DNA from: Methylobacterium sp. CB376
GTDB taxonomy: Bacteria; Pseudomonadota; Alphaproteobacteria; Rhizobiales; Beijerinckiaceae
Assembly (NCBI RefSeq): GCF_029714205.1
Contig: NZ_CP121648.1
Span: 1,302,001-1,366,000, forward strand
Direction of reading: 5' to 3'
DNA: 64,000 nucleotides
Below the pieces are notes generated by a model. The model did no database searches, was not told where the DNA came from, and saw nothing but the letters and a program-made list of their open reading frames with translations. This document shows positions 1-64,000 of the stretch, piece by piece; the first letter of the stretch is position 1; each line of letters begins with the position of its first letter. A program made the translations under genes and the position numbers.

Positions 1-1416
1 GGCTGCGAGCGCGGTGGTCTCGGTGTTGACCAGGATCTGGTTGATCGTGGCGGTGGCGAGGTTCCCGGAGAGGCCGCCATTCGGCGCGAGCGTCGCGGCC
101 GCGCCGGTGCCGCCGTAGAGGGGCGCGAGGAGGATCGCGGCGTCCGGCCCGCCCGCCGGGGCCTGCTCGCGGGGCGCTTGGTCGAACGGGAGGGTGGGCA
201 GGCCGTAGGTCAGGCGGGACTGGTAGAGCGCCTGATTGGCGGCCGAGGGCAGGTAGGGGGTGTTGGTCGTGTTGGCGGCGCCGGCGGCGCAGGCCGCCAC
301 GGAGGCGCCGCACTGGGCCGCGAGGTAGCCCTGGAGCTCGCCCTGGGCGCGCGTGAACAGGCCCGGCAGGTTCATCGCCAAGCCGGTGGTCGCGGCGTTG
401 GCGACGTAGGCCGGGTTGGTGAAGGCCTGGGCGAGGTCGTAGGCCGAGAAGGCCCGCGACGCGACGATGTCGAGCGGGTAGTGGACGCCCAGCACGATGC
501 GGCTGTCCGCGTATTCGGCGGCCCGGGACAGCATGCTGCGGTATTGCTGCGGCACCAGCATGGCGAGCAGGATTCCGTCCGTAAAGGCGTACTGCGTGTG
601 CCCGCTCGGGAAGGACGGGTTGGTGGCGATGCCGTTGAGCGCCGTCGGGTCGAAGATCGCGTAGCGGCCGGGCGCGACCTGGATCGGCCGCGAACTGCCG
701 TAGACGTCCTGGCCGGCCTGGGTGTTCGTCACCCCGTAGGCGAGGTCGTAGACGCTGTCGCGGGTGTTCGGCAGGCCGTTCAGGGTGGGCAGGGTGGAGC
801 CCGCCGGCGCGACGGCCGGGACCGGCACGTAGTTCGCGGGCGTCGTGCCCGGGTTCGTGGCGGCGCCGTTCGCGAAGTAGTTCTTGGCGACGCCGAGATC
901 GGTGCCCATCACCGAGTAGGCCGTGTTGAGCAGGGCGAAGGTCGCGGCGAGCGGACCCGTCGTGGCGGTGCTCGCCCGGATGCCGGCCTGGTAGAGGCTG
1001 CCGAGCTGCGGGCCGAGACCGCCGACCGGCTGGACCGGGTTCAGCGTGCCCGCGCCCTGGACCGCCTGGAGCGGCAGGCCGCCCGCGAGATTGTCGGCCG
1101 GCCCGAGAGTGACCGTCGTGCCGTTGGCGAGGGTGATGGCGGTGACGAAGGCCGCGCTGCCCGGCAGCGCCTTGTCGCTGATCGCGAGCTGCCTCTGCGC
1201 CGTCGTCGCGTTCTGGTTCTGCGCGATCGCCTGCGAGAGGTTGAGCTGAAGCGTCTGCCGGCCGACCGGGGTGCTGGCGAGCGACAGGAAGGGCGCCAGC
1301 AGGTTCAGCACGTTGACGTTGGCCGGCGTCGTGTTGACGGCCTGGGCCCGCGCCGCCCCGACTCCCATGATGGCCGTGATCACGGCCGCAAGCGAGACAC
1401 CCGACAGGAACCTCAT
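1..1416 (-). CDS. PAP2-family phosphatase, secreted (3' end cut by window)
   Basis: The frame stays open from ATG 1416 to base 1, so at least 472 residues are present and the C-terminus is missing. An N-terminal signal peptide is visible (hydrophobic run ending GAARA). The PAP2/acid phosphatase signature is clear: the NPSFPSGHTQ loop near base 600 and, downstream, SRIVLGVHYPLDIVASR, which carries the second catalytic histidine region. This family hydrolyses phosphomonoesters or lipid phosphates, or acts as a vanadate haloperoxidase; the substrate cannot be read here. Export implies periplasmic or outer-surface action. It is transcribed leftward, away from the channel gene. A second, unrelated PAP2 gene lies at 16.1 kb. 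Confidence 0.8.
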   Translation of the reverse strand, partial: MRFLSGVSLAAVITAIMGVGAARAQAVNTTPANVNVLNLLAPFLSLASTPVGRQTLQLNLSQAIAQNQNATTAQRQLAISDKALPGSAAFVTAITLANGTTVTLGPADNLAGGLPLQAVQGAGTLNPVQPVGGLGPQLGSLYQAGIRASTATTGPLAATFALLNTAYSVMGTDLGVAKNYFANGAATNPGTTPANYVPVPAVAPAGSTLPTLNGLPNTRDSVYDLAYGVTNTQAGQDVYGSSRPIQVAPGRYAIFDPTALNGIATNPSFPSGHTQYAFTDGILLAMLVPQQYRSMLSRAAEYADSRIVLGVHYPLDIVASRAFSAYDLAQAFTNPAYVANAATTGLAMNLPGLFTRAQGELQGYLAAQCGASVAACAAGAANTTNTPYLPSAANQALYQSRLTYGLPTLPFDQAPREQAPAGGPDAAILLAPLYGGTGAAATLAPNGGLSGNLATATINQILVNTETTALAA

Positions 1417-1663
1417 CCGGCTTCCCCAAAGTCATTCTGAGCGATGCTCTCGGCCGGGATGGTTAAGGTGCGGCAACGCGCGGGTCGCCGTCATAATCCG
1501 TCATAATTTCTGCCGCATCCGGACCGTGTCCGAACTGCCACGACTCGCGATGAGCCGGCGAAATATCTTTGTTTCGAATTGGTATCTCGGCATCCGCGGC
1601 GCTCGCCCGCGCGTTCTCCGCCCCGTGCGGTCGAGCAAGGCTGGCGCGATCGGGACCCCTGGG

Positions 1664-2149
1664 TCAGGGTTCCGCCCCGGGCGGGAGCAGGCGCGCCCGC
1701 GCGGCCCGGTGGGCCCGCCCCTTGCCGTGGAGGGGCCAGTAGCGCTCCATGGCCAGGTAGGTGAAGGAGGCCGACCAGCCGATCAGCAGGAGCCCGTTCA
1801 GGGCCTCGACCCCGGCGAGCAGCCGCGTGTGCGAGGCCGGAATATGGTCTCCGAAGCCGAGCGACGTGTAGGTGACCACCGAGAAGTAGAGGCAATCCTC
1901 GAACGAGGTGACCGGGACGCCCGCGAAGGCCCCGTGGCCGAGCCGCAGGACGAGCAGCCAGTACATCCCGGCGTAGATCCAGACCGCGATGGTGTGGCCC
2001 ACGAAGGCGGCCAGCACCACGACCAGGATGCGGGCGCGCGGCGGCACCGGGAGGTCGGACAGGTGCTCGGAGGTGAGCCGCAGCACCTCGTAGAGCACCA
2101 GGATCGTGGCGACCACGAGGACGATGCTGGCGGTGATGGCGACGAGCAT
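1664..2149 (-). CDS. Two-transmembrane potassium channel family protein
   Basis: About 160 residues with an N-terminal membrane helix, a second helix, and a pore loop containing TSLGFGD, the K+ selectivity-filter signature (TxGYG/TxGFG class), followed by a last helix. This is the Ion_trans_2 architecture of small bacterial K+ channels, acting in the inner membrane. The ATG at 2149 was chosen because the hydrophobic helix begins right after it; an upstream ATG at 2185 would add 12 polar residues. There is no RCK or cyclic-nucleotide domain, so gating is unknown. The gene stands alone, with an intergenic gap of about 60 bases to the SCO gene. Confidence 0.75.
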   Translation of the reverse strand: MLVAITASIVLVVATILVLYEVLRLTSEHLSDLPVPPRARILVVVLAAFVGHTIAVWIYAGMYWLLVLRLGHGAFAGVPVTSFEDCLYFSVVTYTSLGFGDHIPASHTRLLAGVEALNGLLLIGWSASFTYLAMERYWPLHGKGRAHRAARARLLPPGAEP

Positions 2150-2208
2150 CCGGCAAGAATGCGGGCATCTTGGGCTGCCCGTCATTGACCTTGCTCAACC
2201 CGGCCGCA

Positions 2209-2952
2209 TCATTGGCGGGCGGGTTGCGGCCCCTGCCCCGACCGCGCCTCCGCCGGGGCGGTCCCGTCGGCTCCCCCGGGTCCGGCCTCCTCCAGCAGCA
2301 GGGTTCGGACGTCGTTCAGGACGAGGGCCGGCTCGAAGAAGTCGAGGCTGTAGATGTTGCGGATGCGCCCCCGCCGGTCGATCAGGAAGGCGCGGAGGAG
2401 GTGGCCGAGCGCGCCGCCGGGGCGGCGGTCGAGCCGCTGGTCGTAGGCAGCGAGGATCGGCGCGAGGGCGTCCCGGTCGGGCGCCGTGAGGAAGGCCCAG
2501 GCGGGCGCCGCCGGGTCCGAGGAGCGCCACGCGGCCGCGAAGGCGCGCATCACCTCCGGCGTGTCGTGCTCCGGGTCGAAGCTCAGCGTGACGAGGCGCA
2601 TCCGCCGCGACAGGTCCGCGTCCGCCGCGGCGAGGTCCTGCAGCCGGGCCATGTCGGCGCTGGCCAGGGGGCAGAGGTCGCCGCAGCGCGTGTAGATCAG
2701 GGCGAGCACGGTCGCGCGGCCGCGCAGCGCGTCCCGCAGCAGGTCCAGGCGGCGGCCGGTCTCGTCCAGCACGACGCCCCCGGCCGCCGGCCGGATCGGG
2801 GGCAGGCGGTAGCTCCCGGCCGGCGGCACCGGGAAGGAGGGGCCGGCCGCGGCGCCGGGCGCGGGCGGGTGGCCCTCGTGGGCCGCCGCGCCGAAGGCGG
2901 GCACCGCGACGGCGAGCGCCGCGGCGAGGAGCGGGAGCGCCGCCGGTCGCAT
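2209..2952 (-). CDS. mtoA: SCO1/SenC-family copper chaperone, partner of methanethiol oxidase
   Basis: The 247 residues start with a signal peptide (to about residue 24), followed by a histidine-containing stretch (AHEGH) and a thioredoxin-fold SCO domain. The copper ligands are present: C90 and C94 in RCGDLC and H184 in ALGHLLRAFL. SCO proteins deliver copper and have thiol-disulfide activity in the periplasm. The ATG lies 6 nt after the upstream methanethiol oxidase stop, so the two are almost certainly co-transcribed. In Hyphomicrobium the copper-dependent methanethiol oxidase gene is likewise linked to an SCO1/SenC gene, which supports a metallation role here. The extreme C-terminus is Gly/Ala/Pro-rich and looks disordered. 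Confidence 0.82.
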   Translation of the reverse strand: MRPAALPLLAAALAVAVPAFGAAAHEGHPPAPGAAAGPSFPVPPAGSYRLPPIRPAAGGVVLDETGRRLDLLRDALRGRATVLALIYTRCGDLCPLASADMARLQDLAAADADLSRRMRLVTLSFDPEHDTPEVMRAFAAAWRSSDPAAPAWAFLTAPDRDALAPILAAYDQRLDRRPGGALGHLLRAFLIDRRGRIRNIYSLDFFEPALVLNDVRTLLLEEAGPGGADGTAPAEARSGQGPQPARQ

Positions 2953-2958
2953 CCGGGC

Positions 2959-4281
2959 TCAGTTCGTGGAGGGCGAGGCCGCCCCGAACGCCATCATGTG
3001 CGGGCGCCCGAGACGCTCGGCCGTGAAGTCGATCGCGAAGCGCGGCGTCAGCGCGGCGCCGTCCCAGGTATACGCCTTCAGGAACTGCTCGTTCTCGGCC
3101 CCCGTCTTGTCCCAGTTCGCCAGGAGCGAACTCGTGTAGTAGAGGCGTTTGCCGTCCCAGCTCTGCGAGACCATGTTGAGCTGCGCGCCGATCTTCTTCT
3201 CGTAGATCTGCCGCGGCCGGTGCGGGTCGGAGACGTCGAAGACGCGCGTGGTGCCGTCCATGAAGGTGTCCACGAACAGGGTGCGGTCGTCCGCCGAGAG
3301 GCTGATGTCGACCGGGAGCGGCAGCTTGGAGGGATCGCCGATATCGGCCACCGCCTCGGCCTTCCAGGTGCCGCGCTCATCCTCGTGGACGAGCCAGATC
3401 TTCGCCGTGAGGGCGGTCGAGGTGAAGGCGTAGGAGTGGTGCGGCCCCCAGGCCCAGCGGATCTCCAGGGGCACGCCCGGCACGTGCAGCACCGACCGGG
3501 GCTGCCGGGCGTGGAAATCCCACACGACCATGGTCTGGCCGAAGCGCTTCATGGCCTCGGCATCCGCCACGACCTCGGCGAGCGGGCGCATGTAGTTCTC
3601 GAGGCCCGTGAAGGACGAGGTCAGCATCACGTTGCGGCGCGGCAGCACGCGCGCGTCGTAGCCGTAGCCGTCGGCCCGGGCCTCGATCCGGGCGCCGTTC
3701 GGGGCCGCGTCGGTCGGCAGCCAGTGGGTCGCGATGTAGTCGCCGCCGTTGGAATACTCGACGAGGGCCGCCCGCCCGGTGCCGTCCCGGTTCGAGAGGC
3801 TCGGGATGAGCATGCGGCCCGGCAGCGCGTAGGCGCCGTGCGGGCCGGCCGCCCCGCCGCTCCTCTCGACGAAATCCTCGATCACCTTGACGAGGCGCGG
3901 CGTCCCGGGATCCGACGCGACGTCGAAGATGAAGATCTTGCTGTCGGACAGCCCGGCCGCCCAGAACTGGCGGCGGTCGTCGGTGAAGCCGCCGTGATGG
4001 GCCTCGTGCCGGCCGCCCACCGAGGCCGCGTGGATCGGCTTGCCGAAGGTCGGCGAGCCCTCGCGCGCGTCGACAGTGACGAGCTTGTCCGAGCCGTCGC
4101 CGAGCCCCTCGACGCCGAGCGTCCAGACGTAGACGAAATCCTCGACGCCGGTGATCTTGGCCATGTAGGGCGACTGGCAGGTCTCGTCGGCGAGGGCCGG
4201 CCCCGTCGCCAGCAGAAGGGCGGCGGCGCCCGCGCGCCACGCCGCGCGCACGCCGGACGGTCCCGAGTGGATCCTGCTCAT
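2959..4281 (-). CDS. mtoX: Methanethiol oxidase (SBP56 / selenium-binding protein family), periplasmic
   Basis: A 440-residue protein whose whole length fits the SBP56 beta-propeller family; motifs include DETCQSPYMAK, RHEAHHGGF, WDFHARQP, WAWGPHHSYAF and RPHMMAFG. Histidine-rich clusters (HEAHH, GPHHS, PHMM) fit metal binding. Bacterial members oxidise methanethiol to formaldehyde, hydrogen sulfide and hydrogen peroxide in a Cu-dependent way, feeding methylotrophic and sulfur metabolism. An N-terminal signal peptide ending PALA predicts periplasmic location. The ATG at 4281 was chosen over 4416 because a strong GGAGGAG ribosome site precedes it and the signal peptide begins there. The SCO copper chaperone follows after 6 nt. 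Confidence 0.88.
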   Translation of the reverse strand: MSRIHSGPSGVRAAWRAGAAALLLATGPALADETCQSPYMAKITGVEDFVYVWTLGVEGLGDGSDKLVTVDAREGSPTFGKPIHAASVGGRHEAHHGGFTDDRRQFWAAGLSDSKIFIFDVASDPGTPRLVKVIEDFVERSGGAAGPHGAYALPGRMLIPSLSNRDGTGRAALVEYSNGGDYIATHWLPTDAAPNGARIEARADGYGYDARVLPRRNVMLTSSFTGLENYMRPLAEVVADAEAMKRFGQTMVVWDFHARQPRSVLHVPGVPLEIRWAWGPHHSYAFTSTALTAKIWLVHEDERGTWKAEAVADIGDPSKLPLPVDISLSADDRTLFVDTFMDGTTRVFDVSDPHRPRQIYEKKIGAQLNMVSQSWDGKRLYYTSSLLANWDKTGAENEQFLKAYTWDGAALTPRFAIDFTAERLGRPHMMAFGAASPSTN

Positions 4282-4462
4282 GGATCTCTCCTCCCCGCCC
4301 CCTGCCCGCGCCGACATCCTCCCGCCTCGACCGGCCCGGACGGGGCGGCGGGGAGCGGGATCGTGGCGACACCTGTTGCGATCATGCTTCGCCAATTCGG
4401 CGGGGGTGTCAATCACGCGACCCGGGCCGCCGGGATCTCCCCGGCCCGGGCCCGCGGACCGC

Positions 4463-6406
4463 TCACGGGTCCTCCTTGACGAAGACCACGACGGCGTTGG
4501 CCGGCAGGACCACCGCCGCCGAGTGCGGCAGTCCGTGCAGCGGCGGGCCGCCCGCCTCGATCGCGCCGGAATTGCCGGCGACCGCCGGATTGACCCAGCC
4601 GTCGTAGACGTCGCTGTTGAAGGCCTCGCGCCACGTCCCGCCCCGCGGGAACCCGAGGGCGTAGCCGTGCCGCGTGGCCTCCGCCAAGCTCGCGGCGACG
4701 ACCACGTCCCGCCCCTGGCCCGGCAGCCAGCGATGATACGCGATGACGCGGTTGAGATTGTGGACGTGGAAGACGTTGATCTCGCCGCGGGTCAGCGCCG
4801 GCTGCGCCCGGCGCAGGCCGATCAGCTCGCGCGTGAAGCGCAGGAAATCCGCCATCGCCCGGTCCTGCCGCAGGCCGTCCCACCAGATGCGGTGGTCGGG
4901 ATCGTCGGGGGAATCGCTCCAGAGCTTGTCCTCCAGGAACTCCTGACCCATGAACAGGAGCGGGATGCCGGGGCCGGTGAGGAGCAGGCCCGTCGCGACC
5001 CGCGAGCGGCTGCGCGCGTACCACGAGCGCGCGTTCGACGGATCGGCGGCGGCCGGGACGCGCGGGCGCCGGTCCTTCGCCTCGTGGGCGACGAGCAGGA
5101 CGTCGTGGTTCTCCAGCATCTGGACCGCGCGCCAGCGCTGCGGGAGGCCGTTCCACGCCGCCAGGGCCTGCGCGACCGGGTCGAGGTTCACGTCCGCGTC
5201 GCGCCCGCCCGCCGCCTGGGCGAGCGCCTGCCGCACGCTCGCGCAGGCCCGCGTGCCAGACGAGGTCGAAGCCCGCGCCGCCCTCCGCCGCCGGGCGCAC
5301 GCAGGCGGCCTGATCGGGCGCCCAGTACTCCGCGACCTGCACGGCCGAGGGCTTGGCGCCGCGCAGGGCCGCCGTCAGGTCCTGGCAGAAGGACCAGCCG
5401 CCGAACGCGTCGATGACGCTCACCTCGTCGTAGCGCAGCCCGTCGACGTGGAATTCCCGGGCCAGGAACACGGCATTGTCGATCAGGAACCGGCGCACCG
5501 GGGCGTTCCAGTACGCGAAGACGAGGCCGCCCGCCCAGCCCCGGTCCGTGAAGTAGAGGCTGTCGTTGTTGTTGCCCTGCGGGACCCGGTCGAAGAAGTA
5601 CAGGCTCTCGTCGCCGAAATCACCGCCCGCGTGATTGTAGACGACGTCGAACAGCACCGCGATGCCGTGGACGTGCAGCAGGTCGACGAACAGGCGCAGC
5701 TGCCCGGCGGCGTCCCGGATGTCGGCCGCCGCCACGGGGCGTGGCCGCGCGCGGCCAGGAGGGCGTTGGCGCGCCGCAGGGAGGGGCCGAGTTCGGCCTC
5801 CGGCACCGCATAGGTAAATTCCGGCGAGAAATAGTCGGTGCCGTTGTAGCCGAGGCTGAAGGCGGTCGGGAATTCCACGATCGGCAGCGGCTGCACGGCC
5901 GTGACGCCGAGCTCGGCGAGGTAGGGGATCCGGTCGATCGCGTCCAGGAAGGTGGCGACCCGGCCCTGGCGCCGGTCCGCCCCCGCCGCGTCGACGGCGA
6001 AGAAGGTCCCGACATGGAGCTGGTAGATGATCAGGTCCTCGTAGGCCGGCGGGCGGAACCCCGCATCGTGCCAGGGATAGGCCGCCGGATCGGTCACCAC
6101 GCAGTTCCAGTCCGGGGCGACGATCTCGCGCGCGTGAGGGTCGCGCTTGTATCCCCGCGAGCCCGGCCCGTCGACGTAGAACTTGTACTGCGCGCCCGCG
6201 CCGACGCCCGGTACGAAGCCGGCCCAGCAGCCGGAGGGATCGCGCACCAGCCGCTGCGCCTCCGCGCGAGGAGACCAGCCGTTGAACGAGCCGGTCACCC
6301 ACACGCCGAGGGCGCGCGGGGCCCAGCACCGGAAAGTGCAGCCGCCGGGCCTCGCCGTGGCGCCCATCGGCGTGTCGGGACCGATGTGAGTCTGGCTGGC
6401 GGGCAT
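4463..6406 (-). pseudogene. GH13 alpha-glucan-active enzyme with CBM48 domain, disrupted by two compensating indels
   Basis: Reading across three frame segments restores about 645 residues: a CBM48-like N-terminus (FRCWAPRALGVWVTGSFNGW), a GH13 (beta/alpha)8 barrel, and an all-beta C-terminal domain. Catalytic motifs survive: FDVVYNH, HVDGLRYDE (nucleophile Asp), VQVAEYW (acid/base Glu) and MLENHD (transition-state Asp). It resembles branching-enzyme-like or trehalohydrolase-like GH13 members; the exact specificity is uncertain. Frame breaks lie near 5734-5740 (one base missing, C/G run) and near 5237-5243 (one base extra). The middle 165 codons are well conserved in their own frame, so sequencing error or very recent mutation is likelier than old decay. 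No neighbouring glycogen or trehalose genes are visible. Confidence 0.7.
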
Positions 6407-7212
6407 GGGACCGTCCTCGCTTCGCTCGCCTCCCCCGATTCGGTCGCGTGCCGCCGTGTTCGGCGGTCATGCCGAATTCCTCTCACGCACACGCTCAGTG
6501 TCTCGCCCCGCTCGGGGCCGGAAGATCGCGCACGCCGCACGACAACCCGCATTCAACAGGCGGATGCGGCGAAGCGGATGGACTACGCAAGACAAGGATG
6601 TCTGTAACTCCCTTATAGGCGAAGCGCCTCGATTGAGAAGGCCGATGATCCGGCCGCGTCGGAAATTTCGGTCGGCGTTCCGGCCGGACAAATCCGGGCG
6701 GATCTGGCGCCGCGACGGTCTCTGCCGGCCCGATCGCTGGCGGGCGGCGACCTTCCTCAGCTTTCGACCGGGAGAATGTCCGCGTCGCGCTCGCCCTCGT
6801 CCCGCCTCGCCCGACGGGCGTTCCCCCTCCGCCCGGCCGGGAACCGGCCGCGGGGCGGCGCCCGGCCCGGGCGGCTGCCAAGAGCGGCTGCCAAGAGCGG
6901 CTGCCAAGAGCGGCTGCCAAGAGCGGCTGCCAAGAGCGGCTGCCAAGAGTAGCAGCCAAGAGTACCAGCCAAGAGCAGCGGCAGACGAGTCGCGGGAATG
7001 CGGCGTCACCGGGGCTGCGACGCCCTCGCTCGCCCTGATTTATTCTCATTCAAATCTGTGCGGCGGCGCGAGATGGGGGTTTCATCTTGCGCGACCGGCC
7101 CGGCTCCCGGTAGCTGGGCCGGAACAGGGGCTGCCCCGCCCCGGTGCGCGGGAGCGCCCCCGGGGCGCCCGGCCACGGGGTCCGCGCCGGAGCGCCGGCC
7201 CCTCGCGCGAGG
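6407..7212. other. Gene-poor interval of about 800 bases
   Basis: No open frame here has convincing protein character; the apparent frames are arginine-rich shadows of GC-rich sequence. The interval holds the 13-bp minisatellite at 6873-6977 and a short AT-richer patch near 7035-7065, which could be promoter sequence for the small gene that starts at 7213. Confidence 0.5.
6873..6977. repeat. 13-bp tandem repeat (minisatellite)
   Basis: The unit GGCTGCCAAGAGC is repeated head to tail about six times almost perfectly, then two or three times with changes (AGCAGCCAAGAG, ACCAGCCAAGAG). The period of 13 is not a multiple of three, so this is not a protein repeat. Copy number is expected to vary among strains. 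It lies between the GH13 gene and the small gene at 7213. Confidence 0.9.
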
Positions 7213-7461
7213 ATGCCACGGATGGACGAACTGAACGGACGGATGCTCGGCGTGCAGATCCTTCTCACCGGCGTCATCGCCCGGATGGCCGGCGAGACGC
7301 GCGACCCGGTGGGGTTCCTCAGCGAATTCCGCGACGAGATCCGGGCGGTGGTCGGGGGCGTGCGCATCGCGGGCGCCGCCGACGAGGGGCGGGTGCGGGC
7401 GAGCGCCCTGGCGGCCGTCGACGAGCTGTTCGCCCTGATGAAGCCCCCGAGCCGGGAATGA
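7213..7461 (+). CDS. Small hypothetical protein
   Basis: 82 residues beginning MPRMDELNGRM, with an alternating hydrophobic/charged pattern that predicts about four alpha helices and no membrane segment or signal. It is rich in Ala, Val and Arg, with codon use like the neighbouring core genes. A second ATG three codons in (7222) is an equally good start. No family was recognised. It stands alone, followed by about 300 bases of non-coding sequence before the siderophore receptor. Confidence 0.55.
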   Translation: MPRMDELNGRMLGVQILLTGVIARMAGETRDPVGFLSEFRDEIRAVVGGVRIAGAADEGRVRASALAAVDELFALMKPPSRE

Positions 7462-7706
7462 GGGCGCTCGACCGGAGTGCGGGCCGTCATCCCGCCCGTT
7501 TCGGGAAAGGTTCGGGTTGTTGCTGCCTTGCAACAATACAACCTTAAATGGCAATCTTTCAGCGGATCCGGCCCCGGCGCCCTCCCGGCGACGCAGCAAG
7601 GCCCTGATCGCACAAGGGGAAATCTCGACGCCAGCGAGATCCGCAGATCATTCTTGGAAAAAGTCTAATCAGGGACTCTACCTCTGCGTTAGATCGCTGC
7701 GATTGC

Positions 7707-7725
7707 TATAATATTCCTTATTATA
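7707..7725. promoter_or_regulatory. Candidate iron-responsive operator upstream of the TonB-dependent receptor
   Basis: A perfect 7-5-7 inverted repeat, TATAATA-ttcct-TATTATA, lies in an AT-rich island (about 7660-7770) inside otherwise GC-rich DNA. It is about 100 bases upstream of the receptor start. Position and symmetry suggest a dimeric repressor site, and an iron regulator (Fur/Irr/RirA class) would fit the iron-uptake operon it precedes. That assignment is inference from context; the sequence does not match a canonical Fur box letter for letter. The rest of 7462-7825 holds no gene. Confidence 0.45.
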
Positions 7726-7825
7726 ATTCCAAACTACGGCGATTGACTGGAAAATTATCCTGCCTTTTTTAGCTTTCATGTCCGGCCCGAGGCGTGGCGC
7801 GGCATCCATACAGGGGGCACCATCC

Positions 7826-10288
7826 GTGAAGCGGCCGAAGCCAGTTCCGCATCTCCGGCGTCGGGCCGGTCACAGCCATCCGACGATGCTGGCGGATCCG
7901 AAGGGCGCGGTCGGCGTGGCGTGCGCGGTCGCCGTGGGGTCGGTCGGGACCGCCCAGGCCCAGCAGGCGCCGGCCGCGGCGCTGCCCCCGCTCAACGTCG
8001 ATGCCCCGATCGTCCGGCCGCGCCCGCCGGCCCCGCAGCCGACCAAGGCGCAGGTGAAGGCCCGCACGGCCCTGCGCCAGGTCGTGCGCGCCCGGCAGGT
8101 GGCGGCGCCGCCCGTCGCGGCGCCCGCGCCCAGCCCCGCCGCGGGCGGCGCCGCGGCCCTGGCGCAGCTCGACGTGGGCGGCAGCCCCTACGCGGACCCG
8201 GCCGCGCCCTACAAGGCGGACCGCCTCGCCTCCAACCGCTTCACGCAGCCGATCCTGAACACGCCGAAATCGATCACCGTGGTGACGCGGGAGGTCCTCA
8301 ACGACAAGAACGCGACGAGCTTCCGCGACCTCGCGCGCACCACCGCGGGCGTGACGCTCGGCACCGGCGAGGGCGGCAACGCCTTCGGGGACCGGTTCTT
8401 CATCCGCGGCTTCGACGCGCGCAACGACGTCTTCATCGACGGCATCCGCGACCCGTCGGTCAGCGTGCGCGAGAACTTCTTCACCGAGCAGATCGAGATC
8501 CTGCGGGGGCCCGCCTCGACCTTCGCGGGCCGCGGCACCGCGGGCGGCGCCGTCAACATCGTCACCAAGCAGGCGGGCTTCGCGGATTTCGTCAGGGGCG
8601 AGGGGCAGCTCGGCACTGACGCGACCCGGCGCGTCACCCTCGACGTCAACCAGGTGATCAGCCCGGCCCTGGCCGTGCGTGTGAACGGCCTCTACCAGGA
8701 GGCCGGCGTCGCGGGCCGCAACTCCGTCTACGACGACCGCGCCGGCGCCGCGGTGGCCGTGACCCTGAAGCCGGCCGACGGCTGGACCTTCACGGCGAAC
8801 TACTTCCACACGGACCTGGACAGTCTCCCGGATTTCGGCGTGCCCTTCAACGTGCGGGTGCGCCGGCCCTTTACCGAGAGCATCGTCCCGCGGGACACCT
8901 ATTACGGCTTCGTCAACCGCGACTTCTACCGCGTCCAGCAGGATACCGGCACCCTGACGGCCGAGTACGCGCCGTCCGACGGCATCAAGCTGAGCAACCG
9001 CTTCCGCGCCGCGCATTCCGTGCTCGACTACGTCGGCACCCTGCCCCAGGCGCCGGTGATCCCGGCCAACGGCAACCTCGCCGGCACGACCCTGACCTTG
9101 AGCCCGCAGAGCCGCTACCAGACCGTCGACGTCGTGGCGGACGTCGCCGACGCGACCTTCAAGTTCGCGACCGGGCCGATCCTGCACACGGCCGTGATCG
9201 GCAGCGAGATCAGCCGCGAGAATGTCGGCCGCGACACCTATGCGGGGCTGCGCTCGGAACTGTCGAGCGCCGGAACCGGCGGCACCTTCACGGGCACCGG
9301 CAGCCTGACCGGCGTCAACATCCTGGCGCCGCCCAACCTCCTGCCCTTCGCCCGCAAGCCCTACCGGGCCGGCAACCCGACCACCATCCCGGTCGACACC
9401 AAGGCGGCCTACCTGATCGAGACCGCCAATTACGAGGACGTCGTCCTCCTGAACGGCGGCGTCCGCTACGACGATTACAACGTCTCCTCGACGAGCGGCA
9501 CCAGCACGGTGCGGGCGCATTCGGGCCTGCTGAACTACAATGTCGGCCTGACGGTGAAGCCGCAGCCGTTCCTGAGCCTCTACGGGGCCTACGCGACCTC
9601 GTCGAACCCGGTCGGGGCCGAGCTCGACGCGTCGAGCTCGGCCTATGGCGGCCTCAGCCCGACCGCGACCGTCAACCAAGTGTTCGGGCCGGAGCTGAAC
9701 ACCGCCGAGGAGGTGGGCGTCAAGGCGGAGCTGTTCGACCGCCACCTGCTCGCGACCGCGGCCCTGTTCCGCACCACGAAGGAGAATGCCCGCGAGACCG
9801 TCGGCACGGGCGCGGCCGCCACCATCGTGGCGGACGCGGCCTACCGCGTGGAGGGCGTCGACCTCGAACTCGCCGGCAAGATCACCGACCGCTGGAGCGT
9901 CTTCGGCGGCTACGTGATCATGGACACCAAGGTCACCAAGAGCGCCAATCCGGCCACCATCGGCTACCGGCTCGCCAACATCGCCCACCGCTCCTTCAGC
10001 ATGCTGACCAAGTACAAGGTCACGAACTGGCTCGAATTCGGCCTGCAGGCGGTCAACAATTCCCGCATCTCCGGCGGCACGCTCGCCTCCAACAACAACG
10101 TGCTGCCCTCCTACTGGCGCTTCGACGCCTTCCTGGAGGCGAAGGTCAGCGAGAACCTGACCGTGAAGCTGTACGGTCAGAACCTGTTCGACCGGAAGTA
10201 CTACGACGCCTTCTATCGCAGCGACGCGCCCTTCACCTTCATCGCCCCGGGCCGCAGCGTCTACCTCATCGCGCAGGCGAAGTTCTGA
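7826..10288 (+). CDS. TonB-dependent siderophore receptor
   Basis: About 820 residues. After a signal sequence ending TAQAQ comes a Pro/Ala-rich linker, then a plug domain (TPKSITVVTREVL, FFIRGFDARNDVFIDGIRD, EILRGPASTFAGRGTAGG) and a 22-stranded outer-membrane barrel ending in aromatic VYLIAQAKF, as expected for BamA-dependent insertion. Presence of the PiuC hydroxylase next door suggests a catecholate-type (Fiu/PiuA-like) receptor. The GTG at 7826 was chosen because AGGGGG precedes it at good spacing and the signal peptide follows; an ATG at 7778 in frame lacks a ribosome site. This is the first gene of a five-gene iron operon, probably iron-repressed. Confidence 0.88.
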   Translation: MKRPKPVPHLRRRAGHSHPTMLADPKGAVGVACAVAVGSVGTAQAQQAPAAALPPLNVDAPIVRPRPPAPQPTKAQVKARTALRQVVRARQVAAPPVAAPAPSPAAGGAAALAQLDVGGSPYADPAAPYKADRLASNRFTQPILNTPKSITVVTREVLNDKNATSFRDLARTTAGVTLGTGEGGNAFGDRFFIRGFDARNDVFIDGIRDPSVSVRENFFTEQIEILRGPASTFAGRGTAGGAVNIVTKQAGFADFVRGEGQLGTDATRRVTLDVNQVISPALAVRVNGLYQEAGVAGRNSVYDDRAGAAVAVTLKPADGWTFTANYFHTDLDSLPDFGVPFNVRVRRPFTESIVPRDTYYGFVNRDFYRVQQDTGTLTAEYAPSDGIKLSNRFRAAHSVLDYVGTLPQAPVIPANGNLAGTTLTLSPQSRYQTVDVVADVADATFKFATGPILHTAVIGSEISRENVGRDTYAGLRSELSSAGTGGTFTGTGSLTGVNILAPPNLLPFARKPYRAGNPTTIPVDTKAAYLIETANYEDVVLLNGGVRYDDYNVSSTSGTSTVRAHSGLLNYNVGLTVKPQPFLSLYGAYATSSNPVGAELDASSSAYGGLSPTATVNQVFGPELNTAEEVGVKAELFDRHLLATAALFRTTKENARETVGTGAAATIVADAAYRVEGVDLELAGKITDRWSVFGGYVIMDTKVTKSANPATIGYRLANIAHRSFSMLTKYKVTNWLEFGLQAVNNSRISGGTLASNNNVLPSYWRFDAFLEAKVSENLTVKLYGQNLFDRKYYDAFYRSDAPFTFIAPGRSVYLIAQAKF

Positions 10289-10291
10289 ATC

Positions 10292-10975
10292 ATGCTGGTC
10301 TGCATCCCGGAGGTCCTGAGCAAGGACGAGGTCGCCGAGTTCCGCCGCATCATGGACGCGGCGGAGTGGGAGGACGGCCGCGCCACGGCCGGCGCGCAAT
10401 CGGCGCTCGTGAAGCGCAACGAGCAATTGCCGCCCGACGGCGAGGTGGCGCGCCAGCTCGGCGCGCGGGTCGTGCGGGCCCTGCTCGCCAACCCGCACTT
10501 CGTCTCGGCGGCGATCCCGCTCCAGATCTTCCCGCCGCTCTTCAACCGCTACGGCGAGGGGCACCATTTCGGGATGCACGTCGACAACGCCGTGCGGGGC
10601 GATCCCCTGACGGGGCTGCGCATCCGGACCGACCTGTCCGTGACGCTGTTCCTGGCCGAGCCCGACGAGTACGACGGCGGCGAATTGGTGGCCGAGGACT
10701 ATTACGGCACGCAGGAGGTGAAGCTGCCGGCCGGGGACCTCGTCCTCTACCCGTCCTCCAGCCTGCACCGGGTCACCCCGGTGACCCGCGGCACCCGGGT
10801 GGCCTCGTTCTTCTGGCTGCAGAGCATGGTCCGCAGCCCGCAGGCGCGCAGCCTGATCTACGACCTCGACGGCGCCATCCAGGGTCTCGCGGCGGAGCTG
10901 GGCCAGGATCACGCCGAAGTCGTCAGGCTGGCGGGGATCTACCACAACCTGATCCGCACATGGGCCGAGGTATGA
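10292..10975 (+). CDS. piuC: Fe(II)/2-oxoglutarate PKHD-type hydroxylase
   Basis: 227 residues matching the PiuC/YbiX family in length and in every expected ligand position: H96 and D98 in [10 protein letters not shown]159 in SSLHRVTPV, and R169 for 2-oxoglutarate. The family is cytoplasmic and usually linked to Fiu/PiuA-type receptors; its physiological substrate is still not settled. The ATG lies three bases after the receptor stop codon. The gene overlaps exbB by four bases (ATGA), so receptor, piuC, exbB, exbD and tonB form one transcript. Confidence 0.9.
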
Positions 10976-12038
10976 GGGCGAGGGACGAGAGGATGAGGGG
11001 CAGAGATCCGAGGGAGCGCGCCGCGCCGCGCCGGCGGCGGGCGTCCGCGGCCTTCCGCGCCGGGCTCGGCGCGTGGCTGATCCTGGCCCTGCTCGGCCTC
11101 GCCGGCGCCCCGGGGCGGGCGCAGCCGCAGGGCGCCGCCGCGCCGCCCGACGCGGCCGCGCCCGCTCCGGCGGCCGCGCCCGCTTCGGTGGCCGCGCCCG
11201 CTTCGGCGGCTGCGCCCGCTTCGGTGGCCGCGCCCGCTTCGGCGGCGCCGGCCGAGGCGCCGCCCGCGGCCGCCGAACCGGCCCGCGCGCCGCAGGCGGA
11301 CCGGGCGGAGCCCGCCGCCCGGCCGGCCGCCGCGGCGCCGCAGATCCACGACCTGTCGCCCTGGGCGATGTTCCTGAATGCCGACATCCTGGTGAAGATC
11401 GTGATGTCCGGGCTCGCCCTCGCCTCGGTGGTGACCTGGACGATCCTGGCCGCCAAGACGGTCGAGCTCGGCCTGGCGCGGCGCGGCCTCGGCCGGGCCC
11501 TCGGCCGCGTCGCCGGCGCGGGCAGCCTCGCCGAGGCCGAGCGGGAGCTCGGCGGGCGCGACACCGTGCTCGACCGGCTCGTGGCGGCCATCCTCGACGA
11601 GGTGCGGATCTCGCGCGGCCTCGGCGAGGGCATCAAGGAGCGCGCCGCCTCCGCTGCGCGGAGATCGTGAAGGCGGAGGGCCGCACCGCCCGCCGCGGCA
11701 TGGGCGCGCTGGCGACGATCGGCGCCATCTCGCCCTTCGTCGGGCTGTTCGGCACCGTCTGGGGCATCATGAACAGCTTCATCGGGATCGCGAGGGCCCA
11801 GACCACCAACCTCGCCGTGGTGGCGCCCGGGATCGCCGAGGCGCTGCTCGCCACCGCCATCGGCCTCGCCGCGGCGATCCCGGCGGTGATCGTCTACAAC
11901 CACTTCGCGCGGGCGACGCGCGGCTACGGCGAGCTCGTCCAGCGGGCCTCCGGGGCCGCCCAGCGCCTGCTGTCGCGGGATCTCGACCGCGACGGCGAGG
12001 CCGGGCGGCGCCTGTCGCTCGCCCGCGCGGCCGAGTAG
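10972..12038 (+). pseudogene. exbB: ExbB proton-channel component, split by a one-base deletion
   Basis: The first frame gives a signal/anchor helix, a long Ala-Pro linker with an internal repeat ([12 protein letters not shown]), and the first cytoplasmic part ([21 protein letters not shown]). It stops at 11668. The remaining ExbB continues one base out of frame from about 11655 ([37 protein letters not shown]...) to 12038, including the [10 protein letters not shown] and [15 protein letters not shown] membrane motifs. Both halves are well conserved, so a sequencing deletion near 11650-11665 is likely. ExbB with ExbD converts proton-motive force for TonB. Followed 13 nt later by exbD. Confidence 0.8.
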
Positions 12039-12051
12039 CCGGGAGGCCCCG

Positions 12052-12525
12052 ATGGCGGTCGCACTGGGCGGCGACGAGGACGACGGCGACGATTTCGGCG
12101 AGGCGCACGAGATCAACGTCACCCCGTTCATCGACGTGATGCTCGTCCTCCTGATCATCTTCATGGTGGCCGCGCCGCTCTCGACGGTCGACCTGCCGAT
12201 CGACCTGCCCTCGTCGAGCGCCCTGCCGCAGAAGAAGCCCGACAAGCCGACCTACGTGACGATCAAGGCGGATCTCGCGGTGGCGATCGGCGAGACGCCG
12301 GTCAAGCGGGTCGACCTCGCGCGCACCCTCGACGGGCAGGGCGACGGGCGAAAGGACCGGCGCATCTTCCTGCGCGCCGACCGCGCCGTGCCCTACGGCG
12401 AGATGATGGACGTGCTGGAGATCCTGCGCGCCGGCGGCTACCTCAAGGTGGCCCTCGTCGCGCTGGAGGGAGCGCCCGGCGCGGATGCGAGGGGGGCCGG
12501 CGGCGCGCCCCCCGCGCCGCGATGA
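12052..12525 (+). CDS. exbD: ExbD, biopolymer transport protein
   Basis: 157 residues with a short cytoplasmic N-terminus (EINVTPFIDVMLVLLIIFMV), one membrane helix carrying the essential aspartate in FIDVMLVLL, and a periplasmic domain (IFLRADRAVPYGEMMDVLEIL). This is full-length for ExbD, with an acidic N-terminal extension (GDEDDGDDF). It forms the proton-conducting complex with ExbB that drives TonB. The stop overlaps the tonB start by four bases, consistent with translational coupling. A Gly/Ala tail after about residue 145 looks disordered. Confidence 0.9.
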   Translation: MAVALGGDEDDGDDFGEAHEINVTPFIDVMLVLLIIFMVAAPLSTVDLPIDLPSSSALPQKKPDKPTYVTIKADLAVAIGETPVKRVDLARTLDGQGDGRKDRRIFLRADRAVPYGEMMDVLEILRAGGYLKVALVALEGAPGADARGAGGAPPAPR

Positions 12526-13334
12526 CCGGACCGGCTCGCGGCGAGGCCGCGATCGGGCGGGTGGGGCGGACGGCCTGGCCGATCTGGCTCGCGGCCGGCG
12601 CCTTCGTGCTGGCGCTGCACGCGAGCGGCCTCGTCCTCGCCCTCGGCGCGGCGGTGCCCGACGAGTCCGACGACCTCGGCGCGAGCGCGCTGGAGATCGG
12701 CCTGGAGATGGCCGCGCCGCGCCGCGAGCCCTCCGACCTGCCGCCCGGCCCCGAGGCGGAGGAGGCCGCGGCCGCGCAGGCCATGGTCCAGCAGCAGGCG
12801 ACCGAGACTCCGACCGAGCTGCCGAAGGCCGTGCCGACCGAGGCGGAGGATCCCGACCGGATCGTCTCGCCCGACGCGACGCGCAAGCCGCAGGAGGACA
12901 AGCCCGAGGTCAAGCGGACGGAGACGAGCGCCTCGCAGGACTCCGTCGCCTCGGAGGCGGCCGCCGTCCCGACCTCCGAGACGATGCGGGAGGCGCCGCG
13001 CTCGACCGCCCCGGTGCTGGGAACGGGCGAGAGCGCGCGGCGCGCCCGGGTGACCTGGCAGAAGCAGCTCCTCGCCCATCTCGACCGGCACAAGCGCTAC
13101 CCGAGCGGCGCCGCCCAGGCGACCGGCCAGGTGACGGTGACCTTCGTGCTCGACCGCCTCGGCCGCGTCGCCTCGGCCTCCGTCAGCGCGGGATCGGGCG
13201 ACGCGGCGCTCGACCGCGCGGCCCTGGCGATGATGCAGCGCGCCGATCCGGTCCCGCCGCCGCCGCCCCTCGTGGCCGACGAGGGCCTCACCTTCGCGAT
13301 CCCGGTCGTGTTCCGGGCGAAGAAGGGCAAGTGA
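12522..13334 (+). CDS. tonB: TonB energy-transducing protein
   Basis: 270 residues: a single N-terminal membrane helix (about 20-45), a Pro/Glu/Lys-rich periplasm-spanning region, and a C-terminal TonB domain (LAHLDRHKRYPSGAA, VTFVLDRLGRVASASV, DRAALAMMQRADPVPPPP). It spans the periplasm and contacts the TonB box of the receptor. It is the last gene of the operon; a GC-rich hairpin-forming stretch follows at about 13355-13400 before the convergent DUF1810 gene. Confidence 0.9.
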   Translation: MTGPARGEAAIGRVGRTAWPIWLAAGAFVLALHASGLVLALGAAVPDESDDLGASALEIGLEMAAPRREPSDLPPGPEAEEAAAAQAMVQQQATETPTELPKAVPTEAEDPDRIVSPDATRKPQEDKPEVKRTETSASQDSVASEAAAVPTSETMREAPRSTAPVLGTGESARRARVTWQKQLLAHLDRHKRYPSGAAQATGQVTVTFVLDRLGRVASASVSAGSGDAALDRAALAMMQRADPVPPPPPLVADEGLTFAIPVVFRAKKGK

Positions 13335-13427
13335 GGAGAAGGGCACCTGAGGGCGGGACCGCGCGCCCCGCGCCCGTGCGGGCCCGCGCGGCCGCACCGC
13401 AGGGGGAGATCCGGGAAGGAGGGCCCC

Positions 13428-13853
13428 TCACAGCCCCAGTCGCTCGAGGGTGCGCGGATCCTCCCGGCCGCCGTAATAGAGGTCGAGGGCCGCGCGGAAC
13501 CCCGGCTCGGTCGGCGCCGCGCGGGAGAACAGCGTCATGCTGGAGCGGAACTTCATGTCGTCCGGGGAGCCGAACAGGTCCTGCGCCGTGCAGCCGGTCA
13601 GCGCGGTCGCGGCCGCGGTGCAGCGGCGCAGCCGCTCGCCCAGCAGGGGATGGGCGAGGTAGGCCCGGGCCTCCGGCAGACCGCCGATGGCGTAGCGCTG
13701 CGCCATGGCGCTGGATCCGAGCCCCGCGACCTGCGGGAAGATGAACCACATCCAGTGGCTCCGCTTGCGCCCGGCCGTCAGCTCGCGCAGGGCCTGATCG
13801 TAGGTGCCGCGCTGCGCGGCGACGAACCGCGCGAGATCGTAGGGATCGTCCAT
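13428..13853 (-). CDS. DUF1810 domain-containing protein
   Basis: 141 residues starting MDDPYDLARFVAAQ, covering the whole DUF1810 family length, with the characteristic SHWMWFIFPQVAGLG and RRCTAAATALTG segments. The family is a soluble alpha-helical protein of unknown function. The ATG at 13853 was chosen since the family begins exactly with this motif; the longer upstream frame is GC-driven. It is convergent with tonB and shows no operon partners. Confidence 0.85.
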   Translation of the reverse strand: MDDPYDLARFVAAQRGTYDQALRELTAGRKRSHWMWFIFPQVAGLGSSAMAQRYAIGGLPEARAYLAHPLLGERLRRCTAAATALTGCTAQDLFGSPDDMKFRSSMTLFSRAAPTEPGFRAALDLYYGGREDPRTLERLGL

Positions 13854-14282
13854 GCCGGGCCTCCGGTGCGGAGCGGCGCCGCGATCCCGCGCGCCGCGAC
13901 ACCCCGGGCCAACCCGCGAGGGCCCCCCGGCGATCCGCCGCCCGCCCGGCCGGACGCGGTCTCCGGTTCGCGCGCCCCGCCGGGAGGGGCCGGACAGCCG
14001 CGCGGCGAGGTCCCCGCCGATCCCCTTGCCACCAGTTTCGCCACGGCCCGCAGGATCAGTGTCACGACATTTCTCGTTACCCAAGATGTCGTTCCCTGCA
14101 AGGACGCCCGCTCGGCCGCGATGTCCCGCAATTGCGACCCCGATCGACTCGCACGGTTGCGGTCCTGTTCGTGCCTCGACGGTGCGGACCGGGCCGGGCG
14201 GCTGCTCCCCAGCGGTGACCGACTATGGTAAGGAGCGGCGATTGCCCGCGATGCACTGCTCCATCGGGATCGCTCGTTTCGA
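13854..14282. other. Intergenic interval, no gene seen
   Basis: About 430 bases between the divergent DUF1810 and cyclase genes. Frames here are Arg/Pro-rich shadows with no recognisable protein. It should hold both promoters; the slightly AT-richer stretch at 14060-14130 is the best candidate zone, but no clear -35/-10 pair can be assigned. Confidence 0.4.
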
Positions 14283-16096
14283 ATGGCCAATGGGGAGCCA
14301 CGGATGGCCGACACGGGGGATCCGGCTGGGCCGGCCGAGGGGATCGCCCGCAGCACGCTCGCGATCCTGGCGGCCGACGTGGTGGGCTACTCGCGGTTGG
14401 CCGAGATCGCCGAGGAGGACACCCACACCCGGCTGCGCGCGCTCCGGGTCCGCACCATCGATCCCTGCGTCGTCTCCTTCCGGGGCCGCATCGTCAAGAA
14501 CACCGGCGACGGCCTGATCGCGTCCTTCGACTCGCCGCTCGACGCGGTCGCCTGCGCGATCCAGCTGCAGGACGAGGTCGCCGCCACCGAGCGCGCCCAG
14601 CCGGGCGAGCGCAGGATCCGGTTCCGGATCGGCGTCAACGTCGCCTCCACGATCGTCGATTCCGGCGACGTGTTCGGCCGCGGCGTCAACATCGCGGCGC
14701 GCCTGCAGGAGATGGCGCCGCCGGGCGGCATCATCATCTCCAAGCCCGTCTTCGACGCGGTCGCGCCGCGCGCGCGGATCAAGGCGGTCGATCTCGGCCC
14801 GACCCACCTCAAGAACATGGCGACGCCGGTGCGCGCCTATTCGGTGCTGGGGCACCAGCCCGACACCGACCCGGCGGCGCGGCCGCTGCGCCGGCTGAAG
14901 GCCAAGGTTCCGTCGATCGCCGTGCTGCCCTTCCGCACCGAGGGGCGCGAGGCCGGCTCCGACTACATCGGCATGGGACTGGCCAACGACCTGATCGTGG
15001 CGCTGCAGAGCGTGCGCGGGCTGCTGGTCATCTCGCGCAGCTCCACCCTGCCCTACCAGGGCCGGGGCGTCGACCGCAGGCGGGTCAGCCGGGAACTCGG
15101 CGTGCGCTACGTGCTCAGCGGGTCCGTGGCGGTCAACGGGGCGAGGCTGCGGATCAACGCCAGCCTCGCCGACCAGGAGACCGGCGTCGTGATCTGGGCC
15201 GACCGCTACGACGGGTCGACGGCCGACATCTTCGCGCTGCAGAGCCGCATCGCCACCCGCATCCTGTGGAGCATCGCCCCCCACGTCCGCGAGGCCGAAT
15301 TGAAGCGCGCGCTGCGCAAGCGCTCCGAGAACCGGAACGCCTACGAACTCGTGCTGCAGGCGGTCGACGCCATGTACCTCATGCGCAGTCCCGAATTCCC
15401 GAAGGCCCGCGAACTCCTGCAGGACGCGATGCGGGCGGACGAGACCTACGCCACCTCCTTCGCGTACGCGGCCCTCTGGCACATCCACAACGTGGCGCAG
15501 GGCTGGGCCGCCGACGTCGGCTCCGAGGCCGAGGAGGCCACGCGCCTCGCGGTCGCCGCCATCGAGCGCGACCCGGCGGACGGCTTCGCGCTCGCGGTCT
15601 ACGGCCACACCAAGGCGCTCTTCTTCCGCGAATACGCCAACGCGATGCTGATCTTCGAGCGTGCCCTCGAAGCCTCGCCCGGCAACGCGATGGCCTGGAC
15701 GCTCAGCAGCGGCGTCTACGGCTATGTCGGACAAGGGGAGGCTGCCGTCACCCGTGCGGAGCAGGGGCTGCGTATTTCCCCAGTCGACGTGCAATCATAC
15801 TTCTATCTCATGTTTCTTGGTCAGGCTCATTATCTCAGTAGAAACTACGAAGAGGCGCTGATCTGGGCGCAAAAACCTTTTTGCTCAATCCGAGGCTCTG
15901 CGCAAATTTGAGGATTCTTGCGGCAACACTGGTTGCTCTGGAGAGAATTCCGGAAGCCAATCTTGCCGCCCGGGCGATCCTCTCGGTGCAGCCGGCTTTT
16001 CGCCTGAGAGCTTACGCGGCAAGGTGTCCTTTTTCAGGAATTCTGCTAGAAGAATTCATCGACAGGCTGGAGCGGGCCGGGCTGCCGCACGCATGA
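14283..16096 (+). pseudogene. Class III adenylate/guanylate cyclase with TolB-like and TPR regions, late frameshift
   Basis: The N-terminal catalytic domain (about residues 15-190) shows LAADVVGYSRL and KNTGDGLIASF, carrying the two metal-binding aspartates, then RGVNIAARLQEMA. A TolB-N-like segment (IAVLPFRTEG, YIGMGLANDLIVALQ) and TPR-type helices follow. Such alphaproteobacterial proteins are soluble cyclases thought to be signal-regulated. The frame ends early at 15911; the missing family-typical tail (LLNPRLCANLRILAATLVAL to AGLPHA) is found one base out of frame to 16096. The break coincides with A5 and T5 runs at 15871-15882, so a homopolymer error is likely. The last 300 bases are unusually AT-rich. 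A second start at 14304 is possible. Confidence 0.75.
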
Positions 16097-16130
16097 CCGG
16101 AGCCGGCCCCCGGGCGGATCGGAGGGGGTA

Positions 16131-16952
16131 ATGGGAGGCAACTGGTTCGACGCGCTGGGCGGCAACTGGATCAGCCCCATGGGCGGCAACTGGGTCGACG
16201 CGGCGGCCTCGCCCGGCCCGCAGGTCTTCGCCATGCGGGCCGACCGGCCGCTGGCGGAGATCCCGGTTCAGGCCGACCTCACCGCCACCTTCCGGGCCTC
16301 CGAATGGGATCCCGACCTGATCGCGCTCGCCATCCTGCCGCAATTCATGAAGGCGAAGGTCGGCACCAAGACCTGGGACGCCGCGATCGCGCTGCCGGCG
16401 CCGGCCGCCATCACCCAGCCGATGATCGACGACCTCCTGCTCCTGGCGATCACCGAGCGGCCGGACGCGCTCCCGGAGATCGTCCAGCAGCACCAGAACT
16501 TCCAGACCTGCTGGCTGCAGCTGCTGAACATCAGCAGGGCCTCCCATCCGCAGACCTACCTGCTGATGAAGCTGATCGCGCGGTGCGGCGAACTGGCCAT
16601 GATGGTGCTGAAGCTGCGCCACCCGGCGCGGCCGCGGCCGTCCCAGGTCTGCCCGACGCTCTACCCCCCGGTGCCGGTCCCGGGCCACTCCTCCTACCCG
16701 GCCGGCCACGCCCTGATCGGGAGCTTCACCTCCGCCTGCCTGGCGGAACTCTTCCCGCCCCCAGCCCAGGCCCAGGCCCAGGCCCTGACCGCGCTGGCCG
16801 CGCGGGTCGGCTTCAACCGCGTCATCGCGGGCCTGCACTTCCGCCAGGACGTGGATGTCGGCCTCGACGTCGGCCTGCAGCTGAAGCCCTTCATCAAGCA
16901 GTGCCAGCTCTACAAGGACACGCTGGCGGCGGCGCAGGCGGAATGGGCCTGA
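16131..16952 (+). CDS. PAP2/vanadium-haloperoxidase-like protein with GGNW repeats
   Basis: 273 residues. The C-terminal half has the PAP2/haloperoxidase core: GHSSYPAGHALIGSF (PSGH variant with Ala) and NRVIAGLHFRQDVDVG carrying the second catalytic His region. The N-terminus is unusual: GGNWFDALGGNWISPMGGNWVD, three GGNW units. There is no obvious signal peptide or membrane segment, unlike membrane PAP2 lipid phosphatases. The activity could be phosphatase or haloperoxidase and cannot be chosen from sequence. It sits 35 nt after the cyclase and 67 nt before an S8 peptidase, same strand, so possibly one transcript. A GGAGGGGG ribosome site precedes the ATG. Confidence 0.75.
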   Translation: MGGNWFDALGGNWISPMGGNWVDAAASPGPQVFAMRADRPLAEIPVQADLTATFRASEWDPDLIALAILPQFMKAKVGTKTWDAAIALPAPAAITQPMIDDLLLLAITERPDALPEIVQQHQNFQTCWLQLLNISRASHPQTYLLMKLIARCGELAMMVLKLRHPARPRPSQVCPTLYPPVPVPGHSSYPAGHALIGSFTSACLAELFPPPAQAQAQALTALAARVGFNRVIAGLHFRQDVDVGLDVGLQLKPFIKQCQLYKDTLAAAQAEWA

Positions 16953-17019
16953 GCCCGCAGCGCCGAAGCGGTCGCCGCTTCGGCGCAGGAGGCTCTCGCG
17001 GCGAAGAGGGGAGGCGTCC

Positions 17020-18384
17020 GTGGCGCGCAATGTCCCGCATTCCGGGTTCCGTCGCGTTCTCTGGGAGAGGCCGAGCGATCCGGCCCTGGTGCGGGCCGCC
17101 GAGAGCGTGGCGGCGCGCGAGCCGCCCGACCGCTGGCTGGACGCCTACCGGGTTCCGGACGGGGTGAGGCTCGACCGCGCGTTCGGGGCGATCCCGATCG
17201 GCCCGGGAGCGGGGGCGCGGGAGATCTCCCCCCTGTCCCTCGACCCGCGCCGGTCGGAGCGGTTCCTGGTGCGCGCCATCATCCCGGTGCCCGGCTCCGG
17301 CGAGATCCCCGCCACGCTCGACGGCGGCGCGGTCTCTTCCGACGCCGAGGTCGGCACCACCCTGACCTGCGGCAGCAGCCGGGCGGTCGGGACCGAGGCG
17401 GACGTGCGGACGCGGCTCGACACCGCCCTGCTCGCCCAGAACGGGCTCGACGGCAGCGGCGTCGCGATCGCCATCGTGGATGGCGGCATCTCCCTGGCGC
17501 GGCTCGCCGCGCGGCTCGGCACGCCGCCGCTCCTCGACGCCGGCCAGTCCTGGTCGCCCACGACCATCGTCTCCGTGCCGGGCAGGCACCGGGTCGGGCA
17601 CGGCACGATGTGCGCCTTCGACGCGCTGATCGCGGCGCCGAAGGCCACCCTGCTCGACGTGCCCGCCCTCGCCGCCCGCTCGGCCGGCGATCACTCGGCG
17701 GCCGGGACGGTCGGGGCGGCGATCCAGGCCTACTGGTTCCTGATCACCCGCTGGCTGCTCACCGGGCCGCCGGCCGGCCTCGCGGCGCTCGTGGTGAGCA
17801 ACAGCTGGGGCATCTACCACCCGAGCCTCGACTTCCCCCAGGGCCATCCGGGCCGCTACGTCGACAACCCGAACCATCCGTTCCGGTTCTACGTCCGCGC
17901 CCTGACGCAGAGCGGCACCGACGTCGTGTTCGCGGGCTCGAATTGCGGGCCCGAATGCCCGGCGGCCCCGTGCCTGCAGCGGGTGCAGGGCGCGATCATG
18001 GGCGCCAACGCCTATCCGGAGGTGCTCACGCTGGCCGCCTGCACGACCGCCGGGGACCGGCTGGGCTACTCCGCCAAGGGTCCGTCGATCGCCGGGATGA
18101 CGCCGCAGAAGCCGGACGTGACGGCCTACAGCCACTTCCTCGGCTCGCTCAGCCGGAGCCGGTTCACGCCCGACGGCGGGACCTCGGCGGCCTGCGCGGT
18201 CGCCGCCGGCTGCGTCGCGGCGCTCCGCACCCGGGCGAAGCCGGCCACCACCTCCGCCGCCGCGATGGCGCAGGTCCTGCGCGCGACCGCCCTCCAGACC
18301 GGGCCCCCGGGGTGGAACGCCGAGCGCGGCCACGGCGTCCTGCGGCCCGTCGAGGCGGGCCGCAGCCTGGGGCTGATCCCCTGA
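17020..18384 (+). CDS. S8-family (subtilisin-like) serine peptidase
   Basis: 454 residues from a GTG start preceded by GAGGGGAGG. The catalytic triad is visible: D154 in IAIVDGGI, H194 in HRVGHGTMCAFD, and S389 in DGGTSAACAVAAG; the oxyanion Asn region is VVFAGSNCG. An N-terminal region of about 130 residues precedes the catalytic domain. No standard signal peptide is evident, so it may act in the cytoplasm or be exported by another route. Four cysteines cluster in NCGPECPAAPC. It follows the PAP2 protein closely and may share its transcript; a functional link is not established. Confidence 0.85.
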   Translation: MARNVPHSGFRRVLWERPSDPALVRAAESVAAREPPDRWLDAYRVPDGVRLDRAFGAIPIGPGAGAREISPLSLDPRRSERFLVRAIIPVPGSGEIPATLDGGAVSSDAEVGTTLTCGSSRAVGTEADVRTRLDTALLAQNGLDGSGVAIAIVDGGISLARLAARLGTPPLLDAGQSWSPTTIVSVPGRHRVGHGTMCAFDALIAAPKATLLDVPALAARSAGDHSAAGTVGAAIQAYWFLITRWLLTGPPAGLAALVVSNSWGIYHPSLDFPQGHPGRYVDNPNHPFRFYVRALTQSGTDVVFAGSNCGPECPAAPCLQRVQGAIMGANAYPEVLTLAACTTAGDRLGYSAKGPSIAGMTPQKPDVTAYSHFLGSLSRSRFTPDGGTSAACAVAAGCVAALRTRAKPATTSAAAMAQVLRATALQTGPPGWNAERGHGVLRPVEAGRSLGLIP

Positions 18385-18541
18385 CCCGGCCGCGGGCCGG
18401 GCGACCCCGGCCCCGCCTGATCCCAGCGGTCATGGGACATGACCGGCGGGTCCGTTCTCGACTCGTCGCCGAGCTGCCGGCTTGGGGCGCGCAATCGAGA
18501 GGGTCGACGGCCCGGTGCGTCGGCATCCCGGGCCGTCGGGA

Positions 18542-20041
18542 TCACTGCATGGTGGGCATCACGAAGTCGGCCCCCGCCCGGATGCCGGTCGGCCAGCGGG
18601 TCGTGATCGTCTTGAGGCGGGTGTAGAACCGGACGCCCTCCGGCCCGTGCATGTGGTGGTCGCCGAACAGCGACGCCTTCCAGCCGCCGAAGGAGTGGAA
18701 GGCCATCGGGACCGGGATCGGCACGTTGATGCCGACCATCCCGACCTCGATCTGGTGGGCGAATTCCCGCGCGGCGTCGCCGTCCCGGGTGAAGATCGCC
18801 GTGCCGTTGCCGAATTCGTGCGCGTTGATGAGCTCCGCCGCCGTGGCGTAATCGGGGACGCGGGCCACGGCGAGCACCGGCCCGAAGATCTCCTCCTTGT
18901 AGATCCGCATCTCGGGCGTGACGCGGTCGAACAGCGTGCCGCCGACGAAGAAGCCGTTCTCGTAGCCCTGGAGCGTCAGGCCGCGCCCGTCGACGAGGAG
19001 CTCGGCGCCCTCGGCGACGCCCTGGTCGATGTAGCCGCGCACCTTGTCGAGGTGCTGGCGCGTGACGAGCGGCCCCATCTCGGCCTCCGGATCGGTGCCG
19101 GGGCCGACCTTCAGCGCGCGCACCTTCGGGACCAGCCGCGCGATCAGCGCGTCGGCGGTCTTCTCGCCCACCGGCATCGCCACCGAGACCGCCATGCAGC
19201 GCTCGCCCGCCGAGCCGTAGGCGGCGCCCATCAGCGCGTCGACCGCCTGGTCGAGGTCGGCGTCCGGCATGATGATCATGTGGTTCTTGGCGCCGCCGAG
19301 CGCCTGGGCGCGCTTCCCCTGGCTCGTCGCGGTCGCGTAGATGTGGCGGGCGATCGGGGTCGAGCCGACGAAGCTCACCGCGTTCACGCCGGGGCTGAGC
19401 AGGAGCGCGTCGACCGCCTCCTTGTCGCCCTGCACCACCGAGAAGACGCCGTCGGGCAGGCCCGCCTCCCGCAGCCACTCGGCGAGCAGCAGGGCGGCGG
19501 AGGGATCGCGCTCGGAGGGCTTCAGGATGAAGCAGTTCCCGCAGGCCAGGGCGACCGGGAACATCCACATCGGCACCATGGCCGGGAAGTTGAAGGGCGT
19601 GATGCCGGCCACCACGCCGAGCGGCTGGCGCAGGGAGTGGGAATCGACCCGGGTGCCGACATTCTCGGTCACCTCGCCCTTGAGGAGCTGCGGCGCGCCG
19701 GTGGCGAATTCCACCACCTCCATGCCGCGCAGGATCTCGCCCTTGGCGTCGGAGAGCACCTTGCCGTGCTCGGCGGTGATCACGGCGGCGAGCGCGTCGG
19801 CGCGCGCCTCCAGGAGGCCGAGGAACCGGTTGAGGATGCGGGCGCGGCGCAGGGGCGGGGTGGCCGCCCAGGCCGGGAAGGCCGCCCGGGCGCTCGCCAC
19901 CGCCGCCTCGACCTCGTCGCGGCTCGCGAGCGCCACCGCGCCGGTCTGCTCGCCGGTGGCCGGGTTGAAGACGGGCGCCGTCCGGCCCGAGCGGCCCGGC
20001 ACGCGGGCGCCGTTCACGAAGTGGTCGATCGGGGAGATCAT
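18542..20041 (-). CDS. mmsA: CoA-acylating methylmalonate-semialdehyde dehydrogenase
   Basis: 499 residues, full-length for the MmsA/IolA family. Key motifs are [44 protein letters not shown] and the catalytic cysteine in [11 protein letters not shown]; the C-terminus has [18 protein letters not shown], typical of the CoA-dependent members. It converts methylmalonate semialdehyde (or malonate semialdehyde) plus NAD and CoA to propionyl- or acetyl-CoA in valine and inositol breakdown. The ATG at 20041 (MISPIDHF) matches family starts; 22 upstream residues in frame are not family-like. It is divergent from the LysR gene at 20224, which probably controls it. Confidence 0.9.
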
Positions 20042-20223
20042 GGCGGGGGTGCCTTCCTGTCCGGCCCGCTCCGGGCCGCCTGTTGACGGGCTGTTCTGGG
20101 CCGACAAAAATCGCGGCTCAATGGCAGATCCCGCCCAACCGTTGTGCGGAGTTTCGCGCCCCTGGGGGGCACGCCCGTGCGGGTCGCGCCCGGACGGGTG
20201 GTGCCCGTGAGCCGGGAGCGCCG

Positions 20224-21144
20224 ATGAACTGGGACCACCTGCAGGTCTTCCTGGCGGTCGCCCGCTCCGGCCAGATGCTGGAGGCCGGCCGCCGGCTCGG
20301 CCTCAACCACGCCACGGTGGCGCGCCGGATCGAGGGGCTGGAGGCGGCGCTCGGCGCCACGCTGTTCCACCGCCGGCCGCACGGCTCCGTGCTGACCGAG
20401 GCGGGCGAGGGCCTCGTGCCGGTGGCCGAGCGGATCGAGGCCGAGGTGCTCGCCGCGACCGCGCGGCTGCGGGCGCAGGAGGCCGAGCCGACCGGCACGG
20501 TGCGGATCGGGGCGCCGGACGGGCTCGGCAACCTCTTCCTCGCCCGGGAACTCGGCCGGCTCGCCCGCCGCCACGCGGGGCTGATCATCGAGCTCGTGCC
20601 GCTGCCGCGCTCCTTCTCGCTGTCGCGGCGGGAGGCGGACCTCGCCATCGGCCTCGACCGGCCCAGCCACGGGCGGCTGATCCTGTCGAAGCTCTCCGAT
20701 TACAGCCTCGGCCTCTACGCGGCGCGCGACTACCTCGACCAGGCGGGCGCGCCGGCCGGCGAGGCGGACCTGGCCGCCCACCCGGCGGTGATCGGCCTCG
20801 ACGACTACGCCTACGCCTCGGCCCTCGACTACGCGGCCTTCCTGCAGGACCGGGCGCGGCGGGTCTTCCGCTGCGCCGGGGCGGTCGGGCAGCTCGAAGC
20901 GGTGCGGGCCGGGGCGGGCATCGGCATCCTGCACGATTTCGCGGCCGCCGGCTGCCCGGACCTCGTGCGGGTCCTGCCCGGGATCCAGTTCCGGCGGACC
21001 TACTGGCTGATGTCGCATCCCGACAGCCACGAGGCGCGCCGGGTCGCCGCCTGCCGGGACTTCATCACCCGGCGCTTCCGGGAGGAGCGCGACCGCTTCC
21101 TGCCGCGCCGGTCCGCCGGCCCGGTCCCGCCGGACGCGCCCTGA
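20224..21144 (+). CDS. LysR-family transcriptional regulator
   Basis: 306 residues: an N-terminal winged helix-turn-helix ([40 protein letters not shown]) followed by a two-lobed effector-binding domain ([31 protein letters not shown]). GCCGGGAGCG precedes the ATG as a plausible ribosome site. Its position, divergent to mmsA across 182 bases, fits the usual LysR arrangement where the regulator controls both itself and its neighbour; the inducer is probably a valine or inositol pathway intermediate, which is inference. Confidence 0.88.
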
Positions 21145-21170
21145 CCAGGCGCAGCGCTGCCGAGGCCGGT

Positions 21171-21262
21171 CTCCGCCGCTCGGGTTCTCCGCCTCTCGGG
21201 TTCTCCCCCTCTCGGGTTCTCCGCCGCTCGGGTTCTCGGCCTTTCGGGTTTTCCGCCTTTCG
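21171..21262. repeat. Imperfect 15-bp tandem repeat downstream of the LysR gene
   Basis: About five or six units of CTCGGGTTCTCCGCC with scattered changes (CTCCCCCT, GGCCTTTCGG). The period of 15 would be in frame, but there is no open frame with protein character on either strand. It marks the border between the core-like genes on the left and the lower-GC accessory block on the right. Confidence 0.75.
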
Positions 21263-21373
21263 CTGCCGCGCCCATCCGGCAGGCGCGCGCGGCCCGGCGC
21301 CCGCCCGAGGGAGGTCGGCCCACCCCAATCCTGCCCGTCGCGGCCCTACGAGCAAACCGGGCCCGGCGAGGTC

Positions 21374-22534
21374 ATGGCCTTCACCCGTGATCATTTCCTA
21401 CAACAACCACTTGCGGAGGCGGCCTTTCGCAGGCATCCTGTGCAACCACAGATGGCCAGTAATGATGCCGCTTTTCTCAAATCCTCGATGACGGAGGGCG
21501 TGGTGGCTGGCGATATGGATTTTCAAGAGTCGGTAGTATTTCACGCGGTGCGAGGACCCGACGCGCAACCACATCTTTCTCCGCAAGGGCGCGCCTTGCC
21601 GGTGCTCCAACAATATGGACGTATTGCGATTACGTTGGGAGATGTCGGCGTGACGTCGCCGATCAACGAGGAGAATTTGTATGAAACTGAGAGGCTGGGG
21701 CTCGATGCGTTTCGCCTTCGGAGCGAGCAATCCTACAGGAAGGCCAAGGCGAACCGGCCCGCGAACGCGCTGACCTGGGGCGGGGATGGCCCGCGCGCGC
21801 CGCTCGACAAGGGCGACCTCGAACGTTCGTTCGATCCGCCGCCCGGAGCCCCGGCGGCTTACAGGCTGATCGGCCGCGTGGCGGCCGGTCTCGTCATCGT
21901 CTCCGGCCCCGGAGCGCTCGCGTTCACGCAAGCCGAACGGACCAAGATCGTCGCCGAAGTCCAGAACGCCCATGCTTGGCTAAGCTCGCAAAGTCCTGCG
22001 AAGGACGTCACGTTCGTACCGATCATCAATCAGGTTGACGTGACCGCCGCCGACAATCCGCAAGGTGGCAGCTATGAGAGCCAGGAGCAGTTTTGGCGGG
22101 ATGAGGCGCTCTCCCAGCTTGGTCACGACGCGGGGACGGCCGGTATCGCACAATTTTTGCAAAGCATGCGCCAGAGCGTGGCGGCGGATTATTATTACTG
22201 CGCGTTCTTTGTAAAGTATACGACTTTTCATTTTGCCTATGCGCATCCTGAGAGCGCGTACCTTGTTCTCAACTACTACAACGACAGCTGGGGGGCCGAC
22301 AATATCGACCGTGTTTTTGCGCGCGAGTCCTGCCACATCTTTGGTGCGCCGGATGAGTATGCGTTGGCGCGGTGCGAGTGCGGCGGCTCCTGGGGCGTCT
22401 TCGGGCGCCCCAACATCAATTGTGAAAGCTGTGCTCCGAGCGGCGGCGAGCCCTGTTTGATGAAGGCAAACACTTGGTCGATGTGCGCCATGACACCATA
22501 TCACGTTGGCTACAACGGGTTGCCGGCCGTGTAG
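21374..22534 (+). CDS. Putative zinc-metallopeptidase-like protein with altered active site
   Basis: 386 residues in two parts. Residues 1-160 contain an I9-propeptide-like segment and a linker (LGLDAFRLRSEQSYRKA ... ALTWGGDG) shared with the small protein encoded next. Residues 165-386 look like a secreted metallopeptidase domain: RESCHIFGAPDEYA, then paired cysteine motifs (CECGGSWGVFG, NCESC, CLMKANTWSMCAMTPYHVGYNG). Related proteins would carry HExxH followed by FGAPDEY; here the first His is Arg, so one metal ligand is missing. Base composition is lower in GC than flanking genes. The family is not named with certainty. Confidence 0.55.
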   Translation: MAFTRDHFLQQPLAEAAFRRHPVQPQMASNDAAFLKSSMTEGVVAGDMDFQESVVFHAVRGPDAQPHLSPQGRALPVLQQYGRIAITLGDVGVTSPINEENLYETERLGLDAFRLRSEQSYRKAKANRPANALTWGGDGPRAPLDKGDLERSFDPPPGAPAAYRLIGRVAAGLVIVSGPGALAFTQAERTKIVAEVQNAHAWLSSQSPAKDVTFVPIINQVDVTAADNPQGGSYESQEQFWRDEALSQLGHDAGTAGIAQFLQSMRQSVAADYYYCAFFVKYTTFHFAYAHPESAYLVLNYYNDSWGADNIDRVFARESCHIFGAPDEYALARCECGGSWGVFGRPNINCESCAPSGGEPCLMKANTWSMCAMTPYHVGYNGLPAV

Positions 22535-22559
22535 CGGCCGCACCGCGGAGGGCCGAACG

Positions 22560-22856
22560 ATGAATGAGCTGCTTCTCATCAAGGCGCCCGATCCATCGGA
22601 GACTTTCGAAAAGCTGAACTCGAAAGTCACGATCCTGCAATCATTCTCGCCGCGTCTCCATGAGGTCGAGGGCTCTTCGGACGATGTCGCGGGAGCCGCG
22701 ACGCTGCCGGGGGTGGTCGCCGGGGCGGCCGTCCAGCATTCGGACCTGTCACAATCGGAAAAGCTTGCGGTCGATGCGTGGCGCTTGCGCCTGAAGGGAA
22801 AAGCGCGGCCTTACGAAGGAATGAATTGGGGCTCGGACGGCTTCGATCCGCCGTAG
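22560..22856 (+). CDS. Small I9-inhibitor-like protein
   Basis: 98 residues. The first half (LLLIKAPDPSETFEKLN, VTILQSFSPRLHEVEGS, VAGAATLPGVV) has the beta-alpha-beta pattern of peptidase inhibitor I9/propeptide domains. The second half (SEKLAVDAWRLRLKGKA, MNWGSDGFDPP) is similar to the linker of the preceding metallopeptidase-like protein (ERLGLDAFRLRSEQS, LTWGGDG). No signal peptide is seen. It begins 26 bases after that gene and is probably co-transcribed; a role as inhibitor or chaperone of a neighbouring peptidase is inference. Confidence 0.5.
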   Translation: MNELLLIKAPDPSETFEKLNSKVTILQSFSPRLHEVEGSSDDVAGAATLPGVVAGAAVQHSDLSQSEKLAVDAWRLRLKGKARPYEGMNWGSDGFDPP

Positions 22857-22898
22857 GTGGAGAGCCATTTGCGGCAGGTGGCACAATGCGGGGCGGCC

Positions 22899-23345
22899 AT
22901 GAATCGCTTGGTTGTCGTGACATCGGTTTGGCTTGCGTGGATCAGCTTCGCCAGCTTTGTCCTTGGCTCCATCACGACGTATTATGTACAATGGAAGGCG
23001 GCCGACGCCGCAAAGAAGGCCAGCGAAGCCGCGAACGGGGCGGTTCAGCGCGCCGCGCCGGCGGGCGGCCCACCGGGCGCGCTGCCGGCCAACGCTCCCA
23101 CGATCGGCGATCTTTCGGAGCTCTTCAAAGCGATCACGGGGGCGCTCGACGTCGTGGTCAAGGCGGGTCCGGGCTTGGCCGGGCTCATCGCATCGATCCT
23201 GTTCCTTGGGGTGGGCTGCTGGGCCTCGACCGAGCCGGACCCGCGAACATGCACCATTAACAAAGACACCGTGATCAGCATCAAAGACAATAAACTGACT
23301 GAACCAGTGATCGTCGCATGCAAATCTGATTCCGCAAAGAGATAA
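22899..23345 (+). CDS. Hypothetical membrane protein
   Basis: 148 residues. An N-terminal hydrophobic helix (VVVTSVWLAWISFASFVLGS), an Ala-rich helical stretch (KAADAAKKASEAANGAV), a second hydrophobic segment (LAGLIASILFLGVGCWAS) and a polar C-terminal tail with two cysteines. This suggests an inner-membrane protein with two spans. No family recognised. It lies 42 bases after the I9-like gene on the same strand, with similar lower GC, so it likely belongs to the same accessory block. Confidence 0.5.
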   Translation: MNRLVVVTSVWLAWISFASFVLGSITTYYVQWKAADAAKKASEAANGAVQRAAPAGGPPGALPANAPTIGDLSELFKAITGALDVVVKAGPGLAGLIASILFLGVGCWASTEPDPRTCTINKDTVISIKDNKLTEPVIVACKSDSAKR

Positions 23346-23514
23346 TTGTTCGATGTGCGATCTAGTTCGCACAGGTGTGAAAAATTGCACTATGAGAGCT
23401 TACGGTCCGAGCTAAGATATAGTCTGTAGTCAAATCGCCATATATTTCCGGTAGAACTGTAGAGTCGGTCTCACTCAGGCCTCGTTGATATCCTCTAAAA
23501 CTTGGAGACTTCCG

Positions 23515-25231
23515 ATGCGCAGGCTCGAAGGCCGATCGATGTACATCGTGCGCCTGATGAACGTCATGGCTGCGAGTGGAGGCGTGGATCCATTCGTGCA
23601 GCGTTGCACCGACGCGCATCTCGCCTCCATATGGATCCGGATGGGCTATGGAAGGCGGATCGATCCCAATCTCCGGCATCCTGACTTTTCGCAGCTTCAT
23701 AAGAAATTGACCGGTGCCGGCATCCAGATCTGGGGCTGGCACGTGCCGCGCTGTCCGAACGTGGAGATTGCCCAGCAGGAAGCCGAACTCGTCGTCGGCT
23801 GGGCGCGGGACTTCACCTTGGCTGGCGTTCTCCTGGATGCGGAGCAGGGCGACCGCTTCTTTCAAGGGGGCGGGGATGAAGCGGCAGCTTATGTCCGCCA
23901 AGTGGAAACCGGGTTGAGCGCCCTGGGAGCAGGCCTCGCCCTCTCGAGCCACGATGCGCCGAGATTTTTCCGAACTTTCCGTTCCCACGCTTCTTGAGCC
24001 AAGTCAGCGATAATTGCCCACAAGTTTACTACACGAAGGAGGTTTCCGGAAGATTGAATCGGTCAATTCAGCAATACAAGGCCCTCGAACTCTCGCGAGC
24101 GTTTGCTGACCGTTACAAGCCGGTCGGTAACATCACGATTCGCGGCGACGTTGCGCATGAGAGCACGGCTGCTTGCCTGGAGAGGGCGGCGGCGTTCGTC
24201 GATCTCGTGACCGAGCAGGGGTTCAAGGCCTACGGTTTCTGGTGCGCTGACGAGGCGCCGGACGAGATATGGCAGTTCCTGAAGGGAAAGGACGTGTTTC
24301 CGGCAGCCATTCGCCCCGCTGCTGCGGCTCCTCTCGCCGCAGCGGCTCCTCCCGCGGCCGCGGCTCCTTCGATCAGCGAGGGCGAACTCGACTCGTTTGC
24401 GGACGACGTGCGCACCTTGCAGGCTCTCGCCGAGGACGACCAGCGTGAATTCTACGATACGGTGCTCGCATCCCAGATCGAGGAATTTGCACTGCGCGCA
24501 CGGGATGCCGCCGACGATGCGACGCTCATGCGCTGGCTCCAGATCCAGTCGCTCACGGCGCACTTCGTCACGGAGGGCGTCGCCGACGTCACCTTCGACC
24601 TCTGGCGGCGCTCGGACGATCACCTGAACAGCATCGTCGCGACGCTGCCCCCGGAGGCGCGCAGCCGCATCAGGTTTCTGTTCCAGGAATTTGCCGATAC
24701 GGGAGAGGCGTCGCCGCCGGGCGTGTTGTCGGCGCCGCTCGGCCCGCGCGCGTTCGAGGCGCCGGATCTCGGAGAGGACGGTGTTCTGGCGGCCTTCACC
24801 GGAACGGGTACGTTCACGAGCGCCCGAGGCTTTCCCGTCGTGAGCGGCACGCTCGCCGTGCTCGATCCCGACCGGGGCCAGGTGGTCACGTTCACGGCCA
24901 ATTCGGGCGGCGGAGCCCGCGGCTCCCGCGCCACCTACGGTCCCACGCCCCCGGCATCTACCGCGTCAGCAACCATCGCCCCAATCGCACGACGGCCGGA
25001 ATGGTTCTGGAAGGCGTCGGATTCTCATTCGATCTCGATCCAACCGCTGGGACACCGGTCTATGGCCGCAGTCTGTTCCGAATTCATCCGGACGGCGGCG
25101 CGCCGCAGACCAATGGCTGCATCGGCGTGCGCGAGCACGCAGGCCGGTTGCGCGACGTGGAAAACCTCTTGAACGCCAATCTTCGGGCGAATGGCGGCCG
25201 ATTCAAGCTAACGGTCAAGCATCAGCTGTGA
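23515..25231 (+). pseudogene. Glycosidase-like / L,D-transpeptidase-like fusion protein, two frameshifts
   Basis: Joining three frames gives about 570 residues. Residues 1-265 look like a TIM-barrel glycosidase-like domain (SIWIRMGYGRRIDPN, IWGWHVPRCPN, AGVLLDAEQGDRFF, YGFWCADEAPDEIWQFL). An Ala-Pro linker and a helical region follow. The C-terminal 100 residues end in RSLFRIHPDGGAPQTNGCIGV, with the His and Cys spacing of YkuD/DUF2778-type L,D-transpeptidase catalytic sites. One-base deletions are inferred near 23970-23990 and 24925-24960. Together the domains suggest action on peptidoglycan; no secretion signal is visible, so export would need another route. An alternative start is ATG 23539. 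Confidence 0.5.
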
Positions 25232-25364
25232 GGGCGGCAAAAATCTCTCGCGCCCCTTGCGACGCCGGCGGCCGCTGGCGTCGGCAGAGGTGCCGCGGCG
25301 GAGCGGCCATCGCAACCGGCCGCCCCGCCGGCCGGACGGGCGCACCGCCCCGACCCGCCCTCCC

Positions 25365-26578
25365 CTACTGCACCAGCTGCCCGACGCTCAGGATCGCGTT
25401 CATCACCGAGACGATGAGCCCGCCGATGAGGCCGCCGATCGCCACCGTCACGAGCGGCGTGAACAGGGCGAGCAGCCGGTCGATGCGCTCGCGCACCTGC
25501 GCCTCGTGCATCGCGGCGGCGTGGAGCAGGACCGGGCCGAGCCGGTTCACCTGCTCGCCGCTGGCGATCAGGGTCAGGGTCGAGGGCGCGTAGTCGCGCA
25601 GGGCCGCGAGGCCCGCGGCGAGCCCGCCGCCCTCGGTCAGGCAGCGCGCCGCGTGGTCGAGGGCCGCCCGGACGACCGCGTTGCGCGGCAGCGGGCGGGC
25701 GGCCGCCACGGCGTCGGGGATCGGCACCTGCGCGGTCACGAGCGTGCCCAGCACCCGGCAGATCCGCCCGAGCTCGATGCCGATCATGATCCCGCCGATC
25801 ACCGGGAGCCGCAGGGCGAGCCGGCTGCGCACCCGCGCGAAGCCCCGGTCCGACCAGATTGCCGCCAGCGCGAGGCAGGCCGCGCCGGCGCCGGCGAGGA
25901 GCGCCACCCACCACGCGGCCAGGAACGCGCCGAGCCCCGCCGCCGCGCGGATCGCGAGGGGCGGCGGCCGGCCGCTGCCCTCGAAGAGCGGCAGCAGCGC
26001 CGGCACCAGCACCCCGATCACCATGCCGAGCGTGCCGAGCCCCATCAGGATCAGCAGCGCCGGGTAGATCATCGCCGAGGCGAGGTGCCGGCGCACCGCG
26101 TCGCGCCGCTCCAGGGAGGCGGTCAGGGTCGCCACCACCTCGCCGAGCGTGCCGGTCGCCTCGCCCGCCCGCAGCCCGTCCACCATCTCGCGCGGGAAGG
26201 CCTGCGGGTGGGCCGCCATCGCCCGCGACAGGGAGGCGCCCGCGAGCACGCGCTGGAGCACGTCCGCCAGCACCGGCCGGAGCGCGCCGGGGCTCTGGCG
26301 CTCCACGAGGCGCAGCGCCCGGTCCACCGTGAGCCCGGCGCCGAGCAGGGTGCCGAACTCCTTCAGGAAGGCGATGCGGGCCGCGTCCGAGACCCGGTCG
26401 CGCCCGAACAGGTCGCGCGCCCAGAAGGGCTTCTCGCCCGGGCCGGCCGGCCCGATCTCGAAGACCTGCAGCCCCTCCGCCCGGAGCTGCGCCAGCGCCC
26501 GGGCCTCCCCTCCGCCTCGACCCGGCCGCTCCGCTGGCGCCCGTCGGGCGCGAAGGCGCGGTAGTGGAAGACCATCAT
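25365..26578 (-). pseudogene. gspF: Type II secretion inner-membrane protein GspF, one-base deletion near the N-terminus
   Basis: The start (MMVFHYRAFAPDGRQRSGRVEAEG) overlaps the gspE stop (ATGATGA). The rest of the protein continues one base out of frame after about 26504-26513, at a G-run, then gives a full GspF: LKEFGTLLGAGLTVDRAL, VERQSPGALRPVLADVLQRVLAG, three hydrophobic helices, GEQVNRLGPVLLHAA and a last helix ending VMNAILSVGQLVQ. GspF is the polytopic platform protein that couples the GspE motor to pseudopilus assembly. The conserved sequence on both sides argues for a consensus error rather than decay. Confidence 0.8.
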
Positions 26579-28311
26579 CAGACCAGCCCCTCGAAGACGC
26601 GCCCGACCTCCTCCAGGGTCGTGTCCCCGGACAGGACGCGGGCGCGGGCGCTCTGGGCCAGGCTGGTGAGGCCCGCCGCCTCGGCGGCCCGGGTCAGGCT
26701 CTGCTCGTCGGCCCGGTCGGCGACGAGCCCGCGCAGGGTGGCGTCGAGCGTCATGATCTCCGACACCACCATGCGCCCGCGATAGCCGGTGCCGTTGCAG
26801 GCCGGGCAGCCGCCGGCGCGGCGCAGGGTGAGCGGCGCCCCCGCCGGCACGCCGAGGCGCAGCCGCTCCTGCGCGGTCGCGGGCGCCGCCTCGGCGCAGG
26901 CGGCGCAGACCCGCCGCACGAGGCGCTGCGCCACCACCCCGTTGAGGGTCGCGGCGATCAGGAAGGGCTCGACCCCCATGTCGACGAGGCGCGTCACCGT
27001 GGCGGGGGCCGAGTTGGTGTGGAGCGTCGAGATCACGAGGTGGCCGGTGAGCGCCGCCTGCACGGCGACGCGGGCGGTCTCGCCGTCGCGGATCTCGCCG
27101 ACCATGACCACGTCCGGATCCTGGCGCAGGATCGCCCGCAGGGCCGTCGCGAAGTCGAGCCCGATGCCGGGATGCACCTGGACCTGGTTGACGCCCGCCA
27201 TCCGGTACTCGACCGGGTCCTCGACCGTGACCACCTTGACCTGCGGGCTCGCGACCCGCCGCAGCGCCCCGTAGAGCGTGGTGGTCTTGCCGCTGCCGGT
27301 CGGGCCGGTGACGAGGACGAGGCCGTTCGGCCGGCGGATCATCGCCTCGATCCGCGCGATGGCCGGGGCGTCGAAGCCGAGCCCGGCGAAATCGTCGACC
27401 CGGCGCGAGCCGTCGAGGACGCGCATCACCACGCTCTCGCCGTGGGCGGTCGGCAGGGTCGAGATGCGGATGTCGACGTCCTGGCCGCGATCCGCCACCC
27501 TCATGCGGCCGTCCTGGGGCAGGCGCCGCTCGGCGATGTTGAGCCCGGACAGGATCTTGATGCGGGTCGTGAGCGGCAGCTGCACGCTGCGGGCGAGGCG
27601 CTCGGCCTCGACCAGCACGCCGTCGATCCGGTAGCGGACGCGCACCTCCGCCTCCTCGGCCTCCAGGTGGATGTCGGAGGCCTGGAGCTCGAAGGCCTTG
27701 CGCACGAGGCGGGCGGCGAGCCGCACGATCGGCGCCTGGCTCGCCACGTCCTGCAGGCGGGCGAGGTCGTCGTCGAGCCCCTCGCCCGCCTCCGCCTCGC
27801 CGGCATCGCCGTAGACGGCCCGGTGCAGGCGCTCGAAGGCGCTCGGCCCGACGAGGCGCGGGGCGACCCGGCGGTCGGTGAGGTGGGCGAGGGCGGCGGG
27901 GATCTCCGGATCGAGCGCGTCGACGAGCCCGACCGCGAGGGTCTCCGCATCCGCCGCGAGGGGCAGCACCCGGGCCCGGGCGCAGTACTCGGCGGTGATC
28001 AGCTCCGGCAGGACCGGCTCGGCCGGCAGGTCCTCCTCGCGCAGGATCGGCAGGCCGGTCGCCTCGGCGAGCGCCGTGACCAGTGTGGTCTCGTGGACGA
28101 GGCCGAGTTCGGTCAGCAGCACCGGGAGCGGGCGGCGGCCCGGCAGGTCGAGGGCGGCGAGCGCGCGCTCCAGGCCGGCCGCGTCGAGCACCTGCATGCC
28201 CGCGAGGTCGTGGAGGAGCCGGCGGGCGGGGTCGGCTCCGTCTCGGTCGGCGCCGCGCCGGTCCGGCCGGGGCCGCCGCGGCCGCGTCTTGCCGGTCCAG
28301 ATCGTCAGCAT
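26578..28311 (-). CDS. gspE: Type II secretion ATPase GspE
   Basis: 577 residues from MLTIWTGK. The N-terminal domain contacts the inner-membrane platform (LLTELGLVHETTLVTALAEA). The motor domain has SDIHLE, RIKILSGLNIAERRLPQDGR, Walker A GPTGSGKTTT, the Asp box, Walker B VMVGEIRDGETA, the His box LHTNSA and a zinc-binding tetracysteine region (CAAC ... CPAC). The protein is cytoplasmic and hexameric and powers pseudopilus extension. The ATG at 28311 was chosen over 28353 because family similarity starts there. It is divergent from gspL, so 28312-28472 should contain two promoters. Confidence 0.88.
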   Translation of the reverse strand: MLTIWTGKTRPRRPRPDRRGADRDGADPARRLLHDLAGMQVLDAAGLERALAALDLPGRRPLPVLLTELGLVHETTLVTALAEATGLPILREEDLPAEPVLPELITAEYCARARVLPLAADAETLAVGLVDALDPEIPAALAHLTDRRVAPRLVGPSAFERLHRAVYGDAGEAEAGEGLDDDLARLQDVASQAPIVRLAARLVRKAFELQASDIHLEAEEAEVRVRYRIDGVLVEAERLARSVQLPLTTRIKILSGLNIAERRLPQDGRMRVADRGQDVDIRISTLPTAHGESVVMRVLDGSRRVDDFAGLGFDAPAIARIEAMIRRPNGLVLVTGPTGSGKTTTLYGALRRVASPQVKVVTVEDPVEYRMAGVNQVQVHPGIGLDFATALRAILRQDPDVVMVGEIRDGETARVAVQAALTGHLVISTLHTNSAPATVTRLVDMGVEPFLIAATLNGVVAQRLVRRVCAACAEAAPATAQERLRLGVPAGAPLTLRRAGGCPACNGTGYRGRMVVSEIMTLDATLRGLVADRADEQSLTRAAEAAGLTSLAQSARARVLSGDTTLEEVGRVFEGLV

Positions 28312-28472
28312 GCGGCCTCCTGCCCGAGAGGAAGCGGCCCGTCCGGCCCGCAAGCAAATCTAAAGGCCGGGCAGTTAAGGATTGACACCGGCGGAGGGCG
28401 CGGCGCGGCCGCAGGGGGAGGCGAGATGAGGCGGATCCCGGTCCCGGTGCTGACCCTGGGGAGGCGCTGAGC

Positions 28473-29579
28473 GTGCGCGCCCCGCACGGGTTCCAGGCCC
28501 TCGCGGCCTCGCCCCTCTGGCCGCGCTGGCTGCCCCGCGCCGGGTGGTGGCTCGCCGAGGCCGCCTCCCTGTTCGGCGAGGAGGAGCGCCGCGACCGCGC
28601 CGAGTCGGACCTCGTCCTGCGCCTGGAACCCGGCGGGGACCTCGTCCTCCTCGACCGCAGGGGAGCGGAGCCGCGCAGCTACCGCCTCGCGCCGGATCTC
28701 GGCGACCTCGCCGAGCGCCTGGCAGCGATCCGCGGCGCCGGCCGCGCCGCCGTGCGCGTCAAGGTCCTGGTGCCGCCCGACCTCTGCTTCCTGCGCACCC
28801 TCTCCCTGCCCGCCGGCGCGCTGCCGCGCATGCGCGAGGTGCTCGACCGCGAACTCGAGGCCGCGACGCCCTTCCGGGCCGCCGCGATCTACGGGGACTG
28901 GTTCGTGATCGGCGAGGAGGCCGGCCGGCTCAGAATCCGCCACTGCGTCGTCAAGCGCAGCCGCCTCGATCCGCTCCTCGGCGCCCTCGCGGCCGCGGGC
29001 CTGGCGGCGGGGCCGGTGGTGGTCGGCCTGGAGGAGGACCGCACCCTGCCGGTCGACCTCCTCAGCGGCGGGCGCCGGGCCCTGCCGCGGCGCCTCGCCG
29101 GGCTGCGGGCCGGCGACGCCCTGGCGCTCGCGCTCGCGGCCGGGCTCCTGATCGCGGCCCACGGGCTCTGGCGCGGGCACCAGGCCGCGACCCTCGCCGC
29201 CCTCGACGCCGCGACGCTGGCGGCCCGCCGCGCCGCCCCCGCGCGCCCGCCCGCGCCGGTCCCGGCCGTCGCGGCCGAATTGCTGGCGCAGCGCGCCGCC
29301 CGCCCGCCCCTGGCCGCGATCTGGGACGCCCTCGCGGAGGCGCTGCCCGGCTCCGTCTCGGCCGAGACCCTGCACCTCGACGCGGGCGGGCTCACCCTCG
29401 GCCTGCGCGCGCCCGACGCCGCGCCCGCCCTCCGGGCCCTCGCCCGCGTCCCCGCCTTCGGGCCGGCCCGCCTCCTGGCGGAGGACGGGGCGGGCCGCGC
29501 CGTCCTCGCGGTGCCGCTGCGCGGCACGGTGCCGCCGCGCGGCGCGCCGCCGCCCCGGCCCGCGGAGCCGCCGCGGTGA
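28473..29579 (+). CDS. gspL: Type II secretion GspL/PilN-like protein
   Basis: 368 residues from a GTG start. The cytoplasmic part resembles the actin-like fold of GspL/PilM (LVLRLEPGGDLVLLDR, FLRTLSLPAGALPRMREVLDRELEAATPF). A single membrane helix follows (DALALALAAGLLIAAHGLW), then a periplasmic PilN-like ferredoxin-fold domain (WDALAEALPGSVSAETLHLDAGGLTLGLRA). GspL links the GspE ATPase to the inner-membrane platform. It overlaps the next gene's GTG by four bases. A 14-codon frame at 28426-28470 ends two bases before it, perhaps only chance. Confidence 0.75.
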   Translation: MRAPHGFQALAASPLWPRWLPRAGWWLAEAASLFGEEERRDRAESDLVLRLEPGGDLVLLDRRGAEPRSYRLAPDLGDLAERLAAIRGAGRAAVRVKVLVPPDLCFLRTLSLPAGALPRMREVLDRELEAATPFRAAAIYGDWFVIGEEAGRLRIRHCVVKRSRLDPLLGALAAAGLAAGPVVVGLEEDRTLPVDLLSGGRRALPRRLAGLRAGDALALALAAGLLIAAHGLWRGHQAATLAALDAATLAARRAAPARPPAPVPAVAAELLAQRAARPPLAAIWDALAEALPGSVSAETLHLDAGGLTLGLRAPDAAPALRALARVPAFGPARLLAEDGAGRAVLAVPLRGTVPPRGAPPPRPAEPPR

Positions 29580-30186
29580 GGCGCCTGCCCGCCCTCCCCG
29601 CCCGTCCCGCGCGGCGCTGCCGGCCCTCCTCGCCCTCGCGGCGGCCGCCGCCCTCGCCGCCGCGGCGCTCGCTCCCCTGATCGAGGGCGCCCGCGAGATC
29701 GACCGCGCCCGCGCGCTCCTCGGCCGGGTGAGCGAGGCGGCCGCGCGCCCGACCGGCCTGGTCCCCCTCTTCGCGGCCGACGCGCCGGCCCTCCTCGCCG
29801 CCTTCCGGGCGCGGCTCGACGCCCTGGCGGCCGGCCGCGCCGTCCTCGTGGATGCCGTGCACGTCGAGCCCGATCCCGGGCGGCTCGAGGCCCCGCGCCT
29901 CGCCGCGGTGCTGCGCGGCACCACGGAGGGCCTGCGCGGCCTGCTGCTCGCCCTGGAGACGGAGGAGCCCCTCGTCGTGCTCGACCGCGCCGACCTCACG
30001 ATCGTCCAGGCCGCCGAGCCCGAGGCGGAGCGGCCGACGCTGCTCCAGCTCGCGCTCGCGGCGCGCGGCGTCGTCGTGCCGCCCCGCCAAGGGGCCGCAC
30101 CGCCCCGCCAAGGGGCCGCCCCGCCCCCCCAGGGGGAGCGATGCCCCCTCAGGGGGCGCACCGCCCCCCCAGGGGGCGCCCGATGA
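29576..30186 (+). pseudogene. gspM: Type II secretion GspM-like protein, frame broken near the N-terminus
   Basis: The GTG at 29576 overlaps the gspL stop, but its frame fails within about 35 codons. One base away, from about 29630, a coherent protein runs to 30186: an Ala/Leu membrane helix (LPALLALAAAAALAAAALAP), a coiled segment (EGAREIDRARALLGRVSEAA) and a small periplasmic domain (AVLVDAVHVEPD, ALETEEPLVVLDRADLTIVQA). This is the GspM layout. A one-base deletion around 29620-29635 would join them; otherwise translation would begin at GTG 29728 and lose the helix. The C-terminal tail is Pro/Gly repeats. Confidence 0.55.
30086..30185. repeat. C/G-run direct and inverted repeats at the gspM-gspN junction
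   Basis: CCGCCCCGCCAAGGGG occurs twice in tandem, followed by alternating CCCCC and GGGGG blocks (CCCCCCAGGGGG, CCCCTCAGGGGG, CCCCCCAGGGGG) that can fold into several short perfect hairpins. It covers the gspM tail and the gspN ribosome-binding region. Such runs are both slippage-prone in cells and error-prone for sequencing. Confidence 0.7.
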
Positions 30187-30805
30187 GCCCGCGCCTCGCC
30201 GCCCTGCGCCGGCTGGCGGCCGAGAGCGGCGCCGTCCCGCGCGCCGTCCTGGCCCTCGCGGCGGCCGTCGCCCTGGCTGCCGGGCTGTGGCCGGTCGATG
30301 CCGCGCCCCCGCCCGCGCCCGCGCCCGGTCCGGCCGCGGGCCCCGGCCCCGGCCCCGGCGGCCGCGGCGGGGCGCTGCGGCAGCCGCTCTTCGACCCCGG
30401 GCGCCGGGCCTGGACCGCGCTGGGCAGCTGGGAGGACGCGTTCGGGATGCCCAACCCGGGCACGACCCTGTCGCTCCTCGGCGTGCTGGTCGACGGACCC
30501 CGGCGCCGCGCGCTGATCGACGACGGGAGCGGGCCGCCGGAATGGCGCGCCCCCGGCGAGGGGCCGGAGGCGTGGCGGATCACCGCCATCGCGCCCGGTC
30601 GCGTCGAGGTGGCGGACCGGGCGGAGCGCCGCGCCGCCCTGGACCTGCTCGGGCCGCCGGTCGTGCTCCCCCCGCCGCCGCGCCACCCGCGCCCCCCGCG
30701 CCGGGCGCGGCGCCTCCGGGCGGGCAGCCCTGGGTCAGTCCAGGATCCGCTGGCGCAGCCCCTGCACTCCGGCTGGCACCTCTTCCAGAGGCGGCGGCGC
30801 GCTGA
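30183..30805 (+). CDS. GspN/GspC-like type II secretion protein, 3' end uncertain
   Basis: From ATG 30183: an N-terminal membrane helix (AVLALAAAVALAAGLWP), a Pro/Gly linker, then a homology-region-like beta domain (RQPLFDPGRRAW, TLSLLGVLVDGPRRRALIDDGSGPPEW, WRITAIAPGRVEVADRAERRAALDLLG). This resembles GspC/GspN periplasmic linkers to the secretin. After about 30665 the frame runs on implausibly through the opposite-strand gspD gene, whereas a shift by one base in the C-rich run gives a Pro/Gly tail stopping at 30805. The end shown assumes that shift, and then overlaps the convergent gspD end by about 70 bases. Confidence 0.5.
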
Positions 30806-33126
30806 CCGGGCGCACCGGCATCATCGTCCGGACCTGGTCGCGGAAGTCGCTGGCGATGCGGTCGGCGTCGGCCGTGCCGCGGATCACCTTCGGGCGCAGG
30901 AACACGATCAGTTCCGTGCGCACGCGCAGATCCGACTTGTTGCGGAAGGCGGGGCCGATCACCGGGAGGTCGCCGAGCACCGGCAGGGCCTCGGTGCCGA
31001 TCTGCGCCTTCTCCTGGACCATGCCGCCGATCGCCAGGCTGTGCCCGTCCGACACCGCCACCGAGGTCGCGACCCGCCGCTGGCGGATGGTGGGCGAGTT
31101 GATGTTCGACGTCGTGGTCGGCACGACGTCGCTGACCTCCTGGTTGATGTCGAGGACGACGAGCCCGTTCTTGTTCACCCGCGGCGTGACCGAGAGGATC
31201 ACGCCGGTGTCCTTGAGCTCGATCTGGTTGAGGATCGGCGCGTTGCCGGCGAGCGCGCTCTGGCCGCTCTGCTTCACGATCGGCACCTGGTCGCCGATCT
31301 GGAGGCGCGCGGTGCGGTTGTCGAGCACCGTGATGTTGGGCGAGGAGAGCACGTTGACCCGGGTCACGCCCCGCAGGGCGTTGAGCACGACGTGGAAATC
31401 CGCGTCGTTGAGCAGGTAGTTGAAGCCCGGCACGCCGCGCATCGCCGCGCTGACCAGGGCGCCGGCGCCGCTCGTCCCGCTCGCGACCGACGCCGCCGTG
31501 TCGGACTGGGCGAGGTTGAAGCGCGAGCCCCCGTTCTTCAGGAACCACTGCACCCCGAATTCGAGCTTGTCGTTCAGCGTCACCTCGGCGATCACCGTCT
31601 CCAGCAGCACCTGGGTCGGGCGCGCGTCGAGGCGGCCGAGGATCCGGAGGATCTTCTCGTACTGGGTCCGGGTCGCCGAGATCACGAGGCTGTTGTTGGT
31701 CTCGTCGGCGACGATGCCGATCCCGCCCCGCCGCGCGCCGCTGCCGTAGACCGCGCCCGAGCCCCCGGCCTCGCCCATGCCGGAGAGGGCGCTGCCCGAG
31801 AAGCCCGCCTCCATGGCCCCGCCGCCGAACCCGCCGGCGCCGGAGACGCCGGACCCGGCCCCGCCCGGGCCGAGGGCAGCGGCCGGCCCCCGAAGGCGCC
31901 GGGCGATCCGCCGCCGAAGGCGCCGGACGGGCCTGCCCCCGGCCCCCGCCCGCGGGAGCGCCGGCGCCGCCCGGCGGGCCGCCGAACCCTCCCGCGCCCG
32001 CCGGACCCGTCCCGGCCGCCCCGCCGCCGAAGCCGCCGAAGCCGCCCGCATCGGCGAAGCCGCCGCTCAGGCCCGCCCCGCCGCCCGCGGAACCGTAGGC
32101 GGCGGCGCCCGGCGCGCTCGCCATGGTCGGGTCGGAGGAGACGACCCCCTGGAGCACGGCGGCGAGCTCCTTCGCCGAGCGGTTCTGGATGCGGTAGACG
32201 AAGAGCTGCCGCTCGCGATCGGCCGCCACGACTTCGAGCCGGGCGATCCATTCCCGCGCCCGGTCGAGGTAGAGGGCGCGCGAGCTCACCACCAGGATCG
32301 CCCCGAGCGCCTCGTTGGGCAGGAAGCGGATCATCGCGCCCGCCCCCGAGGCCTCGCCGCCGAACACCTCCGCCAGGTCGCGGGCGATCGCCGAGGGATT
32401 CGCCCGCCGCACCGGCACCATCGCCACCGAGAGGCCGCGCATCCAGTCGACGTCGAAGACCGCGATCGTCTCGCGCAGGGCCTGGATCTGGGCGCGGTCG
32501 CCGGAGACGATGAGCAGGTTGCGGGTGCGGTCGGCCCGCAGGACGAGGTCGCGCGGCGCCACCGCCGCGAGGATGGATTGCATCTCGCCCGCCGAGATCC
32601 AGCGCAGGGGGATGACCTGCGCCCCGGGCTCGCCCGCGGCATCGGGCGTGCCGCGCACCCCGGAGGGCGGCGGCGGGGCGCCCGCGGGGAGGATCTGCAC
32701 GTGGCTGCCCCGGCGGCGCAGGGTGACGCCGCGCGCCGCGAGCGCGCTCTCGAACAGGCCGAGCAGGGCCGCGCGGCTGACCGGCCCCGCCGTCTGCAGG
32801 GTGACGGTGCCGGCGACGCGCTCGTCGAGGCTGTAGCTCCAGCCGAGCGCGTCCACGAGCACCGCCCGCGCCGCCACCGCCACCGGGGCGTTGACGAGGT
32901 TGAGCGTGACGTTGCCCTCCGGGAGCGGCGCGGCCGCCTCCCTCGCGCCGCGCACGAAGACGTCGGTGCCCCGCCGCACCAGCGCCGGGGCCGGGCCGGC
33001 GGGCGGGCCGCTCTCGATCGCGCCGCGCAGGCCGTAGTCGGAGGCGCCCGCCGGCGGAGTCCCGCCGCTCCCGAGGGCGAGCGCCATCTCGAGGACGGCG
33101 CGCCAAGCCTTCGCCCTCCCCCGCAT
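30735..33126 (-). pseudogene. gspD: Type II secretion secretin GspD, two one-base deletions in the Gly-rich linker
   Basis: The N-terminal part (signal-like helix, N0 domain GNVTLNLVNAPV, N1-N3 domains with RNLLIVSGDRAQIQALRETI and LGAILVVSSRALYLDRA) is in one frame to about 31960. A Gly/Ala/Phe-rich linker then passes through two frame changes. The secretin core (GGIGIVADETNNSLVISAT, VLLETVIAEVTLND, VNVLSSPNITVLDN, LKDTGVILSVTPRVN, VRTELIVFLRPKVI) is in the third frame to 30735. About 795 residues in all. The outer-membrane gate of the T2SS. ATG 33126 was chosen because AGGAGAGG precedes it. Both breaks are in G/C runs. Confidence 0.8.
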
Positions 33127-33382
33127 CGCCCTCTCCTGCGCCAACTCAGCGTAAAGAGATCCTTACGATCCGCATGCTTAACCAAGAGTAAAGCGGCGGC
33201 ACGCGCCGGGATCTGCACTTTCTGCGCGCAGTCACCCCTGACAACAACTCTCCCCTTGCGGCACGGCGGCGGGGGCGGACCGGCCCGGCGCGGTGGCCGC
33301 GGGTGCGGCGCGGCGTGCCTTTCGGGGCCCGACGCGCTAGATCCGGGCCGTTGCCCCCGCGGTGTTGAGGAGTGGCCGCCCG

Positions 33383-34816
33383 ATGTTTCCCGATGTTCAA
33401 CTGCATATCGCCGGTGAGTGGCGCCGCGGCGGCGCCGGCCAGACGCTTCCGATCCTGAATCCGGCGACCGGCGAGACGCTGGGCCAGCTCGCGGTGGCGA
33501 CGCGGGAGGATCTCGACGCCGCGCTCGCCGCTGCCGAGCGGGGGTTCTCGGCGTGGCGCAAGGTCTCGGCCTTCGAGCGCAGCAAGGTGCTGCGCAAGGC
33601 CGCCGACCTGCTGCGGAGCCGCGCCGACGCCATCGCCCGGATCATGACCCAGGAGCAGGGCAAGCCGCTGGCGGAATCCCGCGTCGAGGTGATGGCGGGC
33701 GCCGACACGATGGACTGGTTCGCGGAGGAGGGCCGGCGGGCCTACGGCCGCGTGATCCCGCCCCGGGCCGAGGGCGTGATGCAGATCGTGCTGCGCGAGC
33801 CGGTGGGGCCGGTGGCGGCCTTCACGCCCTGGAACTTCCCGATCAACCAGGCGGTGCGCAAGGTCGCGGCCTCCCTCTGCACCGGCTGCTCGGTGATCCT
33901 GAAGGGGCCGGAGGACACGCCGGCGAGCTGCGCCGAGCTGATCCGGGCGCTCCTCGACGCGGGCGTGCCGGGGGACGTGCTGGGCCTGGTCTTCGGCGAC
34001 CCGGCGACGATCTCGTCCTACCTGATCCCGCATCCGGTGATCCGGAAGATGTCGTTCACGGGCTCGACGGCGGTGGGCAAGCAGCTGGCGGCCCTGGCCG
34101 GCCAGCACATGAAGCGGGCGACGATGGAGCTCGGCGGCCACGCGCCGGCGATCGTCTTCCGCGACGCGGATGTCGACAAGGCCGTGAAGGTGCTCGGCGC
34201 CAACAAGTTCCGCAATGCCGGCCAGGTCTGCGTGGCGCCGACGCGCTTCCTGGTGCACGACTCGGTCTTCGACCGCTTCGTGGACGATTTCGTCGGCTAT
34301 GCCCGGGCCCTGACCGTGGGCAACGGCCTGGAGGAGGGGGTGACGATGGGCCCCCTCGCCCATGGCCGGCGGATCGAGGCGATGGAGGGCTTCGTGGCCG
34401 ACGCGGAGGCGAAGGGCGCGCGCCTGCGCACGGGCGGCAAGCGCCTCGGCAACCGCGGCCACTTCTTCGAGCCGACGGTGTTCACGGACGTGCCGCTCGA
34501 CGCGCGGATCATGAACGAGGAGCCGTTCGGGCCGATCGCGGCGATCCAGCGCTTCTCGGAGGACGAGGAGGCCTTCGGCGAGGCGAACCGCCTGCCCTAC
34601 GGGCTGGCCGCCTACGCCTATACGGGCTCGACCGAGACGGCGCAGAAGCTCGCCACCCGCATCGAGAGCGGCATGCTGTCGATCAACCACCACGGCATCG
34701 CGCTGCCGGAGACGCCCTTCGGCGGCGTGAAGGATTCGGGCTACGGCAGCGAGGGCGGCTCGGAGGCGATCGAGGGCTACCTCAACACCCGCTTCGTCAC
34801 CCAGGCCGGCTTCTGA
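33383..34816 (+). CDS. NAD(P)-dependent succinate-semialdehyde-type aldehyde dehydrogenase
   Basis: 477 residues, complete ALDH fold. Motifs: [38 protein letters not shown], the general-base Glu in [12 protein letters not shown], the catalytic Cys in [11 protein letters not shown], and the C-terminal [22 protein letters not shown]. The closest class is the SSADH/GabD-like group; the exact aldehyde is not determined by sequence. GAGGAG lies upstream of the ATG. It stands alone, divergent from gspD across about 256 bases, with a GC-rich hairpin region after the stop before the tRNA. Confidence 0.82.
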
Positions 34817-34934
34817 GCGGCTCCCGGCCGGCGCCCCACGGCGCCGGTCCCTTGCCGGCGATTTAGGGGTTGCCAAGCCGATCCGGACCCTCTAGATCAC
34901 CCCCCACCGACGGAGGCCGCTGCCTCCCGGCCAG

Positions 34935-35011
34935 GCGCCCGTAGCTCAGCTGGATAGAGCACCAGACTACGAATCTGGGGGTCAGAGGTTCGAATCCTTT
35001 CGGGCGCGCCA
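34935..35011 (+). tRNA. tRNA-Arg (anticodon ACG)
   Basis: A complete cloverleaf: acceptor GCGCCCG pairs with CGGGCGC, D arm GCTCAGCTGGATAGAGC, anticodon stem CCAGA/TCTGG around CTACGAA with anticodon ACG, T arm with GGTTCGAATCC, and an encoded CCA. It reads CGN arginine codons after A34 deamination. The integrase gene begins 12 bases downstream, so its 3' end is the likely integration site of the element to the right. Confidence 0.95.
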
Positions 35012-35023
35012 TCTAACTTCTTG

Positions 35024-36175
35024 CTACGCATGGTTTTTTCCTTTCGGGGCTTTCGGCTCCGGAGGGCTGGTTTGCAGTCGGTTTGCAAATTCTGTTCGTG
35101 GCGAGTTCTCCCAGTTGAAGATCGCTTGGTCCGCCAGCGCCCGCGTGCGGGCGAGATAGCGGTCGAGGATCACGGTCACGGTCTTGAGCGAGTGACCGGT
35201 GATGGTCGCGATCTGCTGTGGCTGGCAGCCGGCCTCGGACAGCATCGTCACCGCTGTCCCGCGCAGATCGTGGAAGTGCAGGCTCACCGGCTCGGCGAGG
35301 CCCGGGAGTGTGATCCGGTCGAGGCCGGCCTCGATCGTCGCCTCCTCCCACAGCCGGGCGAAGTACCGCTTCTGCAGCGCCCTCCCCGTCTTGGTGGTCA
35401 GGATCAGCGGTGAAACACGCTGCATGCCGTCCAGCATGAGCCGGAGGGCCTGAGTGCACGGGATGGCGACGAGGGGCGCCACGCGCCTGCCGCGGGCGCT
35501 CTTGCCCTGCCTGAGCGTAATGGCGGTGCCGTCGTATGCGGACCAGGGCAGCACCAGCAGGTCGCCCTGCCGCTGGCCGGTGTGAAGCGCCATGATGAGC
35601 GCGCGCTGCAACTCGATCGGTGCCACGCGCATGAAGGCGTGGATGTGCTCAGGTAGCCAGATGATCTCTGACCGGTCGACGTGGTAGAGGCGCTTGAAGC
35701 CCTGGATGTGGTTGGCGTGGATCCGGCCGTTCTCCCGTGCCCAGGTCAGCATGGCCGAGATGACGGAGAGGCGGTTGTCCGCCTCGCGCTCGCCCGAGGC
35801 ACGGGCGACCTTCGCACGCCAATCCAGAAAGTCACCGCGCACGGCCGGGTCGTTCAGGACCTCGCGCGGCATGTCGCCGAACTCGCTCTCGGCCTTCGCC
35901 AGCATGCGCCGATATTCACGCTGCGTGGAGGCGGAGAGCTTGTCGGTGAATTCTAGGGAGGCCGTGTACTCGCGGATGAGGCCGTCGAAGTTGTCGCCCG
36001 TGTGTCGCGCCTTTAGCGTCTTCTCCGCCTCGGCGACGCTCAGCAGGAACTCACGGGAGCCCGGCTCACCGTCGAGCCGCATGCCGGTCGCGCGGTGGTA
36101 CCAGTAGGTCCGGCGCGTGCCGTCCTTGAGGGTCTTGTAGGTCGGGAACGTGCCCGGATAGTTAGCGCGAACCAC
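35024..36175 (-). CDS. Tyrosine-recombinase integrase
   Basis: 383 residues: an N-terminal arm-type and core-binding region (about 1-170; TQREYRRMLAKAESEFG) and a catalytic domain with the expected residues: Arg in HTGQRQGDLLVL, HxxR in FHDLRGTAVTML, His in ITGHSLKTV, and the tyrosine nucleophile in ILDRYLAR. It catalyses site-specific integration and excision. Its 3' end faces the tRNA-Arg only 12 bases away, the classic position for tRNA-targeting genomic islands. The start overlaps the upstream small gene by 14 bases. Confidence 0.92.
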   Translation of the reverse strand: MVRANYPGTFPTYKTLKDGTRRTYWYHRATGMRLDGEPGSREFLLSVAEAEKTLKARHTGDNFDGLIREYTASLEFTDKLSASTQREYRRMLAKAESEFGDMPREVLNDPAVRGDFLDWRAKVARASGEREADNRLSVISAMLTWARENGRIHANHIQGFKRLYHVDRSEIIWLPEHIHAFMRVAPIELQRALIMALHTGQRQGDLLVLPWSAYDGTAITLRQGKSARGRRVAPLVAIPCTQALRLMLDGMQRVSPLILTTKTGRALQKRYFARLWEEATIEAGLDRITLPGLAEPVSLHFHDLRGTAVTMLSEAGCQPQQIATITGHSLKTVTVILDRYLARTRALADQAIFNWENSPRTEFANRLQTSPPEPKAPKGKNHA

Positions 36176-36356
36176 GGCCGGCCTTCCATTTCTCGCGCAA
36201 CGTCATGTCGGTAGAGGTGCTCCCCTCCCCTATCGTAAGGCTGAGGCGACCGGTCACGGGATCGACCTCGAGGCGGCCGACCTTGAGGCCTGCCTCCGTG
36301 GCGCCCTTCAGGATGCGCTTGACCTGGGTCTGAGTAATGGTCGGCCGACGCGACAT
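36162..36356 (-). CDS. Small basic protein upstream of the integrase (possible excisionase-type helper)
   Basis: 64 residues starting MSRRPTITQTQVKRILKGATEAG, with a predicted helix, then a beta hairpin (GRLEVDPVTGRLSLTIG) and a charged tail. It lies between the regulator and the integrase on the same strand, overlapping the integrase start. Similar small genes next to integrases are common in alphaproteobacterial prophages; a role in excision is inference from position only. ATG 36356 was preferred to 36410, which would run back into the regulator. Confidence 0.6.
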   Translation of the reverse strand: MSRRPTITQTQVKRILKGATEAGLKVGRLEVDPVTGRLSLTIGEGSTSTDMTLREKWKAGRGSR

Positions 36357-36357
36357 C

Positions 36358-36912
36358 TTACGCCTCTTTATGCCGGCGGGAGCGTAGAGCTTCCACTTTT
36401 GCGTTAACACGACTGACGATGTCGTTGCAGTTCACGAATATCGCCGACGAGCGCTTGTTGAGTAGCGACTTGCAGAGATCGATGTAATCCCGGTCGTCGG
36501 TAATGTTGACCAAAATAGTCGACGCACCATGTCCAAGCGTGCTACTAGGATCCGAGTTCTTAACGCTTGGTGGTGGACTAAAAATTAATAGTATGGTCAA
36601 ACCTTCCGGAAATAATTCACCAGCTTTTCTCGATTTGGCGGGATCTTCGTAAAAAATCACCAAGTGTGTGAATTTCTGGGCGGCCAGCGACGCTTGGCCC
36701 GGAGACATCCCGTAGCTGGTCAGCTCTGCGATAAGTGCGATGAGATAGACGGTGCGAAGCGTCACCAGGTAACGCCCGCCACGCCCTTCCGCGGGCTGAT
36801 CGTTGCCGGTCAGCGGTACCGCGCCCCGCGAGATCTGGCTGCGGAGCGTGTTGAACTCCATGCCGGTAACCGCGGCAGCGTCCGCCAAGAGGAACTGAGG
36901 CACATCGAGCAT
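36358..36912 (-). CDS. MerR-like helix-turn-helix regulator of the integrative element
   Basis: 184 residues. The N-terminal 60 residues read as a winged helix-turn-helix of MerR type (FLLADAAAVTGMEFNTLRSQISRGAVPL) with a recognisable wing (GRGGRYLVTLRTVYLIALIAEL). The C-terminal 120 residues (VIFYEDPAKSRKAGELFPEGLTILLIF ... STILVNITDDRDYIDLCKSLL) are of unknown function and more AT-rich than the chromosome. It is the first gene of the leftward integrase transcript, so probably its regulator. Confidence 0.6.
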   Translation of the reverse strand: MLDVPQFLLADAAAVTGMEFNTLRSQISRGAVPLTGNDQPAEGRGGRYLVTLRTVYLIALIAELTSYGMSPGQASLAAQKFTHLVIFYEDPAKSRKAGELFPEGLTILLIFSPPPSVKNSDPSSTLGHGASTILVNITDDRDYIDLCKSLLNKRSSAIFVNCNDIVSRVNAKVEALRSRRHKEA

Positions 36913-37126
36913 GGCAGATTGCGATCCTATCGATGAGCATGCTGAACGATTGATGCGGTCGCGTCAATGATATTGCGCAGGCATCGGAGCCGTTTTGGTG
37001 CTGGTTCGCTGGGGACAGACGAGAGCCGCCGCATTGACGCGGCGGCGGGACCAGCACGAGCCAAGGTGAGCTAAGTGGGATACCGCTGCGGAGGCGCGTT
37101 GACCCCGGCGTTTCGATCGCTGCCGC

Positions 37127-37423
37127 TCAAGACTCCGACCGGACGTGAGCAGCATCGGCCGCCGCCTGAACGGCGATGGTCGACACCTTCTCCCAGTCCC
37201 CGCATTCCGCGTTGTGGCGTACCAGCTCGATGGCTCGAAGCCTCGCCTCCTCATCCGTCTACGGCGTGCTCTCACGGATCGCCTTCAGGACGATGTCGCG
37301 CAGGTCATCGAGCCGCTGCGCTTCATCATCGAGGATCCCGGCCGCGATCGGGCCCAGCCTCGGGTGGAAGCTCTGGGCGGCGCACGCATCGGCGCTGTGC
37401 TCGAGCCCGCGCTGTAGGCGCAC
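37127..37423 (-). pseudogene. Small hypothetical protein interrupted by an in-frame TAG
   Basis: From a GTG at 37423 the frame gives a plausible helical protein (VRLQRGLEHSADACAAQSFH, LGPIAAGILDDEAQRLDDLR, IVLKAIRESTP), then TAG at 37259-37261, then equally plausible sequence in the same frame (TDEEARLRAIELVRHNAECG, DWEKVSTIAVQAAADAAHVR) to TGA at 37127. There is no start codon immediately after the TAG. This is either one gene with a nonsense codon or two genes whose second start has been lost. It lies 14 bases after the 124-residue gene on the same strand. No family recognised. Confidence 0.45.
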
Positions 37424-37437
37424 GAGCTCATGGATGG

Positions 37438-37812
37438 TCAGGTCTGCAGGCCGGACGCGGGCCGCGGCTCGGGCTCCACGAGGGCCTGAATGGCCGCGCA
37501 GACGGCCTCAAGTGCCGCTTCGGTCAGCGGCTTGTCTGCCGCGCCATCCTCGACCTGGCGAACGATGTCGGGCAGGTACGTCGCGAGGGCGGTGAGCCCG
37601 GCCGTCGAGGTCGGCCTCGTCGGCAGCAAGGCGCGGAGCAGAACATCATGCCGCGCCTGGAACTCGCCAATGAGCGCCTGCAGGCGGCGCTCGCTCGAGT
37701 GGCCTGGATCGACCTTGGCGTATGCGTCGACGGCCTCACTGTGCTGCGCGTAGGCCTGCCGGTGGCTCTCGATGGCCACGAAGATCGGATCAGTCTGCAG
37801 CGTGCTCATCAC
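37438..37812 (-). CDS. Hypothetical protein, helical
   Basis: 124 residues from MMSTLQTDPIFVAIESHRQAY. Mostly alpha-helical (SEAVDAYAKVDPGHSSERRL, LIGEFQARHDVLLRALLPT, EAALEAVCAAIQALVEPEP), no membrane segment or signal. Its start overlaps the stop of the upstream 74-residue gene by four bases, so they are co-translated. Similar small proteins are common in methylobacterial prophage-like islands, but no function is assigned. Confidence 0.6.
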   Translation of the reverse strand: MMSTLQTDPIFVAIESHRQAYAQHSEAVDAYAKVDPGHSSERRLQALIGEFQARHDVLLRALLPTRPTSTAGLTALATYLPDIVRQVEDGAADKPLTEAALEAVCAAIQALVEPEPRPASGLQT

Positions 37813-38033
37813 AGGCTCTCTTCAGTGCACAGGGCGGCGAACGATTGCGCCGCCTCGGGATCCTTAGGAGCGAACCGCCTCTGCAGGGCCTTGCGCAAGA
37901 CCACAATCGGGCCGCGGGCCGGCTCCCCGGTGCGCATGGCCCGGATGGCAGCTGTGACCGGTCCAACCTGTGTGGAGGGTGAGCGGGAGCGTTCGCCGGC
38001 GCGGGCCGGCGTGGTAGGTGTCCAGATGGCCAT
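37809..38033 (-). CDS. Hypothetical protein of the integrative element
   Basis: 74 residues beginning MAIWTPTTPARAGERSRS, with a low-complexity start followed by a helical C-terminus (IVVLRKALQRRFAPKDPEAAQ). The ATG at 38033 was chosen from the ribosome-like GGGGAT upstream and position next to the operator region. It is the first gene of a leftward transcript and is divergent from the ribbon-helix-helix gene at 38123, with the palindromic sites at 38104-38147 close to its promoter. Confidence 0.5.
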   Translation of the reverse strand: MAIWTPTTPARAGERSRSPSTQVGPVTAAIRAMRTGEPARGPIVVLRKALQRRFAPKDPEAAQSFAALCTEESL

Positions 38034-38103
38034 GACTGATCCCCAGGAGACGGTTGTGGTCAGGCCTGGCCGGGAGTGTCCACCTTCCGGTCGGGCCGTC
38101 TTT

Positions 38104-38147
38104 GTGCTAGCACGGTTTTGCCATGTCGCAAGAAACCGTGCTAGCAA
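38104..38147. promoter_or_regulatory. Paired palindromic operator around the start of the RHH-like gene
   Basis: The 10-bp palindrome GTGCTAGCAC at 38104-38113 recurs as GTGCTAGCAA at 38138-38147. The two are embedded in a perfect 14-bp inverted repeat, TGCTAGCACGGTTT (38105-38118) and AAACCGTGCTAGCA (38133-38146). The start codon of the 67-residue gene (38123) lies in the 14-base loop, and the second copy is inside its coding region. This is the layout of a self-repressed operator and would also block the divergent promoter. Confidence 0.65.
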
Positions 38148-38326
38148 AGAAACGTCGCGGCCCGCCCCCCACGGGCAAAGGGCAGCAAATTGTTGTCCGC
38201 GCTCAGCCGGACCTTGTGGCTGCCCTCGACGCTTGGATTGGACACCAGCCCGATCCCAAGCCTTCGCGGCCGGAGGCTGTTCGCCGTCTCGTCGAAATCG
38301 CGCTGAGGTCGGAGCCCCAGTTCTGA
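38123..38326 (+). CDS. Ribbon-helix-helix-like DNA-binding protein
   Basis: 67 residues: a basic N-terminus (LAKKRRGPPPTGKGQ), one beta strand (QIVVRAQ), then two helices (PDLVAALDAWIGHQ, SRPEAVRRLVEIALR). This is the CopG/Arc/MetJ-type ribbon-helix-helix pattern, which binds palindromic operators as paired dimers. Its start codon is flanked by two palindromic sites, so autoregulation is likely. No toxin gene directly follows, so an antitoxin role is not supported. Confidence 0.65.
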   Translation: MSQETVLAKKRRGPPPTGKGQQIVVRAQPDLVAALDAWIGHQPDPKPSRPEAVRRLVEIALRSEPQF

Positions 38327-38383
38327 TGCGCCCATCCAAGCACCACAGAGCCAAGGGCTACCTGAAGTGAGAGGCGACCGACG

Positions 38384-38521
38384 GTGCCCACTCACCTTCC
38401 TAAGCGAGTACCACCCTCGCGCTGGCAGCAGATCCTCTGGGTGGTCGAAGCCGTCCTTGAGGGCACTCTCGTGCGCTTGTGGCGCTGGGTGCGTGCCATT
38501 CTCACGAGAAGGCGTCCTTGA
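38384..38521 (+). CDS. Possible small membrane peptide
   Basis: 45 residues from a GTG start with GAGAGGCG upstream. The sequence is rich in Trp, Leu, Val and Arg (RWQQILWVVEAVLEGTLVRL, WRWVRAILTRRRP), amphipathic with a positively charged end, suggesting a membrane-associated peptide. Evidence is limited to coding-like composition and the ribosome site. No family recognised. Confidence 0.35.
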   Translation: MPTHLPKRVPPSRWQQILWVVEAVLEGTLVRLWRWVRAILTRRRP

Positions 38522-38610
38522 AGCCGCCACCGTCGTGTTCCTGTCGGCTGGCGAGATGGTCGATGGCGGCCCCGGCGTGCGTCTCCGCAAAACCAATCGG
38601 GAGTCCTGAC

Positions 38611-38847
38611 ATGCGCCAGCTCGGCACCGTCACTCTCCACATCGAGCCTGCCACGACCACGATGCCGGCTCGTGTGTCCATTGCCGTTGCTGGCACGTCA
38701 GGACCGAGCGGAGAGGTCGTCTACCTGACCGCAGAGTGCGTGACGCTCGACGAGCTGGAGGGCCAGATCAACGGCCTCCAGGATGAGCTTGACGTCCTGC
38801 GAGCCGAGGCCCGGCGCATTTTCTCGGATCAGAGCGGCCACGCGTGA
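38611..38847 (+). CDS. Hypothetical protein with C-terminal coiled coil
   Basis: 78 residues starting MRQLGTVTLHIEPATTTMPA. The first half predicts beta strands (VSIAVAG, GEVVYLTAECV); the second half is a heptad-like helix (LDELEGQINGLQDELDVLRAEARRIF). GGGAGTCC precedes the ATG at suitable spacing. Cytoplasmic, no signal. It is followed 35 bases later by the YARHG gene. Function unknown; this type of small protein is frequent in phage-like islands. Confidence 0.6.
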   Translation: MRQLGTVTLHIEPATTTMPARVSIAVAGTSGPSGEVVYLTAECVTLDELEGQINGLQDELDVLRAEARRIFSDQSGHA

Positions 38848-38882
38848 GGAATGATGGGCATGAAGGCAAAGGACCACCCGAA

Positions 38883-39164
38883 ATGACGTGCCGCTGTCTT
38901 TTCGCTGCGGCCGCAGCAGCCGTGTTGTTCCCGGTCGCGCACTCCGGCCCAGCCTTCGCGCAATCCTGCGAAGAGGCTTGGTACCAGCGCAACATCCTGT
39001 TCAAACAGGGCGGCTACTGCTTCAAGTCGCCGAGAGCGATCAGGACGTTCGGCAACGCCGGATGCCGGTACGACAGTCAGGCGGACGTGCCGCTGTCGGT
39101 ACGCCAGCGGGCCGCCATTGCTGAAATCCAGGCGTTCGAGCGTGCCAACGGGTGTCCTCCGTGA
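38883..39164 (+). CDS. YARHG-domain-like secreted protein
   Basis: 93 residues. A signal peptide (LFAAAAAAVLFPVAHSGPAFAQ) precedes a short domain with the YARHG-type pattern: SCEEAWYQRNILFKQGGYCF, SPRAIRTFGNAGCRYDSQAD, and AAIAEIQAFERANGC. Three or four conserved cysteines probably form disulfides in the periplasm. The family is of unknown function. ATG 38883 was chosen because the signal peptide starts there; an in-frame ATG at 38844 would add polar residues. Confidence 0.75.
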   Translation: MTCRCLFAAAAAAVLFPVAHSGPAFAQSCEEAWYQRNILFKQGGYCFKSPRAIRTFGNAGCRYDSQADVPLSVRQRAAIAEIQAFERANGCPP

Positions 39165-39192
39165 AGCGGCTGATGCTCTATCTCGGTGACCC

Positions 39193-39432
39193 ATGAGTAG
39201 CGTCGTGGATCAGCCGCCACGCCTCGCCGAGGTCTCGCGCCTGGCCCACCTCCTGGCCGATCGCATCTACAAGGATCACATGGTCGGAGTGGCGGTGCCG
39301 GGCGAGCACATGAGCGCCCTGGTCGCGGCAGGGCTGCTGCTGGAGGAGTACAGCCTGGAGGTGCCGCCGCTGCTGGCGCCGGTCATGGATCAGCTCCGGG
39401 CGCGGGCGGCGGTCGAGACGATGGCGAGCTAG
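39193..39432 (+). CDS. Hypothetical protein
   Basis: 79 residues, mainly helical (PPRLAEVSRLAHLLADRIYK, SALVAAGLLLEEYSLEVPPL, MDQLRARAAVETM). Soluble, with no signal. It sits 28 bases after the YARHG gene on the same strand. No family is recognised. The sequence from 39433 to 39733 has no convincing gene; the frames there are GC-driven. Confidence 0.45.
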   Translation: MSSVVDQPPRLAEVSRLAHLLADRIYKDHMVGVAVPGEHMSALVAAGLLLEEYSLEVPPLLAPVMDQLRARAAVETMAS

Positions 39433-39733
39433 AGGGCAGCTCGTGATCACCTCTCCCACCAGGAAGCCAGCCGCGAGGCGGTTGCTGAGCACCCCCGGCT
39501 CCCCCGCCACGGCGACGGCAGCCCGGAGGGATAGGTCGCCGCCATCAGCCGGTCGCCCTCGTACCGAAGCGCCTGCGCATCATCACATCCAGGCGGCCGT
39601 CAGCGATCTTTCCGCCGAGCATCTTTTCCATCTGGATGTCGACCCGGGGCCCCTGCGGGGTCTGCGTGACCGTCGCGGTGGCGGGTGGGGCGCCCCGCCT
39701 TGCGCAGCTCGCCGCCTCTGGCATCCTCCGGTG

Positions 39734-39958
39734 ATGAGCTACTTCGTCGACATCATCCGGGTCGAGCCGCCAGCGCCCGGCAGCGAGGCGGGCCGACCGA
39801 CGTACCGCCTGCCCGGCGAGTTCCCGGGCCTCGACGAGGCGAACGCGGCCGCCCAGCAGCACATCCTGGAGCTCGGGCTCCCGCCGGGTGGGGCGCACTA
39901 CCGCGTCGTGGATCGGGACGGCCGCGAGGTCGTGACCACGCACGACCCGCAGGGTTGA
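39734..39958 (+). CDS. Small hypothetical protein
   Basis: 74 residues starting MSYFVDIIRVEPPAPGSEAG. The pattern (beta strand, Pro-rich loop, LDEANAAAQQHILELGLPPG helix, then HYRVVDRDGREVVTTHD strands) suggests a small alpha/beta fold. It looks like a stand-alone version of short domains common in Methylobacterium genomes. No function known. Confidence 0.5.
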   Translation: MSYFVDIIRVEPPAPGSEAGRPTYRLPGEFPGLDEANAAAQQHILELGLPPGGAHYRVVDRDGREVVTTHDPQG

Positions 39959-40008
39959 CGCTCGCCTCCGCGCTTCCGGTCGAGCGGGCTGGCGGGCTGG
40001 CGGGCCAT

Positions 40009-40242
40009 TCAGGCATGCCCGGTCAGCCTCGCGGTCATCTCGGCGATGAACGCACGGTGGCGGAGCGTCTGCGCCTGGGAGACTTCCATCGTTCGCAGAA
40101 GATCCTCGGCAAGGTGCGCCGGGGCGCCCTTGTCGGCCGGCTGCGCGACGAGAGCCTCCTGAGCCCCAAGCCGTCCCTCGCCCTCTGCCATGTGCCGATT
40201 GGCGAAGGCGAGCTGCTCGACCTCATGCTCCGGGTTCGACAC
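40009..40242 (-). CDS. Small hypothetical helical protein
   Basis: 77 residues from a GTG start. Two helices dominate: FANRHMAEGEGRLGAQEALV and LAEDLLRTMEVSQAQTLRHR. This pattern recurs in many small methylobacterial proteins of unknown function. Soluble, no signal. It is about 80 bases downstream of the DUF6894 gene on the same strand and may share its transcript. Confidence 0.55.
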   Translation of the reverse strand: MSNPEHEVEQLAFANRHMAEGEGRLGAQEALVAQPADKGAPAHLAEDLLRTMEVSQAQTLRHRAFIAEMTARLTGHA

Positions 40243-40320
40243 GACGCCCGCGTGTTCAGTGCTGCGGTGCTTCGGCCTGCGCTGCCCATACCGGGCATGT
40301 CACCGGCGGGAGTGCGGCGG

Positions 40321-40572
40321 CTACGCTGCACGGCGCCTTGCTGACCTGATCGGCTCTAGGAGGGGGACCTGCATGAGATGCTGGCCCGCAGCATTGGCGA
40401 TCTCGAACGCGCATGCGCGCGGATCGCGACCCGCCTGAACGACGTCGCCCAAGACGCCCGGGATTGCCTCACACGCCTCGAGATAAGCTTCCTCGACACT
40501 GGAGCACTCGATGCCGATGTCGTCGCTTTCGACGCGGTCCACGTCGCGGAAATGAAAATAGAAATGCGGCAT
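40321..40572 (-). CDS. DUF6894 family protein
   Basis: 83 residues beginning MPHFYFHFRDVDRVESDDIG, the conserved start of the DUF6894 family (MPRFYFHxRD...), followed by a helix (SVEEAYLEACEAIPGVLGDV) and the family-typical end (FEIANAAGQHLMQVPLLEPI). Family members are short and cytoplasmic, common in Rhizobiales and of unknown function. ATG 40572 was chosen to match the family start rather than the longer frame from 40617. Confidence 0.8.
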   Translation of the reverse strand: MPHFYFHFRDVDRVESDDIGIECSSVEEAYLEACEAIPGVLGDVVQAGRDPRACAFEIANAAGQHLMQVPLLEPIRSARRRAA

Positions 40573-41338
40573 TAGTCCCCCTGAACGCGGTCTTCTAAGA
40601 CGCCTGAGCATATGCACTCCGCCGCTTTACGCGACAAGGCTCCATGACTCCGCCGAGTCTCTCTGCAAAGCGCAGCGCTTGAACTTTGTCCAATCCATGC
40701 ACGAGCGGCCGCCCTCCACTGAACAGGGTGTACGTGCGATCCAGTCTGGGCTTGAGGAGGATTTGATCATGCATTCACTTGCACCTTCTGCGGTCAAGCG
40801 GAGCCACTTGATCCATGTTAAGAGCTTCTGATCCAAAGGCGCGGGATGGGATTTTGTTCACGGCAATGGCATCAGAGATCACCGTTAAACAGGCGCTCCT
40901 CCGCGCCATCGATTAAGCCGGCATAATGATCGCGCGCCATAAAATGCAGCCTCCGACAATTGAACCCCTCCTCTCCTGAGGAGCTTGGACCTACTGCGGT
41001 TCAGGCTGGCGGCGTTTCGAACCGGGGCGCGCCGTGCCTGGACTTTCCCCTTGAACAGGCTGACCAGGTACTCGAAAGCGCTGGAAATAGAGAGCCCCAA
41101 GGGCCTCGTCGTACGGCCGCCAGGGCTCTCGTGCCATCAATCGGAGCGCCGGGGGAGTGGAGCCGGCGCCGAGGTCCTCGGATAGCCCCAGGGCCGGCCG
41201 GCGGTCCGGCGTGGAGAGGAGGGGGATCCGCTGGACCGGATCAGGCTGCCTCGGCCGCGTTGCTGGCGTGTGTACGTACCACCGTCCACGCAGCAAGGAG
41301 GGCGGCTCGCCGCCCCAGCCGACCTCGAAGGGCGGAGC
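40573..41338. other. Degenerate stretch without a supportable gene
   Basis: About 765 bases in which frames on both strands are short or biased in composition and switch often. It is more AT-rich at 40720-40980 than elsewhere. It probably holds decayed phage or insertion-element sequence, in keeping with the tape-measure-like remnant that follows, but no named element can be identified from the sequence alone. Confidence 0.4.
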
Positions 41339-41581
41339 TCACTTGAGCCCTATCCCCGCCATCTCCACCGGCACCGCTACGATCACGCTCTTCCGCAGGA
41401 GGCCGTTGAGCTGCTCCGCCATCTAGTTCACGGCTGCACCGACCCTGCTGAACGACTGGGTGAGTTTGTCGGCGGCGCTCTCCGCGCGGCCGGACGCGCT
41501 GATCAGCTGGTCGAGGGCCGATGCCGCCGTAATAGCCGGCCGGCCGTCGACCGCGAGCCCGAGGGTAGGGAGGTCCGCTAC
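41339..41581 (-). pseudogene. Remnant resembling the N-terminus of a phage tail tape-measure protein
   Basis: On the minus strand, 81 codons read ADLPTLGLAVDGRPAITAAS, then ALDQLISASGRAESAADKLT and QSFSRVGAAVN, then TAG at 41423-41425, then MAEQLNGLLRKSVIVAVPVE to TGA. The first 60 residues look like the start of a siphophage tape-measure protein (hydrophobic start, then an Ala/Leu helical repeat). The start codon position holds GTA instead of ATG. Such proteins usually exceed 600 residues, so only a fragment remains. Identification is by pattern and moderate. Confidence 0.4.
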
Positions 41582-41794
41582 TGGTCCGCATCTGACGCTT
41601 GATGTCCGCGCGCGAGGTCCGCAGCGGGTATTTCTCTACCCTTGGCGGAAGCACACCCTAAGGGCAGGAATGCGCCACGAGCTGACCTTCAACTTCGCAT
41701 ATCTGAAGGTCCGCTGTTGATCTATGGGCAGACATGAATGCGAAGGCCTAGCTCTGTGCCCCGACCATCTCCCAGGCTGCCCATTTCGGATTGG

Positions 41795-42202
41795 ATGAAC
41801 ATCGTCTTCATGCTCGCGCAGATCACCTACGATCACGACGAGCGCGGCGCCTGGACAGTCCTCAAGGCCCAGGAGCGGTCGCATGTGCTCTGGACCCCAC
41901 TGGGAGGATGCTCTGGACCCCACTGGGAGGATGCAGACGGAACGCTGCACGCGCGGGTCGTACGCGGGTGCGACCTGACCGGGCCGAACCACCGGCACGC
42001 CGTGCAGGTCGTCGAGAACGAGGAACAAGCCTTCGACTTCGCCGAGACCTTCGGCGACGAGATCCCGCTCGCGGACGACGACATCACGCTGCCGCTGCCG
42101 GAACCGGCCGTGCCGGATCACCACATCGCCGTGCTCCTGTCCGAACCGTTCCTGACCTGCGACGGTCTCATCCAGGTTGCACCCGAAGTTATCAGGGCCT
42201 GA
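41795..42202 (+). CDS. Hypothetical protein with an internal 23-bp tandem duplication
   Basis: 135 residues beginning MNIVFMLAQITYDHDERGAW. The centre encodes a sequence affected by a 23-bp perfect duplication (41887-41909 and 41910-41932), giving LWTPLGGCSGPHWED. The C-terminal half is acidic (VVENEEQAFDFAETFGDEIP, LADDDITLPLPEP). Since 23 is not a multiple of three, the duplication changes the frame; one of its sides may therefore be out of its ancestral frame. No family recognised. Confidence 0.4.
   Translation: MNIVFMLAQITYDHDERGAWTVLKAQERSHVLWTPLGGCSGPHWEDADGTLHARVVRGCDLTGPNHRHAVQVVENEEQAFDFAETFGDEIPLADDDITLPLPEPAVPDHHIAVLLSEPFLTCDGLIQVAPEVIRA
41887..41932. repeat. Perfect 23-bp tandem duplication
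   Basis: A unit that begins GCTCTGGACC and ends GGGAGGAT is present twice in direct succession with no mismatches. Identity of the copies points to a recent slippage or duplication, or to an assembly artefact. Confidence 0.9.
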
Positions 42203-42435
42203 CGGACCGGGCGCCGGACGGGTCACCGCCCGCGCAAGGCTCGGTCAGACGCCCGCCGCTTCCCGCCGTGCCGGACCGAAGGAGCTATCGCTGAAGGTCG
42301 CGCATCGACGAGATCAGCGTCCTCCTCCAGGCGACTGCCGACGGTCAGGCTCGCGTCGAGAGCATCCTCGGGTTCGGGGCGAGCCTGGAGAGCGGCCCGA
42401 GGTCGCCCTCGACAAGGGTTTAGGTATCCAGCCAG

Positions 42436-42825
42436 CTATCGGTGAAACCGGCCGCCGCGGAAGCCGCCGCCGTGGAAGCCTCGCCCGCCTGCGAAGCCAC
42501 CCACCCGGCGCGCGTAAACGCCGCGACCGCCGTAGACCCGGCCGCCGTAGACCCGCCGCCCGTAGACGGCGCCGCCGCGGTAGCCGTAGACGGCGCCGCC
42601 GCGGTAGCCGTACACGGCGCCCCCGCCGTAGTACCCGGGCGCGCCATAGTAGCCACCGTAGACGTTCGGCCGGCAGGCGCCGTATGGCCCTCGATGGAAG
42701 CCGATCCCGCAGCCCCCCACGGCCTCGGCGGTGTCGACGCCGATCCGGCCCTTCTCCATCGCGCCGAGTCCGAGCCAGGCCCCGAAGGCCAGGGCGAAGA
42801 GCGCCACCAATCCCCTGCTTCGCAT
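42436..42825 (-). CDS. GCG_CRPN-motif glycine/tyrosine-rich secreted protein
   Basis: 129 residues. A signal/anchor helix (GLVALFALAFGAWLGLGAM) is followed by GCGIGFHRGPYGACRPN, the GCG...CRPN prefix, and then repeats of GGAVYGYR, GGRVYG and GGFRGGRF. Such proteins are exported and typical of Methylobacterium and Bradyrhizobium; a cell-surface or envelope role is assumed but unproven. ATG 42825 was chosen because the signal helix starts there. A TGTAAC tandem motif lies about 130 bases upstream. Confidence 0.8.
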   Translation of the reverse strand: MRSRGLVALFALAFGAWLGLGAMEKGRIGVDTAEAVGGCGIGFHRGPYGACRPNVYGGYYGAPGYYGGGAVYGYRGGAVYGYRGGAVYGRRVYGGRVYGGRGVYARRVGGFAGGRGFHGGGFRGGRFHR

Positions 42826-42957
42826 CGCGTGCACTCCAGCGTGAGCCGGGGCTGGCCGAGCGGATGGTCGCGCCGGCGCCCCTCCTACCGCTCGCCGCTC
42901 CTCGTGAGGCGCGACGGACGGTGGGACTAGAGCGCCGGCCCGCGGGGGTGTCACCGC

Positions 42958-42972
42958 TGTAACAGTAACAGT
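42958..42972. promoter_or_regulatory. Tandem GTAAC motif, site A
   Basis: TGTAACAGTAACAGTGATG: two GTAAC pentamers at 6-base spacing, with a third, degraded AGTGAT repeat. It is about 133 bases upstream of the GCG_CRPN gene and downstream of the outer-membrane-type protein gene, in a non-coding gap. The same motif occurs at 51236, 61773 and 63106. Confidence 0.55.
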
Positions 42973-43069
42973 GATGACATCGGGGTTCGGGAGCGGGGAG
43001 GATCTCCCGGCGGGGTCACCTCAGGGGGGCGGCCCCGCGCTTCCCAGGTCCGACGGAGCGGCCCGGATG

Positions 43070-44113
43070 CTAATTCTTCGCGACGAGCGGACGAGGCTCC
43101 GGGGCGGCCTTAGGGGGAGCCACCCAGAGCGGGACGGCCACGGACACGAACAGGGTGGTGCCGACGAACCGGTTCTGCACCTCGACGTCGCGCAGCACCT
43201 TCACCCGCGTCGTGACCGGCGTCTGGCCCACCTTGAAGTCGTAGCCGAGCATGCCGCCCAGCGCCGTCACCCGGCCGCGGAACGGCCCGATGCGGTTGCC
43301 GGGGCCGCTGTCGTCCGTGAACTGCTGGTAGTGGAAGCCGACGAACCCGAGGGTGAACTCCTTCGTCAGGAACTTCGTGGCCGACCACTCGACGTGGAAC
43401 TCGTTGCCCGAGATGTAGCGGGTCGCCGGATTCTCGAAGTTGAAGGTTACGCCGGGCGTCACCGAGAGCTCGTAGCCCGCCACCGGGTCGAGGTAGGTGA
43501 GCGCGCCCGTGAGGTCGATAGCCGGCCGGTTCAGGGCCACGTTCGAGAGCTGGCCGACCTCGTAGGCCCCCGCCGGAATGTTCCCGCTCAGGTTCAAGCT
43601 CCAGTGGAAGTTGCCGGAGTGCCAACCGATGAAGGCGGACACAAAGGGGTCGCCGGCGTTAAAGGTCGAGTCGCTCACTCGTCCCCCAACGACGCGGTCG
43701 ATGCGGGGCGAGTACAGCAGGGTCGCCGCGCTCACGGTGGGCTCGCCGAACGGTATCGCGACCGAGAAGCCGAGTTGTCCCCCGAAGATCTCGACCGGCG
43801 TCACCCAGAGCGGGGTGACGAGATTGATGTTGGTGTCCTGGCGGACGTTCGCGGCCACCACGCCACCCGACTGGAAGACGCGGCCGCCGCCGAGCGCTCC
43901 GGAGTAGTGGTAGAAGTCATCCTCAAAGTAGAAGCCAGGCGGCGGAGTGACGCCCGCCAGGGGACCTCGGATACCCAGCAGGTAAACGCCCGTCGCGGCC
44001 TCGGCGGCCTCCGCCTCCCGCTCGAAGGGAGGGCTGCCGTACACCGCCGCTGCAAGCGCGAGGGCGGCAACGGCCCTCAGCGGCCTTGCGAGAGTGGCCC
44101 CGTTCCCTTTCAT
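43070..44113 (-). CDS. Outer-membrane beta-barrel transporter-like protein (phenol-degradation MetA/SphA type)
   Basis: 347 residues. A signal peptide (AVAALALAAAVYGSPPFEREAEAAEA) precedes repeated amphipathic beta strands: GVYLLGIRGPLAGVTPPPGFYFEDDFYHYSG, LGFSVAIPFG, FVSAFIGWHSGNFHWSLNLSG, TLGFVGFHYQQFTDDSGPG and VQNRFVGTTLFVSVAVPLW. This fits the MetA-pathway/SphA-like outer-membrane protein family. The substrate is unknown. It is minus-strand, upstream of the GCG_CRPN gene, from which it is separated by site A. ATG 44113 was chosen to give a normal signal peptide. Confidence 0.7.
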   Translation of the reverse strand: MKGNGATLARPLRAVAALALAAAVYGSPPFEREAEAAEAATGVYLLGIRGPLAGVTPPPGFYFEDDFYHYSGALGGGRVFQSGGVVAANVRQDTNINLVTPLWVTPVEIFGGQLGFSVAIPFGEPTVSAATLLYSPRIDRVVGGRVSDSTFNAGDPFVSAFIGWHSGNFHWSLNLSGNIPAGAYEVGQLSNVALNRPAIDLTGALTYLDPVAGYELSVTPGVTFNFENPATRYISGNEFHVEWSATKFLTKEFTLGFVGFHYQQFTDDSGPGNRIGPFRGRVTALGGMLGYDFKVGQTPVTTRVKVLRDVEVQNRFVGTTLFVSVAVPLWVAPPKAAPEPRPLVAKN

Positions 44114-44295
44114 GGTTGGCATTCTTCGCCCCGGCGTCGTTGCTACCAAGTCCAGGCTACGGAAGGTCCCGGATGACATAAATAGAAAACCCGAGCATCT
44201 CCTGGTTGCTGTCAACGGTGTTGAATTATTGCAACGGCATATTGCCGGCGAACCGTCGTGCCGAGATCCCTAAAATAAACGCGGAGCAGCATAAG

Positions 44296-44901
44296 ATGCG
44301 GGTGAACGGCTTAATTGATTGCAAGGCTCTCCTCGCATTGGCCGCTCCCGCGCCGTTGGAGCCCGCGCAGGCGGCTCCGCTGCCCGTCGCCGCGATGACC
44401 GATGTCGGGCCGGGCGTCACGCTCGTGCCCGTCGCGCGCCGGCACAACTTCCGCGGCGGCTTCCGTGGCGGCGGCTTCAGGGGCGGAGGCTTCCGTGGCG
44501 GTTTCGCAGGGCGCAGGATGGGCGGGTTCTGGGGTGGGTAGGGACGCCCGGGCTTCGCGGGCGGCGGCATCGGACGCCCCATCGCGGGCCGGGTCAGGCC
44601 TGGCTGGCATGGCGGCGGCGTCCGGCGCCCCATCGCGGGCAGGGTCCGACCGGGCTGGCACGGCGGTGGCGTCAGACGCAACGCCGTCGTGGTGCGCCGG
44701 AACGTTGTGGTCGGCGGCGTCTACCGTCCCTACGGCGCATGGTGGCCGGCCGGTGGCGCCATCGCGGCCGGAGCGGCCCTCGGCTTCGTCGGCGCGGCGA
44801 CGGCCGCCGCCTGGGCGGGCTCCCCGCCGGCCTCCGGCTACTGCTGGTTCTACACCGACGCGTCCCGGACGAAGGGCTTCTGGGACCGCTGCCCTCGCTG
44901 A
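44296..44901 (+). pseudogene. Gly/Arg-rich secreted protein interrupted by an in-frame TAG
   Basis: From ATG 44296 the frame encodes a short signal-like helix, FRGGGFRGGGFRGGF repeats and GRRMGGFWGG, then TAG at 44539-44541. The same frame continues without another stop to TGA at 44901: two copies of GRPIAGRVRPGWHGGGVR, then VVVGGVYRPYGAWWPAGGA, a hydrophobic Ala/Gly helix, and GYCWFYTDASRTKGFWDRC. That ending is typical of small secreted methylobacterial proteins, so the part after the TAG belongs to a real gene. The 15-base gap to aqpZ suggests co-transcription. Confidence 0.6.
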
Positions 44902-44916
44902 CCTGAGGAGGCTTCC

Positions 44917-45651
44917 ATGGACATCCGCAAGTGCGCGGCCGAAGCCATCGGCACGTTCTGGCTCACCTTCGCCGGCTGCGGCAGCGCCGTCGTCGCGGCG
45001 GCCTTCCCGCAGGTCGGCATCGGCCTGCTCGGCGTGTCGCTGGCCTTCGGCCTGACCGTGGTGACCATGGCCTACGCCATCGGCCACATCTCGGGCTGCC
45101 ATCTCAACCCGGCGGTCACGTGCGGGCTCGCCGCGGGCGGACGCTTCCCAGCACGCGAGATCCCCCCTTACGTGGTCTCGCAGGTCATCGGCGGGATCGC
45201 CGCCGCGGCGCTGCTCTACGCAATCGCGAGCGGCGCGCCCGACTTCGACGCGGCGAAGGGATTTGCCGCGAACGGTTACGGCGACCACTCGCCGGGGCAT
45301 TACGGCCTGGTCTCCTGCCTCATGGCCGAGGTGGTGCTCACGATGATGTTCCTGTTCATCATCATGGGGGCGACCCACGGCAAGGCGCCGGTCAGCTTCG
45401 CGCCCCTCGCAATCGGCTTCGCGCTGACGCTGGTCCACCTCGTCGGCATCCCGGTCACGAACCTCTCGGTGAACCCGGCCCGCAGCACGGGCCCCGCCCT
45501 TTTCGCCGGAGGCTGGGCCGTCGGGCAGCTCTGGCTGTTCTGGGTCGCACCGCTGCTCGGGGGGACGTTGGGCGGGATGCTCTACCACTGGATCAGCGCG
45601 GAGCCGTCGGCGCAGGTCACCGGCATGGTGCCGCCCGCCCCGGCGGAGTGA
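44917..45651 (+). CDS. aqpZ: Aquaporin Z-type water channel
   Basis: 244 residues, six membrane helices and both NPA half-helices: HLNPAVTCG and [11 protein letters not shown]. The Arg after the second NPA and the His in [18 protein letters not shown] fit a water-selective filter. Full-length for AqpZ. It permits rapid water flow across the inner membrane during osmotic change. GAGGAGG precedes the ATG. It starts the rightward arm that continues with the sulfatase genes after 94 bases. Confidence 0.92.
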
Positions 45652-45745
45652 GCGGGAGAACGCTGCCGAAACCCCTGACACCCTCGATCCGGGCGCCGCG
45701 CGCACCCGGGCTCCATGACCGCGACCGACCCTTCAGGAGAGGACC

Positions 45746-47404
45746 ATGAGCGAGACACGGCGGCTGAACGACCTCGACGTGAAGCAGGAGGCGGGCCGGG
45801 CGTTCAGCCGCCGCGCGATGCTCCTGGGGGGGACCGCGCTGGCCGCATCCACGATGGGCGCCCAGGCACAGGCGCCCGCGCCGTCCCCGCAGCCCGCGCC
45901 CGCCAGGACCGGCGGCTCGGGCCGACCGGTCAACATCCTGGTCATGTTCGGCGACGATATCGGGCAGTCGAACATCAGCGCCTACACCTTCGGCCTGATG
46001 GGATACCGCACCCCCAACATCGACCGCATCGCCCGCGAGGGCATGATGTTCACCGACTACTATGCCGAGCAGAGCTGCACGGCCGGCCGCTCGTCCTTCA
46101 TCACGGGGCAGTCGACCCTGCGTACGGGGCTGTCGAAGGTCGGCGTGCCCGGCGCGACGGTGGGCCTGCAGAAGGAGGACCCAACCCTCGCCGAGCTCCT
46201 CAAGCCGCTCGGCTACGCCACGGGGCAGTTCGGCAAGAACCACCTCGGCGACCGGGACGAGTACCTGCCGACCAACCACGGCTTCGACGAGTTCTTCGGC
46301 AACCTCTACCACCTCAACGCCGAGGAGGAGCCCGAGCAGCGGACCTACCCGCGCGATCCCGAGTTCCGGAAGAAGTTCGGTCCCCGCGGCGTCCTCAAGG
46401 CGTCGGCGGACGGCAAGATCGAGGACACGGGCCCGCTCACCAAGAAGCGGATGGAGACCATCGACGACGAGACCTCGGCCGCCGCGATGGATTTCATGGA
46501 GCGCCAGGTTCGGGCCAGCAAGCCGTTCTTCTGCTGGTTCAACTCGACCCGGATGCACTTCCGCACCCACGTCGCGGCGGACCGCCGGAGCCCCCCGGGC
46601 CTCACAGCCCGGACCGAGTACGCCGACGGGATGGTCGAGCACGACGGGCACATCGGGCAGCTCTTGAAGAAGCTCGACGACCTCGGCATCGCGAACGACA
46701 CCATCGTCCTCTACACGACCGACAACGGCCCGCACATGAACTCCTGGCCGGACGCCGCGATGACGCCGTTCCGGAGCGAGAAGGACACGAACTGGGAAGG
46801 CGCCTTCCGGGTGCCCTGCATGATCCGCTGGCCCGGGCACATCCAGGCCGGATCGGTTTCGAACGAGATGGTCAGCGGGCTCGACTGGGTGCCGACGCTC
46901 ATGGCGGCCGCAGGTGATCCCGACATCACGGGCAAGCTCCTGAAGGGTCACACGGCCGGTGCGAAGACCTTCAAGGTTCACCTGGACGGCTACAACCAGC
47001 TTCCGTATCTCACCGGGCAGCAGGACCGTAGCGCCCGCAACAAGTTCTTCTACTTCAACGACGACGGCGACCTCGTGGCGATGCGCTACGAGAACTGGAA
47101 AATCGTCTTCGAGGAACAGCGTGCCCCGGGCACGATGCGGATCTGGGCCGAGCCCTTCACTACGCTGCGCATGCCGAAGCTGTTCGACCTGCGGGCGGAC
47201 CCTTACGAGCGCGCCGACATCACATCGAACACCTACTACGACTGGTTCGTCTCGCAGCCCTACCTGATCTTTCCCGCCCAGGAGGAAGTCGCCAAGTTCC
47301 TCGCGACGTTCCGCGAATTCCCCCCTCGCCAGCGGGCGGCGAGCTTCAGCATCGACCAGATCATCGAGAAGATGCGCCGTGCGACAGAGGCGCATAGCCA
47401 GTAG
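45746..47404 (+). CDS. Arylsulfatase, Tat-exported, type I (formylglycine-dependent)
   Basis: 552 residues. A twin-arginine signal (FSRRAMLLGGTALAASTMGA) is followed by the sulfatase fold: VMFGDDIGQSNISAY (metal ligands), CTAGR with C111 as the residue converted to formylglycine, GKNHLGD, TTDNGPHMNSW and RWPGHI. It hydrolyses sulfate esters in the periplasm; the substrate is unknown. The modifying enzyme needed for C111 is encoded three genes downstream of the aquaporin, which makes a self-sufficient module. Tat-exported folded proteins can be modified in the cytoplasm first. AGGAGAGG precedes the ATG. Confidence 0.9.
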   Translation: MSETRRLNDLDVKQEAGRAFSRRAMLLGGTALAASTMGAQAQAPAPSPQPAPARTGGSGRPVNILVMFGDDIGQSNISAYTFGLMGYRTPNIDRIAREGMMFTDYYAEQSCTAGRSSFITGQSTLRTGLSKVGVPGATVGLQKEDPTLAELLKPLGYATGQFGKNHLGDRDEYLPTNHGFDEFFGNLYHLNAEEEPEQRTYPRDPEFRKKFGPRGVLKASADGKIEDTGPLTKKRMETIDDETSAAAMDFMERQVRASKPFFCWFNSTRMHFRTHVAADRRSPPGLTARTEYADGMVEHDGHIGQLLKKLDDLGIANDTIVLYTTDNGPHMNSWPDAAMTPFRSEKDTNWEGAFRVPCMIRWPGHIQAGSVSNEMVSGLDWVPTLMAAAGDPDITGKLLKGHTAGAKTFKVHLDGYNQLPYLTGQQDRSARNKFFYFNDDGDLVAMRYENWKIVFEEQRAPGTMRIWAEPFTTLRMPKLFDLRADPYERADITSNTYYDWFVSQPYLIFPAQEEVAKFLATFREFPPRQRAASFSIDQIIEKMRRATEAHSQ

Positions 47405-47422
47405 GGCGTCAGGAGACCGGCG

Positions 47423-48459
<1,037 letters not shown>

Positions 48460-48463
<4 letters not shown>

Positions 48464-49437
48464 CGCATACGGCCCTTCTCGACCGCCCCCCCGCTCCGGA
48501 CGCGGTCCGGGATATGGTGTTCCTGCCCGGGGGCACGTTCCGCATGGGCTCCAACCGGCACTACCCGGAGGAGGCCCCGGCCCACCGGGTCCGCATCGAC
48601 GGCTTCTGGATCGACCCGACGCCGGTCACGAACGCGCAGTTCCGCGCCTTCGTGCGCGCCACCGGCTACGTGACCATGGCCGAGCGGAAACCCGACGCCG
48701 CCGACTACCCCGGCGCGCTGCCCCACATGCTCCAGGCCGGCTCACTGGTGTTCAAGCCGCCGAAGGGGCCGGTCAACCTACGGGATTGGGGCGCGTGGTG
48801 GCGCTTCAAGTTCGGTGTGCACTGGCGCCGCCCCTACGGGCCAGGCTCCTCCATCGCCGGGCTCGACGAACATCCCGTGGTGCACGTCGCCTACGCCGAC
48901 GCCGAAGCCTACGCGGCCTGGGCGGACAAAGAGCTGCCGACCGAGGCCGAGTGGGAATACGCCGCGCGCGGCGGCCTGGACGGGGCGGAGTTCGCCTGGG
49001 GCGACGAACTCACGCCCGGCGGCCGGCACATGGCCAACACCTGGCAGGGCGCCTTCCCGCACCAGAACCTGGCCGAGGATGGCTATGAGCGCACCTCGCC
49101 GGTCACGGCATTCCCGCCGAACGGCTACGGCCTTTTCGACATGACCGGCAACGTCTGGGAGTGGACGACCGACTTCTACGTCCCGAAGCACCCTGCCGAC
49201 GCGGCGAAGGCCTGCTGCATCCCGCAGAACCCCAGAGGCGGCCAAGCGGACGAGAGTTTCGACCCAAGCCAGCCCGGGATCCGTATCCCGCGAAGGGTGG
49301 TCAAGGGCGGCTCGCACCTCTGCGCGCCGAACTACTGCCGTCGGTATCGCCCGGCTGCCCGCCACCCCCACCCAGTCGACACCTCGACGAGCCACATCGG
49401 GTTCCGCTGCATCCGGCGGTCGGGAGACCGCCCATGA
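48460..49437 (+). CDS. Formylglycine-generating enzyme (aerobic, copper-dependent type)
   Basis: 325 residues, full FGE-sulfatase domain: MVFLPGGTFRMGSN, DGFWIDPTPVTNAQFRAFV, LPTEAEWEYAARGG and GLFDMTGNVWEWT. The two active-site cysteines are C288 and C293 in GGSHLCAPNYCRRYRPA, the five-residue spacing of catalytically competent FGEs, so this is not one of the cysteine-less relatives. It oxidises the cysteine in CxPxR/CxAxR of sulfatases to formylglycine using oxygen. The natural partner is the sulfatase encoded at 45746. It overlaps genes on both sides by four bases. Confidence 0.92.
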
Positions 49438-49853
49438 GCGTTCGGGGCCGGCTCGCCGGGCCCTGGAGGCGGCTGCTCCAGTCCCTGCTGCTGACGGGGC
49501 CGCTCGCCAGCGCTTCCGCGGCCCACGCACAGGCACCGCCGTCCAGCGTCGATGGATGGGACAACGCCTACTACCAGATCCTCGCGGAGAGCCTGCGCCG
49601 AGCCGGACGGGGAAAGTGGGTCTACACCTCCGATGGCCACCCCATCGGCCACATTGCGGATGTCCACACCGCGCCGGACGGCGTGCACGAGGTCGCGGTC
49701 GTCCGGGTGCGCCGCCTCCTGCGGGGCGGCGAGATCGCGCTCCCGGTCTATCGCTCGAGCCGGCAGAACGGACGGATCGTCTCGGCCGAGGACCGGCCGA
49801 CGATCCGCGCGATGGCGCGCGTGGACGTGGCAGCGGGGGATGGACGCCCATGA
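49434..49853 (+). CDS. Small secreted PRC-barrel-like protein
   Basis: 139 residues. A signal peptide (LLQSLLLTGPLASASAAHAQ) is followed by a beta-rich domain (GKWVYTSDGHPIGHIADVHT, VAVVRVRRLLRGGEIALPVYR) that resembles a PRC barrel in pattern, then IVSAEDRPTIRAMARVDV. Periplasmic. Function unknown; translation is coupled to the FGE gene before it and the metallopeptidase gene after it by four-base overlaps. Confidence 0.6.
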   Translation: MSVRGRLAGPWRRLLQSLLLTGPLASASAAHAQAPPSSVDGWDNAYYQILAESLRRAGRGKWVYTSDGHPIGHIADVHTAPDGVHEVAVVRVRRLLRGGEIALPVYRSSRQNGRIVSAEDRPTIRAMARVDVAAGDGRP

Positions 49854-50704
49854 GCCGCACGTCGGGTCGCGCGCTTGCCCTCGCCTCCGTCTGCGTCGTC
49901 TTGCCCATCGAAGCTGCAGAAGCACGCGGCGCAGCCTCCGCGGGCTCGGACCGCATCCGCGTCGTCTACGAGGCACCGAAGAAGGCGGCCTACCGCGAGA
50001 TCTACGATTCCATGCGTCGGAAGCGCGTGCTGGAGCGTGTCGGCGCCATCGTCGGGCTGGCCCGGCTACCGACCCGGCTGACGTACCGCCTCAAGGAGTG
50101 CGCCGGGGAGCTGAACGCCTGGTACGACCCCGAGAACCGGAGCGTGACACTCTGCTACGAACTCGTCGCCAGCATCCATGAGGTCGCGCCGAAGACCAGG
50201 TCGCCTGCTGGGGTCTCCCGCCACGACGCGCTCGTGGGTCCCGTAGCCCAGATCCTCATGCACGAGAGCGGGCACGCGCTCTTCGACCTCCTCCGCGTGC
50301 CCATCCTCGGGCGCGAGGAGGACGCGGCCGATCAGGTGGCGTCCTTCGCCCTGCTCCAACTGGGCGGCAAGGAGGCGCGCACGGTGGTGAACGGGAGCGC
50401 CTTCTTCTTCGCGACGACGGGCAAGGACGAGCCCGTCGACAAGGGCGGCTTCGCGGACGTCCACGGCTTCTCCTGGCAGCGCTTCTACAACCTCGCCTGC
50501 CTGGCCTACGGATCGAACGAGAAGCGGTTCGGCTACCTCGTGGCCAAGGGCTACCTGCCGAAGGAGCGGGCCGAGGGTTGCGGCGAGGAGTACGACCAGG
50601 TCGCCTTCGCCTTCGACAGGCTGATCGTCCCGCACCTGCGCGTGAGGCCGGGCCGCGGCGAGCGGCTGCGCCGCGCGTTCGAGCGTGCCGCGCGGGGACG
50701 GTAG
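49850..50704 (+). CDS. DUF4344-type putative metallopeptidase, secreted
   Basis: 284 residues. A signal-like N-terminus is followed by VVYEAPKKAAYREIYDSMR and LNAWYDPENRSVTLCYELV. The zinc signature HESGH is at H138-H142, followed by EEDAADQVASFALLQL, which supplies the likely third acidic ligand region. This matches the DUF4344 family of HExxH proteins. It acts in the periplasm on an unknown substrate. Last gene of the sulfatase arm; convergent with the DUF2721 gene, ten bases between the two ends. Confidence 0.75.
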   Translation: MSRTSGRALALASVCVVLPIEAAEARGAASAGSDRIRVVYEAPKKAAYREIYDSMRRKRVLERVGAIVGLARLPTRLTYRLKECAGELNAWYDPENRSVTLCYELVASIHEVAPKTRSPAGVSRHDALVGPVAQILMHESGHALFDLLRVPILGREEDAADQVASFALLQLGGKEARTVVNGSAFFFATTGKDEPVDKGGFADVHGFSWQRFYNLACLAYGSNEKRFGYLVAKGYLPKERAEGCGEEYDQVAFAFDRLIVPHLRVRPGRGERLRRAFERAARGR

Positions 50705-50713
50705 CCGCCGGGT

Positions 50714-51175
50714 TCAACGGGTTTCGGCTCGCCCGTCGCGAAGCGCGCGCTCGATGCGCGCGATGTCCGCGACCGAGAGGCGGATTTCCAGGAGAAGGAA
50801 GACCAGGGCGCTCGTGAACAGCGCCAGGGCGGCGATGAACAGCACCGCGATGGCGGGGCTGTTGTGGAAGCCGAACATGGCGTCGACGAAGGTCAGGATG
50901 ACCATCCAGCCCGTGACGATGCCGCTGTGCACGCAAAGGGTGATGGCCCACCGCGTGTGCCATGCCCGCCGGAGCGCGTCCCGGAGCGTGGCATCCCCCC
51001 ATCGTCCGTCGGCTCGCTCGCGGTCCGCCACCAAGGAGCGAACGACGTCCGCGATGCGGGTGAGGCGCAGGACCAGGAGGGACAACAGCCCGGCGACGGC
51101 TCCGAGCAGGAACGCCGGCGCGGTCGCGAGGCCGATGACGTGCGTGATCTCGTCGACCGGAACGTCCTTGAGCAT
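50714..51175 (-). CDS. DUF2721 integral membrane protein
   Basis: 153 residues from MLKDVPVDEITHVIGLATAP. Three hydrophobic helices (FLLGAVAGLLSLLVLRL, GIVTGWMVILTFVDAMFG, AIAVLFIAALALFTSALVFLLLEI) and a C-terminal DIARIERALRD follow the DUF2721 layout. Inner membrane, function unknown. Divergent from the MoxR gene across 124 bases that contain motif site B, about 60 bases upstream of this start. Confidence 0.8.
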   Translation of the reverse strand: MLKDVPVDEITHVIGLATAPAFLLGAVAGLLSLLVLRLTRIADVVRSLVADRERADGRWGDATLRDALRRAWHTRWAITLCVHSGIVTGWMVILTFVDAMFGFHNSPAIAVLFIAALALFTSALVFLLLEIRLSVADIARIERALRDGRAETR

Positions 51176-51235
51176 CGTCCTCGCGCCGGGCTGGGCCCGA
51201 GACTGAGGTCGCAGGCCGCCTTCGGTTGGCAAGGC

Positions 51236-51250
51236 TGTAACGGTAACAGG
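51236..51250. promoter_or_regulatory. Tandem GTAAC motif, site B
   Basis: CTGTAACGGTAACAGG: GTAAC twice with 6-base spacing; the outer CTG/CAG also makes it partly palindromic. It lies between the divergent DUF2721 and MoxR genes, about 61 and 50 bases from their start codons, an ideal place to control both. Confidence 0.6.
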
Positions 51251-51299
51251 GCTGACTTGGGCGTCCGCTCGTCCAAACTCCCGCGGGGAGCGCACCGGC

Positions 51300-52307
<1,008 letters not shown>

Positions 52308-52320
52308 CGAGGGGCACGCG

Positions 52321-53325
52321 ATGGCGCGGTCGATCGAGCGGCGCGGTGAGGTAGGTGACGGGAAGCCGTCGAACGGAGCGCGTGCCTACGTCGGCCTCGA
52401 CGCCCTCCTGCGCCTTCGGCATCGGGCCAAGGGCTTCAGCTTCCTGCCGCGGCAGCCCGTGCACAGCCTGCTCTCGGGCCGGCACGCCTCCCGCCTGCGC
52501 GGACGGGGCCTGAACTTCGAGGAGCTGCGCCACTACTTCGAGGGCGACGACACCCGCACCGTCGACTGGCTGGCGACCGCGCGCCTCGGAGCGCCGCACG
52601 TCCGCGTCTACTCGGAGGAGCGCGACCGGCCGGTCCTGCTCCTCGTGGACCAGCGCACCACGATGTTCTTCGGGAGCCGGCGGGCAATGAAGTCGGTCGT
52701 CGCGGCCGAAGTCGCGGCGCTCGCGGCCTGGCGGGTCACATCGCTCGGCGACCGGGTCGGTGCGGTCGTGTTCGGCGACGTCGACATGACCGAGGTGAGA
52801 CCGCAGGGGCGAGAGACGGGGGCCGTCCGGGTCATCGCCGAGGTCGCGCGTCGGAACGGACTTCTCGGTACCGGCGCCCCTTCTCCCGGAGCCGACGGGC
52901 AGCTCAACGAGGCCCTGCGCCGGGCCGAGCGCCTGGCGACGCACGACTGGCTCGTCTGCCTCGTCACCGACGCCGCGGGCGAGGACGCCGAGACCGCGCG
53001 CCTCGTCACGCGCCTCACGGCCCACAACGATGTCCTGACGGTGCATGTCCACGACCCGCTCGAACTCGAGCTCCCTGACGTGGGGCCCGCGGTGTTCAGC
53101 TCGGGCGAGGCACAGGTCGAGGTCGATTCCTCCTCGAAGAGCCTGCGCAGCCGCTACTCGGACGATCGCGCCGAGTGGCGGGAGCGCCTGGGCGCGCTCT
53201 CGCTCCGGCGAGCCATCCCCGTGCTCCCGGTCACGACCGCCCAGGATGTCGCGACCCAGTTGCAGGCGCTGATCGGGAGAAGGGCCGAGCGTCGTCTCAC
53301 CAGCGTCGGAGGGACAGCCCCATGA
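52321..53325 (+). CDS. DUF58 domain-containing protein
   Basis: 334 residues with the DUF58 core (HRAKGFSFLPRQPVHSLLSG, GRGLNFEELRHYFEGDDTRTVDWLATAR) and a VWA-like region where the usual metal-site motif is replaced by LLLVDQRTTMFFG. DUF58 genes are almost always next to MoxR genes, as here (13 bases). Probably cytoplasmic or membrane-associated. Its end overlaps the DUF4381 gene by four bases. Confidence 0.85.
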   Translation: MARSIERRGEVGDGKPSNGARAYVGLDALLRLRHRAKGFSFLPRQPVHSLLSGRHASRLRGRGLNFEELRHYFEGDDTRTVDWLATARLGAPHVRVYSEERDRPVLLLVDQRTTMFFGSRRAMKSVVAAEVAALAAWRVTSLGDRVGAVVFGDVDMTEVRPQGRETGAVRVIAEVARRNGLLGTGAPSPGADGQLNEALRRAERLATHDWLVCLVTDAAGEDAETARLVTRLTAHNDVLTVHVHDPLELELPDVGPAVFSSGEAQVEVDSSSKSLRSRYSDDRAEWRERLGALSLRRAIPVLPVTTAQDVATQLQALIGRRAERRLTSVGGTAP

Positions 53326-53816
53326 ACCCGGATCCCGGCAGCCTGGAGAACCTACGGGACCTTGCGGTGCCGGCCCCGGTGTCGTTCTGGCCCTCGGCAC
53401 CCGGCACCTGGATCGTGTTGGCGGGGCTCGCGGCCATGCTGGCCCTTTTCCTGCGGGATGTCCGGAGACGGCACCGCGCCAATGCCTATCGACACGCGGC
53501 TCTCGCGGAACTCGACGCCCTCGCGGCGTCGCCCCAGCCGTATGCCCGTGCCGTCGAGCGCGTCTCGGAGGTGATGAAGCGGGCGGCGCTGGTGGCCTTC
53601 CCGCGCGAGCAGGTCGCGCCCCTGAGCGGTGCGAGGTGGGCCGATTTCCTCACCGGAAGCGGCAGGGGCAGGCTCGATGCGCCCGCGTTGCGCAGGCTGC
53701 TTTGCGAAGCCTACGGCGCCCATGGTCCGGAGCCTGCCGACGTCCGCAGGTTGATCGAGCAGGCCCGCATCTGGGTCGCCGAGCACCGGCCAGCAGCCAA
53801 GGCAGGGGCGGGCTAA
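53322..53816 (+). CDS. DUF4381 membrane protein
   Basis: 164 residues. A single membrane helix (TWIVLAGLAAMLALFL) follows a short periplasmic stretch with PAPVSFWPSAPG, and the remainder is cytoplasmic and helical (AALAELDALAASPQPYARAV, LRRLLCEAYGAHGPEPADVR). This is the DUF4381 layout found in MoxR/VWA operons. It sits between DUF58 and the first VWA gene, overlapping the former by four bases. Confidence 0.8.
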   Translation: MNPDPGSLENLRDLAVPAPVSFWPSAPGTWIVLAGLAAMLALFLRDVRRRHRANAYRHAALAELDALAASPQPYARAVERVSEVMKRAALVAFPREQVAPLSGARWADFLTGSGRGRLDAPALRRLLCEAYGAHGPEPADVRRLIEQARIWVAEHRPAAKAGAG

Positions 53817-53818
53817 GC

Positions 53819-54847
53819 GTGCTCACGTTCTCTTATCCCTGGCTTTTCCTTCTGGCTCCCCTGCCGGCCCTGGCGTGGTGGCTCCTGCCGGCGCACGTGA
53901 CATGTCACGCGGGACTGCGCGTCCCCTTCTTCGCCCGGCTAGTCGCCCTTACGGGCCGGAACCCGCACGCGGGCGGGCTGGTGGCGCCGCGAAGCCTCCC
54001 GCGCCTCGCGACGCTTGTCGCCTGCTGGCTTCTCGCGCTCGCCGCCCTGATGCGCCCGCAATGGATCGAGGCGCCGCTCCATCGGGACCAGCCGACGCGC
54101 GACCTCCTCCTGTTGGTGGACCTCTCCGGGTCGATGGACACGAAGGATTTCACCGACGCGTCCGGCAGGACCGTCGACCGGCTGACGGCCGTGAAGGCCG
54201 TGCTCGACGACTTCCTGTCACGCCGCAAGGGCGACCGCGCCGGGGTCGTGGTCTTCGGCGACGCGCCCTTCGCGCTCGTGCCGTTCACCACGGACCTCGA
54301 CCTCTGCCGCGAGATGCTGCGCGATACGGTCGTCGGGATGGCGGGCCCTCGCACGGCCCTAGGCGACGCCATCGGACTCGGGATTGCCCTGTTCGACCGG
54401 AGCACGGTGAAGGCCAAGACCATCATCGCCCTCACCGACGGCAACGACACGGCCAGCCAGGTGCCGCCGACCGAGGCCGCGGGTGTCGCCAAGGACAAGG
54501 GCATCGTCATCCACACGGTCGCCATCGGGGACCCCTCGACGGTCGGCGAGGACAAGCTCGACGAGACGGCACTGAAGGACGTGGCGTCCGCGACGGGCGG
54601 CGGCTTCTTCCGCGCCCTCGACCGCGACGAGCTCGCCCGTATCTACGGCCGCCTGGACGGGACCGAGACCCGCCGGATCGACACGGTCACGTTCCGCCCG
54701 CGGAAGGACGTCTACTGGGTCCCGCTCGCGGTGGCCCTGCTCGTCTCGCTGCTCGCGCAAGCCGTTCACCTGCTTCTACGGGGCCGCTCCACGTCGCGTG
54801 CGCCCCTGTCCGGGCCCGGGCTGGCGTCGAAGGCGAGGACCTCGTGA
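53819..54847 (+). CDS. VWA-domain membrane protein, BatA-like
   Basis: 342 residues from a GTG start two bases after the preceding stop. Two N-terminal hydrophobic segments (YPWLFLLAPLPALAWWLL; LATLVACWLLALAALM), a VWA domain with an intact MIDAS (LLLVDLSGSMDTKDF; TALGDAIGLGIALF; IIALTDGNDTAS) and a C-terminal membrane helix. This is the BatA/aerotolerance type. The metal site suggests protein-ligand binding in the periplasm or at the membrane face. It overlaps the next VWA gene by one base (TGATG). Confidence 0.85.
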   Translation: MLTFSYPWLFLLAPLPALAWWLLPAHVTCHAGLRVPFFARLVALTGRNPHAGGLVAPRSLPRLATLVACWLLALAALMRPQWIEAPLHRDQPTRDLLLLVDLSGSMDTKDFTDASGRTVDRLTAVKAVLDDFLSRRKGDRAGVVVFGDAPFALVPFTTDLDLCREMLRDTVVGMAGPRTALGDAIGLGIALFDRSTVKAKTIIALTDGNDTASQVPPTEAAGVAKDKGIVIHTVAIGDPSTVGEDKLDETALKDVASATGGGFFRALDRDELARIYGRLDGTETRRIDTVTFRPRKDVYWVPLAVALLVSLLAQAVHLLLRGRSTSRAPLSGPGLASKARTS

Positions 54848-55761
54848 TGAGCGCCCTCGCGGCCTTCCACTTCGAGCGCCCGGCCTGGCTCCTGCTGCTG
54901 CTGCCGGCAGCGGCGCTCTGGTACTTGGAGCGCCGGCGGTCGGACGAGGCCCAGCGCTGGCGGCGCGTGATCGACCCGGAACTCCTCCGGCACCTGCTCG
55001 TTGGGCGGGAGCGCCGGTCGTGGTTCTCGCCGAACGCGCTGCTCCTCGCCGTCTGGTTCGTCACCGCGGCCGCTGTTGCGGGACCCGTGTGGGAGCGCGA
55101 GCCGTCACCCTTCGCGGATGCCAAGCCCCCTGTGTTGGTCGTCCTTCGGGTCGCGCCCACGATGATGACCCCGGACCTGGCGCCGACCCGCCTCGACCGG
55201 GCGCGCCAGAAGCTGGCCGACCTGCTCAAGCTGCGCGAGGGCGCTTCCACCGGCCTCATCGCCTACTCGGGCTCCAGCCATCTCGTCCTACCGCCGACGC
55301 CGGACGCCACCGTCGTCCTGAACCTGGCGCAGGCCCTCTCGCCCGAGATCATGCCCCGCGAGGGCGACGACATCGCGGGCGCCGCCGCGCTGGCCGACCG
55401 CGTCCTCGCGGGAGGCGGCCACGGCGGCTCGATCCTCCTGATGGCCGACACCACGGCCATCTCGGCCGGTGGCCTCGGCCTTTCCCGCCTCGGTCACCCC
55501 GCGACGGTTTTCGCGCTGCTGCCGCCGGACCAGGATCGAGGACGCCTCGCCGACGTCGCTCGCGCTCTCGATGCGGACCTCGTCGCGACCACGGTGGATC
55601 AGGCCGATGTCGACGTGGTCGCCCGACGGCTCGACCGCACCGGCCGCGCGGCCGAGGTGGCGGGCGAAGGGCAGCACTGGAGGGAGGCGGGCTATTGGCT
55701 GACGCCGCTCCTCGCCCTCCTCACGCTTCTCTGGTTTCGCCGCGGTTGGGTGACGGCATGA
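54847..55761 (+). CDS. VWA-domain-like membrane protein, BatB-like with degenerate MIDAS
   Basis: 304 residues. N-terminal helices (PAWLLLLLPAAALWYLE; NALLLAVWFVTAAAVAGPVW), a VWA-like domain and a C-terminal helix (YWLTPLLALLTLLWF). In the position of the DxSxS metal site it has VVLRVAPTMMTPD, so metal binding is probably lost, whereas the neighbouring VWA protein keeps it. A heterodimer with one metal-competent partner is a reasonable inference. Confidence 0.75.
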   Translation: MSALAAFHFERPAWLLLLLPAAALWYLERRRSDEAQRWRRVIDPELLRHLLVGRERRSWFSPNALLLAVWFVTAAAVAGPVWEREPSPFADAKPPVLVVLRVAPTMMTPDLAPTRLDRARQKLADLLKLREGASTGLIAYSGSSHLVLPPTPDATVVLNLAQALSPEIMPREGDDIAGAAALADRVLAGGGHGGSILLMADTTAISAGGLGLSRLGHPATVFALLPPDQDRGRLADVARALDADLVATTVDQADVDVVARRLDRTGRAAEVAGEGQHWREAGYWLTPLLALLTLLWFRRGWVTA

Positions 55762-56420
55762 TCCGCCTCGCCAAGCCACCGCACCCCTACGTCCTCGTGT
55801 CACTGGCCCTGTTCCTGGCGCTCGGTGCGACCGCCTACAACGTCGGCTTGCGGAACCTCCTGCTCACGCCGGACCAGCGCGGGCGCTTCCTGATGGCGCG
55901 AGGCCGTCCGGGCGAGGCGGCTTCCGCGTTCCGCGATCCGGTCTGGCGCGGCGTGGCTCTGTTCCGGGCGGGCGACTTCAAGGGGGCGGCGCAAGCGTTC
56001 GGAGGCGTCGACACGGCGGAGGGCGCCTATGACCAGGGCAACGCCCTGGTGATTCTCGGCAAGTACGACGACGCCGTGAGGCGCTACGACCGGGCGCTGG
56101 CTCTCCGCCCCGGATGGGAGGATGCGGCCGCCAACCGCGAGATCGCGCGCCTGCGGGCCGAGCGCATGCGCCAGGAGGGAGGCGAGACCGGGGACACCGA
56201 GTCGAGCCCCGACGAGGTCGTCTACGACAAGGGCAAGAAGGGCGGCGCGGACACCACGGTCGAGGGCGACGGGAAGCCCATGTCGGACGAGGCGGTCCGG
56301 GCCCTCTGGCTGAAGCGGGTGCAGACGCGGCCGGCAGACTTCCTGCGGGTGAAGTTCGCCTACCAACTCCAAACGGCGTCCGGCGCCGATTCCGGGGCGC
56401 CCTCGGGGACACGACCATGA
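55758..56420 (+). CDS. TPR protein, BatC-like
   Basis: 220 residues. An N-terminal membrane helix (YVLVSLALFLALGATAYNV), then TPR units (GVALFRAGDFKGAAQAFGGV, QGNALVILGKYDDAVRRYDRALALRPGWEDAAANREIARL cut across two repeats) and a charged disordered tail with a final helix (LWLKRVQTRPADFLRVKFAY). Corresponds to BatC in Bat operons, a periplasmic TPR scaffold. Four-base overlaps on both sides. Confidence 0.75.
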   Translation: MIRLAKPPHPYVLVSLALFLALGATAYNVGLRNLLLTPDQRGRFLMARGRPGEAASAFRDPVWRGVALFRAGDFKGAAQAFGGVDTAEGAYDQGNALVILGKYDDAVRRYDRALALRPGWEDAAANREIARLRAERMRQEGGETGDTESSPDEVVYDKGKKGGADTTVEGDGKPMSDEAVRALWLKRVQTRPADFLRVKFAYQLQTASGADSGAPSGTRP

Positions 56421-57691
56421 GGAGGCTGGTCGCTGCCCTCGCGTTGGCAGTTGCTTGGGCGAGCACCGCAGCGGCGAAGGCAGCCGAGGTCGTGGTCCGG
56501 ACCCAGGTCGACGCGACAAGAGGCATCGTCGTGGGCCAACCGGTTCACCTCCGGGTGGACGTGCTCTTCCCCGGCAGCATGCCGCGCCCGCCGCGGGTCA
56601 GGGTCGGCGACGCTCCGGGTGCCCAGGTCCTGCGCTTCGAGACCCAGGGCGTCACCACGAACGACGAGATCGGTGGCCAGCCTTACGTCGGGCAACAGTT
56701 CGAGTTCGTCGTGTTCCCGCGCCGGGGAGGAGCCATCGAGATCCCGGCCGCAGAGGTCACGCTGCTCGACGCTGCGGGTGACCCAGCGGGAACGGCAAGG
56801 GGCGAGGCGCGGCGCCTCGTCGTCACCGTGCCTCCGCGGCTCGACGCATCCGGACCCGTCATCGCCGCGGAACAGGTCGACGCCACCCAGACCTGGGAGC
56901 CCGACCCTGCGCAGGCGCGGCTCAAGCCCGGCGGCGCGTTGGTGCGCGCGATCCGCCGCAGCGCCGACGGCGTTCCGGCTATGGGTATGGCCGACCTCGC
57001 CTTCACCGCTCCCGAGGGCGTCCGGATCTACGTCGACCCGCCGCGCTCCGAGGACCGGATGAACCGCGGCGCCGTCACCGGGTCGCGTGTCGACCGGGTG
57101 ACCTACGTCTTCGAGAAGCCGGGCAGCTACGACCTGCCGGCCGTCGTCCAGCCCTGGTGGGATCTGGACGAAGCGCGCGCGCGGGCGGTGACGCTTGCCG
57201 GCGTCAGGGTAGCCGTAGCTCAGGCAGCCTCTGCGACGGAGCCGGCGCCTCGCCGCGGAAGGACATGGGCTTGGGCCGCCGGAGCGTTGCTCGGGATCGC
57301 TTTGCTGCTGGGTCTCGCATTGGCCCTCCGACGCCGGCAGGGCCGAGACGCCGGCACCACGGAAGCGACGGCACTGTCCGAGTTGCGCCGGGTTGCCCGG
57401 AGCGGCGATGCCCCGGCGACTTACCGGGCGCTCGCGATATGGCTTGCCCGGCTACCTTCCGGCGTGCGGCGGGACGCGAGGCATGATCGGCGCCTCGCGC
57501 CGCTCGCCGGCGAACTGGAGCGTACCTTGTTCGGTGAGGGGGGCTCCTGGTCGGCCGACGCGGGGCGGCAGCTCCGCAACGTCGTCCCGAAGGTCCGCAG
57601 GGATCTGGCGAAGGAGGTCATCAGAGCGAAGCGAATGGACCTGCCGCCGTTGAACCCCGCCGCGCCTGCGTCCAGCCATCGGCCCGCCTGA
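56417..57691 (+). CDS. BatD-like oxygen-tolerance protein
   Basis: 424 residues. A signal peptide ending AAKAAE, two or three immunoglobulin-like beta domains in the periplasm (VRTQVDATRGIVVGQPVHLR, GQQFEFVVFPRRGGAIEIPA, VTYVFEKPGSYDLPAVVQPW), one membrane helix (TWAWAAGALLGIALLLGLAL) and a cytoplasmic C-terminus. This is the BatD arrangement. Last gene of the MoxR operon; convergent with the DUF1254 operon, ends 41 bases apart. Confidence 0.8.
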   Translation: MRRLVAALALAVAWASTAAAKAAEVVVRTQVDATRGIVVGQPVHLRVDVLFPGSMPRPPRVRVGDAPGAQVLRFETQGVTTNDEIGGQPYVGQQFEFVVFPRRGGAIEIPAAEVTLLDAAGDPAGTARGEARRLVVTVPPRLDASGPVIAAEQVDATQTWEPDPAQARLKPGGALVRAIRRSADGVPAMGMADLAFTAPEGVRIYVDPPRSEDRMNRGAVTGSRVDRVTYVFEKPGSYDLPAVVQPWWDLDEARARAVTLAGVRVAVAQAASATEPAPRRGRTWAWAAGALLGIALLLGLALALRRRQGRDAGTTEATALSELRRVARSGDAPATYRALAIWLARLPSGVRRDARHDRRLAPLAGELERTLFGEGGSWSADAGRQLRNVVPKVRRDLAKEVIRAKRMDLPPLNPAAPASSHRPA

Positions 57692-57732
57692 AGGCCACGA
57701 AGGTGGGGACCGGGACGCCTCCGGAGTGGAGG

Positions 57733-59208
57733 TCAATCCGCTCGCTGAACCGCGGGCGGAACCCAGGAACCGTCGACCACGGCGGTCCTCGGCCAGTAGG
57801 CTCGGACGTAGAGCGTGAAGTCCCCGTCCTTGGGCGCCGGCAACCAGTTGTCGCGCTGGGCCTCCGGGGGCGGCTCCGACTGCACGTACACCGTGAGCGA
57901 GCCGTCCGGGCCGTACTTCATGGCCTTGTTCTTGGTGCCGAGCGAGTAGCGCTGGATCGCGTTCGGCACGAAGAAGTGCGCCGCGTCGTAGAGCGTCAGC
58001 GACCAGAAGCCGTCGACCGGCGGGGTCTCTCCCTTCGCGAAGGTCACCGTGTAGCGTTTGGCGCCGTTGAGCCGCGCCCCTGAGACATCGAGATCTTGGT
58101 AGTAATACTTTGTCTCGTTGGGTGCGTTGACGAAGATGTTCGATTTTGCGGCCGCCGTCCGAGTGAAGTAGTCGACGCCGAACGCGGCGTTGTTGGACGT
58201 CGTGCTCCAGTGATCCTTGAGCTGCACGCCCCAGTTGCGAAACTGGAGGAGCGGGTCAACCATCTCCCTCTCGGCCTTGGAGGCCTCGTCGGCCATGGCC
58301 TGCTTGAGGGCCGGGTCGCGTCGAGCAGCGGCGAGGACGGCGGTGACCTGCGCGTACCGGGCTTCCTCGCCCGGCAGCGGCGGCGCGTCCCTCAGCACCA
58401 ACGGCAGCTCGTCGAAGAACTTCTCCGGCAACACCCACTTCGTCTCTCCCGAGCCACCTCCTTCCCCCGGCGAGCCCAACTTGGGCAGCTGCCGCCAGTC
58501 GTGCCGCTTCATCGTCCCGTCGAACTGCGCGAGCGGGTAGGCGTCGATCCCGGAGATGGCCGACTGGATGGCCCGTCGGTCCTCGGGCGTGTCGTCCATG
58601 AAGACGCGAGGCAGCACGAACGCCGTGCCCGTCTTGGCCCGGAACACCCTGGCGATCCCCTTCGGGACCTCGCCCGTCCAGTTGGGGCCGACCAGCAGGT
58701 AGAAGCCCGGTCGCGTGCCGTACATGGAGCCGAGCTGGGCGAAGCCGTCGGTGCGGGTATCCACCACCTGGTAGACCCAGAAGCGGCTCCCGAAATCGGG
58801 GACCTGAAGCACGACCGGCGTCTCGTCGAGCGCCGCGATGGAGGCTCCGTACACGACGTCCTGGTTCGGGCAGGCAACCCAGCGCTGCTCGGGTGCGATG
58901 TAATCGTGCAGCATGGCCATGGCGTTCAGGGGCGCGAACGCCAGCACGCCGTTCATCAATCCAGCCTCACGAACCTGGCTGTTGGCCTGCCGGCGATTGT
59001 AGATGTTCTCCATCGGCCAGGCCCAGAAGTAGGCGTCGCGCGCGACCATGCGGGCATAGGCTTCCGTGATCTTGACCGCGCTGTCTGGTGCCGGCGGCAG
59101 CGCGGCCGCCCAGTCAGGCGACGGCGCGAGGGCTTCGGCGCGCGCGGCCGGCGTCGCCGCAAGCAGCGCGAGCGCGGCCGCGGTCATGATGTGGCGCCTA
59201 GGGGTCAT
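57733..59208 (-). CDS. DUF1254/DUF1214 domain protein, secreted
   Basis: 491 residues. A signal peptide (MTAAALALLAATPAARAEA) leads into the DUF1254 domain (YFWAWPMENIYNRRQANSQV, FAPLNAMAMLHDYIAPEQRW, VACPNQDVVYGASIAALDET), and the C-terminal DUF1214 part is GFWSLTLYDAAHFFVPNAIQ, RYSLGTKNKAMKYGPDGSLT, WLPAPKDGDFTLYVRAYWP. Family function is unknown. ATG 59208 overlaps the preceding stop by four bases and has the signal peptide right after it. It is the last gene of the leftward operon. Confidence 0.88.
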   Translation of the reverse strand: MTPRRHIMTAAALALLAATPAARAEALAPSPDWAAALPPAPDSAVKITEAYARMVARDAYFWAWPMENIYNRRQANSQVREAGLMNGVLAFAPLNAMAMLHDYIAPEQRWVACPNQDVVYGASIAALDETPVVLQVPDFGSRFWVYQVVDTRTDGFAQLGSMYGTRPGFYLLVGPNWTGEVPKGIARVFRAKTGTAFVLPRVFMDDTPEDRRAIQSAISGIDAYPLAQFDGTMKRHDWRQLPKLGSPGEGGGSGETKWVLPEKFFDELPLVLRDAPPLPGEEARYAQVTAVLAAARRDPALKQAMADEASKAEREMVDPLLQFRNWGVQLKDHWSTTSNNAAFGVDYFTRTAAAKSNIFVNAPNETKYYYQDLDVSGARLNGAKRYTVTFAKGETPPVDGFWSLTLYDAAHFFVPNAIQRYSLGTKNKAMKYGPDGSLTVYVQSEPPPEAQRDNWLPAPKDGDFTLYVRAYWPRTAVVDGSWVPPAVQRAD

Positions 59209-60542
59209 GGGCGGGCTCCCTCGATCCTCGCGACAGACGGCGGCGTCCACTCGCATCGCTTCACGACCTCCCTGGGCACGTAGGCACGGAACGTCAGGGA
59301 GAACGGCCGGCCCTCGGCCGAGGGAAGCCAATTCGTCTTCGGAACGCCGGCGACCGGCTTCGGCCCGACCGCGATCTTCAGGGAGCCGTCGACTTCCTTC
59401 GTCAGCGTCGAGAGGTTGTTGAAGTTGAAGCGGTTGAGGGGGTTGGGCACGACCCGGTAGTCGGGCACCCCGACCAGGATCACGGACCAGTAGGCGTCGA
59501 CCACGGCCTCGGGCAATCGGTCGGCTGCGAAGTGCATGACGTAGCCCCCGCTCCCGTCGAGGGGCTTCTCCTCGGCGTCCCGGGTGGCAACGAAGTAGAC
59601 GACCTCATTCGAGGTGTTCGCCCAGATCCCGGCGTAATTGGCCGCGGTGCGCCGCCGGAAGTCACCCCCGTAATTGCCGCTGCCCGTCCCACAGAGCCAG
59701 TGGTTGCGGTACGGGGCCGACTTGGTCAGGGCATCTTCCCGGAAACGGCGGATCACGTCGCGCAGCTTCGCGTCGACCTCGGCGCGGGCTCCCGCGCTCG
59801 ACGCCGCGTAGGCCGACACGGCGCGGACCTTCTGCTGCATCTCGGCGGAGTTGGGAGCCACGTCGAGCGCGCTCGCGAGCTTCGCGTCCGCGTCGTCGAA
59901 GATCTCGACCCCGACGAGGTCCTGGTTGCCGAACATCGGCAGCCGAGGTGGTGGAGCGGCCTCCGGCGTGCCCAGGGTCGTCACCTTGAAGGCGCGCTGC
60001 AGCGCCAGCGCGCCATCGGTGTCGCCCTTGATCTCGATGCGGGCGAGCATCTTCGCCTTGCCGGAGTGAAGCTCGATCCGCCCAGCGCCGGGCGGGACGG
60101 CCACGTTCGAGCCGGGCTTCACGAGCGCGAAGGTGCCGTAGGGCTTCGTCGGGAAGGTGCGATCGTTGATGTTGGCGATGACCTCGCCCCATTCGTCGAG
60201 GATCTGCGCCGTGTAGTACCGTCCCTTCACCTCGGGGATCTCCAGCAGCGCCGCCGCCTTGTCGTCGGTCGCGAACCAAGCTTCGAGATAGGAAACGTCG
60301 AAATTCGGGTTGACGAAGTCGGCCGATCCCACGGGATTGTAATTAATCCTGTTGTAGGAGAAGTCGGGCCCGCTCCTGTCGATCATCTCCTGGCGGATGA
60401 CCAGGGCACGGCCGAGCAGGTAGACGTAGGCGTCGTCGATGTCCTTGTCGGTGACGGGTGCCGTCTGGGCCGCGGCCAGGCCGGTAGCCGTGATCAGCGC
60501 CAGCACCGCCAGGCCCAATTTCCTCGTGAGGGTGGTTCCCAT
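59205..60542 (-). CDS. DUF1254/DUF1214 domain protein, second copy
   Basis: 445 residues with signal peptide (LGLAVLALITATGLAAAQ). The layout parallels the protein encoded next: YLEAWFATDDKAAALLEIPEVKGRYYTAQILDEWGEV in the first half (here read in parts), and VDAYWSVILVGVPDYRVVPN with NWLPSAEGRPFSLTFRAYVP at the end. It is clearly related to but diverged from the downstream copy, so the pair may form a complex. Periplasmic; unknown function. Confidence 0.82.
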   Translation of the reverse strand: MGTTLTRKLGLAVLALITATGLAAAQTAPVTDKDIDDAYVYLLGRALVIRQEMIDRSGPDFSYNRINYNPVGSADFVNPNFDVSYLEAWFATDDKAAALLEIPEVKGRYYTAQILDEWGEVIANINDRTFPTKPYGTFALVKPGSNVAVPPGAGRIELHSGKAKMLARIEIKGDTDGALALQRAFKVTTLGTPEAAPPPRLPMFGNQDLVGVEIFDDADAKLASALDVAPNSAEMQQKVRAVSAYAASSAGARAEVDAKLRDVIRRFREDALTKSAPYRNHWLCGTGSGNYGGDFRRRTAANYAGIWANTSNEVVYFVATRDAEEKPLDGSGGYVMHFAADRLPEAVVDAYWSVILVGVPDYRVVPNPLNRFNFNNLSTLTKEVDGSLKIAVGPKPVAGVPKTNWLPSAEGRPFSLTFRAYVPREVVKRCEWTPPSVARIEGARP

Positions 60543-60554
60543 TCGCCGCCTCGC

Positions 60555-61490
60555 TCAGAACGGGTTGGCGTAGTTCAGGATCGCGCTCTGCCGGAGCAGG
60601 ACCTTCCGGATGACGTGCGCCTGCTGCACGTGGTCCGTGTAGATCGCCGCGGTCCCGGTGCTGCCGGCCGGCAGGCGGCGGGCCACCTCAGCGTCGTCGA
60701 GCGTGAAGCGAACCACGAACGGCGCGGACTGGATGTCGGTCGGCGCCACCGCGGAACCCCCAAACTGCGCCTGCCCCGTCGCTATGGCCTGCAGGACGGC
60801 CTCGACCCGCCCGGAGTGGACGGTACCCGGGAGCGTCTTGAAGGTGATCTCGACGGGCTGACCGGGCTCGATGTAGCGCGCGTAGATCTGGGGGATCTCC
60901 GCGCCGAGGAGGGTGTCGCCGGTATCGATGAAGGCCATCACCGGCGACTGCGCGGTGACACGCGCCCCCTTTCGTAGAGTCAGGTTGGTCACGTAGCCGG
61001 CGGCCGGGGCCCGCACGGTGGTCTTGTCGAGGTTCCACTTGGCGCCCTCAAGCTGGGCGCGCAACTGGTCAGCCTCGGCCTGTCTCTGCTCGACGTCGAA
61101 GGCGCGCCCGGTCCCGCGGCTCTGGAGCTGGGACATCTCGGCCAGTCGGGTCTCAGCGAGCTTCAGCTGCGCCCCGATGGCTTCGACCTGCGTCTGATAG
61201 GGCGTCGGATCGATCCGGAAGAGGACGTCGCCTTCCTTGAGCGGGGTATTCGCCTTGACCGGGACGTCAATGACCTCGCCGGCGACAGAGGGGACGATCT
61301 GGACCGAGTTGCGGATGACCGCTGCCGGCCCTGAGGGCGCCCCCCAGCCCATCGGGATGAACAGCCCGACGAGCAGGAGGATGAGGACGAGCGCGGGTGA
61401 GAGCTTCCAGAACAGGTTGAACGGGATGAACCGCAGCCAGACGAACAGGACCAGGAGGGCGATGTAGCTGTTGAGCAGGAAGACGATCAT
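60555..61490 (-). CDS. HlyD-family membrane-fusion protein (YiaV-like)
   Basis: 311 residues. N-terminal membrane helices (YIALLVLFVWLRFIPFNLFW; LVLILLLVGLFIPMGW), then the biotinyl-lipoyl-like hairpin (VPSVAGEVIDVPVKANTPLK, VRAPAAGYVTNLTLRKGARV) around an alpha-helical coiled coil, and a beta-barrel end. This is the HlyD/EmrA family; pairing with a DUF3302 protein immediately upstream matches the YiaV-YiaW/YibH arrangement. No dedicated export ATPase or RND pump is adjacent. Start overlaps the DUF3302 stop by four bases. Confidence 0.85.
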   Translation of the reverse strand: MIVFLLNSYIALLVLFVWLRFIPFNLFWKLSPALVLILLLVGLFIPMGWGAPSGPAAVIRNSVQIVPSVAGEVIDVPVKANTPLKEGDVLFRIDPTPYQTQVEAIGAQLKLAETRLAEMSQLQSRGTGRAFDVEQRQAEADQLRAQLEGAKWNLDKTTVRAPAAGYVTNLTLRKGARVTAQSPVMAFIDTGDTLLGAEIPQIYARYIEPGQPVEITFKTLPGTVHSGRVEAVLQAIATGQAQFGGSAVAPTDIQSAPFVVRFTLDDAEVARRLPAGSTGTAAIYTDHVQQAHVIRKVLLRQSAILNYANPF

Positions 61491-61732
61491 CGGTCCGCGT
61501 CCCGCCGTGCAGGGGCATCGACGTAGGCCCAGACCAGGATCAGCGGCCAGAATACGAAGCCGAAGACGAGGGTGGCCCAGCTGCCGACGGTCACGGCCTG
61601 CGCCCAAGGATGCCCGCGTCTGCGCGCGATGCGGCCGGGCATGACGCCGAGCGCGACGAACGTCGCGATGAGCGTCGCCACCACGACCAGCAGGACGATC
61701 CAGGCGAAGATGTCGATGAACGGCATGGACAT
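61487..61732 (-). CDS. DUF3302 inner-membrane protein (YiaW-like)
   Basis: 81 residues from MSMPFIDIFAWIVLLVVVAT, with two membrane helices (the second WATLVFGFVFWPLILVWAYV) separated by a basic loop GRIARRRGHPWAQA, the DUF3302 pattern. First gene of the four-gene leftward operon with the HlyD protein and the two DUF1254 proteins. A start at 61750 is also possible. Site C lies 41-52 bases upstream. Confidence 0.82.
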   Translation of the reverse strand: MSMPFIDIFAWIVLLVVVATLIATFVALGVMPGRIARRRGHPWAQAVTVGSWATLVFGFVFWPLILVWAYVDAPARRDADR

Positions 61733-61772
61733 GATGCGTGACGGTCGCACGCGCGCGGATGCCCCTGAAGCC

Positions 61773-61787
61773 TGTAACTGTAACTGC
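61773..61787. promoter_or_regulatory. Tandem GTAAC motif, site C
   Basis: CTGTAACTGTAACTGCC: two exact TGTAAC hexamers in tandem. It lies in the gap between the winged-helix gene end (61854) and the DUF3302 start (61732), placed to control the DUF3302-HlyD-DUF1254 operon. Confidence 0.6.
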
Positions 61788-61853
61788 CCGCGGACACCTT
61801 GCCGGCTGCGCTGGGAGACGTCACCGCGAGGCTTGCGACGGTTCGAGCGGCTC

Positions 61854-62678
61854 TCAGGCGACCACGTCCGTCACGCTTTGCGCGACGGCGTCCGCGAGCG
61901 CATCGATGCGTGCTCCCTCAGGGACGGCGTCCTCCATCCCGTCGACGGCACCGGACGCCTTCACCTCGCCGCTCCGCGGGTCGCTGACCGACCACGAGTA
62001 TCGGCACCCTTCCGCGATCCCGTGCACGGAGACGTCGAGCGCGAGGACCGCCTCGGGCTGCGAGAGCAGTTTCCTGATGGCATGAGCGGCGGCCCTGTGC
62101 TCGGGAGGAGGTTTCACGAAGACGCGGAACCTCCTCCCGGCGAGGGCCCTGACGATGGCCTGGAGGAAGATGTCCCCCTTGGCCATCGCACACCGGTCGC
62201 GTCGGTCGCTCCGGTGCGTGACCACCAGGGCCATTCGACCATGGGTGGCTAGGTCTTCTTCTGTGGCGTGGGGCAGTGGGTGACAGGCGGAAGTGGCGGC
62301 CGAGGGTGCCGGTGGCAGCCGGGCCGCCTCGCAGACCGGTATGTACGACCCCGGCCGCAGGACCAGCCGAACCGGGTCATGGGTGCCGGGGCCATCGTAA
62401 TAGGCGGCGAGGGCCGACCTGATCCGGGTCGCCTCGATCCGGACGATGGGATCCTTGCCGGGGTCGAAATCCGGACCCCGGCCGAAGACGTCCACCCCGA
62501 TGGTGTAGGCTTTGACGCGCCCGCCGCGCCCGGCCAGTGCCTCGGCGACCACGAACGAGAGGAAGCGACGGTTGCGCTCAGACAACCGCAAGCCTTCGGC
62601 TGCCAGGAGTTCGCGAAATACCCGTTCGAGCTCCGGCGACGGCTCGTTCGAGTTAGCCGAGGAATAATCAGCATCCAT
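61854..62678 (-). CDS. Winged-helix regulatory protein (N-terminal domain of TPR/cyclase-type regulators)
   Basis: 274 residues. Residues 10-115 match the domain seen at the N-terminus of some alphaproteobacterial cyclase/TPR regulators: LRLSERNRRFLSFVVAEALA, VKAYTIGVDVFGRGPDFDPG, DPIVRIEATRIRSALAAYYD and VRLVLRPGSYIPVCE. It resembles a DNA-binding winged helix. The C-terminal part has TolB-like alternation (VFVKPPPEHRAAAHAIRKLL, YSWSVSDPRSGEVKASGAVD), and no membrane helix is evident. It is a candidate regulator of the GTAAC motif sites since it lies within that region; this is inference. Confidence 0.65.
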   Translation of the reverse strand: MDADYSSANSNEPSPELERVFRELLAAEGLRLSERNRRFLSFVVAEALAGRGGRVKAYTIGVDVFGRGPDFDPGKDPIVRIEATRIRSALAAYYDGPGTHDPVRLVLRPGSYIPVCEAARLPPAPSAATSACHPLPHATEEDLATHGRMALVVTHRSDRRDRCAMAKGDIFLQAIVRALAGRRFRVFVKPPPEHRAAAHAIRKLLSQPEAVLALDVSVHGIAEGCRYSWSVSDPRSGEVKASGAVDGMEDAVPEGARIDALADAVAQSVTDVVA

Positions 62679-62780
62679 CGGATCCTCCGCAGACCGCGTT
62701 AGAACCTAGGTGGATCTTGCCCGATTACGGTGCTCGAGCGACCCCTGATGAGCCGGGAAGGCTACGCATAGGTTAACGTT

Positions 62781-63026
62781 CTATCCTAAGTTGCGCAGGA
62801 TGTCTTCCTCGATGGCACCCGCGAGCTGCCGGTACTCCTCCGCCCGCTCGGGCCCGACCGGCTCGGTCGATTTCGCCCAGTAGTCCGTCGCCTCGCAGGC
62901 CGCCTCGTAGGCTTCGCACAGGTCGCGGAAATTGGCGTCTTCGGCGGCCTTGCCGCGAAGCGTCTCCCGTCGGTCGGGATACCGGAGCAAAAGCCTCGCG
63001 AGGCCGCTTCTCTCGGAACGCTCCAT
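62781..63026 (-). CDS. Small hypothetical protein
   Basis: 81 residues from MERSERSGLARLLLRYPDRR. Predicted three-helix soluble protein (DANFRDLCEAYEAACEATDY, ERAEEYRQLAGAIEEDILRN). Similar short proteins occur widely in Proteobacteria without known function. ATG 63026 was chosen over 63077, which adds a basic low-quality extension. Site D is about 80 bases upstream, linking it to the same putative regulon as the cassette. Confidence 0.6.
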   Translation of the reverse strand: MERSERSGLARLLLRYPDRRETLRGKAAEDANFRDLCEAYEAACEATDYWAKSTEPVGPERAEEYRQLAGAIEEDILRNLG

Positions 63027-63105
63027 CGAAGCCTCCCGGAATTGAGTCCGTCGGCCGCTTGCCACCGACCCCCCCATAATGCGCCCCGCGGGCGCGTGCT
63101 GGCCC

Positions 63106-63117
63106 TGTTACAGTTAC
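63106..63117. promoter_or_regulatory. Tandem GTAAC motif, site D (read on the minus strand)
   Basis: The plus strand reads CTGTTACAGTTAC; the minus strand therefore reads GTAACTGTAACAG, the same tandem pentamer with 6-base spacing. It lies in the gap between the minus-strand small gene (start 63026) and the PPK2 remnant on the plus strand (63198). Confidence 0.55.
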
Positions 63118-63197
63118 TTGGCCAAAATGGTTGCACCGAGCGCCGTGGATTCCTAGGGGCGGGATAGCCTGCCGGCCAATTCCTGGGAAGACGGAGC

Positions 63198-63293
63198 ATG
63201 GATCTGACGAAGAAGTTACTCGTCGAGCCCGGTTCCCACGTTCGCCTGCACGAGGTCGACGCCGCCTTCGTTGGCTCCTACTCGTCACCCTGA
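63198..63293 (+). pseudogene. Truncated PPK2-family polyphosphate kinase N-terminus
   Basis: 31 codons (MDLTKKLLVEPGSHVRLHEV, DAAFVGSYSSP) and a stop. The sequence is the expected start of PPK2-type polyphosphate-dependent kinases (PGS-VRLHEVD--F-GSY), which normally run to about 270-300 residues; the catalytic Walker motifs are absent. The sequence joins directly to a fragment of a DUF937 gene, so it is recombination debris. GACGGAGC precedes the ATG. Confidence 0.55.
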
Positions 63294-63366
63294 CAATGCG
63301 TACGGCGTCCTCCCGCGAGGAGCTGCTGTCCAGGCTCTTCCATGAGCTCCCGCAGGCGGCCGACCG
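63294..63366 (+). pseudogene. Fragment of a DUF937/YidB-type gene (duplicate of 63910-63982)
   Basis: Encodes [20 protein letters not shown] plus QAADR, closely matching [20 protein letters not shown] plus QAVDR in the complete gene just to the right. The fragment has no start and runs out of similarity near 63366. It and the PPK2 stub look like the two sides of a deletion or partial duplication. Confidence 0.6.
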
Positions 63367-63538
63367 GGCCGTTGATATCAGGGCGTGGATCGACAACCGA
63401 GGACGTATGATCCTGGGACGGAGGACAGGGAGCCGGCGAGGCTTTCCGTCTGCATCGGCTCGGCGCACAAGTGCGTTTGCTGAGTTCGAACCCGAGGCGG
63501 ACGGGCCCGGCCCCACCGCCGCAAGCCGGAGATGAACG

Positions 63539-64000
63539 ATGAGCGATGGCTACCCCTCGATGACGGCGCTCCTGGGCCTGCTGGCCTTGGCCGGGTACCA
63601 GAACCGGGACAAACTCTCGGAACTGCTCGGAGGCGCTGGTCAGGCCGCTCCCGCGCCCACGGGCCCCGCGGCCGCGCCCGGCGGCTCCGGTGGCGGTTTG
63701 GGCGGCCTTCTCGGCGGCCTGCTGGGCAACCAGCGGAGCGTAGCGCCCGGCGGGTTCCTGAATAGCGGTCTGGGCGAGATGCTGGAGCGCTTCCACCAGG
63801 CCGGGCACGGAGCGGCCGCCCAGTCCTGGGTCAACCAGGGCCCGAACCAGGAGATCGCCCCGCATCACCTGGAGCAGGCCATCGGCCCGGACGTGTTGGC
63901 GACCTTAACGCAACGCACGGGGCTTTCTCGCGAGGAGCTGCTGTCCAGGCTTTCCAGGGAGCTCCCACAGGCGGTCGACCGCTACACTCCAGACGGTCGG
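63539..64000 (+). CDS. YidB/DUF937 family protein (3' end cut by window)
   Basis: 154 codons from ATG 63539 remain open at the window end. [20 protein letters not shown] is followed by a Gly/Pro-rich linker with [15 protein letters not shown], then [20 protein letters not shown], the family motif [20 protein letters not shown], and [23 protein letters not shown]937/YidB proteins are soluble and of unknown function. Family members usually end about 5-15 residues beyond this point, so only a short tail is missing. Confidence 0.82.

Follow-up and report, generated by a model that had tools for sequence, protein, structure and literature searches.

An inverted-repeat element at the promoters of a Methylobacterium gene cassette and its candidate winged-helix regulator

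Introduction

Factors of the OmpR/PhoB type bind tandem direct repeats about 10-11 bp apart. The element considered here, found at promoters of a gene cassette in a 64-kb stretch of Methylobacterium DNA (the window, meaning the whole stretch analysed), differs in that the operator proposed from its sequence is inverted, with arms 1 bp apart. The candidate regulator, encoded at 61854-62678, has its DNA-binding domain at the N-terminus and no receiver domain, and Trans_reg_C, the sequence model for OmpR/PhoB factors, is absent among the 14 Pfam families matched at E<=1 by any of 68 members (the window protein and 67 homologs). Compared with CadC/ToxR proteins, which combine an N-terminal winged helix, a single membrane span and a C-terminal sensor domain, the candidate is modelled as two domains with a C-terminal TolB-N/CadC-like fold, and by eye the window protein shows no obvious membrane span.

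RtrC of Caulobacter, a formerly unnamed MarR/MepR-like winged-helix factor, has dozens of sites; these are reported to lie upstream of the -10/-35 elements at the promoters that it activates and to overlap them at those that it represses (PMC9648850). The candidate resembles RtrC in being an alphaproteobacterial winged-helix factor with a pseudo-palindromic site, the effect of RtrC depending on site position (PMC9648850). Set side by side by description, the two proteins differ in that the candidate seems confined to one cassette. A literature search over titles and abstract openings returned nothing on this gene set, regulator or operator. We propose, as the probable reading of the data below, that the element is the operator of the 61854-62678 protein and that the latter, itself a product of the cassette, binds as a dimer and activates sigma-70 promoters.

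Results and Discussion

Sites in the window and in the source genome

Searching the window for GTAACNGTAAC with up to one mismatch allowed gives exactly four matches, all perfect, at 42959, 51237 and 61774 on the forward strand and at 63107 on the reverse strand (Table 1). Shuffled windows hold on average 0.23 such matches, with a largest count of 2, and 0 of 100 shuffles reach four. A 15-bp weight matrix, built from the hand-collected set of 68 sites described below, recovers the same four sites at 21.4-27.0 bits and never exceeds 6 bits in the rest of the 64 kb. The original prediction, that a GTAAC-n-GTAAC motif stands at four cassette promoters and nowhere else in the window, is thus borne out on both points. 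The sites precede the genes by about 133 bp (GCG_CRPN), 61 bp (DUF2721), 52 bp (moxR) and 41 bp (DUF3302), and by about 80 bp for the small gene on the assumption that it starts at 63026, a start favoured by 9 of 11 homologs, which are 81 aa long.

The whole genome of 7.69 Mb contains six exact copies of GTAACNGTAAC, against five for the reversed-pattern control. Four of the six fall inside the 20 kb of the cassette, and the remaining two (L005, L006) are both within open reading frames. Since the total is close to that of the control, it is the clustering and not the total that is anomalous. A genome-wide regulon was considered and not seen: the search with one mismatch to the 13-mer yields again six sites in 7.69 Mb, four of them in the window, with no excess over the eight of the reversed control.

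Table 1. Coordinates of the cassette, its putative operators and predicted promoter elements, and the tRNA and integrase genes of the island in the window
Feature	Position	Strand	Remarks
tRNA-Arg (ACG), attachment site of the cassette-bearing island	34935..35011	+	
Phage-type integrase of the island	35024..36175	-	
GCG_CRPN secreted repeat protein gene (NF047412), predicted target	42436..42825	-	ATG at 42825
-10-like TCTAGT, GCG_CRPN promoter	42926..42931	-	kept in several relatives
-35-like GTGACA, GCG_CRPN promoter	42949..42954	-	3 bp from operator 13-mer; offset test
Putative operator, GCG_CRPN promoter	42957..42971	-	CTGTTACTGTTACAG on - strand; 27.0 bits
Sulfatase (PF00884), HAD-like and sulfatase-modifying (FGE-type) genes	45746..49437	+	cassette members
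DUF2721 gene, divergent, possible second target	50714..51175	-	
Putative operator between DUF2721 (-) and moxR (+)	51235..51249	+	26.8 bits
-35-like CTGACT, moxR promoter	51252..51257	+	sequence, offset test
-10-like CAAACT, moxR promoter	51274..51279	+	CATAAT in G070 and G019
moxR-DUF58-DUF4381-VWA-VWA-TPR-BatD-like operon, predicted target	51300..57691	+	
DUF3302-HlyD-DUF1254/1214-DUF1254/1214 operon, predicted target	57733..61732	-	
Putative operator upstream of DUF3302, 3' of winged-helix gene	61772..61786	-	22.0 bits
Winged-helix + TolB-N-like protein gene, proposed regulator	61854..62678	-	co-occurrence, structure models
81-aa protein gene	62784..63026	-	adjoins regulator gene, upstream of it
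-10-like CATTAT, small gene promoter	63076..63081	-	sequence, offset test
Putative operator upstream of small-regulator pair, possible autoregulation	63105..63119	-	21.4 bits

Form of the element

For analysis of its symmetry, 68 sites with at most one mismatch to TGTWACNGTWACA were chosen by hand from the retrieved loci. Because of this selection the invariance of the core and the counts of the outer T and A are partly built in; the choice at the W positions, the middle base and the promoter spacing are unaffected. Judged from these sequences, the element is an inverted repeat, CTGTWACnGTWACAG, in which both W positions are free: read towards the centre, each arm is TGTWAC, with W free in either one. 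The set comprises 32 direct-looking sites, 28 of the form GTAACnGTTAC, six of the form GTTACnGTAAC and two others. The middle base varies (G28 C18 A13 T9), and the flanks are mirror-symmetric, T...A and then C...G (outer T in 49/68 and A in 61/68, followed outwards by C in 49 and G in 39).

The original prediction had proposed tandem, direct-repeat binding, and all four window sites as well as 24 of the 32 Methylobacterium sites do take the direct-looking mixed form, an excess to be read with the common descent of these sites in mind. A direct repeat of TGTAAC would however need a T in the middle, where the base is free, and orthologous promoters of relatives carry the inverted form. At moxR the window has A/A, G070 and G022 have T/T, and 7 of 8 Bosea genomes have A/T, and the form varies across orthologs also at the DUF3302, small gene and GCG_CRPN sites; only the two W positions need to change for orthologous sites to swap between direct-looking and inverted forms. 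Moreover, the direct forms in the window differ in orientation, being turned to the gene at moxR and the small gene and away from it at GCG_CRPN and DUF3302, which speaks against direct-repeat binding. On the mirror symmetry and the form switching between orthologs, the tandem model was rejected, and an operator read as a direct repeat by a tandem-binding protein appears very unlikely; from sequence comparison, what had been called tandem is one form of a degenerate palindrome.

Distribution of the sites and of the regulator gene

Close orthologs of the candidate regulator (E<=8.8e-85, the next best match being 5.7e-23) are present in 8 of 111 genomes of the genus. Every one of these eight holds TGTWACNGTWACA, with 25 sites in total, all in cassette loci, for 4 in the reversed control, and the other 103 genomes hold 4 sites for 18 in the control. 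This supports the winged-helix gene at 61854, which had been named as the local candidate. The conservation upstream of orthologous operons that was to be looked for is found in Methylobacterium sp. WSM2598 (L037) and Methylorubrum rhodesianum (L038), WSM2598 having two moxR operators 63 bp apart. The core GTWACNGTWAC lies in the cassette in 4 of 7 occurrences in the window genome, 4 of 4 in M. rhodesianum (G042), 5 of 7 in WSM2598 (G041), 6 of 7 in G022, 3 of 4 in G019, 3 of 5 in G006 and 4 of 7 in G043, the totals in these seven genomes never rising above those of the reversed pattern (7, 5, 11, 7, 7, 6 and 44, respectively).

Searches in the order and the family gave full-length relatives of the regulator in G433, G224 and 11 genomes of one genus, and point to Hansschlegelia and Bosea as the genera concerned. 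Exact 13-mers are not enriched across 67 Bosea genomes (17 against 31 for the reversed control), so that the Bosea evidence rests on position; 7 of the 11 genomes with a full-length regulator have one. In the Bosea cassette loci a site precedes moxR in 8 of 8 cases and the first sulfatase gene in 8 of 9; for the small gene the count is 6 of 8, for DUF3302 1 of 3. The regulator gene and the moxR operator of G1062 are on different contigs. Among 21 regulator ortholog loci, 15 contain a site with at most one mismatch, and in 12 sites flank the small-regulator pair on both sides. The matrix scores at least 16.6 bits in 18 of the 21, the others being L167 (12.5), G433 (9.0) and G019 (-2.3), where the regulator gene stands apart from the cassette. 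A dyad test over the 21 loci, which used no preset motif, also lists GC-rich dyads such as CCGG-CGCG (12/21).

Only 3 of 47 paralogous-domain loci reach 12.5 bits (17.0, 16.6 and 12.5), a set that omits L113 and L115, whose genomes have sites near a long form of the domain. The genus has 22 further loci with a regulator domain (L089-L110), and GTWACNGTWAC is absent from the roughly 1.5 kb around them. Twenty-six loci without a regulator hit (L040-L065) have no 13-mer within one mismatch, for which reason an operator tied to the target genes and not to the regulator was rejected for these loci; among them are the DUF3302-HlyD-DUF1254 operons of Microvirga (L040, L043) and Bradyrhizobium (L045). 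Conversely, locus L039 (Rhizobiales R129_N) has a regulator-like domain, a small gene and symmetric sites and no DUF3302, HlyD or moxR. Across the sequences compared from Methylobacterium, Bosea and other Rhizobiales, the site thus tracks the regulator gene and its 81-aa neighbour, not the target genes. Its recurrence in these groups supports the predicted shared operator and regulon around this gene set.

The candidate regulator and its neighbour

The product of 61854-62678 matches no Pfam (none at E<=1) or NCBIfam family, and a search of PDB sequences with the regulator profile gave no match. Structure modelling suggests an OmpR-like winged helix followed by a TolB-N-like domain; the DNA-binding domain was modelled alone because the C-terminal domain filled the structure comparison of the whole model. 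Of 397 genomes of the order, 121 encode domains related to that of the regulator. They include long relatives with a hydrophobic stretch (L151, L152), a 142-aa open frame holding only the domain (L190) and a similar frame cut by the end of the locus (L189). Sites lie near the long forms in G393 and G457; ten more distant long forms (L153-L162) have none at up to one mismatch, and L153 shows a 16.8-bit palindrome about 8 kb from the domain.

The small gene accompanies the regulator in 20 of 21 loci, and in G019 it adjoins the sites while the winged-helix gene stands elsewhere, so that the 81-aa protein, or another cassette product, could in principle be the DNA-binding factor and the winged-helix protein a bystander. 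We consider this improbable: the searches assigned the 81-aa protein to no family, the candidate regulator is modelled with a winged helix, and sites also occur near long or minimal forms of that domain. The 61854-62678 protein hence remains the favoured factor, a testable partner for the operator from a DNA-binding family without Pfam or NCBIfam model match. The residue that follows Ala83 in the recognition helix (Thr/Val or Gly/Asn) may decide whether the free half-site position is A or T. A wider view, which we advance tentatively and to which we give somewhat less than even weight, is that the winged-helix domains make up an unnamed family spread over the Rhizobiales, with soluble, membrane-anchored and minimal members, which recognises inverted GTWAC repeats in an activator position, and that regulator, operators and the sulfatase/MoxR/HlyD set move as one self-regulated unit.

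Promoter geometry and mode of control

When the sites are oriented to their genes, a -35-like hexamer follows the 13-mer by about 3 bp and a -10-like hexamer by 24-26 bp in most promoter classes, with consensus tables that were set by hand. Over eight promoter classes, 0 of 5000 permutations reach the observed statistic for either hexamer; over five promoter types, 2 and 11 of 5000 do so for the -35-like and -10-like hexamer, respectively. There are exceptions: the best -10-like offset is 38 for the Bosea small gene and 36, followed by 26, for the Methylobacterium DUF3302 sites, and a -35-like offset other than 3 scores best for the small gene in each of the two genera and for the single Bosea DUF3302 site. 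The moxR promoter of G070 reads CTGACA...CATAAT for CTGACT...CAAACT in the window, and the -10-like element of the small gene varies between CATTAT and CATGAT. If the -10 hexamer is assigned to -12 to -7, these predicted promoters have the centre of the operator near -44; hexamer peaks and permutations agree in placing the site upstream of -35 at fixed spacing, as for a sigma-70 activator.

The nearly fixed position relative to -10 could also be expected of a promoter element of an alternative sigma factor, and a non-regulatory repeat might be invoked instead. Such explanations are barely credible, since the symmetric site is followed by separate -35-like and -10-like hexamers and is lacking at both sets of loci described above, L089-L110 and L040-L065. 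As for the mode of control, the location near -44, abutting -35, makes activation the most likely one, a reading of position for which RtrC is the precedent (PMC9648850). In the proposed mechanism, a homodimer of the 61854-62678 protein would bind CTGTWACnGTWACAG near -44, abut the -35 element and contact RNA polymerase, thereby activating the sigma-70 promoters of GCG_CRPN, of the moxR-VWA operon (perhaps also DUF2721), of the DUF3302-HlyD-DUF1254 operon and of its own small-regulator operon.

The same regulator and operator might instead serve repression, the dimer abutting or overlapping -35 and keeping RNA polymerase out as long as no signal is bound. With just 3 bp between the 13-mer and the -35-like hexamer, a full footprint could cover part of the latter, and the -35 elements at moxR and GCG_CRPN are fair ones that might work unaided. 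We regard repression as the less likely mode, as the -10-like spacing puts the centre upstream of -35 in most promoter classes and, for RtrC, it was overlap that went with repression, sites upstream of -10/-35 belonging to activated promoters (PMC9648850). The predicted promoter coordinates could offer a route to the inducing signal, and hence to the function of the gene set.

The island and the cassette genes

The cassette lies in an island of about 39.5 kb with an integrase beside tRNA-Arg and a 47-bp direct repeat, of the tRNA 3'-end, at 34967 and 74487, which bounds both ends as in tRNA-integrated islands. WSM2598, placed in the same species, has its cassette elsewhere, the element at that tRNA being shorter there (about 12 kb). 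The stretch that it shares with the window, at about 90% identity, begins at 42433, where the GCG_CRPN gene has its 3' end, and stops at 63174, a little beyond the operator of the small gene; from this comparison regulator, operators and targets seem to travel together. Plasmids gave no match to the GCG_CRPN promoter; their 274 records related to the regulator are all partial, with none that covers 80%.

The predicted regulon joins the poorly understood DUF3302, DUF1254, DUF2721 and MoxR/VWA proteins, to which Bosea adds a sulfatase and its activating enzyme. The matrix scan of the window shows no separate site for the aquaporin-sulfatase-FGE genes; in their Bosea counterparts the operator precedes the sulfatase, and in G006, G019 and G022 a site separates GCG_CRPN from the aquaporin or HAD gene. 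That the gene set acts in the envelope or on sulfate esters is a guess. The cassette also encodes a DUF4344 putative peptidase and an aquaporin. By eye, the sulfatase has a Cys-type site, SCTAGR, and both it and the HAD protein have twin-arginine-like N-termini.

The tRNA-Arg gene, an integrase and a 47-bp direct repeat delimit an island of 39.5 kb, and in one same-species genome the same tRNA is occupied by a different, shorter element.

Ends of the island in window coordinates; locus L066 extends beyond the end of the window
Feature	Position	Role
tRNA-Arg and integrase	34935-36175	one island end
far copy of the 47-bp direct repeat (in L066)	74487	other island end

Residue 84 of the winged-helix protein proposed as the regulator of the cassette (product of 61854-62678, minus strand) lies in the recognition helix. 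By-eye comparison of a few lineages associates threonine or valine at this position with A-type half-sites of the operator (CTGTWACnGTWACAG), and glycine or asparagine with T-type half-sites. In the Hansschlegelia-type locus L140 (genome G433) the regulator is retained, the HAD and small genes are represented by partial matches only, and a search of this locus for a good operator found none.

In Methylobacterium sp. WSM2598 two moxR operators are present with a spacing of 63 bp (L078, 474-549), apparently reflecting duplication of a promoter segment. A single Bosea contig (L188) carries five consecutive long relatives of the winged-helix protein, of about 600 residues, with a symmetric GTTACnGTAAC site 5' of the first. 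The long mirror-symmetric site AAAGATGTGTAACAGTTACACACCTTT, found at position 9848 of a Bosea locus without the cassette (L192), perhaps belongs to another regulator.
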